64,000 nucleotides of DNA from Orobanche coerulescens. Taxonomy: Eukaryota > Streptophyta > Magnoliopsida > Lamiales > Orobanchaceae. The notes beneath the pieces are model-generated. The model was not told the origin of the DNA. It saw nothing but the letters and a program-made list of their open reading frames with translations, and did no database searches. Every line of letters starts with the position of its first letter. Position 1 is the first letter of the stretch. The translations under genes and the position numbers were made by a program. Where the stretch lies: positions 82,416,358 to 82,480,357 of the forward strand of contig CM065814.1 in assembly GCA_033398695.1 (NCBI GenBank). The letters run 5' to 3'. Shown piece by piece: positions 1-64,000 of this stretch.

Positions 1-235
1 TTCCATTTGAATACTCATTTTATGCAGTGTTGTATATTTTATCTTCATATAAAATATACATGTATTCTGTATTATCTTGGGCGTGTTGTAATGAAACTCC
101 TCATCGGAGTCATTTGATGGTATAATGTGGTTCGGTACTACAATTATATTATTTAAGTCATTAATTTTCATTCGCCTTGTGGGTCCTAGTCGAGGTTCAC
201 GGCACTGTAATATCCGCCTAGTTTGGGGTGTCACA
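1..235 (+). repeat. 3' end of a forward Tekay-like LTR (unit 1)
   Basis: This matches the last part of the LTRs at 7913-10293 and 22572-24939, including the stretch around TATAAAATATACAT and the terminal GGGGTGTCACA. A primer-binding site follows directly. The rest of the LTR, about 2.15 kb, would lie left of the window. The terminal TGTCACA differs by one base from TGTTACA in the sister copies. Confidence 0.88.
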
Positions 236-733
236 GAGTTAGTATCGGAGTGTGGTTTTGAATACTACCTTCCGAGTAATGTCTCATTGAAATCATCGTT
301 CATCAGACTAGTATCATTGGACTTTCGCGTCACGTGTGACCCGTGCAAGAGCCGAGCCCCTCAGATCAAAGAACAGTAAGATTTCTGACGCCATGGTATA
401 ATTTCTGGCAATAAGAATCATTCATTCATCATTCAACAGTCAACAATTCTCAATCATCATTTTCATTTTGATCATGTCGATCATGTTAACTCATTAATCA
501 CTCAGTTCATTTCATTGTTCAGTTGTTGATCTTGAGGATCGTATCATTAATCTTGTTAACTTGTTCAAGATAATCATTTCATGAATTTCATCATATAATC
601 TCTTCACTTCAGTTGATCATTCATGTAATCATTGTGTTTGAGCGCTTGTGCTCATTTTCATCATTCCATAACATAATCATAATGAAATATTCATGCGAGA
701 TATATAATCATCTTGTGACTTTCCCACTTCAGT
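236..733 (+). other. Primer-binding site and untranslated leader of unit 1
   Basis: Just after the LTR, TTAGTATCGGAG (239-250) is a degenerate match to the initiator-Met tRNA primer site TGGTATCAGAGC. The remaining leader is non-coding, rich in TCATTCATT and GATCATGTCGATCATG repeats, and leads to the gag start at 734. The same leader is found at 10294-10791 and, in reverse, at 6196-6694 and 16839-17338. Confidence 0.75.
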
Positions 734-3320
734 ATGGAAAGAGCTGGCAGAGGACGCGGGGGGAGAGTCCGCGGTGCGGGTTGAAACCCGAGAACTCGTG
801 TGAATACGCGTGTGAACACGAGTAATAATGCTAATTCATCGAGAAGCGACGCCGTCACTCGTTCTCCTGGAAATGATCATTCACTGTCAGGGAGTCGTAC
901 CTGGGACACAGCTCATTCAGGGGGTGTTCGGGTTGACCCACTCGCTTTTATGCAGGGCATGATGGACCAGATGACTAAAATGGCACGCCTCATGGAGAGG
1001 ATGCAGAACTCAGCTACTCAGAATCAACAGGCTCCTCCGCCGCCACCTCAGGGGCAGGAGAGGGGTGTGAGCAGTATTATTGGCAACATCTCTCGACAAA
1101 GACCACCTACCTTTGAGGGCTCATCTGAGCCGGCGGATATTGTTTATTCGCTTGAGCATTTCGAGAAGTTATTTGCTATGGTGGATTGCCCCGAAGGGCA
1201 TAAAGTTTCAGTTGCGGCTTACTATCTGGGTAAGAGCGCTCATTCATGGTGGCTATCGTTGAAGCCCACCGACGGATCTTGTACTTGGGATCAATAAAAG
1301 ACTCTCATGATGGAGAGGTATTATCCGACCCCACTCAGAGAGGCCAAGTTATCAGAATTACTGACTCCCGACCTCTCAACGGACGATGATGTTCTCGCCA
1401 TCGCCGAGAAATTTCAGGAGCTTCTTCGTTTCACCTCGTCTATTATTCACTCCGAGGCAGACAAGATCAAGTACTTCAGCAAGAGGTTTAAGCCTTGTAT
1501 GTGGATGCAGTTGCTTAATCACAATTGTACCACTCTGTCCGAATTCATCGAGAAAGCTCTTATGAGCTTACTGCTAAGGAGATTGCTAAGAATCAAACTC
1601 CATCATCTGGAAAGATGTCAAAGAATCGAAATCAGCCTGAAGGCAGTCAGGCAACTTTCAAGAAGCATCGAGCGGGATCTACTTTCACTGAGCGACCTCC
1701 TATGGCGCCCAGACCCGCGGAATCTCAGTCACGAGCGGGCAGTTCGGCCATTACCTGTTTCAACTGTGGAGAACAGGGTCATTACAGCACGAAGTGTTTG
1801 AGGCAAACCGTCACGTGCAATAACTGTGGAATGGCGGGGCATAGGGCTCGTTTTTGCCGAAAGGACTCCAAACCTACTCCGGCGTCATCTCAGGCCCCAA
1901 ACAGCAAAGTTCTCAATCAGCTACTCAATCCAAGGCTGCTTAAGATGACGGGAGCTAACAAAGACGGAGCCCACATCTATCAGACGGGAGCATCCAGTTC
2001 CGGGGCTGGCAAGCCCCGAATTTATGAGATGAAGAGAGCTGATGATCCGGAAGCCCGAATGATCTCACGTACACTCAAAATTTTATCTCAATCAGTGTGT
2101 ACCCTTTTTGATACTGGTGCATCGCATTCATTCATTTCCGAGTCATGTTTGACTAGACTACGTCTGGGTAGTGCCATTAGTTGTGAGCCTTATGTCATTG
2201 GTCTACCTGATGGTAGAAGAATTATCGGGATTCGTGAGATTAAGGATTGTCCGATTCAGTTTCATGGCCTTGATTGGTTAGCAAACCTAATCGTGGTAGA
2301 TTTACCGAGTGACGACGTCATCTTGGGTATTGATTGGATGCATCGTCGTGATACCACCATTAGTGTCCGTAAGCGTATGGTCACTATCATTTCAGACGAT
2401 GGAGTCGAATGTGTTTTTCAGGGAGGTAATCCCAGCTGTTCCGGTAGGGTCATCAACTTGATGAAAGCTGTGAAATTACTCAATCATGGGTGTGTCGGTT
2501 ATTGGTGCTATATGACCAAGACCAAGAAACCATCAGTAATGTTGACAGATATTCCTGTAGTGAGAGAATATGCCGATGTATTTCCAGACAAGTTACCTGG
2601 TTTGCCTCCACAGAGAGATGTGGAATTCACGATTAAGTTGGAGCCTGGTACGTCCCCAATATCAAAAGCACCGTACCGGATGGCCCCGACCGAGATGCAG
2701 GAGTTGAAGAATCAATTAGAAGATTTGACCGAGAAGGGTTATATCCGTCCGAGTGCGTCCCCGTGGGGAGCACCTGTGTTGTTTGTCAAGAAGAAAGATG
2801 GTTCGTTTCGCTTGTGTATCGATTACCCGGAATTGAACCGGGTGACGATCAATAATAAATATCCTCTACCCCGTATTGATGATCTCTTAGATCAAATTCA
2901 GGGAGCTTCAGTATTTTCCAAGATCTATTTAAGATCTGGTTATCATCAGTTGCAAATTCGAGAGTCGGATATCGCTAGGACGGCGTTTCGAACACGCTAT
3001 GGTCATTATGAGTTTGTGGTAATGCCGTTTGGGTTAACTAATGTACCTGTGGTATTCATAGAATTAATGAATCAGGTTTTCATCGACTATTTGGATCAGT
3101 TCGTGGTAGTCTTTATTGATGACATTCTAATTTATTCTCGTGACCGGGAAGAGCACGAGTTTCACCTTCATCAGGTTCTCGACGTGTTGAGATGAGAGCA
3201 ACTTTATGGAAAGTTTTCCAAATGTGAGTTCTGGATGTCCGAAGTGACATTTCTCGGACATCTAATTTCATCTAACGGAGTTCGTGTCGACCCTCAGAAG
3301 ACGGAGGCAATCCGAGAATA
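734..3320 (+). pseudogene. gag-protease-reverse transcriptase, forward copy 1 (broken)
   Basis: A single-frame gag-pol of a Tekay-like chromovirus. The ATG at 734 matches the start at 10792 in the sister copy. Gag shows WWLSLKPTDGSCTWDQ, then two CCHC zinc knuckles at 1756-1797 ([14 protein letters not shown]) and 1816-1857 ([14 protein letters not shown]). The protease motif [12 protein letters not shown] has its Asp at 2110. RT shows [30 protein letters not shown] and [11 protein letters not shown] (FIDD at 3112). Lesions: TGA at 782, TAA at 1295 (Phe codon in the reverse copies), a 4-bp loss near 1561 that shifts frame, the RT motif-A Asp changed to Tyr at 2926 (KIYL instead of KIDL), and TGA at 3193. 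It stops abruptly at 3320 after [11 protein letters not shown], where reverse LTR sequence begins. RNase H and integrase are missing. Confidence 0.93.
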
Positions 3321-4105
3321 GAAAACACAATTCACGGTTACGACAACCATAATCGGAAATCCCCAAAATAACCAAAGTCAACATCAAGGGTTCTTGATTA
3401 ATTCTCCAAATATTCATCAAATCCGAAAAACACATCAATAAATCCATAGGAATACATGTATCCAAGGTAGATAATCCATATCTAACATATTCTAACATAA
3501 TAGCAAGCTTACACGAAGAGATCGGAAGGAAAATACTCAAAATCCGAAATTCTAGATCCAACAAATCATTACCTTGATTTGATGTGTTGGAGAGGATTAA
3601 ATGATGATTAATCCGAATGATAAGCTTGAAGATGATGATAGATGGATTCAGCTCGAAGAAATCTCTCCAAAACGTCTGAAATCGCGAAAAAATGACGAAT
3701 CTGGACTGCACTGTCCAATATATAGTGGTCCCAGCTTAGCCCACGCTATGACCTGATATGTAACGTGCGCTAACGGGTTAACCAGAAAGTCTAGTGAGCT
3801 CTGACTGCCTCGTTAGCGTACGCTACGAACTTGTTAGCGTGCGCTAACGTCTTCCCGATAGCGTGCGTTAACCCAAAAAGTTAGCGTGCGCTAACTGATA
3901 TCTGATGCATAGTGACTGAATTCCAGAACCTCCTGTTCTCTGATCTGCTCGCGATAGCGTATGCTACACCCAAAACTCAGCATGCGCTACTACACCATTA
4001 GCGTACGCTAATATCCACTCATAGCGTACGCTATGAATTATTCCAAATCAGTCGAGTACCCACTGGACTCTGCCTGGTCGACCTTAGCGCATGCTACACT
4101 GCTAG
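3321..4105 (-). repeat. Reverse LTR fragment fused to the truncated RT (unit 1)
   Basis: This corresponds to the middle of the reverse LTR at 6695-7912: a leader-proximal part, donor-like AATCAAGGTAAT (reverse of 3591-3602), a TATA box (TATATATTGG on the minus strand near 3715-3726) and a run of TAGCGTGCGCTA-type palindromes at 3745-4100. It begins at AATA microhomology with the RT end and stops at CACTGCTAG, where a forward LTR starts exactly at TG. Its promoter points left, antisense to the gag-RT copy at 734-3320. Confidence 0.82.
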
Positions 4106-4217
4106 TGCAATACCCGGTTGTAATTCATTCATTATCATTCAGTAATTACCAGTCTGTAATTGTCACTCAGTTGGGGGTCCACGACACTGTAATATCCGCC
4201 TAGTTTGGGGTGCTACA
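4106..4217 (+). repeat. 112-bp mini-LTR with large internal deletion (unit 1)
   Basis: The first 65 bases are an LTR start (TGCAATACCCGGTTGTAATT), joined at CACTCAG/TTGGGGG to the last 47 bases of an LTR ending GGGGTGCTACA. All promoter sequence is missing. A primer-site remnant follows. An identical structure is at 14196-14307, so the deletion predates the tandem duplication. Confidence 0.85.
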
Positions 4218-4477
4218 GAGTTGTTATCATAGAGTGGTTTTGAATACTACCTTCCTAGTCATGTCTCATTTGAAATCATCGTTCATCAGACTAGTATCAT
4301 TAGACTTTCGCGTCACGTGTGACCTGTGCAAGAGCGGAGTCCCTCAGACCAAAGAACAGTAAGATTTATGACGCCATGGTATAATTTCTGGCAATAAGAA
4401 TCACTCATTCATCATTCAATAGTCAACAATCCTAAATCATCATTTTCATTTTTGATCATGTCGATCATTCATTCATT
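4218..4477 (+). other. Forward leader remnant joined to reverse RT
   Basis: Primer-site remnant (GTTGTTATCATAGAGTGG) and the first 250 bases or so of the gypsy leader in forward orientation. At about 4477 the sequence flips into the reverse-strand RT (TATAATGACCATAGCG). The same junction occurs at about 14568. Confidence 0.75.
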
Positions 4478-6195
4478 ATAATGACCATAGCGTGTTCGAA
4501 ATGCCGTCATTGCTATATCCGACTCTCGAATTCGCAACTGATGATATCCATATCTTAAGTCGATCTTGGAAAATACTGAAGCTCCCTGAAGTTGATCTAA
4601 AATATCATCAATACGGGGTAGAGGATATTTATTCTTGATCGTCACTCTGTTCAAATCCCAATAATCAATACACAAACGAAATGAACTGTCCTTCTTCTTG
4701 ACAAATAACACTGGTGCTCCCCACGGGGACGCACTCGGTCGGATATAACCTTTCTCGGTCAAATCCTCCAATTAATTCTTCAATTCTTGCATTTCGATCG
4801 GGGCCATCCAATACGGTGCCTTCGATACTGGAGACGTACCAGGATCCAACTCAATCGTGAATTCCACATCTCTCTGTGGAGGCAAACCAGGTAACTCGTC
4901 TGGAAATACATCGGCATATTCTCTCACTATCGGAATATCTGCCAACATTATTGATGATTTCTCGGTCTTGGTCATATAACACCAATAACCAAGACACCCC
5001 TGAATGAGTAATTTCACCGCTTTCCTCAAGTTGATGACTCTCCCAGAACAACTGGGATTACCTCCCTGAAATACACATTCGACCCCATCGTCTTAAATGA
5101 TAGTGACCATACGCTTACAGACACTAATGATGGTATCGTGACGATCCATCCAATCAATACCCAAGATGACGTCGTCCCTCGGTAAATCTACCACGATTAG
5201 GTCTGCTAACTAATCACGGCCATGAAGCTGAATCGGACAATCCTTAATCTCACGATCTCCGATAATTCTTCTACCATCAGGTAGACCAATGACATAAGGC
5301 TCACAACTAGTAGCACTACCTAGACGTAGTCTACTCAAACATGACTCGGAAATTAATTAATGTGATGCACCAGTATCAAAAAGGGTACACACATGCTGAT
5401 ATAGAATTTCGAGTGTACCTGAGATCATCCGGGCCTCCGGATCGTTGGTCCTCTTCATCTCATAAATTCGGGGATTGCTAGTCCCCGCACTGGACGCTCA
5501 TGTCTGATGACTATGGGCTCCGCCTTTGTTTGCTCCTATCGTCTTAAACGACGCGGACTGAGTGGCCTGATTATGAATAACTTGGCCTCTCTGAGTGGGG
5601 CCGGATAATATCTCTCCATCATGAGAGTCTTGAATTGATCCCACGTACAAGATCCATCGGTGGGCTTCAACGATAACCACCATGAATGAGCGCTCTTACG
5701 CAGATAGTAAGCCGCAACTGAAACTTTGTATCCTTCGGGATACTCCACCATAGCGAACAACTTCTCGAAATGCTCAAGCCAGTGAACAATATCCGACGGT
5801 TCAGACGAGCCTTCAAAAGTAGGTGGTCTCTGGCAATAGATGTCGCCAATGATACTGCTCATGCCCCTCTCCTGCCCCTGAGGTGGCGGCGGAGGATCCT
5901 GCTGATTCCAAGCGATTGAGTTCTGCATCATCTCCATGAGGCGTGCCATCTGAGTCATCTGGGCCATCATGTCCTGCATAAAAACGAGTGGATCAACCTG
6001 AACAACTTCTGATTGAGATGTGTCCCAAGTACGACTCCCTGACAGTGAATGATCATTTCCGGGTGAATGAGTGGCAGCGTCGCTGGTCGATGAATTAGCA
6101 TTATTCATCGCGTTCCCGCGTGTATTCACACGAGCTCTTGGGTTTCGGCCCGCACCGCGGCCTATTCTCCCGCGTCCTCTGCCTCCTCTCTCCAT
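4478..6195 (-). pseudogene. gag-protease-RT, reverse copy 1 (internally deleted)
   Basis: Minus-strand Tekay-like gag-pol. Gag starts at the ATG 6195-6193 and is open through WWLSLKPTDGSCTWDQFKT, keeping the Phe codon that is a stop in both forward copies. Near 5571-5585 about 565 bp present in the sister copy is missing, with short homology (TTATGA) at the junction; the lost part includes both zinc knuckles. Protease (LFDTGAS, then a stop in place of Ser) and an RT start ([31 protein letters not shown]) follow. A stop at 4769-4771 separates [12 protein letters not shown] from upstream, and the copy ends at RTRYGHY. It forms an inverted repeat with 734-3010. Confidence 0.9.
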
Positions 6196-6694
6196 ACTGA
6201 AGTAGGAAAGTCACTTGATAGTTATAGATCTCGCATGAATATCGCATTATGATTACGTCATGAAATGATGAAAATGAGCATAAACGCTCTAACACAGTGA
6301 TTACATGAATGATTAACTGAGGTGACATGATTATCTGATGAAATTCTTGAAATGATTATCTTGAACAAGTTAACAAGATTAATGATACGATCCTCAAGAC
6401 CAACAACTGAACAGTGAAATGAACTGAGTGATTAATGAGTTAACATGATCGACAAGATCAAAAATGAAATGATGATTGAGGATTGTTGACTATTGAATGA
6501 TGAATGAGTGATTCTTATTGTCAGAAATTATACTATGGCGTCATAAATCTTACTGTTCATTGGTCTGAGGGACTCGGCTCTTGCACAGGTCACACGTGAC
6601 GCGAAAGTCCAATGATACTAGTCTAATAAACGATGATTTCAAATGAGACATGACTTGGAAGGTAGTATTCAAAACCACTCTATGATAATAACTC
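6196..6694 (-). other. Reverse leader and primer-site remnant, unit 1
   Basis: Reverse complement of the gypsy leader (AATGAATGATTA-type repeats) from the gag start up to the LTR end at 6695. The primer-site region reads GAGTTATTATCATAGAGTGG on the minus strand, a poor match to the initiator-Met primer site. No coding capacity. Confidence 0.75.
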
Positions 6695-7912
6695 TGTAAC
6701 ACTCCAAACTAGGCGGATATTACAGTATCGTGGACCCCCAACTAGTATGAATGAACAACAACGAAAGGAATGAGTATCCTTTTAACCGAGTAAGAATTAA
6801 CTTACTCAACACCGGTGAAGAATGTCCTTCCTCGAACAAAGTCCTAAAAGAGATGTCGGTCGCTTGAACAACCTTGAATAACAGAATTACCAATAAACGC
6901 TCAATATATGTATCAAGCACGAATCATGTCCAACTCAAAGGTCGACACAATAATATCCAAACTCATTGAGTCATTCAAACAAACACTTAGTGAACATCAT
7001 CCTTTGATTGTAACCAATCCCAAATATATTGAAACCAAACTCCAAAATGAGTAGTTAAATCTAACAAAACACCTTCAGTGATATCAATAATCCAATAGGA
7101 AACCACAATTCACAGTTACGACAACCATAATCTGAAATCCCCAAAATAACCAAAGTCAACATCAAGGGTTCTTGATTAATTCTCCAAATATTCATCAAAT
7201 CTGAAAAACACATCAATAAATCCATAGGAACACATGTATCCAAGGTAGATAATCCATATCTAACATATTCCAACATAATAGCAAGCTTACACGAAGAGAT
7301 CGGAAAGAAAATACTTAAAATCCGAAATTCCAGATCCAACAAATCATTATCTTGATTTGATGTGTTGGAGAGGATGAAATGATGATTAATCCGAATGATA
7401 AGCGTGAAGATGATGATAGATGGATTCAGCTAGAAGAAATCTCTCCAAAACATCCGAAATCGCACAAAATTGTCGAAGGAATGAAGTGAAATGAAAAAAT
7501 GATGAATCTGGACTGCCCTGTCCAATATATACTGGTCCCAGCTTAGCGCACACTATGACCTGATATATAGCGTGCGCTAACGGGTTAACCAGACAGTCTA
7601 GCGAGCTCTGACTGCCTCGTTAGCGTACGCTATGAACTTGGTAGCGTGCGCTAATGTCTTCCCGATAGCGTGCGTTAACCTAAAAAGTTAGCGTGCGCTA
7701 ACTGATATCTGATGCCTAGTGACTGAATTCCAGAACCTCCTATTCTCTGATCTGCTCGCGATAGCGTATGCTACACCCAAAACTCAGCATGCACTACTAC
7801 ACCATTAGCGTACGCTAATATCCACTCATAGCGTACGCTAAGAATTATTCCAAATCAGTCCAGTACCCACTGGACTCTGCCTAATCGACCTTAGCGCGTG
7901 CTACACTACTAG
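6695..7912 (-). repeat. Reverse LTR of TAGCGTGCGCTA type, cut by a forward LTR
   Basis: On the minus strand it ends ...TAGTTTGGAGTGTTACA (starting TGTAACACTCC at 6695 on the plus strand). It holds the donor-like AATCAAGATAAT (minus strand) near 7350, a TATA box near 7530-7540 and palindromes of the TAGCGTGCGCTA group at 7553-7905. It is cut at CTACACTACTAG where the forward LTR at 7913 begins. The uninterrupted version at 17339-18958 shows that about 405 bp of its 5' end is missing here. Confidence 0.85.
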
Positions 7913-10293
7913 TATAATACCCGGTTGTAATTCATTCATTATCATTCAGTAATTATCAGTCAGTAATTGTCACTCAGTAATTTTCACTCATTAATAATCA
8001 CTCATCATTCATGATTCATTCATTTGTGTTCATCGTTGGCATATTGTAACCGTGTATCAGTTACCGATCGTCATTCATCTCCGTTTGAGGATCGAGACGA
8101 GAGTATTATCATTATCATCATGATTGATAGTCTTGTGTTGGAAGTATCATCTATGGCATGTGTTGGACTTGTTTACTTTCACATATGTATGGTATGACGG
8201 ATCATTCATCAATTGTAGCGAGAAATGGAGCTGTCGGATTTTTGTCACTTCCAGCAGCGAGTTACGGCCGTAATTAATCAGGCATTATGGCCGTAACATG
8301 CATTCATTGGTTTAGGGATGTTTTGGACGAAGGTGAGTTACGGCCGTAAGGATAGGCGGATATGGCCGTAACATGCGTTCGTTGTTTTCAGGACAGTTCG
8401 GACGAATAGGACTTACGGCCGTAAGTTGAGGCAGGTACGGCCGTAAGGCTTGGCCAGTTACGGCCATACAATTCGAACAGGGTGCCCAGGCAGTTTCGAC
8501 GAATGCTTCATACGCCCGTAAGTTTTGCCGAGTACGGCCGTATCAGTCGAGTTACGCCCATAATGCATGTGCGGGTACGGCGGTATGACTGTTGGCAGAT
8601 TCCTCACAAAGCCGAGTTACGCCCGTACGAGATGGCAGGTTACGGCCGTAAGGCCTTTGACTTGGAAATGTTACGGTCGTAAGTAGGCCGAGTTACGGCG
8701 GTAACCATGGCAGTACTTAAGGTCTTGGACGGGACTTTGAGCTCATTTTTATCATTTCTTCACCTTGTATCCGAGAGAGAGAGAGAGTTTGAGGGAGAGA
8801 TTTTTCATCATCAATCACTTGGGGGTTCAGTTTTCATCATCTTCATTCGGTTGGGAAGCTTGGATAGTCGATTTAACACGATTTCACCGGATCAAAGTGT
8901 TTGGATCTTCAAAGGTAATATTCTTCAGCACCCTAGATTTCGATTCTCTGATGGAATATGATGTTTTGGGATGTTATAATCATGTTATATGAAGATATAT
9001 ACATATGATTGTGAGTTGGTATGAATATTTATCGGATTATTGAAGGATTGTTTGTAGAACACTTTGAATATTAATGTGGATTTGGGGGTTTTCGATTAGA
9101 TGTTGTTGAAACCTCGAATTGGATATTCATATTGGATTATTGATGGTATTGAAGATGTTTTTGTTGGATTGTATCACTCCTTGGAAGTTGGTATCGATAT
9201 AATTAAAGGTTGATTGTAAACAATCGAAGATTGTTTACAACGTGTTTGTCATATTGCCCTAATGAACTTGGTTTAGTCGTATCGACATTTTGAGTTAGTT
9301 ATAATCGTGATTGGTTCATTTATTGAGCGGATTGTTGGTAATTGTGTTATTCAAGGTTGTTCGAGCGACCGACATCTCATTATAGGATGTTTGTTCGAGG
9401 AAGGACATTCTTCAATGGTATTGTGTAAGTAAATTCTTACTCGGTTAAATGGATATTCATTCTTTACGTTGTTTTTCATTCATACATATAATCTATTCAT
9501 AATATATCGTTCATGTCGAGACTTGGATTTATCAACTCATCATGTAACTCACGAGGAACGACGGTTCCAAAATCATTTCATTGAAGCTATCATTCATTGT
9601 ATCATTATTTCATCTCGGTAAGTCGTTCTTGATCCTTACCGGATTCTATTCATTACTCCTCACCTTGGTCATTTTCGTTCTGGTGATCTTCCAGAATTAT
9701 ATTGCATGGCTGGTTGGCGCATGTGTGGAATTTTAGTTGGGCACACTATGGTCATGTGTATATGCGGGACTCCGGACACTAGGCTATTTGTGCTCTTACT
9801 CAGTTCATTCGGGCGTACATTGATGCCCATCATTCAACTTAATTCATTAATTCATTCATGTGATTGTTGTATATTGTTCAACTCTTGAGGATTGTCGTTC
9901 TGTGTAACTGACCCCATTGGGGGATGTTGTTTTCAGGTCATGGCATGGATAAAGCACGGGAAGAGAATGTTGACGGCAAGGAGTCCCAGTGATACTAGTA
10001 GGGGGCCCCAGTCCTTTTCAGTCATTCGTGTTTCTTCATTTTATTTCCGCTGCAGACTTCCGTTTGAATACTCATTTTATTCAGTGTTGTATATTTTATC
10101 TTCATATAAAATATACATGTATTCTGTATTATCTTGGGCGTGTTGTAATGAAACTCCTCATCGGAGTCATTTGATGGTATAATGTGGTTCGGTACTACAA
10201 TTATATTATTTAAGTCATTAATTTTCATTCACCTTGTGGGTCCCAGTCGGGGGTCCACGGCACTGTTATATCCGCCTAGTTTGGGGTGTTACA
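7913..10293 (+). repeat. Full forward LTR, TTACGGCCGTAA type (2,381 bp)
   Basis: It starts TATAATACCCGG (TG changed to TA) and ends GGGGTGTTACA. In order: a TCATTCAGTAATTATC-rich 5' end, an array of TTACGGCCGTAA palindromes at 8262-8705, a degenerate TATA position (TACTTAA, 8714-8720, versus TTATATAG in the LTR at 22572), donor-like AAAG|GTAATA at 8914/8915, acceptor-like TTTTCAG|GTCATGG at 9936/9937, an A/T-rich zone with TATAAAATATACAT, and the terminal box. It is both the start of unit 2 and the 5' LTR of the following gag-RT copy. Confidence 0.9.
8262..8705 (+). promoter_or_regulatory. Palindrome array TTACGGCCGTAA in LTR U3
   Basis: Many exact or one-mismatch copies of TTACGGCCGTAA lie about 18-50 bases apart, ending a few bases before the expected TATA position. 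Variants are mostly C-to-T or G-to-A (TTATGGCCGTAA, TTACGGCCATAC), as expected from CpG deamination. The sister array is at 22921-23313. An enhancer role is inferred from its position. Confidence 0.75.
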
Positions 10294-10791
10294 GAGTTAG
10301 TATCGGAGCGTGGTTTTGAATACTACCTTTCGAGTAATGTCTCATTGAAATCATCGTTCATCAGACTAGTATCATTGGACTTTCGCGTCACGTGTGACCC
10401 GTGCAAGAGCCGAGCCCATCAGATCAAAGAACAGTAAGATTTCTGACGCCGTGGTATAATTTCTGGCAATAAGAATCATTCATTCATCATTCAACAGTCA
10501 ACAATTCTCAATCATCATTTTCATTTTGATCATGTCGATCATGTTAACTCATTAATCACTCAGTTCATTTCATTGTTCAGTTGTTGATCTTAAGGATCGT
10601 ATCATTAATCTTGTTAACTTGTTCAAGATAATCATTTCATGAATTTCATCATATAATCTCGTCACTTCAGTTGATCATTCATGTAATCATTGTGTTTGAG
10701 CGTTTGTGCTCATTTTCATCATTTCATAACATAATCATAATGAAATATTCATGCGAGATATATAATCATCTTGTGACTTTCCCACTTCAGT
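10294..10791 (+). other. Primer-binding site and leader of unit 2
   Basis: TTAGTATCGGAGCG just after the LTR is the degenerate initiator-Met primer site. The non-coding leader is nearly identical to 236-733. Confidence 0.75.
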
Positions 10792-13380
10792 ATGGAAAGA
10801 GCTGGCAGAGGACGCGGGGGGAGAGTCCGCGGTGCTGGTCGAAACCCGAGAACTCGTGTGAATACGCGTGCGAACACGAGTAATAATGCTAATTCATCGA
10901 GCAGCGACGCCGTCACTCGTTCTCCTGGAAATGATCATTCACTGTCAGGGAGTCGTACATGGGACACAGCTCATTCAGGGGGTGTTCGGGTTGACCCACT
11001 CGCTTTTATGCATGGCATGATGGCCCAGATGACTAAAATGGCACGCCTCATGGAGAGGATGCAGAACTCAGCTACTCAAAATCAACAGGCTTCTCCGCCG
11101 CCACCTCAGGGGCAGGACAGGGGTGTAAGCAGTATTATTGGCGACATCTCTCGACAAAGACCACCTACCTTTGAGGGCTCGTCTGAGCCAGCGGATATTG
11201 TTCATTGGCTTGAGCATTTCGAGAAGTTATTTGCTATGGTGGATTGCCCCGAAGGGCATAAAGTTTCAGTTGCGGCTTACTATCTGGGTAAGAGCACTCA
11301 TTCATGGTGGCTATCGTTGAAGCCCACCGACGGATCTTGTACTTGGGATCAATAAAAGACTCTCATGATGGAGAGGTATTATCCGACCCCACTCAGAGAG
11401 TCCAAGTTATCAGAATTACTCACTCCCGACCTCTCAACGGACGATGATGTTCTCGCCATCGCCGAGAAATTTCAGGAGCTTCTTCGTTTCACCTCGTCTA
11501 TTATTCACTCCGAGGCAGACAAGATCAAGTACTTCAGCAAGAGGTTGAAGCCTCGTATATGGATGCAGTTGCTTAATCACAATTGTACCACTCTGGCCGA
11601 ATTCATCGAGAAAGCTCTTACTTATGAGCTTACTGTAAGGAGATTGCTAAGAATCAAACTCCATCATCTGGAAAGAAGTCAAAGAATCGAAATCAGCCTG
11701 AAGGCAGTTAGGCAACTTTCAAGAAGCCTCGAGCGGGCTCTACTTTCACTGAGCGACCTCCTATGGCGCCTGCACTCCGCGGAATCTCGCCACGAGCGCG
11801 CCGGCCATTACCTGTTTCAACTGTGGAGAATAGGGTCATTACAGCACGAAGTGTTTGAGGCAAACCGTCACGTGCAATAACTGTGGAATGGCGGGGCATA
11901 GGGCCCGTTTTTTCCGAAAGGACTCCAAACCTACTCCGGCGTCATCTCAGGCCCCAAAACAGTCAGCAGTTCCGATTCAGGCTACTCAATCCGCGTCGTT
12001 TAAGACGACGGGAGCTAACAAAGGCGAAGCCCACAGCTATCAGACGGGAGCATCCGGTTCCGGGGCTGGCAAGCCCCGAATTTATGAGATGAAGAGAGCT
12101 GATGATCTGGAAGCCCGAATGATCTCAGGTACACTCAAAATTTTATCTCAATCAGTGTGTACCCTTTTTGATACTGGTGCATCGCATTCATTCATTTCCG
12201 AGTCATGTTTGACTAGACTACGTCTGGGTAGTGCTCTTAGTTGTGAGCCTTATGTCATTGTTCTACCTGGTGGTAGAAGAATTATCTGGAATCATGAGAT
12301 TAAGGATTGTCCGATTCAGTTTCATGACCGTGATTGGTTAGCAAACCTAAACGTGGTATATTTACCGAGAGACGACGTCATCTTGGGTATTGATTGGATG
12401 CATCGTCATGATGCCACCATTAGTGTCCGTAAGCGTATGGTCACTATCATTTCAGACGATGGAGTCGAATGTGTTTTTCAGGGAGGTAATCCCAGCTGTT
12501 CCGGTAGGGTCATTAACTTGATGAAAGCAGTGAAACTACTCAATCATGGGTGTGTCGGTTATTGGTGCTATATGACCAAGACCGAGAAACCATCAGTAAT
12601 GTTGACAGATATTCCTGTACTAAGAGAATATGCCGATGTATTTCCAGACAAGTTACCTGGTTTGCCTCCACAGAGAGATGTGGAATTCACGATTAAGTTG
12701 GAGCCTGGTACGTCCCCAATATCAAAGGCACCGTACCGGATGGCCCCGATCGAGATGCAGGAGTTGAAGAATCAATTAGAAGATTTGACCAAGAAGGGTT
12801 ATATCCGGCCGAGTGCATCCCCGTGGGGAGCACCTGTGTTGTTTGTCAAGAAGATAGATGGTTCGTTTCGATTGTGTATCAATTACCGGGAATTGAACCG
12901 GGTGACGATCAAGAATAAATATCCTCTACCCCGTATTGATGATCTCTTAGATCAACTTCAGGGAGCTTCAGTATTTTACAAGATCGATTTAAGATCTGGT
13001 TATCATCAGTTGTGAATTCGAGAGTCGGATATCGCTAGGACGGCGTTTCGAACACGCTATGGTCATTATGAGTTTGTGGTAATGCCGTTTGGGTTAACTA
13101 ATGCACCTACGGTATTCATAGAATTAATGAATCGGGGTTTCATCGAATATTTGGATCAGTTCGTGGTAGTATTTATTGATGACATTCTAATTTATTCTCG
13201 TGACCGGTAGGAGCACGAGTTTCACCTTCATCAGGTGCTCGACGTGTTGAGATGAGAGCAACTTTATGGAATGTTTTCCAAATGTGAGTTCTGGATGTCC
13301 GAAGTGACATTTCTCGGACATGTAATTTCATCTGATGGAGTTCGTGTCGACCCTCAGAAGACGGAGGCGATCCGAGAATA
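10792..13380 (+). pseudogene. gag-protease-reverse transcriptase, forward copy 2 (broken)
   Basis: Sister of 734-3320. Gag begins MERAGRGRGGRVRGAG and is open to TAA at 11353, the same Phe-to-stop change as at 1295. Frame is lost near 11630 (one base missing) and the stretch 11765-11810 is scrambled relative to copy 1. From 11855 another frame runs through the second zinc knuckle (last Cys changed to Phe: RARFF), protease [12 protein letters not shown], and RT with [12 protein letters not shown] and intact motif [12 protein letters not shown], stopping at TGA 13013. The FIDD motif is still readable near 13172-13183, followed by TAG at 13207 and TGA at 13252. It breaks at 13380, the same base as copy 1, and joins reverse LTR sequence. 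Confidence 0.92.
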
Positions 13381-14195
13381 GGAAACCACAATTCACGGTT
13401 ACGACAACCATAATCGGAAATCCCCAAAATAACCAAAGTCAACATCAAGGGTTCTTGATTAATTCTCCAAATATTCATCAAATCCGAAAAACACATCAAT
13501 AAATCCATAGGAATACATGTATCCAAGGTAGATAATCCATATCTAACATATTCTAACATAATAGCAAGCTTACACGAAGAGATCGGAAGAAAAATACTCA
13601 AAATCCGAAATTCTAGATCCAACAACTAATTACCTTGATTTGATGTGTTGGAGAGGATGAAATGATGATTAATCCAAATGATAAGCTTGAATATGATGAT
13701 AGATGGATTCAGCTCGAAGAAATCTCTCCAAAACGTCCGAAATCGCCCAAAATCGTCGAAGGAATGAAGTGAAATGAAAAAATGACGAATCTGGACTGCA
13801 CTGTCCAATATATACTGGTCCCAGCTTAGCGCACGCTATGACCTGATATGTAGCGTGCGCTAACGGGTTAACCAGACATTCTAGTGAGCTCTGACTGCCT
13901 CGTTAGCGTACGCTACGAACTTGGTAGCGTGCGCTAACGTCTTCCCGATAGCGTGCGTTAACCCAAAAAGTTAGCGTGTACTAACTGATATCTGATGCCT
14001 AGTGACTGAATTCCAGAACCTCCTGTTCTCTGATCTACTCGCGATAGCGTATGCTACACCCAAAACTCAGCATGCGCTACTAAACCATTAGTGTACGCTA
14101 ATATCCACTCATAGCGTACGCTATGAATTATTCTAAATCAGTCCAGTACCCACTGGACTCTGCCTGATCGACCTTAGCGCGTGCTACACTGCTAG
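13381..14195 (-). repeat. Reverse LTR fragment fused to truncated RT (unit 2)
   Basis: Same fragment and same two junctions as 3321-4105. TATA box at about 13805-13816 (minus strand), palindromes of the TAGCGTGCGCTA group at 13825-14190, end at CACTGCTAG against the mini-LTR. The promoter faces left into the forward gag-RT copy. Confidence 0.82.
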
Positions 14196-14307
14196 TGTAA
14201 TACCCGGTTGTAATTCATTCATTATCATTCAGTAATTATCAGTCAGTAATTGTCACTCAGTTGGGGGTCCACGGCACTGTAATATCCGCCTAGTTTGGGG
14301 TGTTACA
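14196..14307 (+). repeat. 112-bp mini-LTR (unit 2)
   Basis: TGTAATACCCGG start joined at CACTCAG/TTGGGGG to the end ...GGGGTGTTACA. Same internal deletion as 4106-4217. Confidence 0.85.
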
Positions 14308-14567
14308 TAGTTGTTATCATAGAGTGGTTTTGAATACTACCTTCCAAGTCATGTCTCATTTGAAATCATCGTTCATCAGACTAGTATCATTGGACTTTCG
14401 CGTCACGTGTGACCTGTGCAAGAGCCGAGTCCCTCAGACCAAAGAACAGTAAGATTTCTGACGCCATGGTATAATTTCTGGCAATAAGAATCACTCATTC
14501 ATCATTCAACAGTCAACAATCCTCAATAATCATTTTCATTTTTGATCATGTCGATAATTCATTCATT
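14308..14567 (+). other. Forward leader remnant (unit 2)
   Basis: Primer-site remnant and partial leader in forward orientation, flipping to reverse RT at about 14568, as at 4477. Confidence 0.72.
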
Positions 14568-16838
14568 ATAATGACCATAGCGTGTTCGAAACGCCGTCCT
14601 TGCTATATCCGACTCTTGAATTCGCAACTGATGATATCCAGATCTTAAGTCGATCTTGGAAAATACTAAAGCTCCCTGAATTTGATCTAAAAGATCATCA
14701 ATACGGGGTACAAGATATTTATTCTTGATCATCACTCTGTTCAAATCCCGATAATCAATACACAAACGAAATGAACCGTCCTTCTTCTTGACAAATAACA
14801 CTGGTGTTCCCCACGGGGACGCAATCGGTCGGATATAACCTTTCTCACTCAAATCCTCCAATTAATTCTTCAATTCCTGCATTTTGATCGGGGCCATCCG
14901 ATACGGTGCCTTCGATATTGGAGACGTACCAGGATCCAACTCAATCGTGAATTCCACATCTCTCTGTGGAGGCAAACCAGGTAACTCGTCTGGAAATACA
15001 TCTGCATATTCTCTCACTATCGGAATATCCGCCAACATTATTGATTATTTCTCAGTCTTGGTCATATAGCACCAATAACCAACACACCCCTGACTAAGTA
15101 ATTTCACCGCTTTCCTCAAGTTGATGACTCTCCCGGAACAACTGGGATTACCACCCTGAAATACACATTCGACCCCATCGTCTTAAATGATAGTGACCAT
15201 ATGCTTACAGACACTAATGATGGCATCCTGACGATCCATCCAATCAATACCCAAGATGACATCGTCTCTCGGTAAATCTACCACAATTAGGTATGCTAAC
15301 CAATCACAACCATGAAGCTGAATCATAGAATCCTTAATCTCACGATCTCCGATAATTCTTCTACCATCAGGTAGACCAATGACATAAGGCTCACAACTAG
15401 TAGCACTACCCAGACGTAGTCTACTCAAACATGACTCGGAAATGAATTAATGTGATGCACCAGTATCAAAAAGGGTACACACATGCTGATATAGAATTTC
15501 AAGTGTACCTGAGATCATCCGATCCTCCGGATCGTTGGTCCTCTTCATCTCATAAATTCGGGGCTTGCTAGTCCCCGCACTGGACATTGATGTCTGATGA
15601 CTATGGGCTCCGCCTTTGTTTGCTCCTGTCATCTTAAATGACGCGAACTGAGTGGCCTGATTATGAACAACTTATTGCTTCAGGGCCTGAGATGACGCCG
15701 GAGTAGGTTTGGAGTCCCTTCGGCAAAAACGGGCCTTATGCCCAGCGATCCCACAGTTATTGCACGTGATAGTCTGCCTCAGACACTTGGTGCTGAAATG
15801 ACCAAGTTCTCCACAGTTGAAACAAGTGATGGCAGAACTGGCCGCTCGGGACTGAGATTCCGCGGGTCTAGGTGCCATAGGAGGTCGCTCAGAAAAAGTA
15901 GAGCCCGCACGAGGCTTCTTGAAAGTTGCCTGACTGCCTTCAGACTGATTATGATTCTTTGACTTCTTGCTAGCAGATAAAGGTTGTTGCTTAGCAATCT
16001 CCTTAGCAGTAAGCTCATAAGTAAGAGCTTTCTCGATGAACTTGGCCAGAGTGGTGCAATTGTGATTAAGCAACTGCATCCGCATACGAGGTTTCAACCT
16101 CTTGCTGAAATACTTGATCTTGTCCGCCTCTGAGTGAATAATAGATGAGGCGAAAGAAAGTAGCTCCTGAAATTTCTCGGCGATGGCGAGAACATCATCT
16201 TCCGCCGAGGGGTTGGGAGTGAGTAATTATGATAACTTGGCCTCTCTGAGTGGGTCCGGATAATACCTCTCTATCATGAGAGTCTTAAATTGATCACACG
16301 TACAAGATCCGTCGGTGGGCTTCAACGATAACCACCATGAATGAGCGCTATTACCCAGATAGTAAGCCGCAACTGAAACTTTGTATCCTTCGGGACTCTC
16401 CACCATAGAGAACAACTTCTCGAAATGCTCAAGCCAGTGAACAATATCCGCCGGTTCAGATGAGCCCTCAAAAGTAGGTGGTCTCTGGCAATAGATGTCG
16501 CCAATGATACTGCTCACGCCCCTCTCCTGCCCCTGAGGTGGCAGCTGATTTTAAGCGATTGAGTTCTGCATCATCTCCATGAGGCGTGCCATCTGAGTCA
16601 TCTGGTCCATCATGCCCTGCATAAAAACGAGTGGATCAACCTGAACACCTTCTAATTGAGATGTGTCCCGGGTACGACTCCCTGATAGTGAATGATCATT
16701 TCCGGGTTAATGAGTGGCAGCGTCGCTGCTCGATGAATTAGCATTATTCATCGCATTCCTGCGTGTATTCACACGAGCTCCCGGGTTTCGGCCCGCACTG
16801 CGGCCTATTCCCCCGCATCCTCTACCTGCTCTCTCCAT
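14568..16838 (-). pseudogene. gag-protease-RT, reverse copy 2 (most complete gag)
   Basis: Minus-strand gag-pol with the ATG at 16838-16836. It keeps the region deleted in reverse copy 1: [20 protein letters not shown] and both zinc knuckles (CFNCGELGHFSTKC, CNNCGIAGHKARFC; about 15745-15850). Protease LFDTGASH is followed by a stop instead of Ser; RT includes [15 protein letters not shown] and [14 protein letters not shown] and stops at RTRYGHY. Several in-frame stops are present: in the gag start (THxPGNDH, SIAxNQ), after REAKLS, after SSQALKQ (about 15672), and in the protease-RT linker. No RNase H or integrase is attached. It is inverted relative to 10792-13070. Confidence 0.9.
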
Positions 16839-17338
16839 ACTGAAGTAGGAAAGTCACTTGATAGTTATAGATCTCGCATGAATATTGCATCATGATTACG
16901 TCATGAAATGATGAAAATGAGCATACACGCTCTAACACAGTGATTACATGAATGATTAACTGAGGTGACATGATTATCTGATGAAATTCTTGAAATGATT
17001 ATCTTGAACAAGTTAACAAGATTAATGATACGATCCTCAAGACCAACAACTAAACAGTGAAATGAACTGAGTGTTTAATGAGTTAACATGATCGACATGA
17101 TCAAAAATGAAAATGATGATTGAGGATTGTTGACTGTTGAATGATGAATGAGTGATTCTTATTGCCAGAAATTATACCATGGCGTCAGAAATCTTACTGT
17201 TCTTTGGTCTGAGGGACTCGGCTCTTGCACAGGTCACACGTGACGCGAAAGTCCAATGATACTAGTCTGATGAACGATGATTTCAAATGAGACATGACTT
17301 GGAAGGTAGTATTCAAAACCACTCTATGATAACAACTC
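16839..17338 (-). other. Reverse leader and primer-site remnant, unit 2
   Basis: Reverse complement of the gypsy leader, from the gag start to the LTR end at 17339. No open frame of note. Confidence 0.72.
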
Positions 17339-18958
17339 TGTAACACCCCAAACTAGCCGGATATTACAGTGCCGTGGACCCCCAACTAGTATGAATGAAC
17401 AACAACGAAAGGAATGAGTATCCTTTTAACCGAGTAAGAATTAACTTACTCAACACGAGTGAAGAATGCCTTCCTCGAACAACGTCCTAAAAGAGATGTC
17501 GGTCGCTCGAACAACCTTGAATAACATAATTACCAATAAACGCTCAATATATGTACCAAGCACGAATCATGGCCAACTCAAAGGTCGACACAACAATATC
17601 CAAACTCATTAAGTCATTCAAACAAACACTTAGCGAACATCATCCTTTGATTATAACCAATCCCAAATATATCGAAACCAAACTCCAAAATGAGTAGTTC
17701 AATCCAACAAAACACCTTAAATGATATCAATAATCCAACAGGAAACCACAATTCAGAGTTACGACAACCATAATCGGAAATCCCCAAAATAACCAAAGTC
17801 AACATCAAGGGTTTTTGATTAATTCTCCAAATATTCATCAAATCCGAAAAACACATCAATAAATCCATAGGAACACATGTATCCAAGGTAGATAATCCAT
17901 ATCTAACATATTCCAACATAATAGCAAGCATACACGAAGAGATCAGAAAGAAAATACTCGAAATCCGAAATTCTAGATCCAACAAATCATTATCTTGATT
18001 TGATGTGTTGGAGAGGATGAAATGATGATTAATCCGAATGATGAGCTTGAATATGATGATAGGTGGATTCAGCTTGAAGAAATCTCTCCAAAATGTCCGA
18101 AATCGCCCAAAATCGTCGAATGAATGAAGTGAAATGAAAAAATTACGAATCTGGACTGCACTGTCCAATATATACTGGTCCCAGCTTAGCGCACGCTATG
18201 ACCTGATATGTAGCGTGCGCTAACGGGTTAACTGGAAAGTCCAGTGAGCTATGACTGCCTCGTTAGCGTATGCTACGAACTTGGTAGCATGCGCTAACGT
18301 CTTCCCAATAGCGTGCGTTAACCCAAAAAGTTAGCGTGCACTAATTGATATCTGATGGCCAGTGACTGAAGTCCAGAACCTCCTGTTCTCTGATCTACTC
18401 GCGGTAGCGTACGCTACACCCAAAACTCAGCATGCACTACTACACCATTAGCATACGCTAATATCCACTCATAGCGTACGCTATGAATTATTCCAAATCA
18501 GTCCAGTACCCACTGGACTCTGCCTGATCGACCTTAGTGCGCTCTACACTGCTAGCCTAGCGGGCGCTACTTACTATTCGTAGTGTGCGCTACTGCAACT
18601 CAACTGTAGTCCATTGCCTTCTGGACTGTCTGCCTGAACCACGCTAGCATGCGCTAATGCTGAGAAATAGCATGCGCTACCCGTACTCATTTAGCGCGTG
18701 CTAGAGAGGGTACGTAGTGTGCGCTACTCCTCACACACAACCCATTACGATAATGACAATGATGATAAACACGGCTCGATCCTCCAACCAGGTAGAAAGA
18801 CGAATAATAACTGATACACGGTACAAATTACTCTGAACGGTGAATACAATGATTGAATATGAATGATGAATGATTATTAATGAGGGAAAATTACTGAGTG
18901 ACAATTACTGAATGATAATTACTGAATGATAATGACTGAATTACAACTGGGTATTACA
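17339..18958 (-). repeat. Complete reverse LTR, TAGCGTGCGCTA type (1,620 bp)
   Basis: Minus strand: begins TGTAATACCCAGTTGTAATT (end at 18958) and ends TAGTTTGGGGTGTTACA (17339). Palindromes TAGCGTGCGCTA and relatives at 18186-18730, TATA box about 18167-18175, donor-like AATCAAGATAAT (minus strand) near 17995. Both tips resemble the forward LTRs, but the U3 core is different. The GCTAG at 18551-18555 is the empty form of the site that carries a forward LTR at 4106, 7913 and 14196. The LTR abuts a forward gag-pol sequence at 18959 (CTCAGGCCCC). Confidence 0.88.
18186..18730 (-). promoter_or_regulatory. Palindrome array TAGCGTGCGCTA in reverse LTR U3
   Basis: More than a dozen exact or near copies of TAGCGTGCGCTA / TAGCGTACGCTA, with transitions at CpG (TAGCATGCGCTA). 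They lie upstream of the TATA box in the direction of transcription (leftward). Sister arrays: 3745-4100, 7553-7905, 13825-14190. Confidence 0.75.
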
Positions 18959-21900
18959 CTCAGGCCCCGAAGCAGTCAGCTGTTCATAACCAGGACACTC
19001 AGTATGCGTCGTTTAAGATGACAGCAGCAAACAAAGGCGGAGCGCATAGTCATCAGACAGGAACGTCCGATGCGGGGACTAGCAAGCCCCGAATTCACGA
19101 GATGAAAAGGAGCGACGATCTGAAAGCCCGGATAATCTCAGGTACACTCGAAATTCTATCTCAACCTGTGTGTACCCTTTTGATGCTGGTGCATCGCATT
19201 CATTCATTTCCGAGTCATGTTTGAGTAGACTATGTCTGGGTAGTGCTACTAGTTGTGAGTCTTATGTCATTGGTCTACCAGATGGTAGAAGAATTATTGG
19301 AGATCATGAGATTAAGGATTATCCGATTCAACTTCATGTCCGTGATTGGTTAGCAGACCTAATCGTGGTGGATTTACCTAGAGACGACGTTATTCTGGGT
19401 ATCGATTGGATGGATCGTCATGATTCCATCCTTATTGTCCATAAACGTATGGTCACTATCAATTTAGAAGATGTAGTCGAATGTGTTTTTTAGGGAGGTA
19501 ATCCCAGCTGTGCCGGTAGAGTTATTAATATGATGAAAGCAGTGAAATTACTCAGTCAGGGGTGTGTTGGTTATTGGTTCTATATGACCAAGACCGAGAA
19601 ATCATCAATAATGTTGGCGGATATTCTGGTAGTGAGAGAATATGCCGACGTATTTCTAGACGAGTTACCTGGTTTGCCTCTACAGAGAGATGTGAAATTC
19701 ACGATTGAGTTGGAGCCTGGTACGTCTCCAATATCGAAGGCACCGTATCGGATAGCCCCGACCGAAATGCAGGAACTGAAGAATTAATTGGAGGATTTGA
19801 CCGAGAAAGGTTATATCCGACCGAGTGCGTCCCCGTGGGGAGCACCAATGTTATATGTCAAGAAGAAGGATGGTTCATTTCGTTTGTGTATTGTTTATCG
19901 GGAGTTGAACAGGGTGAAGATCAAGAATAAATATCCTCTACCCCGTATTGATGATCTTTAGATCAACTTCAGGGAGCTTCAGTATTTTCCAAGATCGATT
20001 TAAGATCTGGATATCATCAGTTGCGAACCCGAGAGTCGAATATCGCAAGGACGGCGTTTTGAACACGCTATAATCATTATGAGTTTGTGGTAATGCCGTT
20101 TGGGTTAACTAATGCACCTGCAGTGTTCATGGAGTTAATGAATCGGGTTTTCATCGACTATTTGGATCAGTTTGTGGTTGTCTTCATTGATGACATTTTG
20201 ATTTATTCTCGTGACCGATAGGAGCACGAGGCTCACCTTCATCAGGTTCTCGATGTGTTGAGACGAGAGCAACTCTATGGAAAGTTTTCAAAGTGTGAGT
20301 CCTGGATGTCCGAGGTAACATTTCTTGGACATGTAAATTTCATAAGACGGTGTACGTGTCGACCCTCAGAAGATGGAGGTGATCCGAGATTGGCAACCTC
20401 CGAAGAATGTTAAGGAAATCCGAAACTTTCTCGGGTTAGCAGGCTATTACCGGCGATTTGTGGAAGGATTTTCTAAAATCTCTCAACCAATGACGAACCT
20501 TTTGCGAAAGGATAAGAAATACACGTGGTCCGACGCGTGTTAGCAGAGTTTTGACGAACTCAAGAGCCGTTTAATTTCAGCACCTGTCCTTTCCTTACCG
20601 CAAGGGATGGGCAAGGGACGGAAGGATTCGTGGTTTATAGTGATGCGTCCGGACACAGTCTCAGATGTGTACTAATGCAGAACGGGAAGGTTATTGCCTA
20701 TGCTTCACGGCAACTGAGACCTTACGAGGTCAACTATCCGACCCATGACCTAGATCTAGCGGCCGTGGTATTCACGTTGAAGATTTGGCGTCATTATCTT
20801 TATGGCATCACCTGTCAGATTTTCACCGACCATAAGAGTTTGAAGTATATATTTACTCAGAAGGAGTTAAATATGTGACAGAGGCGGTGGTTGGAACTAA
20901 TCAAAGATTATGATATTGAGATCCTGTACCACCCGGGAAAGGCGAACGTGGTCTCCAATGCCTTGAGTCGTAAGTCCGTTCAGGAGCAAATGCTATCTCG
21001 TTTAACAGTTCAGAAGGAACTTCAGCAGGAATTTCTGAGACCCGAGATCGAGGTCTGGTTACAGCGAGTGCAAGGGCAACTTTGCATGTTAGAGATTTCA
21101 TCGCTACTTGAGGAGGCAATTAGAGTGAATCAGGGTTCAGACCCATTTTTGTCGCGCATCCGAGTGGATGTGGCTCAGGGGAAAGGCCCTAGATTTGTGG
21201 CCCACGAGGATGGACTTTTGCGATTTAAGAATCCGTTATGCATACCGGCAGATGACAAGTTGAAAAAATCGATTTTGAGAGAAGCTCATGCTTCCCCTTA
21301 TTCCATTCATCCGGGGTCTAGCAAAATGTACAAGGACTTGAAACAAAATTATTGGTGGAGTAATATGAAGCGAGAAGTCACAGAATTTGTTTCGAGATGT
21401 TTAACCTATCAGCAAGACAAGATAGAACATCAGCGACCGACGGGTATGCTGAAACCTCTGCCTATTCCAGAGTGGAAGTGGGAAGATATTTCTATGGACT
21501 TCATCACGAGTTTGCCGATGAGTCGTCGTGGCATGAATACAATTTGGGTAGTTGTGGACCGCTTAACTAAGTCATCTCATTTCCTTGAGATTAAGGATAC
21601 GTGGGGTCCCAAGAGACTTACCCAGTTATTCATCAAAGATATAGTCAGATTGCATGGTACTCCTAAGAGTATCGTTTCTGGTCGTGACGGGCGATTCGTG
21701 TCACATTTTTCGAAATCAGTTCATCGTGTCATGGGAACTCAGCTTAATTTCAGCACAGCTTTTCATCCTCTGTCCGACGGACAATAATAGAGGACTATTC
21801 AGACATTGTAGGACATGTTTAGGCCATGCATCCTCGATTGGAAAGACCATTGGGAAGCCCAACTACTGTTGATTGAGTTCATGTACAATAACAGTTGGCA

Positions 21901-22537
21901 TGCTTCGATTAAGATGGCACCTTACAAGGCCTTGTACGGTCGTCGTTGTCGATCTCCTTTGTGTTGGGATGACTTATCAGAATCAATCGGCACCGAGTCC
22001 GATATGCTTATAGCCGCCCGCGAGAAGGTAGCTTTGATCAGGAGTCGTTTGTTGACTGCTCAGAGTCGACAGAAATCATATGGAGATAATCGTCGTCGAC
22101 CATTAGAGTTCAAGGCAGGTGACCACGTTTTGGTCAAGGTATCCCCGAGTCGAGGTATCTTCTATTTCGGGAAGCGAGGAAAGTTGAGTCCGAGATTCAT
22201 CAGATCGTTTGAGATTTTGGATTGAGTAGGCAGTCTGGCTTATCGATTGGCTTTACCTCCGGTGTTGAGCCGAATTCATAATGTGTTTCCCGTCTCTTAG
22301 TTGCGAAAGTATGTTGCCGACCCGAGTCACATACTTCAGTTCGACGAAATCGAGATCACGGATGATCATTCATATGAGGAGCGTCCTATACGAGTTTTAG
22401 AGCGGCGAATCAAGCAGTTGAGAAACAAGACGATTCCTTTGGTCAAGATTCAGTGGTCTAGACACGGAGTCGAATAGGCTACTTGGGAAACCGAGGATAA
22501 TATGTGGGAGTGTTATCCCGAGTTGTTTGACCCTTAG
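18959..22537 (+). pseudogene. Forward pol: protease, RT, RNase H, integrase, chromodomain
   Basis: The only pol here with its 3' half. Protease: [12 protein letters not shown] after a one-base loss near 19180. [29 protein letters not shown] near 20180. RNase H: YSDASGHS (20636), [13 protein letters not shown]. Integrase: His-His part of the zinc site (REAHASPYSIHPG), but CxxC reads CLTYQ so the second Cys is lost; core Asp in SMDFITSLP (21497) and in SGRDGRF (about 21686); the position of the catalytic Glu is the stop TAG at 21788, directly after TAA at 21785. The chromodomain reads VLERRIKQLRNKTIPLVKIQ (from about 22390), then WSRHGVE, stop, ATWETEDN. Further stops at 19491, 19785, 20218, 20876, 22223 and near 22300; frame shifts near 19180 and 19959. 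The terminal stop is at 22535. Frame is stable from 20630 onward. Confidence 0.93.
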
Positions 22538-22540
22538 TTT

Positions 22541-22571
22541 CGAGGACGAAACTCCTTTTATAGGGGTAGTA
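22541..22571 (+). other. Polypurine-tract region before 3' LTR
   Basis: After the pol stop come CGAGGACGAAACTCC and TATAGGGGTAGTA, immediately followed by the LTR start TGTAATACC at 22572. The equivalent in the array family is AAGGAGGGTAGAA before TGTAATATCC. This is the expected plus-strand primer position. Confidence 0.7.
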
Positions 22572-24939
22572 TGTAATACCCCGTTGTAATTCAGTAATTA
22601 TCATTCAGTAATTATCATTCAGTAGTTGTCTGTCGGATTATTTCACTCATTAATAATCTTTCATCATTCATGATTCATTCATTATATTCATCGTTGGCGT
22701 ATTTTAGCCGTGTATTAGTTACCGATCGTCATTCATTTCCATTTGAGAATCGAGACGAGAAGTATTGTCAAAATCATCGTGACAGGTAGTCTTTTGTTTG
22801 GAAGTATTACCTATTGCATGTTATCGGACTCATTTATATTCATACAAGTATGGTATGTCAGATCATTCAGCGATGTGTGTCGAGTAGACGGATTTGTCAT
22901 TTCGTTGCTGTCCAACAGCGAGTTACGGCCGTAACATGCTTGCATTATGGGCGTAACATGCGTTCGTTGTTTTCAAGACATGTCGGATGAAGGGTACTTA
23001 CGGCCGTAAGGGTTGCGGCATACGGCCGTAAGTTGAGGCAGGTACGGCCGTAACGCTTGGCCGGTTACGACCGTAAGATCGAGCAGGGTGCCCGGATCAG
23101 TTTTCGACGAAGTCATCTTATGCCCGTAAGTTTTGCCGAGTACGGTCGTATGAGCCGAGTTACGCCCGTAAGGCAGGTGCGGTTACGGCCGTAAGTCTGC
23201 CGGAAGACTTTCGACGAAACCGAGTTACGCCAGTATGATGTGGCTGGTCACGGCGGTAAGGCCGTTGACTTGGAGAGGTTACGGCCGTAAGTAGGCCGAG
23301 TTACGGCCGTAACATTCGGCAGTTTATATAGACTTGGACGAGATTTTTGCACTAATTTCACCCTTCTTCAGTTGAGTTCCGAGAGAGAAGTTCTTGGGAG
23401 AGATTTTCTTCATCACATCACTTCGGTAGGAGTGTTCTAATCATATATCTTGGATTGGGAAGCTTGGATAGTCGATTTAACACGATTTCACCGGATCAAA
23501 GTGTTTGGATCCTCAAAGGTAAATTCTTCAACATCTTGGATTTCGATTTTGTGTTGAGATATGATGTTTTGGATGTTATAATCATGTTGTATGAAGAGAT
23601 ATACATATGATTATGAGTTTGTATGAATATTTATTGGATTATTGAAGGATTATTCAAGAACACTTTGAATATTGACTTGGATTTGGGGGTTTTCGATTAG
23701 ATGTTGTTGAAATCTTGAATTGGATATTCATATTGGATTATTTATTGCATTGAAGATGTTTTTGTTGGGTTGTATTACTCCTTGTAGGTTTGATATCGAT
23801 AAAATTAAGGAATGGTTGTAAACAATCAAAAATTGGTTACAACGTGTTTGTTATAATGCCCCAATGAACTTGGATTATTCATATCGACGTTTTGAGTGAG
23901 TTATAATCGTGCTTGATATGTATATTGAACAGATTGTGGGTAATTGTGTTATACAAGGATGTTCGAGCGACCGACATCTCATTGTAGGACGTTTGTTCGA
24001 GGAAGGACATTCTTCACCGGTGTTGAGTACGTTAATTCTTAATCGGTTAAAAGGATCCTCATTCCTTTCGTTGTTGTTCATTCATAAATCATAATTCAAT
24101 CATAGTGGAATAATCATGTTGAGACTTGTAATTATCAAAATAATCATTTCATTCACAAGGAACGACGGTTCCAATCAATTCAATGAGCTATCATTCATTT
24201 CATTATTATGTCATCCCGGTGAATCATTATTGACCTTTGTCGTATTGTTATTCATTAATGTGCATTGGTCACTTTTGCTCTTGTGGCCTTCTGGCTTCAT
24301 ATTGCGTGGCCGGGTGGGGATGTATGGAATTTTTAGTCGGGCACAAGATAGTCATGTGATCGGGTTCACCGACACATTGGACTGTGCACACGGAAACGTA
24401 CCTCCGTGAGACTAATTAGGTACAAGGGCGGGTGTGTCCGGACACTCGTCTTGTGCACCTGCACATACCATTACGGGCGTACTGTGATGCCTCTCTTCAG
24501 CTTAATTTCATAATTAAGATATATCATGATTTGTGTTATTCAACTCTTGAGGATTGTTGTTCTGTGTAACTGACCCCGTTGGGGGATGTTGTTTTCAGGT
24601 CATGGCAAGGCTAAAGCATGGGAAGAGAACTTTGGCGGCGAGGAGTCCCATTAATACTAGTAGGGGGCCCAGTCCTTTCAGTCATCCGTGTTTCTTCATT
24701 TTATTTCCGCTGCAGACTTCCATGTGAAAAATCATTTTTATTCAGTGTTGTATATTTTATCTTCATATAAAATATACATATATTCTGTATTATCTTGAAA
24801 CTCCTCATCGGAGTAATTGATGATATAATGTGGTTTGGTACTAAAATTATATGACTTACGTCATTAATTTTCATTCGCCTGGTGGGTCCTAGTCGGGGGT
24901 CCACGACACTGTAATAGTCGCCTAGTTTGGGGTGTTACA
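22572..24939 (+). repeat. 3' LTR of the cluster, TTACGGCCGTAA type (2,368 bp)
   Basis: Starts TGTAATACCCCGTTG, ends TTTGGGGTGTTACA. Palindrome array 22921-23313, TATA box TTATATAG 23324-23331, donor-like CAAAG|GTAAATT at 23518/23519, acceptor-like TTTTCAG|GTCATGG at 24598/24599 (about 1.08 kb apart), A/T-rich zone with TATAAAATATACATAT, and terminal box. The flank GTTGG (24940-24944) would be the right copy of the target duplication; the left copy is outside the window. Confidence 0.92.
22921..23313 (+). promoter_or_regulatory. Palindrome array and TATA box of the 3' LTR
   Basis: Repeated TTACGGCCGTAA with spacing often near 20-23 bases; the last copy ends about 10 bases before TTATATAG. Same order as in the array LTRs. 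Confidence 0.75.
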
Positions 24940-24940
24940 G

Positions 24941-25834
24941 TTGGTTCACTAATAAATTGCGAGATTGTCCTTAAATATCGAAATGCAAAGCCGAATCGAA
25001 GGAAATATCGATAGCCTTGAAGGCTAAGATGTCTAAAAGAGAAGAAATCCCGGTGGATGATAGTGATGAAGAATCGGCATATCATGCCAAAAATATTAAT
25101 AAGTTTCAAACCTTATTAAACCGGAGAAAGAAAGACATCTCGGGTGAATCTAAGAAATTCGACAATTCTTGTCGATTATGTGGTAAACCAGGCCACTTTG
25201 CTAAAAATTGCCAAGCTAAACCAAAGAAGGAGGTTCTCGTTGCAACATGGAGCGATGACGACGAAGATGATGATTTTATTAATCAAAATAATCGCGCTCT
25301 CATGGCACGGAGTTCATTCGACGATAGCGACGTCGAAAGTCAAGTAAGTACATCCTCTCGTGATGAATTATTTAAAGCATATGAATTACTGCATACCGAT
25401 TTTTAAAATACGTTATCCGAGATTAAATCCCTCAAATCCAAAAATAAATCATTGGAAAATGAGATTTCCAAAATTCTTGAAAAAGGGAAATTTATCGAGA
25501 CCGATCATTCACAATGCATTGAAAACGAAAATATTTTAAAGGATGATCTTATTAAAATTCAAACCGAGCTCAAAAATTTAACAAAGAAATTCTCGATCGG
25601 AAACGAGAAATTTGAGAATATGCTCTCGGTTCAAAAGTTTACTTTAAATAAACAGGGGTTGGGATTCACACCTCGTTCTAAAAATGAATCCCTAAATTTA
25701 AAAGTACCCCGTTGCGAAAAAAGTTTGAAAATTGGGCACCATATTTCAAACTGCAAAAGCCCACGTCGGACGATTAAAATTAAAAAGATTTAGGTTCCCA
25801 AAGGAACAAATATTTCAAATATCGTCTATGTTTC
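24941..25834 (+). pseudogene. copia-type gag fragment with CCHC knuckle
   Basis: Homologous to residues from about 203 on in the gag at 41167. Readable features: CRLCGKPGHFAKNC zinc knuckle near 25170-25211, an acidic stretch (WSDDDEDDDFINQNN), and a Lys/Glu-rich probable coiled-coil region (IKSLKSKNKSLENEISKI). A second knuckle-like site, CEKSLKIGHHISNC, has lost its second Cys. Stops: TAA at 25404 (Gln codon in the relative) and TAG at 25791 (Trp codon). It resumes after the solo LTR as NQKPTIGWMPKN and the normal TGA at 27891-27893. Gag would form the particle shell and bind RNA; this copy cannot make a full protein. Confidence 0.9.
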
Positions 25835-27848
25835 TGTAATACCCGTACTTTTTATTGACTGTTTGATCTTGTCTTCCTTCCTATTTTGTCGCTCTGTAAA
25901 CTCTTGGTGATGTTGTCGATATTGTTATAGATTTTCGTACCTTTTTGGATCCCGATTGTGTTGTTTTGACCTTGCGGAAGTGTTCTGGGTCAGAGAAATA
26001 GCGCACGCTAGGCCTAGGATAACGCACGCTAATTCTCCTTGAGTAGCGCATGCTAGCTTTGAGCCTTAGCGCGCGCTAAGGGACCAGTCAGGTCAGAACC
26101 AGTAACTCATCCTGCTTTCTGGACTGGCAGTTAACGCGCACTAGGAGTTCGTTAGCGCATGCTATTCGTGGTCAGTAGCGCGCGCTAACACCCATCCGTA
26201 GCGCACGCTAACGGGCTAGTTGGCAGAGGCAGTGAGGTTGTCAGGTTGTCTGGACTATCAGGTAATGTACGCTAGGCTTCGGCTAGCGCATGCTATAAGG
26301 ACAGCGTAGCACACGCTAAGCTATCGCGGTAGCGCACGCTAAGACTCGAGCAGGGCAGAGGACAGTAGGTTCTGGACTCCGATTTCTGAACACCATTTTC
26401 GTCTAGCGCACGCTAAAGGAAGGCGATTAGCGCACGCTAATGGGGCCGACAGAAGCCACTGGGCTACCCGGTGACCCCGCTAGCGCACGCTAATATTAGA
26501 GGCGTAGCGTGCGCTAGACTAGGCGAGTATATATTGGACAGTTGACTTCCTTTTCATCATTTTTCTCATCTTTCTCACATTTCCGATCGAGAGCAGCGGA
26601 TTTCGGCGATTTGGAGAGTTTGAAGGCGATTTTTCTTCAGATATCAACATCTTTGGTTTGGAGAACAACGATTTAACAACATCTAATCCATTCTATCGTC
26701 CAAATCAAGGTAAAAATCCTTAGAACCCTATTTTTTTGGGAATTTTGGGGTTTTTCTTAGATTCCTTCGATTTATCCGGTTTGAATCTTGAGAATCTTGA
26801 GATTATGATATATCTACCCCGTATACATGCTTTTCCTATGATTTTGCGGATTGGTGTGTGCCGTGTTCAGACTTGTGAGGGTTTGAGTGATTTTCCAACA
26901 TCTAGTTGTTTACCCTTGTATTTTCGTGAATCGTAGACGGGTTTCGGGAGTTTCTTCGTGAATTATGAGTATGTATTATTGATTATCATATCCCTTACGA
27001 ATCGTTTAGGTACCGTAAGTGCGTTTTTGGACCTACCGAACTCATACTCTTTTCCGTTTGATTTGTCGATTTCTCAAAGGAAAGTATATATTTATGATTA
27101 TACGTTCTCAACTTTGAAAGTAAGATATATGAATGGCATGTTTATTTATATCCACTCTGGGATGGCCGACGGGTCCTCTGAGGGTTTCGTAGCCTCTGGT
27201 GCGATTCCACGGATCATATGAGTTAACCACTCTAGGATGGACCGACGAGTCCTCTGAGGGTTCCGTAGCCTCTGGTGCGGTTCCGCGATTAATCATGTAT
27301 GTATTGATGTGATGCGATGAGATTTAGTTATTCCGGAATACTATTCTTTAATTCATGAATTGACGGTTACCTTTACTTTATTGTCGAGGAGTATTGTATT
27401 TCATATTCGATATACTTGCACTAGCTATTCGACGACTAACCCTTTTATGGGGGAAATACTTTTTATGTATTTCAGGTTCCAGGAGAGCGGACAGGCAGGT
27501 ATCGGGTCAGCATGAAGATGATGGGCAAGCGTGATACCGTGTCTTATCTCCGGTTATGTTTTGTGTTCCTCCATTCAGTGTTGTTGTACTAGAATGGTTA
27601 TTGAATACTCGAGTAATGTTTTTCAGCTTCCTCGATGTTCCGGCCTGTGTTGCCGCGGTATTGATTTAGTGTTGTGATGTATTTGGATACATTGGATATG
27701 GTTTGAATGCCCTTTGTATTGTTTTTCATTTCGTTGTATTTGGACCTTCTCGGTCAAGTTTTATAGTTCCGCATATGATTAGCCTTGTGGGTCCCACAGA
27801 GGGGCTCACGGCGCTGTAATATACCCTGAATAACTTGTGGGTGTTACA
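25835..27848 (+). mobile_element. Solo gypsy-type LTR with 5-bp target duplication gtttc
   Basis: Starts TGTAATACCCGT, ends CTTGTGGGTGTTACA, flanked by GTTTC at 25830-25834 and 27849-27853; the copia gag reads across the empty site. Contents: palindromes TAGCGCACGCTA at 25997-26515, TATATATTGG at 26528, donor-like AATCAAG|GTAAAA at 26709/26710, two tandem modules of about 75 bp (27160-27300, sharing GGTCCTCTGAGGGTT or GAGTCCTCTGAGGGTT), and acceptor-like TTTCAG|GTTCC at 27475/27476. No internal domain, so it probably arose by LTR-LTR recombination. Confidence 0.93.
25997..26515 (+). promoter_or_regulatory. Palindrome array TAGCGCACGCTA with TATA box
   Basis: About fifteen copies of TAGCGCACGCTA / TAGCGCGCGCTA and decayed forms (TAGCGCATGCTA, TAGCACACGCTA), with the TATA box at 26528 just after the last copy. 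The motif is the reverse complement of the motif in the reverse gypsy LTRs. Confidence 0.75.
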
Positions 27849-28377
27849 GTTTCAAATCAAAAACCAACTATAGGTTGGATGCCCAAAAATTGATTTTTAT
27901 CAAAATATATTTTACTTAGGGGGAGAAATATTTTTTAAAGGGGAGATAATATTTTCAGGGGGAGTTATACCCTATTATTGCATATAGTCATATTCATCAT
28001 TGGTATCACATATTTTTATTAATTTGGTATTTATTACTCGTTTTATTTATTACACTTTTTGATGAAAACAAAAAGGGGGAGAAAGGAGAAAAGAAAGGAG
28101 AATGGGATTAATCCTGAAAGGGTGAGAAAATCGAAGAAAAGTCGAAAAGATGAAATTGAAAAGAAAAATGAGGAGACGTCAAAAAAATAATGAAAATTTG
28201 AAAATTCGAAAAGAAAAAGAAAAGGAAAGAAGGAGTCGAAAAAAAAATGCGAGAAGAAACTAACGAAATGGACAAAGTCAAAAACTTTGGTCTGTACACA
28301 TATACACATATTTGTATTTTTTGCAGGTAAATCCCATCGACGAAGTTTTGTTTTGTAATCATCAAAAAGGGGGAGAT
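27849..28377 (+). other. 3' non-coding, purine-rich domain and polypurine tract of the older gag-only element
   Basis: Gag ends at 27893. Then come several GGGGGAGA or AGGGGAGA tracts, a motif TTTTTGATGAAAACAAAAAG with GGGGAG near 28060, a strongly A/G-rich stretch to about 28240, and the true tract CATCAAAAAGGGGGAGAT directly before the LTR start at 28378. Frames across the A/G-rich part give only Lys/Glu/Arg-rich strings and are not considered genes. Confidence 0.7.
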
Positions 28378-29436
28378 TGTTGGAACATTTTGTTCCATAC
28401 ATGCTTAATAGTGTTTTGATGATTAAAGTTGTTACACAAAGCAAAACAACGAAGAGACGAAGCAAAGCATCGAAGAAATCAAAGTCGAAAAAAGGAGTTC
28501 TGAACATGCATGACGTACGTAAGAGTAGTAAAGTAGTAACCTAACGTACGTAAGATGTCGACTATAGCGTACGTAATATGAAAGGCGTAACGTACGTAAC
28601 CAAGGTTTTCAGAATTCAAACAAGAAGAACGTTGGACGAGTCAAAGTAAAAAAGGCTGCAACGGACATATGACGTCAGCAATGACGTATACTTAACGTAC
28701 GTAATGCAAGATTGGCTAATATACGTAAGGAAAAGAACGAATGCTACTGAACTAAATTGCATTCACGCTAACGTACGTAACAATGATGATATAACGTACG
28801 TAAAGTATCTTACATACGTAATGGAAAGCAGATAGCAGCCGTAATGGAGTGTCAGGAGGCTAACGGCTAGTTTGGTTGATGAAGGCTATAAATACCACTT
28901 CCTTGGTATTCATCCATACAACAACTTCGAGCAGACGACTCATTGATCAGATATTCATATTGATATTATTGTTGTTGTGATATTGAGCTTATATTGTTAG
29001 TTAGAGTGTTTATACATTCAACATCATACACGAGAGGTAAAAGAAAAGATACGATTGGATTCGATGTTATTAGGATCAAGGATCCGGCATTATTAGAATC
29101 GCAATCGGTATCTTCGTGAGGTTTATCTAGTACCCATAGAAAGCTAGAGCGGTTGATTCCTTGTCCGATAGAAAAGTAAAATGGTTTAACTTGGACCGAC
29201 ACAAAGACAAGTACTAGTGGTTTATCACGGACCAATAGAAGACGTGATTGTAACGGTTATCCCTCGACCGATAGAAGAGAGGTGCAGAGGTTTTTCTTCA
29301 ACCTGTTGAAAAAGATACCGAGAGAGGACGTAGGCTCGTTTATAGCCGAACCTCTATAAATCAGTGTGTTGTTTAATTTCCGCACATTTAATTTATGCTT
29401 CCGCAATACGGCGCATTATTCGATCGTGATCCAATA
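28378..29436 (+). repeat. 3' LTR of the older gag-only element (1,059 bp)
   Basis: Starts TGTTGGAACATTTTGTTCCA and ends near GATCCAATA by alignment with CCCAACA of the younger copy. Contains palindromes AACGTACGTAA at 28510-28820, TATAAATA at 28887-28894 overlapped by the inverted repeat AATACCA...TGGTATT, and the R/U5 body shared with the LTRs at 40075 and 43198. The right boundary is set only by alignment. Confidence 0.85.
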
Positions 29437-31300
29437 ATTCAAAATCTAAATACTTACAGATCGTAAAGGTGACGGTTCCCCGTGAACTGATTTTGCAAAA
29501 TGTATGTTTTGAAAATACACGTACTGAGAAAAATAGTTTAGAATACGATTTTCCAAAATAACTTAAGTTCCCAAAACCAAAAGGCCATTACAAAATACCC
29601 ACGCAGCGGAAAAACAAACAATTAAAAATGCTCTAGGAGCGGAATGCAACAACTAGTCAAAGTACTCGATTCACAAATACATGCCATAGCCAGTATCCTC
29701 CAGGAAGCTCATCTCTTCACGAACGCTACAAGCTCAATATCCCAAGAACCTAAAAAGAAAGCCCACGACGGGATCAGCCATAATAATCAACAATGATAAC
29801 GATCACATCACGTCAATAATTACATATCAATGAAAATACCAAGTAAGGATACTACCAATGTAACCTTACCGCCATAACTTTCCCAACTCGTGATAATCCT
29901 TACCAAAGTAATCCTTACCAAAATTCACGTCTCGTATCCTCAACAACACAATAAACTCATACTCAAACATCTGTATTGTACCTCATGCAATACCCAAGGT
30001 TCTCAAAACATCATAACTCACTGATACGAAATATACCGACTCAATCCATCGGATATCATTATCAAATCTCAACACGAAAACCGATTGTCCATCAAAGACA
30101 AATACCAAAAAGGAAATACGAAATGCCACGATGAATCATGTCAGTCTAATCCGAGATCAGACTAATACAACATATGGACACGGTTCTAACACAAGACCTA
30201 CAAATGCATACTCACATGATGACATCAATATGCCCACAACAATAACAACAATGTATACTCAATGGAAATCCGATGATCTACCGCACACAGCATAGATCCC
30301 AAGATGACCCTGCTAGATCAACACGAGGTGGATAACTAATAATATACATATGCACAACAAAAACACATGGTAATCCAATGATACAACGCACACAACATAG
30401 ATTCCCACGATGATCCCGTTGGACCAATGCATGGTGGAAATACCTGTCCAACGATCCAGTGCACATAGCTATAGATTCCCATGATGATCCCGTCGGACCA
30501 ACGCATGGTGGACATACGACAACGTTACACAACTGCACAAAACAATAATACACAATGCACAACAACAACAATACACGAATATATCACAACATGATCGACA
30601 CTAAATGACAAATATGGTTAGAATACTTGCCTCAAGTCCTTCGAGAGCAATCTCGATGTCAAAACCATCCCTAACAAATATCCTCAAAAATTGGCGATCC
30701 AAAAATACCACGGACTGTAGATAACGCATATCCTCGCATTTACCACAATATATCCTCGATACCCAAATATACCAATGACGAATGGAAATCATATGCGTAA
30801 CGATTTAACTCCCAAAAATCGGAAAACAACATATAATCCGAATCTCTAAGGTTCACAATAGTAATTATTGCTATATGCATTATAAACAAAGTGAAACGGA
30901 AACCATTCATTAAATATTATAAGCGGAACAAGTAATAACTTGCCTCGATACTGATACGACGATAGTGAAGCCGTTACCAATTCCTTGCTGTCGTCTACAA
31001 GCTCTTCGGCCCTGACCCAAGAAATCCACGAGCATCCTTGAACTCGACCGTAAGGCACGATTCTGATCAATGATCAATTATCGCAGCCCATTGCAATAAT
31101 AAATTAACAACAATCCGATAACAATCAACAACCGACACGGCCAACAAATCAACTCAACAGTTCAACGATTTCTCGATCATACACAAAACCAAATAATCCA
31201 ACTCAATAAATACGATTCCATAATCTAATAATCACATCAACGATCAACTCATCCCGATAGCAAGGATTACATAACATACTCTATTCCGAATCAACCTCGA
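29437..31300 (-). repeat. Truncated reverse LTR-like fragment
   Basis: No open frame of note. On the minus strand it shows the marks of the 3' half of the local gypsy LTRs: a CCGCTGC zone (29603), three or four modules of about 65 bp at 30270-30520 containing GGTCCGACGGGATCA or close variants, and two GAGGCAAGTA boxes (near 30625 and 30940). No palindrome array or TATA box is visible, and neither end can be fixed, so it looks truncated at both sides. Confidence 0.5.
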
Positions 31301-31724
31301 AGTGCAACTTAATGGGCAATTAGCAGTCTTTATTGAATGCCAAGAAAGGATTCTTTCTCCTGTAAGTGAATATGATAATGTCCTATGCAGTTAGTGGCAA
31401 ATAAGATCAAAAGTCTTTAGCCAAAGCGATTGAACTAGTTGTATTTGATACACGAGAGTTCTGTGATCTTGATTTGCACTAACATATGCATAGAGTCAAG
31501 TATAGACAGTGTTTGACATAACTGTCACCCTAAAGCTTGATCGGGACATATGATTGAAGGGTTTATAGATATATGGTATTACTAAGAGGTTTTGGAATGA
31601 TTCCCATTATTCGTTCTCAGTTGGGTTGTGGTGTGAGCCACAGACTGGCTAAGTGTTCTCACATTCTTTGGATCCTCCCATTGCTGAGTGAGACGAACCT
31701 ACATAGTCTCACATACAGGATTAA
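31301..31724. other. Unclassified AT-rich stretch
   Basis: No coding capacity, palindromes or LTR tip recognised. It directly precedes the LTR at 31725. It could be flanking DNA or the end of another copy of that element; I cannot decide. Confidence 0.35.
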
Positions 31725-32555
31725 TGTTGGATTAAATTATGGATATTCTCCTTAATAAATACTAGACATCGGATGTCTAATTGAATTTAATTTATTGGAT
31801 ACCTAAATCGGTCACATGAATTAAATAATTACTGGGTAATTAATTTAATTCAAATATAATTATTTTTTGGAGAAATCAATTATATTGTATTTGATATAAT
31901 TAATTAATTTGATCAATTAATTTAAATAAAAAGTGACGGACCAAAGTTTATCTATCAGACTAGATGTGGGGTCCAGAATACGGACTAAATGGTTGGACCA
32001 TTTAATAGTCCACTTGGCGTTATTATCTTTCCCCCCACTAAGGCTCCACCTTAATTGGTGGAAGACTAATCATCAGCATGTGAAGGGAGGGGGTGAATTT
32101 TGAGGAGTGGACTTTATGTATTAAGTAAGGTTACTTGATATTATAAATTGTACTCCACAAACTGGAGAGAAAATCTAACGTGAGAAAACAACACAGAAGA
32201 GTGAAAAATTATTCTACTTTCACCTCTGGGTTTTGAGAATAGCAAAAGGCATACTCCATGTCTTGTTATAGTCGTGTTCTTGGAGAACGAGAAGAAGGTG
32301 TTTATTCCAGGAATTTTTTCGATGCGTGTTTCGTAGAGGCATTCGGCACTTTCGACGTTAGTCTAAAAGCTTCACGGATTAGATTCGTGCTCGTCGTCAT
32401 CAACATAAAGAAGTTGGGTATACGGGGGTATGATTTCAATTCTTTAATTTATTCATTTATACGATCCTTGATCGATCCTCTTTAGGAGTTTGGATGAGCA
32501 CGTTTTTGCCATTTTATTTTCACTGCATACTTGATTTATGGCCCGAATTCCAATA
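31725..32555 (+). repeat. AT-rich copia-like 5' LTR (831 bp)
   Basis: Starts TGTTGGATTAAATTATGG and ends GAATTCCAATA (probably a decayed CCAACA), directly followed by a primer-binding site. TATAAATT at 32142-32149. Unlike its neighbours it has no CpG palindrome array and is rich in TTAATTAATTT. The left tip is inferred from the typical TGTTGGA start. Confidence 0.65.
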
Positions 32556-32556
32556 G

Positions 32557-32568
32557 TGGTATCAGAGC
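32557..32568 (+). other. Primer-binding site, initiator-Met tRNA
   Basis: TGGTATCAGAGC, an exact match to the usual plant initiator-Met primer site, two bases after the LTR end. It shows that 31725-32555 is a 5' LTR. Confidence 0.85.
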
Positions 32569-32814
32569 GAGGTCAATGCGATCGTATAGACGATATTTTA
32601 TGCATTTGGAATGCATGCTTGATGATATTTTTGTAATTTGGATATTTAATTATTCACCATAGCAATATTTTTCATAATTTTATATTATGATATAAATCAT
32701 GTTTTTCTTGAAAATTTGATTTTATAAATAATATGAAAATAAAAAATCATAAGATTTTAGAAATCTGCCCGAAAACAAGCCGAGTACATTCGTTGGACGA
32801 AATGGCACTCGGCT

Positions 32815-32975
32815 GCCCGAAGACCTCACCTGCAGTCCGATCAGACGGTCAGACCTCACCTACAGTCCAGTTAGACCTCACCTACGGTCAGGTCAAACGG
32901 TCAGACCTCACCTGCAATCAGGTCAGACCTTACCTGCAGTTCGGTCAGACCTCACCTGCAGTCCGGTCAGACATC
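32815..32975 (+). repeat. Minisatellite of about 20-22 bp units
   Basis: Seven or eight imperfect copies of GTCAGACCTCACCTGCAGTC. Embedded in the AT-rich interior of the element. Confidence 0.8.
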
Positions 32976-32994
32976 ACCTGATGACAGCTGGGTG

Positions 32995-33165
32995 TTGAGC
33001 ATGGCCGAGCACCAGCCCTCAGCTGTATCACATGATGTCCGGACAGTGCCGAGCATGGCCGAGCATGCTCGAGCACCAGATTTCAGCTGTATCACCTAAT
33101 GTCCGGACAGTGCCGAGCATGGCCGAGCACCAAACCTCAGTTGTATTAGCTGATGTCCGGCAGGT
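32995..33165 (+). repeat. Minisatellite of about 55-60 bp units
   Basis: Three imperfect copies built on GTGCCGAGCATGGCCGAGCA followed by CAGCTGTATCAC and TGATGTCCGG. It directly follows the 21-bp array. Confidence 0.75.
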
Positions 33166-34129
33166 GCCGAAAGGCCCTCCTGGTGCTGTCTGGCAGCTTC
33201 CAGGCTGTCGGGCACCGAGTCTCGTTTTTCAGTATATTTTCGAAAATAGATTTCCCAATATTAAATAATGTTTAATTAGATTAAATCATTAAATTTGGAA
33301 TTTTTTATGATGGGAAAATTTAAAGAAAATATTTTAAGGGTTTACTACAGACGAAATTAAATTGTCGATTATTGTTGAATAATTGGATTATTTCAAACCA
33401 TTACTTGTTGTGTGTTTGACATATTTATGTGATGGAGATGTAGTTCATGGGCTTAGTTTTTAAATCATTATTATTCAATGGGGTTGTAAAGGCCGATTTT
33501 GAGTCTATTTATTTATTTACTAGAATATTTGTATATGATGCAAATTATTCAAATGTAATAGATAGTATTTCCAAGACGGTGGCCCAAGATGATCCATCAT
33601 TAAGAAGGCGATTCAAGATTTATTTTATTTCCTTGTTTTAATTGGGTCACTCGCTTGGCCCGATATTTGGGAAAGGTCCATGAACTACATATTGTTACCA
33701 ACTAGGTTGTTATTTACTTTATTCATATTGTATGAATATCAAATCGCGATAAGTTTATTAATGTGCAAAGAGTAACACTAATCGCGAAATGCTACCACTT
33801 AACAAACACTAAGTTGGAAAGGGTGCAAGGTATCCTACCCTCCATCAAACTCTTGGAAGATTGGAACCTATACTGAAATGATATGCTTCCGAGTATGCCA
33901 GGGTAGTATTTTGGAGAAGGTCGATAAATTCCTAGAGTGCATTATATGCCTTCGGTTGTGACAAATTAAACCCCTAGAAACCGTATGGGTTGCCGGGTAA
34001 GATTCAATTGTCAGACTGATAGGAGTTGATGGTTTAAACTTAGATAGTTCAGCGAGCCACAAAAATTGTATGGGTTGAGGGAAGTGAACTAGGGGTAAAA
34101 GAAAGATCAAATCGTCCATTATATGGGTT

Positions 34130-35380
34130 TGTAATACCCGGGATTTTCATTCTGGTTTTAAATTTTTTCTTTTTAGACCGGAAATTTCTCGGTTGTCGAT
34201 CCTTGGTATTATTTTCTTGTTGACTGTTTTTGGGGTCGTAGGTGGTGATTTTTTTCATGATATTTCATTTATGATCAATGATGTTGTGTGAGAGCGTTAT
34301 GTCGTGTTCATTCCGTACGTTTTCGGAAATTTGAGTCGTCGGGTCACGACGGTTGGGAACTGGCCAGCCAGGTGCGTCAGGAACCGGCCAGGTGCGCACA
34401 ATCATGGCACATGATCCAGCACTCGTGCGGCCCTGACTGCGCGCGCACAAGCGGGTGCTCGTGCTTGGTGCTTGTGGTCTCGACAGACTCCTGGCAGTGG
34501 CTCGCACGAGCCCGACGCACGACCGGATGCCTAAGCATCAGGCTCGTGCATGTCTGGAAGACTATCAGACTTGTCTGGAAGGTTCTTGAAGGTGCTCTTG
34601 GCACACGAGTCACGCACGGCCGAGTGCTTGTGTGTCTGTCCAATATAAATATGACCGAGCAGTCATATTTGCACGCATTTTCTCATTCCACTCTCGTTCC
34701 TTCCGCATCCAAGACTTGGAGATCATGAAGGCATGGTGTATAACTACCTATCCGAGTTGTTTTTGAGTTTCGAACATCGATTAATCATCCTATAATCTTC
34801 TCTGATCGATCGAATCAAGGTATAATTTCCTAAAAATCTAGTTTTGGGGATTTTAATTGATTTCGTCCATTTAGTCCGAATTAGCTTATAATAGCGATGG
34901 ATTATCGAAGATTAAGTTGTATTATATCAATTTCATCACTTTCCATGGTTTTATCATTATATATCTTCGTTTAATTGAGTTCTCAATTGACGCCTTCAAG
35001 GTGTCCAGGAAAATGCCGCATAGGGAAATTCGGGCGTTCTACGATTATTCTTCCTCGTACGATCATTGATTTATTGATGATATGATGCTAGGGTCGATTT
35101 ACTTGTGAAGAGCTCGTATTGAACCCTTTCGTTCTTCATCGTCTTCATTTTTATACCATCAAGGGTTTCAAACTTTCCGATCGACCATGTTCCGCCGAAT
35201 ATTCACAGACGAATATCGAGGCAAGTATCTTGTCCATACACTACGTGTTTCGTAGACGTAATAGATGGTAATGGAATATATATGCAATTTGTATGTTTTT
35301 AATGAACTTTCAAAAGAATCGGTATATTCTCGAGAAAGGTTTTTATTGGAAGATGTTATAATCGTATTTCAGGAATATAG
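34130..35380 (+). repeat. Forward gypsy-type LTR, first part
   Basis: Starts TGTAATACCCGGGATTTTC; GGGTT (34125-34129) precedes it and may be the left target duplication. Contains a GC-rich U3 (34370-34625) with GCACGAGC / GCTCGTGC half-sites and one fuller palindrome GCTCGCACGAGC near 34500, TATAAATA at 34644-34651, donor-like AATCAAG|GTATAA at 34819/34820, and the conserved box CGAGGCAAGTATCTTGTCCA starting at 35217. It is split at 35380 by a reverse solo LTR and continues at 37961. Confidence 0.82.
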
Positions 35381-37955
35381 TGTAACACCCCCAAACCAAT
35401 CGGGAATATTAAAGCGCCGCAGACCCTCTCCGTGAAGATCTACTAGGCTAAAATCGGAAAACACAACAAATAGATACATGCCAACATGGCTAATAACGAT
35501 TCACTAAACCGATTTGGTCTTTTACACAACACACACATTAAATATACATAACTCTTCCTCAAAACACATACCCACACAGGGTTTGGAATATATCTACATG
35601 CCCGTAAAACGGGAAAACCACACAACAGGGAACCAAACAATAAGGTTCTACCAAAACACAACTGGTCTTCATGTGATTAGTACCGTCGTATTCTATCATC
35701 CTTCGTATCGATCCTGTGCATATCGGGGGTTAGCAAAACTCCACTGTTTTGCTAGTGCAAGTATACAATATGAATACATGCCATACGTATCATACTCTAA
35801 GGACATAATAATCATGAAACATACTTCCCGAGCTAAATCACTTGATCAAAATGGTTCAATCGAAACATAGGGGTAAACCTGATATACATCTTGTAAAACA
35901 TTTTACGATCTCGGGAGTTTTGAAAACATTTGGGATTTAAGAATTCTCAAGCCTTTCGAAACCATTTAGGGACACAACCCAAAAGTCATTTTCCCAAAAT
36001 ACCATTATGATAACAACACATGGGGTCCACGACCCAATCATACGTATCAACATATTCCCAGGGCTTATTTGCGTCCCGTGCTAACAAGCCAGGGGCCTGA
36101 GATGCTACCGCGGAACATACCCGAGTGAATAACATGTCTCCATGACAACGGTCACATAACCATAATCGTACATACGTTCATAGTTATCCTGGCACCGCAC
36201 TAACAAGCTACGAGCCTCGGAGCCTCCACGAGACATACCCGATTGGACAACCCATGACACGTGCATCATACAACCAAATTACAACCATAAGTTATCCCGG
36301 CATCGTACTAACAAGCTACGAACCTCAGAGTCCCCGCAAGACTTACCCGATGATAACCCCACTAGTTATCCCGGCATTAGGCTAGCAAGCCACGAACCTT
36401 GGAGTCCCCACAAGACATACCCGATGATAACCCTATAGTTCCGCCCGACGCATACTAGCAAGTATGAATCTCGGAGATTCAACAATCTTACCCGGTGGCA
36501 CAATCACTTACAACAATCACGCATCAATAAGCACTTAACATGCCAAACAACATTAAGCATCACAACCTTCTTTCAAATGAGTAGCAATTAATATCACAAC
36601 ATGTCAACTACCCACCGAACGAGTATATAGATCGATACACAATCCTCGGCAAGTGATTATAGTCTATTATATTCACGAAGTATAGTTATAACATCTAACC
36701 ACATACAACACATATACACATTTATCCACAATTCATACGAGTAATCTTGAAGGGAACCCTTTTTATCGAGAATATACCGATATTTTAGAAGGTTCATTAA
36801 AACATTCAAGTTCCATATATAACCAATTACCAACTATCGCGTCTACGAAACACGAAGTGTATGGACAAGATACTTGCCTCGATACCACGAGCAACCGAAC
36901 AACGAACAGACATGGTTGGATAGTTCTCGAGCTTCCAAAAACAACTAAGGATCTGGAAATCCCACGAATACTATGAAAATAACATCACCACGAATCAATA
37001 ACACTAATCGAAATCTGAAACGATCCTAAAAACAACAAGGATCTAAGTGTTCTCAAGGAAATCAAGAATCATTGATCCAAGTGATAAAAATCGATGAACG
37101 TTTTACAAAATCCGAAGATCACGGCCAAGACAATCAAGAATACACAACCGATCGGATGAGATCGGGTAAGAATCACAAATCCAAGGAAAACCCCCAAATT
37201 CAAGAAACTAGGGTTCTAAGAAGAGATTACCTTGATTTGGAGCAAGAAGGTGATTAGATGATGCTAGATATGCATAAATCCACCCAACTATGAAGCTTGA
37301 GGAAGAAGGTCCCTCAAAATCGCCTTTGGAGCTCACTCCCGTCGGAAATGGATGAAGAAGGGTGAGAAATGACGATTAAACACTGTTGTCTAGTATTTAT
37401 ACTGGACAGTTATTAGTGTGCGCTAGCACACTTCATTACCGTGCGCTAACGGGGTCAACGCTCCAAAACAACCCGCCTGTAACATAGTTAGCGTGCGCTA
37501 GCCAATACGAGTTGCGTGCGCTAACAAGTCACGAATCCAGTCCAGTGGCTCATGGACTGGTATGCACCTACCAGGTAGCGTGCGATAGTATGAACGATTA
37601 GAGTGCACTAGGCAGACGATAGCGTGCGCTATCAACCAACTATAGCGTGCGCTAACGAGACTCCAGTCCCAGTGCAGTAGCTCCTGGAGTGCCTCTGGAC
37701 TGCAAGTTAGCGTGCGCTACACATCCAGTAGCCTGTGCTAATCACAACATAGTAGCGCATGCTACACCACAAGTGTTAGCGTGCGCTACACCACAAAAAC
37801 CCAAAAACTCACATAGTGGTCCGAAACACCTCCAAACACATGTCCCAACAGGGTACACCGAAAACATGGCACAAAATTCCAACGATGAGGACAATAATAA
37901 TCCGATAAAACCCAGAAAACTCCACGAATTCGAAACAAGTATCTCGGGTATTACA
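35381..37955 (-). mobile_element. Solo gypsy-type LTR, reverse, target duplication tatag
   Basis: Plus strand begins TGTAACACCCCC and ends CTCGGGTATTACA. TATAG flanks it at 35376-35380 and 37956-37960. Read on the minus strand: palindromes TAGCGTGCGCTA at 37412-37790, TATAAATA at about 37394-37401, donor-like AATCAAG|GTAATC near 37235, conserved GGCAAGTATCTTGTCC box at 36858-36881, and four modules of about 90-100 bp at 36060-36480. No internal domain remains. Confidence 0.92.
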
Positions 37956-37960
37956 TATAG

Positions 37961-39290
37961 TAGACCGTAATCACTTGTTGAGGGTTGTGTATTGATACGT
38001 GTACTTGTTCGGTGAATATGTGATGTTGTGTGATATTAGTTGTTACTCCTTTATAAGGAGGTTGTGATACTCAGTGTTGTTTGGAAATGGTACTTCCTTG
38101 TTGTTGTGTGATTGTTGTAAGTAATGTGCCATCGGGTAGTGTTTGTTGAACCTCCAGGATCCGTCCTTGCTAGTAAAGATCGGGTGTGACCATGGGGTTA
38201 TCTAATCGGGTATGTCTTGGAGAGACTCCGAGGTTCGTGGCTTGCTAGCGCGATGCCAGGATAACTTGTGGGGTTATCCAAACTGGGTATGTCGATGTGG
38301 AGACTCCGAGGTTCGTATCTTGTTAGCGTGATGCTAGGATAACTTATGGTTGTGGTTTGGTTGTGTGACGTACGTGTCACGGGTTGTCCAATCGGGTATG
38401 TCTCGTGGAGGCTTCGAGGTTCGTGGATTGCTAGGCCGATGCCGGGATAACTATGAGCGTATATCATGGTTGTGGAATGTTGTCACGGTGACATGTGATA
38501 TTGTGTGGTTTCCCATTGGGTTATTCAAATGGGTATGTTTTGTGGGAGCATCTGAGGTTCGTGGCTTGTTAGTACGGGAAACGAATAATCCTTGGGAATA
38601 TGTTGATGTGTATGATTGGGTCGTGGACCCCGCATTTTGTGATCGGAATGGTATGATTGGGTCGTGGACCCCGTGTGTTGTTGTCGGATTTGTATTTTGG
38701 AAAATGATCGTTGGGCTGTGTCCCTAAGTGGTTTCGATAGGTGAGAATTCTTAAATCTCAAATGTTTTCAAACCTCCCGAGATCTCAAAATGTTTTCTTA
38801 AAATATATATCGAGTTACATTCCTATCTTTCGTGGTTTGAACAGTTCTATCTTGGGAATTCTTTTGTTAATTGTAACTGGATAACTGTTCGTGAGTATTA
38901 TGTTATCGGAGTATGTTGTGTATGGCTCGTACTTGCACTTTATACTTTCACTGGCAAAACATTAGACTTTTACTAACCACCGAGTAATTGGGGGGTGGAT
39001 TTCTGTATTGTGTCCAGGTACATGCAGGTTCTTGGGGGCCAAGACACATGACCGTTTTCTATTATTTTGTATTGTTTGTGTTTCCATGCCGGATATTTTT
39101 TTCTTGTTGACGTTAAATCGGAATTTTTTCTAACGTGATACTCTGCGTGTTACTATCGTGTAGTGATTTTTAGTTGAGTAAGACTTGTTGTCATTTGTGC
39201 CTTTTCGATTGTGTATGTGTTGAGGTATTGTACGTTATGCCTCGTAGCGTGGTCGTTATTGATTGGTGCCTTTAAGTATCCGGGATGTTG
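37961..39290 (+). repeat. Forward gypsy-type LTR, second part (3' end lost)
   Basis: Continues 34130-35380 after the solo LTR. Contains four modules of about 85-110 bp at 38150-38590 (CCGAGGTTCGTGGCTTGCTA in each, with variants), a TTGCACTTTATACTTTC zone, acceptor-like GTGTCCAG|GTACATG at 39017 region, and a T-rich tail. The usual TGTTACA end is not found before another U3 begins near 39300, so the 3' end is lost; that boundary is approximate. Confidence 0.7.
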
Positions 39291-39994
39291 TCGGGTGCCC
39301 AACCTGACTGTCGGAGTCGTTGAGATTCACTACTATGTTCAGTAGTGGTGTTACGACCATAAGAGTTATGAGTTACGGTCATATGTGTTGCTATTTATGG
39401 CCGTAAGTATCTTTTATTACGACCGTAGTTAGTCCTGTGTTACGGCCATAAACCGATTTTTGTTACGACCATAATGAACGTTCGTATTTTGGGCAGTATC
39501 CCAGAGGGGTAGATAAGGCCGTAAGTCCTGGGTGTTACGGCCGTAACATGCCACTGGTATATAAACCAGTGGCAGCATCATTTTCGGGACAGAACCCCCA
39601 TTTCGCCCCCTTCGTTTCTTTTTGGGATTTTTGAGAGCAGAGGTGATTCGTGAGTTTGAGGAGGCGATCTTCATAGATTCGGGAAGCTTAGTTCATGTTA
39701 ATCATCATCTTTCACTTCATTCGTCTGGATCGAAGGTAATTTCTTGAAATCTCCTTGGGTTGACTTCGGGATTTCCTTCTTGATTTCGTTGGTCGTCCGA
39801 TTTTGATGAATCGATTGATGTTATTGAGTATTATTAATCATGTTCTATGGATTGTATATCCATATTTCGAGTTTGTTTAACTCGATTAATGATTCGAGTG
39901 TTCTTGGGAATTATTGAATATTTAATGTTCGATTAAATGTCCCAATGAGTTTTCCTTCGATAGTTTGGTGGGATTTCCGTTGTTCTTGGTCTTG
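39291..39994 (+). repeat. Forward LTR fragment with TTACGGCCGTAA array
   Basis: Decayed TTACGGCCGTAA copies (many as TTACGACCATAA or TTATGGCCGTAA) at 39345-39545, TATATAAA at 39558-39565 between perfect 9-bp inverted arms, donor-like CGAAG|GTAATTTC near 39735, then sequence close to 47712-47990 of the tandem array. It ends near 39994, where reverse-orientation LTR sequence begins. Confidence 0.7.
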
Positions 39995-40074
39995 ATTCTG
40001 GAACAACTCACCCAAAGGCAATAAACACATAGCACCACACAAGTGTCAAATCACAACACACCGGTGTTGGAACA

Positions 40075-41105
40075 TTTTGTTCCATACATAAATTAAAAGT
40101 GTTTTGATGATTAATGTTGATAAGCAAAACAAAACAACGAAGAGACGAAACCAAGCATCGAAGGAAAACGAAGTGCAAAAAGCTGGAAAAACACAAAGCT
40201 AACGTACGTAATATGTGATCATTAACGTACGTAATGTAAGCAGCTTAACATACGTAATGGATGAGAGATAACGTACGTAATGTAGTTCAAACCAAGTGAA
40301 CGTTGGAGAAGTCAAAGTCAGCAAAGCATACAACGGATATATGACGTCAGCAGTGACGTAGTGATGACGTACGTAACGAAGGAAATGATAACGTACGTAA
40401 TCAAAACGACAAAACTCCCTAGACTGTTTTGTGAAGATGCTAACGTACGTAACCAGGCAGGGTTAACGTACGTAAACGATGCTTACGTACGTAATGGGAA
40501 GTATATAGCGTGCGTAATGAAGGTCCTGGCAGCTAACGGCTAGTTTGATCACGAAGCCTATAAATACCATGTCTATGGTATTGATTGAGAACAACAACTT
40601 CAAGCATACTACACATTCATCTGAGATTGATAATCATTGTATTGTTGTTGTAATATTGAGCTTACATTGAGTGATTGAGTGTTATACACAAACTCATACG
40701 TGAGTGGTAAAAGAAAAGATACGATTGGATTCGGTGTTATTAGGATCAAGGATCCGGCATTATTAGAATCGCAATCGCTATCGAGTGAGGTTTATCTAGT
40801 ACCCATAGAAAGCTAGAGAGGTTGATTCCTTGTCCTACGAAAAGGAAAACGGTTTAACTTGGACCGACGCAAAGACAAGTACGAGTGGTTTATCACGGAC
40901 CAATAGAAGACGTGATTGTAAACGGTTATACCTCGACCGATAGAAGAGAGGCGTAGAGGTTACTATCTTTAACCTATTGAAAAAGATAAAGAGAGGACGT
41001 AGGCTCGTTTATAGCCGAACCTCTATAAATCCTCATGTCCTTTATTTTCCGCATTTTATTTTACGCTTCCGCAACACGGCGCAATATCCGACCCTGTACC
41101 CAACA
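40075..41105 (+). repeat. 5' LTR of the gag-only element
   Basis: TGTTGGAACATTTTG ... CCCTGTACCCAACA. Palindromes AACGTACGTAA at 40198-40520; TATAAATA 40559-40566 overlaps the inverted repeat AATACCAT-GTCT-ATGGTATT. Confidence 0.93.
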
Positions 41106-41106
41106 A

Positions 41107-41121
41107 TTGGTATCGGAGCGG
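41107..41121 (+). other. Primer-binding site of the gag-only element
   Basis: TTGGTATCGGAGCGG, one mismatch to the core initiator-Met site TGGTATCAGAGC, one base after the LTR end. Confidence 0.8.
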
Positions 41122-41166
41122 TACTCCAATACGCGGCTTAACATCCGAGGAGAAAAAGATCCAAAA

Positions 41167-42707
41167 ATGGCGTTTCAATTCTCTCCAGTCGAAGGCCTTG
41201 CTCTCAACCGACCACCTTTCTTTGATGGCTCAAATTACTTGACATGGAAGAAAAAGATGTCGATCTTTATTCGTGCCTACGATATAGAGATTTGGAAGAT
41301 TATTTGTCTCGGCCCGAAAGTTCCTATCAAATCCGACGGTACACTCAAATCATTCGAAGAATACGACGATGCCGATTGGAAAAATGACCATCTAAATTGT
41401 AAGGCTACTCAACTCTTATTTTGTGCCTTAAACCCGGAAGAGGTCAATCGAATCTCATCGTGTGAGAGTGCGAAAGAAATATGGAAAATTCTAGAAATCA
41501 CACACCAAGGGACGACTCAAGTCAAGGAGACGAAAATCAATATGCTTCTCCATGACTACGAGTTATTCATGATGAAAGGTGACGAGTCCATCACCAATAT
41601 GCTCGACCGATTCTCGGACATCACAAATGGACTTGTGTCATTCGGAAAACGATTATCTAGTAGTGAAAAAGTTAAGAAAATTTTACGATCACTACCTAGC
41701 GAATGGAACGGAACCGTGACCGCAATTATGGAATCCAAAGATCTCAACACGCTCGATTTTAGCGCCCTCATTGGTTTGCTAATTAATTATGAGATCGTGT
41801 TAAAATCACGAAGTATCAAGCCGAAACCGAAAGAAAAATCGTTAGCCATGAAGGCTAAGATGTCGAAAAAGAAAGAAGAAATCCCGGTGGAAGAAAGCGA
41901 CGAAGAAGCGGCATATTATGCCAAGAATATTAATAAATTCCAAACATTATTAAACCGGAGGAAGAAGGATATCTCGAGCGAAACGAAGAAATTCGACAAC
42001 TCTTGTCCAATATGTGGAAAACCAGGCCACTTTGCTAAGCATTGTCGTGCCAAACCCAAGAAGGAGGTCCTCGTGGCTACTTGGAGCGATGAAGACGAAG
42101 ATGATGAATTCATCAATCAAAATAATCTCGCTCTCATGGCCCGAAGTTTGTTCGACGAGAGCGACGTCGAAAGCCAAGTAAGTACATCCTCTCGTGACGA
42201 GTTATTTGATGCATTTGAGTTATTACATACGGATTTCCAAAATGCATTATCCGAGATCAAATTCCTTAAGTCTAAAATTAAATCTTTGGAAATTGAAAAT
42301 CCCAAAATTATCGAGAAGGGAAGATTTGTCGAAATCGATCATTCGAAATGCATTGAAAATGAGAATATTTTGAAGAATGATCTATAAAAGTTCAAGATGA
42401 ACTAAAATATTTGACAAGAAAATTCTCGTGCGGCAACGATAAATTTGAACAAATGTTATGTGTTCAAAAATATACTTTAAATAAAGAAGGGTTAGGATTC
42501 AAACCACGTTCGAAAAACGAATCCGTTAATTTTAAAATACCCCATTGCGAAAAGTGTTTGAAAATCGGGCATCACATTTCAAATTGCAAAAGCCCTCGCC
42601 GGATGATAAAAATTAAGAAAATTTGGGTTCCTAAAGGAACAAATATTTCAAATATTGTTTATGTCTCGAAACAAAAACCAACTATAGGTTGGATCCCCAA
42701 AAATTGA
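41167..42707 (+). pseudogene. copia-type gag, nearly intact, one frameshift
   Basis: Particle-shell and RNA-binding protein. The ATG at 41167 is chosen because the motif after it, FFDGSNYLTWKKKM, is the usual N-terminal region of copia gag and the upstream open frame is LTR and leader. The first frame gives 406 residues: a helical gag domain (SAKEIWKILEITHQGTTQVK, residues about 100-120), a CCHC knuckle CPICGKPGHFAKHC (residues 280-293), an acidic patch (SDEDEDDEF) and a Glu/Lys-rich probable coiled coil. A base missing near 42386 ends it at NDL; the relative at 25546 reads through there. The next frame continues to TGA 42705-42707 with a second knuckle, CEKCLKIGHHISNC (CX2CX4HX4C), and the tail KPTIGWIPKN. 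No protease follows. It may still make the shortened protein. Confidence 0.9.
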
Positions 42708-43197
42708 TTTTTATATTTTACTCAGGGGGGGTATATTTTGTTAAGAGAAGATATTATTCTCAGGGGGAGTTTTTACCCTTTATGCAAATATTCATAAATT
42801 GTATCATGCATATTTTATATTTTGGTATTATTTATTTCAATTTTTTTAACTTTTTGATGAAAACAAAAAGGGGGAGAGAAAGGAGGAAAATGGGATTTAC
42901 CCTGAAAGAGGGAGAAACGAAGGAATTGAAAAATGAAGAGGAGAAGTCGAAAAAAAAAATGACAGAAAAAGAAAAATGAGGAGACGTCGAAAAGATGATG
43001 AAAATTTGAAAAGTCGAAAAGAAAAAGAAAAGGAAAGAAGGAGAAAGAAGAAGTCGAAAAAGAAATGGGATAAGAATCTAACGAAACGGACAAAGTCGAA
43101 AACTTTGGTCTCTACACATATACATATATTTATATTTTTTTTGCAGAAAAATCCCATTGACGAAGTGTTGTTTTGTAATCATCAAAAAGGGGGAGAT
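42708..43197 (+). other. 3' non-coding, purine-rich domain and polypurine tract
   Basis: Starts with CTCAGGGGGG tracts; TTTTTGATGAAAACAAAAAG with GGGGAG near 42852-42877 opens a run of about 200 bases that is nearly all A and G; TAATCATCAAAAAGGGGGAG then ends in AT just before the LTR. The real tract is the second one, next to the LTR at 43198. Confidence 0.75.
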
Positions 43198-44238
43198 TGT
43201 TGGAACATTTTGTTCCATACATAAATTAAAAGTGTTTTGATGATTAATGTTGATAAGCAAAACAAAACAACGAAGAGACGAAGCCAAGCATCGAAGGAAA
43301 ACGAAGTGCAAAAAGCTGGAAAAACACAAAGATAACGTACGTAATATGTGATCATTAACGTACGTAATGTAAGCAGCTTAACGTACGTAATGGATGAGAG
43401 ATAACGTACGTAATGTAGTTCAAACCAAGTGAACGTTGGAGAAGTCAAAGTCAGCAAAGCATACAACGGATATATGACGTCAGCAGTGACGTAGTGATAA
43501 CGTACGTAACGAAGGAAATGATAACGTACGTTATCAAAATGACGAAACTCCCTGGACTGTTTTGTGAAGATGCTAACGTACGTAACCAGGCAGGGTTAAC
43601 GTACGTAAACGATGCTTACATACGTAATGGGAAGTATATAGCGTACGTAATGAAGGTCCTGGCAGCTAACGGCTAGTTTGATCATGAAGCCTATAAATAC
43701 CATGTCTATGGTATTGATTGAGAACAACAACTTCAAGCATACTACACATTCATCTGAGATTGATAATCATTGTATTGTTGTTGTAATATTGAGCTTACAT
43801 TGAGTGATTGAGTGTTATACACAAAATCATACGCGAGTGGTAGAAGAAAAAATACGATTGGATTTGGTGTTATTAGGATCAAGGATCCGGCATTATTAGA
43901 ATCGCAATCGCTATCGAGTGAGGTTTATCTAGTACCCATAGAAAGCTAGAGAGGTTGATTCCTTGTCCTACAAAAAGGAAAACGGTTTAACTTGGACCGA
44001 CGCAAAGACAAGTACGAGTGGTTTATCACGGACCAATAGAAGACGTGATTGTAAACGGTTATACCTCGACCGATAGAAGAGAGGCGTAGAGGTTGCTATC
44101 TTTAACCTATTGAAAAAGATAAAGAGAGGACGTAGGCTCGTTTATAGCCGAACCTCTATAAATCCTCGTGTCCTTTATTTTCTGCATTTTATTTTACGCT
44201 TCCGCAACACGGCGCAATATCCGACCCTGTACCCAACA
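43198..44238 (+). repeat. 3' LTR of the gag-only element
   Basis: TGTTGGAACATTTTG ... CCCTGTACCCAACA, 1,041 bp. Palindrome array 43332-43650, TATAAATA 43692-43699. Differs from the 5' LTR by scattered substitutions, including repair or loss of single palindrome copies. Confidence 0.93.
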
Positions 44239-45588
44239 ACCGGAATGAGATAATATATGTATGTATATTATCAAAGCACAACAACAACACCCAAGCGTAT
44301 TCATAGGGTTCACTTTACCATTCACGAAACATACTATTCACAAAACACACGCGTTTTTAAAGTGAGCCCTTAACGAGGCTAAACCAAATCTTTTGAAAGT
44401 TTGTCTCAAGCAATCAAACAAACATAACAAAACAATCACCAATCATTATATCCATAAAACGAGAGATGTATGGACAAGGTACTTGCCTCGAATCAACACA
44501 CATGCAGAGAATCAACTGAAGTATGATGGCACGAACCGACTGTGAACCCACTGACTCCTCCGAACGCTAACCCGCGACAATAAACTACGAACAACAATAA
44601 CAACAATGAAAATGAATTCCATAGCACGACCTAAAGTCGTTGAATTCAAGGAACAAACGACGAAAGTTGAAGGGTTTCCTCCAAAACGGCCAAGAACACG
44701 AATCGACCGACCAAAACATGAAAACGAAATTCCAACTTGGAATATGGATATACAATCCATAGGATATGTTTAACAACATCATTAAACAACAATCGGTTTA
44801 TCAAAACCAAATGGAAAACGAAATCAAGAATAAAACTCCCAAAAAGTCATCTTGAAGAAAATCAAGAATTTACCTTGATCCGGTGAAGATTGATGGATTA
44901 GGTGATGATATAATCGAAAAGAATCCTCAAAAACACCTTAGAAATGATTAGAACTAACCAAGAACTCGAGCTCCTGAGTCTCCCATCACCAGCCGCCACA
45001 AAAATGAGGAAAGAAGGGCAAAATGAAGTCTGGCCGGGGCCAGGCCGATATATGGCTGGTAGAGTTACGGACGTAACCGGTAGTGCCTTACGGCCGTAAA
45101 TAGGTCAATTGATGCTAGCGCATGCAATGGCCGAAGCCTTGTGTACGCAACTATCGAACCTTACGGCCATAATCGGCATAGCCTTACGGCCATAACCGAA
45201 CTCCCAGGGGCCACTAACTAAAATCTGTCGAGTCACTACGGCCGTAACCGGCCAGCGCTTAGCGCCCGTAACAAGCCTTACGGCCATAACCGGACAACGC
45301 TTACGGCCGTAATCGAGTCCTCCCAGGCCAAGGGGTGCGGACGTCTTACGGCTGTAATCGGCCAGGACTTACGGCCGTAATCGGCCTAGCCAGCCCTCTG
45401 ACTTCCCGGCTCGATACTCGACGACTCGATCACACAAACTCACCGGCTATGATCCAAAACAACAACGAACAGGCTACGAAACTCAACGTACCATAGTATA
45501 AGTATGTTATTCCAAAGACGTGGACGACAACAGTCCATTCTACCGAAGAAAATTCAACGAAACTGGAATGAAGATCTCGGGTAATACA

Positions 45589-46027
45589 TTACCATAGCGC
45601 GCGCTAACCAATAAGTGTAGCGTGCGCTAACGACTCATAAGGACAGCAACAGTATTCTCGGAAATGGGTACGACGACGGATACCCACAACTTTGGGAAAT
45701 TACAGACCGGTACCAATAGTCTGAAAAATCACGATACGACAACGGTTAATCAAACCGAAGCTCACAATATGAATGAAAATGTTAAATAACCTTACGTGAA
45801 ACCCAAAATGACAGTTTCGAATGAGATTCGTAAGAATCGAACTCAAGCGCGGAAAAGTCGTCTAAGAGCACGGAACTCAACAAAACGACGCCGAAACAAA
45901 CTCGGACGTCCAAAAAGTGCAGAATTAAATACTCTCAGAATGACGAAATGGTCACGACCGAGTCGTCAAAATGGACTCCCGCCGAAAAAAAAGAATTTAC
46001 CAAAAAATCGAAATCGCGGATATTACA
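45589..46027 (-). repeat. Reverse LTR 5' end, array-family tip with a different palindrome
   Basis: Minus strand starts TGTAATATCCGCGATTTCG (46027) and follows the array LTR start (46738 onward) for about 380 bases through TCATTCTGAGAGTATTTAAT-like text and TAATTTCCCAAAGTT. Its palindromes at 45592-45631 are TAGCGCACGCTA / TAGCGCGCGCTA, not TTACGGCCGTAA. It is truncated at 45589 against the end of another reverse LTR. Confidence 0.75.
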
Positions 46028-46737
46028 CAAACAGCATGGCAGCCTCTCATCAGGTATATATATATTTTTCTTTGAGTATACATCTTATGTATACTATATG
46101 TATACATCTTATGTATATAATAACTAATACATTTTGAACAATATAAATGTGTAAATCAAATAGATCAAATCTATATTTATACAACCTCGGAATCAAAATA
46201 TAATTATATTCATATGAAAATTTTAAAGAAGCATAATATTTACATAAAAAAAATTATGTTCATATGCACCTCTTAAAATTCATAATCCTAACACAAAATT
46301 ATATGTGGATCAAATCATATATTCTTTGATTCTTGGATTATTAGCAGAACTAAATCATCACATGAATCTCCATATATCAAAGAACCATATATGTCAAGAT
46401 CAAACATATAAATCAATATATATATATATATATATATATATCACACACATATATAGATCGAAACAAAAATATATTAATATATAAATATACTTAGATAAAA
46501 TTTATATATCATATATATTCATACATCACATATATGAACATCATATACCAACATATATGAAAATCGAAACAACAAAAATATACTAGTCGCTCCGATACAA
46601 CTGTTGGGTTTCTATTGAACTAATAAGATTTATGATCTCATCATATATCAAAATAGTGCAACGGAAGTATAAATATAATATGTAAAACCCTCCGAGGATC
46701 CAAGCATAGTATCAAAGTATGAAGAACAAGATTGTTA
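46028..46737. other. AT-rich island between two outward-facing LTRs
   Basis: About 710 bases, rich in ATATAT, with a TA-repeat near 46419-46441 and repeats of TATACATCTTATGTATA near 46077-46115. No LTR features or coding frame recognised. The LTR 5' ends at 46027 (reverse) and 46738 (forward) border it. It may be older host DNA or part of an unrecognised repeat. Confidence 0.45.
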
Positions 46738-48802
46738 TGTAATATCCGCAATTTCGAATTTCGGTAATTTTATTTTTTTTCTGCGGAAGTCCGTTTTGAC
46801 GCCTCGCTCATGACCGTTTCGTCATTCTGAGAATGATTAATTCTGCACTTTTTGTCATCCGAGTTCGTTTCGGTGTTGTTTTGTTGAGTTCCGTGTCATT
46901 TGGGGACTTTTCCGCACTTGAGCTCGATTCTTGCGAATCTCGTCCGAAACTGTTGTTTCGAGTTTCTCGTAAGTTCATTTAATGTTATTATTCATGTTGT
47001 GAGCTTTGGTTCGGTGTTTCGATCACGTATCGTGATTTCCGGGCGTTTTGGGCCATTTTTGTAATTTCCCAAAGTTTGGGGTAATTACTTCTGTTGTCGA
47101 ATTCCGACACTTCGGGTGGTCGGAATCGTGTGTTCTCTTAGCGCTTAGATTCGTCTTTGCGAGTACTTCGTAACCATATCTCCGATTTTTACTCAAGTTC
47201 GGGTTTCGGGGTCGTCAAGCCGTCGGAGTAGCCAGTAGTCACCGGAGCGGCAGAACTGGCTGGCCGAGTTATGGCCGTAAGGTGCCGGTTACGGCCGTAA
47301 TGTGTGCCAGTTACGGCCGTAAGTGTGATCGGGTATGGCCGTACGGGCGCTGGGCATCTTCCGGACGAAGGCCGTTACGGCCGTAATGTGTGCCAGTTAC
47401 GGTCGTAAGTGTCCGACGATTCTTTGGGTGATTTTTGATTTTTGGCGAATGCGATTACGGCCGTAAGGCTTGCCAAATGCGGCCGTATGGGCGAGTCTGG
47501 CCATAAGTCACTGCCGGTTACGGCCGTAAGTGTCCGGCAGTGACCGGCTATATAAGGCCTGGCAGCCCGTTTTTACTCATTTCCTCACTTTTCTTGCGGC
47601 TATCGGACGGGTGCGACGGGGAACCGAGTTCCTGGCCGATTCTAATCATTTCCAAGGCATTTTGGAAGATCCTTGTTGATTATATCATCATCCAATCCGT
47701 GTTATTCGTCGAATCAAGGTATATTTCTTGATTTTCCTTCAAGTTGACTTTTTGGGGAATTTGTTCTTGATTTCGATTCTAGTCCAATTTTGATACATCG
47801 GTTGGGTAGTATGATGTTATTAATCGTGTTATATGGGTTGTATATCCATATATCGAGTTTGTTTAACTCGATTGACGATTCGAGTGTTCTTGGGAATTAT
47901 TGAACATTTAGTGTTCGATTAAATGTCCCAATGAGTTTCCCTTCGATAGTTTGTTGGGATTTCTGTTGTTTTGGCCTTGATTCTCGTCGTAACCATGTGT
48001 TATTGTTCCTTCCATAGGTTTATAGGTGTTCGAGGATTCCGATGTTGAATCCCGTTTGGTGATTGATGATTCGTGTGGTGTTATTCTCGTAATACTCGTG
48101 GTGTTATCGCGTTCTTGATGGTGTTCGGGCGTTCGTGGATATTCGACCGCGTCCTATCCGTCGTCTCGTTGCGATCGTGATTTCGAGGCAAGTACCTTGT
48201 CCATACAATTCCTGTTTTGTGAATATGATAATTGGTTATCGTCTTTATGTGTTTGTATTTTATTGTTCTTCGTGATTCGAACATGATTGTTCGCTTTTTG
48301 TTCTCTCGACCGTTGTGGTTCGATCGTTTGATTGTTTGGTTTTTGTTGATCTCGTCTTGTGATTGTTGAGCATTCAGGCTCCTTCGTAATTCCCTTAAGT
48401 TCGGTAAATTAGTCTCGTTTCGATCTTCCAACCCTTGGGCGGTGGAATTCTGTAATAGTTCAGCGCTTGGCTCGCGTTTTGATTGATGAACCGTTGGGTT
48501 GGTAAATCGTATTGATTTTTCGTTCGTTGTGTTTTGTGATTGTTCGGATAATCGACTCGATTGTATTGTTTTGATGACACTTGTCACTTGTTGATTTTAT
48601 TATGTCTCTACCGGTGGCATTGTGTTGGTCGTCCTGGAGCGTGTTTTCACGCCGTATATTCCTGTGCGTTGCTTGTAACGTTTCACCGATGGGCGTAAGT
48701 TATGCATTTCTTGTGTATCTCGTTGAGTTTTCCTGGCGGGGATATTGCTTCTCCCTACTTGTTTTAAGTTTCGGGACGAAACTTCTTTTAAGGAGGGTAG
48801 AA
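46738..48802 (+). repeat. Array unit 0, internally deleted
   Basis: LTR start to about 48256, then joined within ATTTTATTG homology to the last 540 bases of the interior, with PPT at 48790-48802. About 3.46 kb is missing compared with unit 1. It keeps the palindrome array (47268-47530), TATATAAG (47549-47556), donor-like site (47718/47719) and GGCAAGTACCTTGTCC box (48184-48207). Confidence 0.9.
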
Positions 48803-51797
48803 TGTAATATCCGCAATTTCGAATTTCGGTAATTTTCTTTTTTTTTTTCGGCGGAAGTCCGTTTTGACGACTCGCCCATGACCGTTTCGTCATTCTGAGA
48901 ATGATTAATTCTGCACTTTTTGTCATCCGAGTTCGTTTCGGTGTTGTTTTGTTGAGTTCCGTGTCATTTGGCGACTTTTCCGCACTTGAGCTCGATTCTT
49001 GCGAATCTCGTCCGAAACTGTTGTTTCGAGTTTCTCGTAAGTTCATTTAATGTTATTATTCATGTTGCGAGCTTTGGTTCGGTGTTTCGATCACGTATCG
49101 TGATTTCCTGGCGTTTTGGGCCATTTTTGTAATTTCCCAAAGTTTGGGGTAATTACTTCCGTTGTCGAATTCCGACACTTCGGGTGGTCGGAATCGTGTG
49201 TTCTCTTAGCGCTTAGCATCGTATTTGTGAGTACTTCGTAACCATATCTCCGATTTTTACTCAGGTTCGGGTTTCGGGGTCGTCCGGGCCGTCGGAGTGG
49301 CCACGGCCGAGTCACGGCCGGAGCAGGGCCTGGCCTGGCCGAGTTACGGCCGTAAGTGTGATCGGGTACGGCCGTACGGGCACTGGGCATCTTCCGAACG
49401 AAGGCCGGTTACGGCCGTAATGTGTGCCAGTTACAGACGTAAGTGTCCGACAGTTGCTGGACTGATTTTTTGACGAATGCCGGTTACGGCCGTAAGGCTT
49501 GCCAAGTACGGCCGTATGGGCCGAGTTACGGCCGTAAGTCACTGCCGGTTACGGCCGTAAGTGTCCGGCAGTGACTGGCTATATAAGGCCTGGCAGCCCG
49601 TTTTTACTCATTTCCTCATTTTTCTTGTGACTATCGGACGGGTGCGACGGGGAATCGAGTTACTGGCCGATTCTAATCATTTCCAAGGCATTTTGGAAGA
49701 TCCTTGTTGATTATATCATCATCCAATCCGTGTTCTTCGTCGAATCAAGGTATATTTCTTGATTTTCCTTCAAGTTGACATTTTGGGGAATTTGTTCTTG
49801 ATTTCGATTCTAATCCGATTTTGACACATCGGTTGGTGTAGTATGATGTTATTAATCGTGTTCTATGGGTTTTATATCCATATATCGAGTTTGTTTAACT
49901 CTATTGACGATTCGAGTGTTCTTGAGAATTATTGAACATTTAGTGTTCGATTAAATGTCCCAATGAGTTTCCCTTCGATAGTTTGTTGGGATTTCCGTTG
50001 TTTTGGCCTTGATTCTCGTCGTAACCATGTGTTATTGTTCCTTCCGGAGGTTTTTAGGTGTTCGAGGATTCCGATGTTGAATCCCATTTGGTGATTGATG
50101 ATTCGTGTGGTGTTATTCTCGTAATACTCGTGGTGCTATCGCGTTCTTGATGGTGTTCGGGCGTTCGGGGCTATTCGACCGCGTCCCATCCGTCGTCTCG
50201 TTGCGATCGTGATTTCGAGGCAAGTACCTTGTCCATACAATTCCTGTTTTGTGAATATGCTAATTGGTGATCGTCTTTATGTGTTTGTTTGGTCGTTTGA
50301 AATGAGTTTTCAAAAGATTTGGTTAGCCTTGTTAAAGGCCCTCTTTCAAAACCGTGTGTGTTTTGTGATTGGTGTGATTCGTGAACGAGTATGTGAATCT
50401 TATGGACATGTTTGGTGTTGATGATGCACTTGGTATTTGCGTGTGGACGTATATTGTTTCATTTCGGTGCATTGTGATTGACGTGTTGTTTTACTAAGTG
50501 TTTGATGCCTCTGGGTGAATTGTTTGGATATCCTTGGTGTGATATGTTACTAGTGCTTGAGTTTGATTCGCTAGCCAGCTCGGGAGGGTCCTTCGAGGCC
50601 TCGAGTGGGATTCGTGGCTTCGTCCCGGTCCTAGGTGACGTGTGGTGCTTGAGTATTTCGCTAGCCAGCTCGGGAGGGTCCGACGGGATCACGGAGTGGG
50701 ATTTGTGGCTTCGTCCCAGTCCTAGGCGATGTGAGTACGTGTTTTGTGAATGTGTTTGCTCACCTCGGGAGGGTTCGACGGGACCACGGAGGGAATTCCA
50801 ATGGCTTCGACCTGGGTTCACGAGTGAAACTTCACCGCTACGTGTATATATTTTGTGATTGTTTTTCGCTCACCTCGGGAGGGTCCGATGGGATCACGGA
50901 GGGTGTCCAATGGTATAGCCCTGGATTCACGAGTGCGATTGCTTATGTTTTGTGAATGTGTTTGCTCACCTCGGGAGGGTTCGACGGGGCCACGGAGGGA
51001 ATTTCATTGGCTTCGACCTGGATTCACGAGTGAAACTTCACGGGTGCGTGTGTATTTTATGTCCGTCGAGGATGCATGACGTGGGTTTTTAACCTTGTGT
51101 ATTATGGTTGGTTTTATCTGCAAAAACAAAACCTTTGGGCTGTGACCCTGTTGATTTTTGGAAAGCGAAGGATTCGGTAATCCTAAATTGTTTCCTATTA
51201 AAACTCTCGATGGCAATTCAAACTGTTTTATAAATAGTTTTCCCTTGATTTGCGACCATTCGGTTTTAGAATGTTTTACCAAACTCTTGCATCGGGAAGT
51301 ACTTTTCGTCACGTTCGGATTTTTGAGGATTCCTGATTATTATTGTTATTGAAACTTGTATTGTATGGCTCGTATTTTTGCACTTGTACTTGCACTAGCA
51401 AAGCAGTGGAGTTTTGCTAATCCCCGAGTATTCGGGGGGTGGATGTCTATTTTTGCATTCAGGTTTTGGAGCATAACACAGGGTCGGCACGAAGGATGAT
51501 GAAAGATGAACGATACTAATCACACGAGGATCCGTTGATGTCGTATTGGTCTAGTTGTATTTTCTTTTCCGCCGCAAGATGTTTCCGTTGTACGGGAGTT
51601 TATCAGATTTTGACCCCGCGTGGGTATGTGTTTGGAATCGAGTTGTATGTTATTATTGAAAGACCAAGTCGGTCATCTTGAGTCATTTTAGCCTTAAAGG
51701 CGATGTTTAGATGTTTGATTTTAGTTATCAGCCTGGTAGATCCTCGAGGAGAGGGTCTACGGCGTGTAATATCCCTGAGTGGATTGGGGGTGTTACA
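48803..51797 (+). repeat. Array LTR 1 (2,995 bp)
   Basis: TGTAATATCCGC ... GATTGGGGGTGTTACA. Palindrome array 49314-49562, TATATAAG 49580-49587, donor-like AATCAAG|GTATAT 49749/49750, conserved box 50216-50239, five modules of about 70-120 bp at 50575-51045 (CTCGGGAGGGTCCGACGGG and variants), TTGCACTAGCAAAGCAGTGG near 51393, acceptor-like GCATTCAG|GTTTTGG 51462/51463, and CCGCCGC zone near 51570. Frames in this region are by-products of the modules. Confidence 0.92.
49314..49587 (+). promoter_or_regulatory. TTACGGCCGTAA array and TATA box, array LTR 1
   Basis: About seven near-perfect palindromes TTACGGCCGTAA or GTACGGCCGTAC/T, several at 20-23 base intervals, then TATATAAG 18 bases after the last copy. 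Unit 1 has fewer copies than units 0, 2 and 3 because about 50 bases are missing. Confidence 0.8.
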
Positions 51798-51801
51798 TAA
51801 A

Positions 51802-51831
51802 TGGTATCAGAGCTTAGGTTGTGGAAACCTA
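51802..51831 (+). other. Primer-binding site with adjacent hairpin, unit 1
   Basis: TGGTATCAGAGC (51802-51813) is an exact initiator-Met primer site, four bases after the LTR end. Directly after it TAGGTT-GTGGA-AACCTA can form a stem-loop. The same is at 57329 and 62864. Confidence 0.82.
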
Positions 51832-54306
51832 GGCTGTCGGGTCAGTGGTGTCTGTTGAGTTTTGTCTTGTCGGATTTTGTGTGACTAAGTCGTGTCGCGA
51901 CGCGTCGTCTGAGTTGGTTGGTCGTGATTAGTATCGTGGGGCGATCATCATCTTCGTGTGACCTGTGGATGTAAGTCTCCCTTCTTTGTGTTGTGCCTCG
52001 TGTGACACGAGCTATTTTTATGATTATTTGTTAAGTGATGGAATCCTCTTATGGATTTTGATTTCTTGATATGTGGTTATTTGACCCTCATATTTCGTTC
52101 ATATGAGGAGTAGTGTTGCTGGATTGTGCATGTTTGACTTTATTTCTTTTATCCGCTGCGTGAGTTCTTTTGTAATGACTTTCGGTATTTTACCGACGGA
52201 GTCTTATTTTGAAAACCGATTCCTTTAACTGAGTTTTGGCATTATGGCCTTGATCGCTTTGGCGAAATTCTTATGACGGTATTTAGTACTTTGTAAATGG
52301 CTTCTGTGAGTTTTTGAAATATTACCGTCATCAGCCTTTTTGACATTTTTGTAAATGGTTTTTAGCCTGGTGGGTTCCGGCGCGGGACCCACAGCGCTAT
52401 AATGTTCCGTGTGATTACCTGAAATTTTTGGGCATTCTAGCCTTTTTGGCATCGTCCTTTTTGGCATTGAATTATTTTCGAAAACTTGAGTACCTTAGAA
52501 ATAAATTTCGAGACGTACGTTTCAAATGAATTGTTTTCTCGCGGTACTTCTAAGGTGCCACAATATGTTTCAAAATTCTTTTACCTCGAGGACCAAATTG
52601 TTTTGAGATATTTTCAATGTTTTATAAACACTTTTACTTAGACCCGAGGGTCGAATATTCTGAAAGATTTTCACTAAAAGAAAGTGTCCTCATTTTTATC
52701 AAATGCGAAATGGTTTTCCAAAGTCTCGATAACGATGTTTCACGTTTTTACTTTTTTTGAAAGGTGATACTCAAGATCAACCGGTGTTCTTCTAAAATTA
52801 TTTTCAAAAGGTGGTTTTCGTTTTTAAAACCTATCAATTCCCGTTTGAGGGCTGGGTATGTATGTATGATGTTGGCTTTGTCGCTATGATGTTAACTCAC
52901 GAGTATGATCGAATTGGTGGCATGAACGTCGAGGCGTTGCCACACATTTTTTTGTACTAGCCCTCTGTGAGAGGTGTGAACCTGTGTTTACTGTTTATCG
53001 CCTCGTGGTGGCTTGCGTGTTATCGCACCTGTGTGAGCTGTTAAAGCTTGGGTTTGTGCGTTTATGCACATGGGTGATTGCTTCATGAGGTTTGTAATTA
53101 TGTGCTGGTTATTGTTCGGTCCGTTAAGGTCGCCGAACGATACCATCGTCGCTGTAGTGTTTGTGTATGTATTACTTTACGATGGTAATCGTTGTATATG
53201 ATATGTGTTATGATTCCTTGTTGTGCTGAGTTGGCATCTCCGCTATGTTGTTTTGCGATGTTATGCCCCATTGTATCTAGAGCCGAGGTGTTTCAACCGT
53301 GGTGTGCCGGGGGCATGCATCTACCAATTGTCCTTCTCGTCAGTAACGCATTTCGAGTGTGGACCCGAATGACACAGGATCTAGTTTCGTGAGTTGGGTT
53401 CCGAGTTTTCGGGGCGAGAACTTCAGTACAGATATCAGAATCGGCTTTGAGGGGCCTTTGAAGAATGTTTCTGTCAGTTGCTTGTTGTGTTGTCACCTTG
53501 ATTTCGTGTTGTGAGTTTCGGGAACGACACTTCTTTTAGAAGAGGTCGAATATAATACCCGTATTATTTTTGGCTTCTATATTTTCTCTTTCTCCAGTCT
53601 ATCGATTCGCTCATGTTCGTTGATACTTTCTGAACTTGTTCTGTATTTCGGTTTCATCGTTCGAACGAGCTGTGATCTTGTTTTGGGTCGATCTGGTTAT
53701 CGCTGTGACTTTTCCGAGTTCAGTTTGATTCTTGTGAACCTTGGAGTTGTTGTTCGAATTTTATTGTTCTTCGTGATTCGAACATGATTGTTCGCTTTTT
53801 GTTGTCTCGACCGTTGTGGTTCGATCGTTTGATTGTTCGGTTTTTGTTGATCTCGTCTTGTGATTGTTGAGCATTCAGGATCCTTCGTAATTCCCTTAAG
53901 TTCGGTAAATTAGTCTCGTTTCGATCTTCCAACCCTTGGGGGGTGGAATTATGTAATTGTTCAGCGCTTGGCTCGCGTTTTGATTGATGAACCGTTGGGT
54001 TGGTAAATCGTATTGATTTTTCGTTCGTTGTGTTTTGTGATTGTTCGGATAATCGACTCGATTGTATTGTCCGTTTGATGACACTTGTCACTTGTTGATT
54101 TTATTATGTCTCTACCGGTGGCATTGTGTTGGTCGTCCTGGAGCGTGTTTTCACGCCGTATATTCCTGTGCGTTGCTTGTAACGTTTCACCGATGGGCGT
54201 AAGTTATGCATTTCTTGTGTATCTCGTTGAGTTTTCCTGGAGGGGATATTGCTTCTCCCTACTTGTTTTAAGTTTCGGGACGAAACTTCTTTTAAGGAGG
54301 GTAGAA
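51832..54306 (+). other. Non-coding interior of array unit 1
   Basis: About 2.5 kb with no gag or pol. It includes T-rich text, a TCTTTTAGAAGAGGTCGAA segment followed by TATAATACCCGTATTA at about 53530-53570 that resembles a second polypurine tract and LTR start, and the true tract TTTTAAGGAGGGTAGAA before 54307. Sequence like CGGGACGAAACTTC (54276 region) matches the end of Tekay-type elements, so the interior is probably derived from a gypsy element that lost its genes. Confidence 0.75.
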
Positions 54307-57300
54307 TGTAATATCCGCAATTTCGAATTTCGGTAATTTTCTTTTTTTTTCGGCGGAAGTCCGTTTTGACGACTCGCCCATGACCGTTCCGTCATTCTGA
54401 GAATGATTAATTCTGCACTTTTTGTCATCCGAGTTCGTTTCGGTGTTGTTTTGTTGAGTTCCGTGTCATTTGGCGACTTTTCCGCACTTGAGCTCGATTC
54501 TTGCGAATCTCGTCCGAAACTGTTGTTTCGAGTTTCTAGTAAGTTCATTTAATGTTATTATTCATGTTGCGAGCTTCGGTTCGGTGTTTCGATCACGTAT
54601 CGTGATTTCCTGGCGTTTTGGGCCATTTTTGTAATTTCCCAAAGTTTGGGGTAATTACTTCCGTTGTCGAATTCCGACACTTCGGGTGGTCGGAATCGTG
54701 TGTTCTCTTAGTGCTTAGCATCGTCTTTGTGAGTACTTCGTAACCATATCTCCGATTTTTACTCAGGTTCGGGTTTCGAGGTCGTCCGGGCCGTCGGAGT
54801 GGCCACGGCCGGAGCAGGGCCTGGCCTGGCCGAGTTACGGCCGTAAGGTGCCGGTTACGGCCGTAATGTGTGCCAGTTATGGCCGTAAGTGTGATCGGAA
54901 TGCCGTGCGGCTGGGCATCTTAGAGCGAAGGCGATTCTGGCCGTAATGTGTGCCGATTACGGCCGTAAGTGTCAAACGATTCTTTGGGTGATTTTAGACG
55001 AATGCCGGTTACGGCCGTAAGGCTTGCCAAGTACGGCCGTATGGGCCGAGTTACGGCCGTAAGTCACTGCCGGTTACGGCCGTAAGTGTCCGGCAGTGAC
55101 CGGCTATATAAGGCCTCACAACCCGTTTTTACTCATTTCCTCACTTTTCTTGCGACTATCGGACGGGTGCGACGGGGAATCGAGTTCCTGGCCGATTCTA
55201 ATCATTTCCAAGGCATTTTGGAAGATCCTTGTTGATTATATCATCATCCAATCCGTGTTCTTCGTCGAATCAAGGTATATTTCTTGATTTTCCTTCAAGT
55301 TGACTTTTTGGGGAATTTGTTCTTGATTTCGATTCTAGTCCGATTTTGATACATCGGTTGGTGTAGTATGATGCTATTAATCGTGTTCTATGGGTTTTAT
55401 ATCCATATATCGAGTTTGTTTAACTCTATTGACGATTCGAGTGTTCTTGAGAATTATTCAACATTTAGTGTTCGATTAAATGTCCCAATGAGTTTCCCTT
55501 CGATAGTTTGTTGGGATTTCCGTTGTTTTGGCCTTGATTCTCGTCGTAACCATGTGTTATTGTTCCTTCCGGAGGTTTGTAGGTGTTCGAGGATTCCGAT
55601 GTTGAATCCCGTTTGGTGATTGATGATTCGTGTGGTGTTATTCTCGTAATACTCGTGGTGCTATCGCGTTCTTGATGGTGTTCGGGCGTTCGGGGCTATT
55701 CGACCGCGTCCTATCCGTCGTCTCGTTGCGATCGTGATTTCGAGGCAAGTACCTTGTCCATACAATTCCTGTTTTGTGAATATGCTAATTGGTGATCGTC
55801 TTTATGTGTTTGTTTGGTCGTTTGAAATGAGTTTTCAAAAGATTTGGTTAGCCTTGTTAAAGGCCCTCTTTCAAAACCGTGTGTGTTTTGTGATTGGTGT
55901 GATTCGTGACGAGTATGTGAATCTTATGGACATGTTTGGTGTTGATGATGCACTTGGTATTTGCGTGTGGACGTATATTGTTTCATTTCGGTGCATTGTG
56001 GTTGACGTGTTGTTTTACTAAGTGTTTGATGCCTCTGGGTGAATTGTTTGGATATCCTTGGTGTGATATGTTACTAGTGCTTGAGTTTGATTCGCTAGCC
56101 AGTTCGGGAGGGTCCTTCGAGGCCTCGAGTGGGATTCGTGGCTTCGTCCCGGTCCTAGGTGACGTGTGGTGCTTGAGTATTTCGCTAGCCAGCTCGGGAG
56201 GGTCCGACGGGATCACGGAGTGGGATTTGTGGCTTCGTCCCAGTCCTAGGCGATGTGAGTACGTGTTTTGTGAATGTGTTTGCTCACCCCGGGAGGGTTC
56301 GACGGGAACATGGAGGGAATTCCAATGGCTTCGACCTGGGTTCACGAGTGAAACTTCACCGCTACGTGTATATATTTTGTGATTGTTTTTCGCTCACCTC
56401 GGGAGGGTCCGATGGGATCACGGAGGGAGTCCAATGGTATAGCCCTGGATTCACGAGTGCGGTTGCTTATGTTTTGTGAATGTGTTTGCTCACCTCGGGA
56501 GGGTTCGACGGGGCCATGGAGGGAATTTCATTGGCTTCGACCTGGATTCACGAGTGAAACTTCACGGGTGCGTGTGTATTTTATGTCCGTTGAGGATGCA
56601 TGACGTGGGTTTTTAACCTTGTGTATTATGGTTGGTTTTATCTGCAAAAACAAAACCTTTGGGCTGTGACCCTGGTGATTTTTGGAAAGCGAAGGATTCG
56701 GTAATCCTAAATTGTTTCCTATTAAAACTCTCGATGGCAATTCAAACTGTTTTATAAATAGTTTTCCCTTGATTTGCGACCATTCGGTTTTAGAATGTTT
56801 TACCAAACTCTTGCCTCGGGAAGTACTTTTCGTCACGTTCGGATTTTTGAGGGATTCCTGATTATTATTGTTCTTGGAACTTGTATTGTATGGCTCGTAT
56901 TTTTGCACTTGTACTTGCACTAGCAAAGCAGTGGAGTTTTGCTAACCCCCGAGTATTCGGGGGGTGGATGTCTATTTTTGCATTCAGGTTTTGGAGCATA
57001 ACACAGGGTCGGCACGAAGGATTATGAAAGATGAACGATACTAATCACACGAGGATCCGTTGATGTCGTATTGGTCTAGTTGTATTTTCTTTTCCGCTGC
57101 AGTATTTTTCCCCGTTGTACGGGAGTTTATTGTATTTTGACCCCTGCGTGGGTATGTGTTTGGAATCGAGTTGTATGTTATTATTGAAAGACCAAGTCGG
57201 TCTACTGAGTCATTTTAGCCTTAAAGGCGATGTTTAGATGTTTGATTTTAGTTATCAGCCTGGTAGATCCTCGAGGAGAGGGTCTACGACGTGTAATATC

Positions 57301-57324
57301 CCTGAGTGGATTGGGGGTGTTACA
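54307..57324 (+). repeat. Array LTR 2 (3,018 bp)
   Basis: TGTAATATCCGC ... GGGGGTGTTACA. Palindromes 54830-55088, TATATAAG 55105-55112, donor-like 55274/55275, conserved box 55741-55764, modules 56095-56570, acceptor-like 56987/56988. Primer-binding site at 57329-57340. Confidence 0.92.
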
Positions 57325-59830
57325 TAAATGGTATCAGAGCTTAGGTTGTGGAAACCTAGGCTGTCGGGTCAGTGGTGTCTGTTGAGTTTTGTCTTGTCGG
57401 ATTTTGTCTGACTAAGTCGTGTCGCGACGCGTCGTCTGAGTTGGTTGGTCGTGATTAGTATCGTGGGGCGATCATCATCTTCGTGCGACCTGTGGATGTA
57501 AGTCTCCCTTCTTTGTGTTGTGCATCGTGTGACACGAGCTATTTTTATGATTATTTGTTAAGTGATGGAATCCTCTTATGGATTTTGATTTCTTGATATG
57601 TGGTTATTTGACCCTCATATTTCGTTCATATGAGGAGTAGTGTTGCTGGATTGTGCATGTTTGACTTTATTTCTTTTATCCGCTGCGTGAGTTCTTTTGT
57701 AATGACTTTCGGTATTTTACCGACGGAGTCTTATTTTGAAAACCGATTCCTTTAACTGAGTTTTGGCATTATGGCCTTGATCGCTTTGGCGAAATTCTTA
57801 TGACGGTATTTAGTACTTTGTAAATGGCTTCTGTGAGTTTTTGAAATATTACCGTCATCAGCCTTTTTGACATTTTTGTAAATGGTTTTTAGCACAGTGG
57901 GTTCGGCGCGGGACCACAGCGCTATAATGTTCCGTGTGATTACACAAATTTTTGGGCATTCTAGCCTTTTTGGCATCGTCCTTTTTGGCATTGAATTATT
58001 TTCGAAAACTTGAGTACCTTAGAAATAAATTTCGAGACGTACGTTTCAAATGAATTGTTTTCTCGCGGTACTTCTAAGGTGCCACAATATGTTTCAAAAT
58101 TCTTTTACCTCGAGGACCAAAATGTTTTGAGATATTTTCAATGTTTTATAAACACTTTTACTTAGACCCGAGGGTCGAATATTCTAAAAGCTTTTCACTA
58201 AAAGAAAGTGTCCTCATTTTTATCAAATGCGAAATGGTTTTCCAAAGTCTCGATAACGATGTTTCACGTTTTTACTTTTTTTGAAAGGTGATACTCAAGA
58301 TCAACCGGTGTTCTTCTAAAATTATTTTCAAAAGGTGGTTTTCGTTTTTAAAACCTATCAATTCCCGTTTGAGGGCTGGGTATGTATGTATGATGTTGGC
58401 TTTGTCGCTATGATGTTAACTCACGAGTATGATCGAATTGGTGGCATGAACGTCGAGGCGTTGCCACACATTTTTTTGTACTAGCCCTCTGTGAGAGGTG
58501 TGAACCGGTGTTTACTGTTTATCGCCTCGTGGTGGCTTGCGTGTTATCGCACCTGTGTGAGCTGTTAAAGCTTGGGTTTGTGCGTTTATGCACATGGGTG
58601 ATTGCTTCATGAGGTTTGTAATTATGTGCTGGTTATTGTTCGGTCAGTTAAGGTCGTCGAACGATACCATCGTCGCTGTAGTGTTTGTGTATGTATTACT
58701 TTACGATGTTAATCGTTGTATATGATATGTGTTATGATTCCTTGTTGTGCTGAGTTGGCATCTCCGCTATGTTGTTTTGCGATGTTATGCCCCATTGTAT
58801 CTAGAGCCGAGGTGTTTCAACCGTGGTGTGCCGGGGGCATGCATCTACCAATTGTCCTTCTCGTCAGTAACGCATTTCGAGTGTGGACCCGAATGACACA
58901 GGATCTAGTTTCGTGAGTTGGGTTCCGAGTTTTCGGGGCGAGAACTTCAGTACAGATATCAGAATCGGCTTTGAGGGGCCTTTGAAGGATGTTTCTGTCA
59001 GTTGCTTGTTGTGTTGTCACCTTGATTTCGTGTTGTGAGTTTCGGGAACGACACTTCTTTTAGAAGAGGTCGAATATAATACCCATATTATTTTTGGCTT
59101 CTATATTTTCTCTTTCTCCAGTCTATCGATTCGCTCATGTTCGTTGATACTTTCTGAACTTGTTCTGTATTTCGGTTTCATCGTTCGAACGAGCTGTGAT
59201 CTTGTTTTGGGTCGATCTGGTTATCGCTGTGACTTTTCCGAGTTCAGTTTGATTCTTATGAACCTTGGAGTTGTTGTTCGAATTTTATTGTTCTTCATGA
59301 TTCGAACATGATTGTTCGCTTTTTGTTGTCTCGACTGTTGTGGTTCGATCGTTTGATTGTTCGGTTTTTGTTGATCTCGTCTTGTGATTGTTGAGCATTC
59401 AGGATCCTTCGTAATTCCCTTAAGTTCGGTAAATTAGTCTCGTTTCGATCTTCCAACCCTTGGGGGGTGGAATTATGTAATTGTTCAGCGCTTGGCTCGT
59501 GTTTTGATTGATGAACCGTTGGGTTGGTAAATCGTATTGATTTTTCGTTCGTTGTGTTTTGTGATTGTTCGGATAATCGACTCGATTGTATTGTCCGTTT
59601 GATGACACTTGTCACTTGTTGATTTTATTATGTCTCTACCGGTGGCATTGTGTTGGTCGTCCTGGAGCGTGTTTTCACGCCGTATATTCCTGTGCGTTGC
59701 TTGTAACGTTTCACCGATGGGCGTAAGTTATGCATTTCTTGTGTATCTCGTTGAGTTTTCCTGGAGGGGATATTGCTTCTCCCTACTTGTTTTAAGTTTC
59801 GGGACGAAACTTCTTTTAAGGAGGGTAGAA
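57325..59830 (+). other. Non-coding interior of array unit 2
   Basis: 2,506 bases, nearly identical to 51798-54306, including the primer site, the stem-loop, the inner LTR-start-like segment near 59055-59100, and the final tract GGAGGGTAGAA. Confidence 0.85.
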
Positions 59831-62800
59831 TATAATATCATGATTTAATTCGGTAATTTTCTTTTTTTTTTTCGGCGGAAGTCCGTTTTGACGACTCGCC
59901 CATGACCGTTCCGTCATTCTGAGAATGATTAATTCTGCACTTTTTGTCATACGAGTTCGTTTCGGTGTTGTTTTGTTGAGTTCCGTGTCATTTGGCGACT
60001 TTTCCGCACTTGAGCTCGATTCTTGCGAATCTCGTCCGAAACTGTTGTTTCGAGTTTCTCGTAAGTTCATTTAATGTTATTATTCATGTTGCGAGCTTTG
60101 GTTCGGTGTTTCGATCACGTATCGTGATTTCCTGGCGTTTTGGGCCATTTTTGTAATTTCCCAAAGTTTGGGGTAATTACTTCCGTTGTCGAATTCCGAC
60201 ACTTCGGGTGGTCGGAATCGTGTGTTCTCTTAGCGCTTAGCATCGTCTTTGTGAGTACTTCGTAACCATATCTCCGATTTTTACTCAGGTTCGGGTTTCG
60301 AGGTCGTCCGGGCCGTCGGAGTGGCCACGGCCGAGTCACGGCCGGAGCAGGGCCTGGCCTGGCCGAGTTACGGCCGTAAGGTGCCGGTTACGGCCGTAAT
60401 GTGTGCCAGTTACGGCCGTAAGTGTGATCGGGTACGGCCGTGCGGTGGGCATCTTAGAGCGAAGGCGGTTCTGGCCGTAATGTGTGTGCGATTACGGCCG
60501 TAAGTGTCAAACGATTCTTTGGGTGATTTTTTGACGAATGCCGGTTACGGCCGTAAGGCTTGCCAAGTACGGCCGTATGGGCCGAGTTAAGGCCGTAAGT
60601 CACTGCCGGTTACGGCCGTAAGTGTCCGGCAGTGACCGGCTATATAAGGCCTGACAACCCGTTTTTACTCATTTCCTCACTTTTCTTGCGACTATCGGAC
60701 GGGTGCGACGGGGAATCGAGTTCCTGGCCGATTCTAATCATTTCCAAGGCATTTTGGAAGATCCTTGTTGATTATATCATCATCCAATCCGTGTTCTTCG
60801 TCGAATCAAGGTATATTTCTTGATTTTCCTTCAAGTTGACTTTTTGGGGAATTTGTTCTTGATTTCGATTCTAGTCCGATTTTGATACATCGGTTGGTGT
60901 AGTATGATGTTATTAATCGTGTTCTATGGGTTTTATATCCATATATCGAGTTTGTTTAACTCTATTGACGATTCGAGTGTTCTTGAGAATTATTGAACAT
61001 TTAGTGTTCGATTAAATGTCCCAATGAGTTTCCCTTCGATAGTTTGTTGGGATTTCCGTTGTTTTGGCCTTGATTCTCGTCGTAACCATGTGTTATTGTT
61101 CCTTCCGGAGGTTTGTAGGTGTTCGAGGATTCCGATGTTGAATCCCGTTTGGTGATTGATGATTCGTGTGGTGTTATTCTCGTAATACTCGTGGTGCTAT
61201 CGCGTTCTTGATGGTGTTCGGGCGTTCGGGGCTATTCGACCGCGTCCTATCCGTCGTCTCGTTGCGATCGTGATTTCGAGGCAAGTACCTTGTCCATACA
61301 ATTCCTGTTTTGTGAATATGCTAATTGGTGATCGTCTTTATGTGTTTGTTTGGTCGTTTGAAATGAGTTTTCAAAAGATTTGGTTAGCCTTGTTAAAGGC
61401 CCTCTTTCAAAACCGTGTGTGTTTTGTGATTGGTGTGATTCGTGAACGAGTATGTGAATCTTATGGACATGTTTGGTGTTGATGATGCACTTGGTATTTG
61501 CGTGTGGACGTATATTGTTTCATTTCGGTGCATTGTGGTTGACGTATTGTTTTACTAAGTGTTTGATGCCTCTGGGTGAATTGTTTGGATATCTTTGGTG
61601 TGATATGTTACTAGTGCTTGAGTTTGATTCGCTAGCCAGCTCGGGAGGGTCCTTCGAGGCCTCGAGTGGGATTCGTGGCTTCGTCCCGGTCCTAGGTGAC
61701 GTGTGGTGCTTGAGTATTTCGCTAGCCAGCTCGGGAGGGTCCGACGGGATCACAGAGTGGGATTTGTGGCTTCGTCCCAGTCCTAGGCGATGTGAGTACG
61801 TGTTTTGTGAATGTGTTTGCTCACCTCGGGAGGGTTCGACGGGAACATGGAGGGAATTCCAATGGCTTCGACCTGGGTTCACGAGTGAAACTTCACTGCT
61901 ACGTGTATATATTTTGTGATTGTTTTTCGCTCACCTCGGGAGGGTCCGATGGGATCACGGAGGGAGTCCAATGGTATAGCCCTGGATTCACGAGTGCGGT
62001 TGCTTATGTTTTGTGAATGTGTTTGCTCACCTCGGGAGGGTTCGACGGGGCCACGGAGGGAATTTCATTGGCGTCGACCTGGATTCACGAGTGAAACTTC
62101 ACGGGTGCGTGTGTATTTTATGTCCGTTGAGGACGCATGACGTGGGTTTTTAACCTTGTGTATTATGGTTGGTTTTATCTGCAAAAACAAAACCTTTGGG
62201 CTGTGACCCTATTGATTTTTGGAAAGCGAAGGATTCGGTAATCCTAAATTGTTTCCTATTAAAACTCTCGATGGCAATTCAAACTGTTTTATAAATAGTT
62301 TTCCCTTGATTTGCGACCATTCGGTTTTAGAATGTTTTACCAAACTCTTGCCTCGGGAAGTACTTTTCGTCACGTTCGGATTTTTGAGGGATTCCTGATT
62401 ATTATTGTTCTTGGAACTTGTATTGTATGGCTCGTATTTTTGCACTTGTACTTGCACTAGCAAAGCAGTGGAGTTTTGCTAACCCCCGAGTATTCGGGGG
62501 GTGGATGTCTATTTTTGCATTCAGGTTTTGGAGCATAACACAGGGTCGGCACGAAGGATGATGAAACATGAACGATACTAATCACACGAGGATCCGTTGA
62601 TGTCGTATTGGTCTAGTTGTATTTTCTTTTCATTGCGATATTTTCCCCGTTGTACGGGAGTTTATTGTATTTTGACCCCTGCGTGGGTATGTGTTTGCAA
62701 TCGAGTTGTATGTTATTATTGAAAGACCAAGTCGGTCTACTGAGTCATTTTAGCCTTAAAGGCGATGTTTAGATGTTTGATTTTAGTTATCAGCCTGGTA

Positions 62801-62859
62801 GATCCTCGAGGAGAGGGTCTACGACGTGTAATATCCCTGAGTGGATTGGGGGTGTTACA
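59831..62859 (+). repeat. Array LTR 3 (3,029 bp), altered 5' tip
   Basis: Starts TATAATATCATGATTTAATT in place of TGTAATATCCGCAATTTCG, so the terminal TG is lost; from CGGTAATTTTC on it follows the other units. Palindromes 60355-60625, TATATAAG 60641-60648, donor-like 60810/60811, conserved box 61277-61300, modules 61630-62105, acceptor-like 62524/62525, end GGGGGTGTTACA. Primer site 62864-62875. Confidence 0.92.
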
Positions 62860-64000
62860 TAAATGGTATCAGAGCTTAGGTTGTGGAAACCTAGGCTGTC
62901 GGGTCAGTGGTGTCTGTTGAGTTTTGTCTTGTCGGATTTTGTCTGACTAAGTCGTGTCGCGACGCGTCATCTGAGTTGGTTGGTCGTGATTAGTATCGTG
63001 GGGCGATCATCATCTTCGTGCGACCTGTGGATGTAAGTCTCCCTTCTTTGTGTTGTGCCTCGTGTGATACGAGCTATTTTTATGATTATTTGTTAAGTGA
63101 TGGAATCCTCTTATGGATTTTGATTTCTTGATATGTGGTTATTTGACCCTCATATTTCGTTCATATGAGGAGTAGTGTTGCTGGATTGTGCATGTTTGAC
63201 TTTATTTCTTTTATCCGCTGCGTGAGTTCTTTTGTAATGACTTTCGGTATTTTACCGACGGAGTCTTATTTTGAAAACCGATTCCTTTAACTGAGTTTTG
63301 GCATTATGGCCTTGATCGCTTTGGCGAAATTCTTATGACGGTATTTAGTACTTTGTAAATGGCTTCTGTGAGTTTTTGAAATATTACCGTCATCAGCCTT
63401 TTTGACATTTTTGTAAATGGTTTTTAGCACAGTGGGTTCGTAGCGGGACCCACAGCGCTATAATGTTCCGTGTGATTACCTGAAATTTTTGGGCATTCTA
63501 GCCTTTTTGGCATCGTCCTTTTTGGCATTGAATTATTTTCGAAAACTTGAGTACCTTAGAAATAAATTTCGAGACGTACGTTTCGAATGAATTGTTTTCT
63601 CGCGGTACTTCTAAGGTGCCGCAATATGTTTCAAAATTCTTTTACCTCGAGGACCAAAATGTTTTGAGATATTTTCAATGTTTTATAAACACTTTTACTT
63701 AGACCCGAGGGTCGAATATTCTGAAAGCTTTTCACTAAAAAAAGTGTCCTCATTTTTATCAAATGCGAAATCGATAACGATGTTTCACGTTTTTACTTTT
63801 TTTGAAAGGTGATACTCAAGATCAACCGGTGTTCTTCTAAAATTATTTTCAAAAGGTGGTTTTCGTTTTTAAAACCTATCAATTCCCGTTTGAGAAATTT
63901 GGTATGTATGTATGATGTTGGCTTTGTCGCTATGATGTTAACTCACGAGTATGATCGAATTGGTGGCATGAACGTCGAGGCGTTGCCACACATTTTTTTG
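62860..64000 (+). other. Non-coding interior of array unit 3, cut by window end
   Basis: Matches 51798-52950 of unit 1 up to the window edge, so the array probably continues. A small deletion near 63770 removes about 15 bases seen in the other units. Confidence 0.85.

Follow-up and report, generated by a model that had tools for sequence, protein, structure and literature searches.

Phased arrays of 12-bp palindromes with paired CpGs upstream of the TATA box in Gypsy-type and Copia LTRs of Orobanche coerulescens

Palindrome arrays upstream of the TATA box, the core feature of the locus studied here, are already published for Sireviruses (PMC2829016). As described in the accessible parts of that work (Bousios et al. 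2010), the repeated motifs (RM) are palindromic, mostly with a CGG-CCG core (Tnd-1, one of the 13 published RMs, lacks it), and occur in high copy number. Their clusters occupy the upper LTR half, shortly upstream of the TATA box; the motifs vary in sequence by element and were called Sirevirus-specific and absent from the classic Copia elements compared there; the words 'helical' and 'spacing' appear in this text in the reference list only. In maize Sireviruses, palindrome clusters with predicted structure lie in the LTR cis-region (Bousios et al. 2016, as cited in the accessible passages of PMC10760457 and PMC5311732), and the maize palindrome CACCGGACNNNGTCCGGTG is reported from maize Helitrons too (PMC10760457). 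These arrays differ from ours in being a Copia feature, in their motif and in the emphasis on RNA structure. Modular evolution of U3 has been described for Tnt1/Retrolyc of the Solanaceae, where, according to the available text, a single lineage has unlike U3 regulatory modules and is otherwise alike (PMC1838419), as is the case here. LTR motifs read by host transcription factors are known from ONSEN with HSFA2 and EVADE with WRKY (PMC12786077, in its accessible part); unlike these, the arrays described here have 7-16 phased sites each, built on one 12-bp grammar, and their factor is putative. Among the literature matches listed, which covered open-access papers other than preprints and were judged by title and start of the abstract, none reported palindrome arrays in Gypsy LTRs or a helical ladder. 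The passages available from PMC3485330, PMC11963269, PMC11302176 and PMC10794571 describe neither palindrome arrays nor phasing, and none of the papers containing one of six typed motifs or TTACGGCCGTAA was on plant retrotransposons by its title.

We analysed a 64-kb stretch of O. coerulescens DNA, referred to as the window. The grammar TNNCGNNCGNNA was matched 127 times, compared with 12.9±3.3 (maximum 23) in 100 dinucleotide shuffles of the whole window. Near-palindromic matches, with at least 10 of 12 letters self-complementary, numbered 99 against 2.1±1.5 (maximum 8), and perfect palindromes of at least 12 bp 86, of which 15 were AT repeats, against 18.4±4.5. Each of the 16 array regions tested had 5-10 matches where the shuffle means were 0.06-0.39. 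The original prediction had named three dominant 12-mer palindromes and would have been given up if dinucleotide-matched shuffles produced as many; all three were present where it placed them and far above chance, and two of them, TAACGTACGTAA and TAGCGTGCGCTA, are only quasi-palindromes with 10 of 12 letters self-complementary. A proposed fourth form, GCTCGCACGAGC, occurs once, at 34500, ends with G and C and falls outside the grammar.

When a site was defined as a match to the type consensus with at most two mismatches, 17 arrays with 180 sites were obtained, many of the arrays being duplicates (Table 1). The arrays F1a, F1b, F1c and F6 and the TAGCG pair near F7 had been missing from the earlier list. 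Self-comparison showed that window positions 1-7912 recur for the most part at 10058-18555 with 94-95% identity and that a 5.5-kb unit is repeated in tandem over 48250-64000. Because of these large duplications the array copies are not independent, and the original description of the families as unrelated holds with this qualification. Three motif types were found, TAGCG and TTACGG in Gypsy-type LTRs and TAACG in a Copia Sirevirus, with CpG at positions 4-5 and 8-9 in common. As had been predicted, the arrays lie just upstream of a TATA-like box, which was found in 15 of the 17 at a distance from the last site of 11-12 bp (nine arrays), 19 bp (four) or 41 bp (two); within 80 bp of the last site of the other two, no such motif was present. 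In the nine LTRs examined, 1.0-3.0 kb long, the main site cluster comes about 130-800 bp after the LTR start. Seven further grammar matches in these LTRs fall outside the arrays and represent other forms than the three types, with one each in F2a, F2b and F3 and two each in F8c and F8d; three Gypsy-type internal regions had no match.

Table 1. Palindrome arrays, LTRs and neighbouring features in the window
Feature	Positions	Strand	Sites and details
F1a array	3737-4096	-	11 TAGCG-type sites; Gypsy-type LTR minus-oriented, LTR start 4217
F1b array	7544-7903	-	10 TAGCG-type sites; related to F1a/F1d by self-comparison
F2a Gypsy-type LTR, start approximate	7913-10293	+	14 TTACGG-type sites 8262-8704; PBS-like site 10298
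Internal DNA beside F2a	10294-13340	+	PBS-like site, gag, PR, RT
F1c array	13827-14186	-	11 TAGCG-type sites; related copy by self-comparison
Internal DNA beside F1d	14568-17338	-	gag, PR and partial RT; 87% identity with F2a-side internal DNA
F1d Gypsy-type LTR (TGTAATACCC...GGTGTTACA)	17339-18958	-	16 TAGCG-type sites 18187-18726; TATA-like motif ~18174
F2b Gypsy-type 3' LTR after pol	22572-24939	+	12 TTACGG-type sites 22923-23312; TATA-like motif 23325
F3 solo LTR inside Sirevirus, Gypsy-type by ends	25835-27848	+	16 TAGCG-type sites 25999-26516; TATA-like motif 26528; target duplication GTTTC
F4a Sirevirus LTR	28378-29437	+	9 TAACG-type sites 28511-28821; as-1-like element 28670
F5 array	37414-37788	-	12 TAGCG-type sites; minus-oriented LTR ending 35381 (start not fixed)
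F6 decayed array	39351-39546	+	7 TTACGG-type sites, the last followed at 11 bp by a TATA-like motif
F4b 5' LTR of 4.2-kb gag-bearing Sirevirus	40065-41105	+	10 TAACG-type sites 40200-40517; as-1-like element 40342; TATA-like motif ~40559; target duplication ACCGG
F4c 3' LTR, same element as F4b	43198-44238	+	10 TAACG-type sites 43333-43650
F7 array	45065-45380	-	9 TTACGG-type sites
TAGCGCCCGTAA in F7	45260		Between TTACGG sites; half of each type, 3 mismatches; outside the 9
TAGCG-type pair	45595-45629	-	23 bp apart, upstream of F7 TTACGG array; outside the 180
F8a array	47269-47529	+	7 TTACGG-type sites
F8b array	49344-49560	+	8 TTACGG-type sites
F8c LTR of tandemly repeated LTR-internal unit	54307-57324	+	9 TTACGG-type sites 54835-55085; PBS 57329
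F8d LTR in the next tandem copy, start approximate	59831-62859	+	9 TTACGG-type sites 60368-60621; PBS 62864

The original prediction had placed the motif in both gypsy-type and copia-type elements, and the protein domains bear this out. Fourteen of the 17 arrays are housed in Gypsy-type LTRs or in fragments assigned to this type by ends or homology. In the F1/F2 lineage, which we take to be a Tekay/Del-like chromovirus, Pfam domains RVP_2, RVT_1, RNase H (RT_RNaseH) and Integrase_H2C2 were found, and the F1 internal DNA gave an 81% match to the gag-PR-RT protein; a chromodomain was not matched in the short 58-residue piece at 22301-22474. F3, a solo LTR, and F5-F8 were classed as Gypsy-type by LTR ends and LTR homology, and tblastn with Gypsy proteins as queries found nothing in the F8 units. 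The element bounded by F4b and F4c encodes a Copia-type gag (PF14223, E 8.7e-32), has copies of the polypurine sequence GGGGGAG at 42763, 42870 and 43189 near the 3' LTR and shows the attachment site AT/TG, with GGGGGAGAT/TG at the 3' LTR; its pieces 41029-42384, 42381-42704 and 42635-42976 gave no Pfam match to RT. The CA/ATTGG junction is followed by the TATCAGAGC primer site, seen as CAATTGGTATCGGAGC with one primer-site mismatch, and this combination defines Sireviruses in the accessible part of PMC2829016. Each F4 LTR has 9-10 quasi-palindromic sites, as expected for Sirevirus RMs, which are palindromic, present in at least eight copies and upstream of the TATA box; in F4b and F4c the last site and a TATA-like motif are 41 bp apart, and in F4a no such motif was found within 80 bp. 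Unlike the published RMs (PMC2829016, as far as its text was accessible), the F4 sites have a CGTACG core instead of CGG-CCG, and the window has arrays in Gypsy-type LTRs as well, where TTACGGCCGTAA does contain the CGG-CCG core.

When F1 was compared with F2, the internal DNA and the LTR ends could be aligned, whereas the promoter block could not, and it carries TAGCG sites in F1 and TTACGG sites in F2. We take Tnt1/Retrolyc to be a Copia family; here, in contrast, the LTRs are Gypsy-type and the unlike block consists of the palindrome array and the core promoter. In a published pair of Gypsy-type families the LTR is likewise common from near the TATA box onward and completely different before it, with the difference that the accessible account reports a nucleosome-linked 162-bp motif and not a palindrome array. 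Conversely, TTACGG sites are present in all of F2 and F6-F8, and the site-masked LTRs gave no alignment. A supposed U3 homology of F2 and F8 was discarded, as its alignments fall within the arrays and disappear once the sites are masked. Between Copia and Gypsy LTRs no same-strand similarity was found at E 1e-3 with the sites masked or unmasked. The view that descent alone is an unlikely explanation is fair on these grounds. The F7 U3 is a mosaic of a TAGCG pair and a TTACGG array.

The distances between adjacent sites were then analysed in the 17 partly duplicate arrays. Of 163 gaps, 108 were 19-24 bp, in agreement with the 20-23 bases noted originally, and the others were 18 (one), 31 (three), 42-45 (seven), 50-53 (19), 58-59 (three), 63-65 (13), 73-74 (six), 96 (two) and 105 bp (one), a ladder of about 2, 3, 4, 5, 6, 7, 9 or 10 helical turns. 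In seven representative arrays the long gaps cluster at a period of 10.5 (R 0.75), whereas R at 21-23 is 0.22-0.23. Odd turns therefore count, and the loss of repeat units would not produce them. Since the first phase null disregarded homology, distinct long gaps of four arrays were tested (V 0.81, p 2.4e-4) and sites were placed randomly in the same spans (p <=0.0002). The proposed periodicity of about 10.5 bp was thus seen in the long gaps and was lost when exact sites only were used (V 0.08; V 0.36 at 10.7). All-pairs fits preferred 10.65-10.9 in seven of eight arrays, with R at 10.5 of just 0.12-0.69, three related arrays have off-phase gaps of 58-59 bp, and block duplication within arrays makes some gaps dependent.

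Sites exceeded spacers in identity in five of seven comparisons, a count biased toward apparent conservation by the calling of sites from a consensus. The clean pairs are F2a/F2b (90% for sites versus 74% for spacers) and F4a/F4b (86% versus 59%); in F1d/F3 (82% versus 49%), F7/F8c (75% versus 50%) and F3/F5 (70% versus 38%) the spacers are hardly alignable and the sites may anchor the alignment. F1a/F1d and F8b/F8a showed no difference (p 0.48 and 1). Per-position counts were made from 149 of the 180 sites, leaving out the near-duplicate arrays F1b, F1c and F4c. T1 and A2 were kept in 55/55 TAGCG sites, T10 and A11 in 75/75 TTACGG sites (T1 in 64, A12 in 66), and T10, A11 and A12 in 19/19 TAACG sites (position 2 in 15, position 3 in 17). 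Hence most non-CpG positions are conserved at least as well as the CpGs, the exceptions being T1 and A12 of TTACGG and positions 2-3 of TAACG. Among all 180 sites, whose copies are not independent, 56 of 64 changes in CpG letters were C>T or G>A, as expected from the decay of methylated C. Divergence, counted one-sided over C and G letters, was higher at CpG than at other C/G in the Sirevirus LTR pair (4.3 versus 1.5%), F8c/F8d (2.1 versus 1.2%) and the internals (18.9 versus 11.8%), without excess in F2a/F2b (19.8 versus 21.1%). A first count had suggested a 2-7 times faster divergence at CpG positions; because it took a position as CpG when either copy had it, this estimate was lowered.

Considered as a whole, the arrays are probably best explained as phased enhancer sites for a sequence-specific, presumably dimeric host factor, a reading drawn from sequence comparison. 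The occurrence in two superfamilies and the helical spacing favour a host DNA-binding protein, as first proposed. In the LTR promoters of the Gypsy lineage and of the Sirevirus, the arrays would serve as the enhancer. The 12-bp unit is built from a half-site T-W-R-CG, a two-base centre and the inverted half-site; each unit would most likely be bound by one symmetric dimer of the factor, and the three types may be bound by related proteins. With the sites on one face of the DNA, many dimers could sit side by side and act jointly on the downstream TATA box. Recombination might exchange promoter blocks, replacing the palindrome type and retaining the coding part; such exchange between elements would spread the motif too, so that its recruitment on several occasions, as first proposed, is one candidate explanation among others. 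NAC, SBP, bZIP, BZR, CAMTA and LBD were considered as the factor and dropped, since none of their half-sites is known to fit all three types.

A generic methyl-CpG- or unmethylated-CpG-binding protein that senses the paired CpGs, with the rest of the palindrome incidental, would account for the CpGs at 4-5 and 8-9 being the letters common to the three types and for a CpG o/e of 0.99-2.15 across the 16 array regions. We consider such a sensor, which was part of the original prediction, very improbable, since most of the other letters are conserved at least equally and the CpG letters themselves change in the manner of methylated C. Tandem repeats without function, multiplying by slippage and recombination, are suggested by the 22-23 bp periods that Tandem Repeats Finder detected in seven of 17 arrays (F2b, F4b, F4c, F8a-d), by blocks of site and spacer that recur, by eye, inside TAGCG arrays, and by the two comparisons without excess site conservation. 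The higher identity of sites in the other five, gaps of 31, 52-53 and 73-74 bp that are no multiples of the unit, and an architecture common to non-aligning LTRs make this explanation quite improbable.

The palindromes could also act in RNA. The transcript ends in U3, where neighbouring palindromes would pair into hairpins and yield either a structure needed by the element or small RNAs that serve silencing. Three folded arrays were more stable than dinucleotide shuffles (z -5.4, -3.3 and -4.6), and maize Sirevirus palindromes are small-RNA hotspots in the accessible passages of PMC10760457 and PMC5311732. However, any palindrome array folds in this way, so that the z-score is not independent evidence; odd-turn helical phasing is not predicted, and the consistently asymmetric Copia motif (A2 in 15/19, A11 in 19/19 sites of F4a and F4b) would leave mismatches in the hairpin. 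An action in RNA is therefore unlikely. Sites of a host repressor that marks LTRs for silencing would be consistent with the more frequent differences at CpG C/G letters in three of four copy comparisons, taken as a trace of methylation. The loss of such sites would benefit the elements, yet the sites outlast the U3 spacers in most comparisons, and we regard a repressor as highly improbable.

Within the preferred reading of enhancer sites for a host factor, a wider scenario is conceivable, and we put it forward tentatively, as more doubtful than probable. One host protein family with the TWRCG half-site would be the common activator of unrelated superfamilies, and the elements would compete for its paralogues in a cross-superfamily arms race over cis-elements. 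The palindromes would therefore switch type by promoter-block exchange on a fixed helical scaffold, which would be reflected in TAGCG and TTACGG on like elements, the mosaic F7 LTR and its half-and-half site. To our knowledge, the host proteins driving most plant retrotransposons are largely an open matter. A phased motif class common to Copia and Gypsy-type elements of one genome offers concrete 12-bp baits for such a protein; similar elements with dissimilar promoter blocks make a matched natural test pair. Should binding of the protein be sensitive to methylation, silencing could also shut off transcription by way of the paired CpGs. IMG/VR scans with the gag of the Sirevirus and the integrase of the Gypsy-type lineage revealed no relatives, and the site-pair pattern had 0 matches in viral contigs. 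The same pattern was observed at three bacterial loci.

The 12-mer pattern TNNCGNNCGNNA, which has CpG at positions 4-5 and 8-9, occurred 127 times in the window. In 100 dinucleotide shuffles of the window it was found 12.9±3.3 times, with a maximum of 23, and near-palindromic matches numbered 99 compared to 2.1±1.5. The palindrome arrays are therefore real. When sites were defined by at most two mismatches to the consensus of their type, 180 sites in 17 arrays were counted. The palindromes are represented by TTACGGCCGTAA, TAGCGCACGCTA and TAACGTACGTAA, and the arrays fall into a TAGCG type (6 arrays; F1a-d, F3, F5), a TTACGG type (8 arrays; F2a, F2b, F6, F7, F8a-d) and a TAACG type (3 arrays; F4a-c), where F1 to F8 denote the LTRs and the letters their copies. 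In the nine LTRs examined, the main cluster was located about 130-800 bp from the LTR start. The internal regions contained no match in three Gypsy-type elements and two in the Sirevirus. The last site was followed by a TATA-like motif at a distance of 11-12 bp in 9 of the 17 arrays, 19 bp in four and 41 bp in two, whereas no such motif was found within 80 bp past the last site in two arrays.

Most of the window consists of nested and duplicated LTR retrotransposons (see table). Judging by the best named matches of the gag ORF, the host probably belongs to the broomrape family. F1 and F2 contain RVT_1, RVP_2, RNase H and H2C2 integrase domains and are assigned to a Ty3/Gypsy lineage, presumably Tekay/Del-like. 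A chromodomain was not detected with Pfam in a 58-residue piece (22301-22474). By its PF14223 gag, CA/ATTGG junction, repeated GGGGGAG tracts, AT/TG attachment and target duplication ACCGG, F4 is classified as a Sirevirus (Copia). The short Sirevirus copy is probably recent and non-autonomous. A target duplication, GTTTC, accompanies the solo LTR F3, which sits within another Sirevirus. The motif is thus common to gypsy-type (14 arrays; F1-F3, F5-F8, with F3 and F5-F8 assigned by their LTR ends and LTR homology) and copia-type elements (3 arrays; F4), as the original prediction had claimed. No pol was found in the tandem units when Gypsy proteins were used as tblastn queries. The inverted joins might have arisen by self-integration or inversion.

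Features of the window with their coordinates
Feature	Position	Observation
Duplicated nested-element block	1-18555	Roughly 8-10 kb, direct; 1-7912 vs 10058-18555, 94-95% identity (self-comparison)
Inverted joins	4176-4478, 14258-14568, 6433-6743, 17076-17387	LTR-end, primer-site and 5' leader segments in inverted order, adjoining truncated Gypsy internals
TGACGN7TGACG	28670, 40342, 43475	Between palindrome blocks, once in each of three Sirevirus LTRs (F4a-c)
Initiator-tRNA primer site	32557	Exact
Tandem repeats	32821-33170	22 bp and 64 bp, with GGTCAGACC, TGTCCGGACA, CGAGCATGCTCG; downstream of the primer site
CTCGTGC-like words	34350-34650	Repeated before a TATA-like motif, with one GCTCGCACGAGC (by eye)
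Short Sirevirus	40065-44243	Both LTRs present, 98% identical; target duplication; gag the sole ORF reaching 180 aa
gag ORF	41029-42384	Best named matches Orobanche gracilis proteins, 73-83% identity, 50-67% query coverage (best 100 of 7381 candidates)
TAGCGCCCGTAA in F7	45260	One half TAGCG type, other half TTACGG type
Tandem array	48250-64000	5.5-kb unit (self-comparison), head-to-tail, LTR-internal-LTR-internal; LTR 3.0 kb, internal 2.5 kb

The spacing of the sites was analysed in all 17 arrays, duplicates included. Adjacent gaps measured 19-24 bp in 108 of 163 cases; the others were 18 (1), 31 (3), 42-45 (7), 50-53 (19), 58-59 (3), 63-65 (13), 73-74 (6), 96 (2) and 105 bp (1). For the 25 long gaps of seven representative arrays, the phase statistic R was 0.75 at a period of 10.5 and 0.22-0.23 at 21-23, so the long gaps correspond to about whole helical turns, odd numbers included, and not to whole repeat units. 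The distinct long gaps of four arrays gave a V of 0.81 (p 2.4e-4), each motif type alone was phased (p 0.0026-0.021) and random site placement in the same spans never reached the observed value in 5000 trials, but the gaps within one lineage are mutually dependent, which weakens these phase statistics. The expected periodicity of about 10.5 bp was borne out by the long gaps only in part, since those of 58-59 bp were out of phase. It was not recovered with the exact sites, where V dropped to 0.08 at 10.5 and was 0.36 at 10.7. All-pairs fits preferred 10.65-10.9 in seven of eight arrays (R at 10.5 of 0.12-0.69 over the eight). In the 63-74 bp gaps of F1, F3 and F5, a second, looser dyad around CCAGT...CTGGACT was seen by eye in several spacers.

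It is quite likely that the arrays consist of sites in helical phase at which a sequence-specific host factor, probably a dimer, would recognise the palindromes and, once bound, activate the LTR promoter. Sites were more identical than spacers in five of seven array comparisons: F2a/F2b (90 v 74%), F4a/F4b (86 v 59%), F1d/F3 (82 v 49%), F7/F8c (75 v 50%) and F3/F5 (70 v 38%). The first two weigh most because the spacers of the other three are hardly alignable. In F1a/F1d and F8b/F8a, the sites were not more alike than the spacers. Consensus-based site calling inflates the apparent conservation; to lessen this effect, a position was counted as soon as one of the two copies had a site there. Alternatively, the palindromes may act as RNA hairpins. 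This has some support, as three folded arrays beat their shuffles (z -5.4, -3.3 and -4.6) and palindromes of maize Sireviruses are described as small-RNA hotspots in passages of PMC10760457 and PMC5311732; however, hairpins do not predict helical phasing.

A sensor that reads the paired CpGs alone is unlikely, since most non-CpG letters are at least as constant as the CpGs, the exceptions being T1/A12 of the TTACGG type and positions 2-3 of the TAACG type. Among the CpG letters (four per site, 180 sites), 56 of 64 changes were C>T or G>A. In a one-sided count, three of the four pairs of copies differed more often at C/G letters within CpG than at other C/G letters, with 4.3 v 1.5% for the Sirevirus LTR pair, 2.1 v 1.2% for F8c/F8d and 18.9 v 11.8% for internals. 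F2a/F2b showed no excess (19.8 v 21.1%). This pattern is weakly suggestive of CpG methylation. Despite these differences, CpG observed/expected of the whole window was 1.13, a high value for methylated plant repeats. The CpG argument is weak, but LTRs that do not align with each other carry the same motif, which compensates for it; phased factor sites remain quite likely.

A comparison of the Copia LTR with the Gypsy-type LTRs on the same strand gave no match at E 1e-3. The LTR alignments were repeated with the sites replaced by N. F1d and F3 still aligned on the downstream side of the array (63% over 488 columns) and also in a single stretch of 49 bp inside it, and F3 and F5 aligned downstream (67% over 218), whereas F1d and F5 did not align. 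The flanks of F6, F7 and F8 were alignable at 65-81%. F2 showed no masked alignment to F6, F7 or F8, and therefore the unmasked F2-F8 matches (65-84%, several registers) stem from the sites. Between F1d and F2b, the LTR start (80% over 190), 1038 to 1569 (73%) and the LTR end (90% over 51) aligned, but the intervening block, which holds the array and the core promoter, did not. The internal DNA beside F1d and F2a was 87% identical over 2784 columns. The simplest reading of these alignments is that the promoter block was exchanged. In F7, whose LTR is F8-like, two TAGCG sites lie upstream of the TTACGG array. The motif types thus do not track the LTR backbones, which may be due to exchange or to repeated origin of the types.

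Like elements with unlike U3 modules, the LTR part that holds the array, are described for Tnt1 in PMC1838419, comparable to F1 and F2. Similarly, PMC11302176 describes a pair of wheat families of Gypsy type whose LTRs agree from about the TATA box on but differ in a region before it. Bousios et al. 2010 (PMC2829016) report that 13 Sireviruses carry repeated palindromic motifs ahead of the TATA box, with a CGG-CCG core in 12 of these elements, and deem the motifs Sirevirus-specific relative to the classic Copia elements compared, whereas here Gypsy-type LTRs carry arrays too. Among the literature matches listed, no report was found of palindrome arrays in Gypsy LTRs, of a helical ladder of LTR palindromes or of the replacement of one palindrome type by another. 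GGTCAGACC of the tandem repeats is similar to CGGTCAGACCG, a motif published for Sireviruses (PMC2829016).

The repeated CTCGTGC-like words may form an array of another motif. The TGACG pair of the F4 LTRs is arranged as in the as-1 element of plants, which belongs to the salicylate and stress response.
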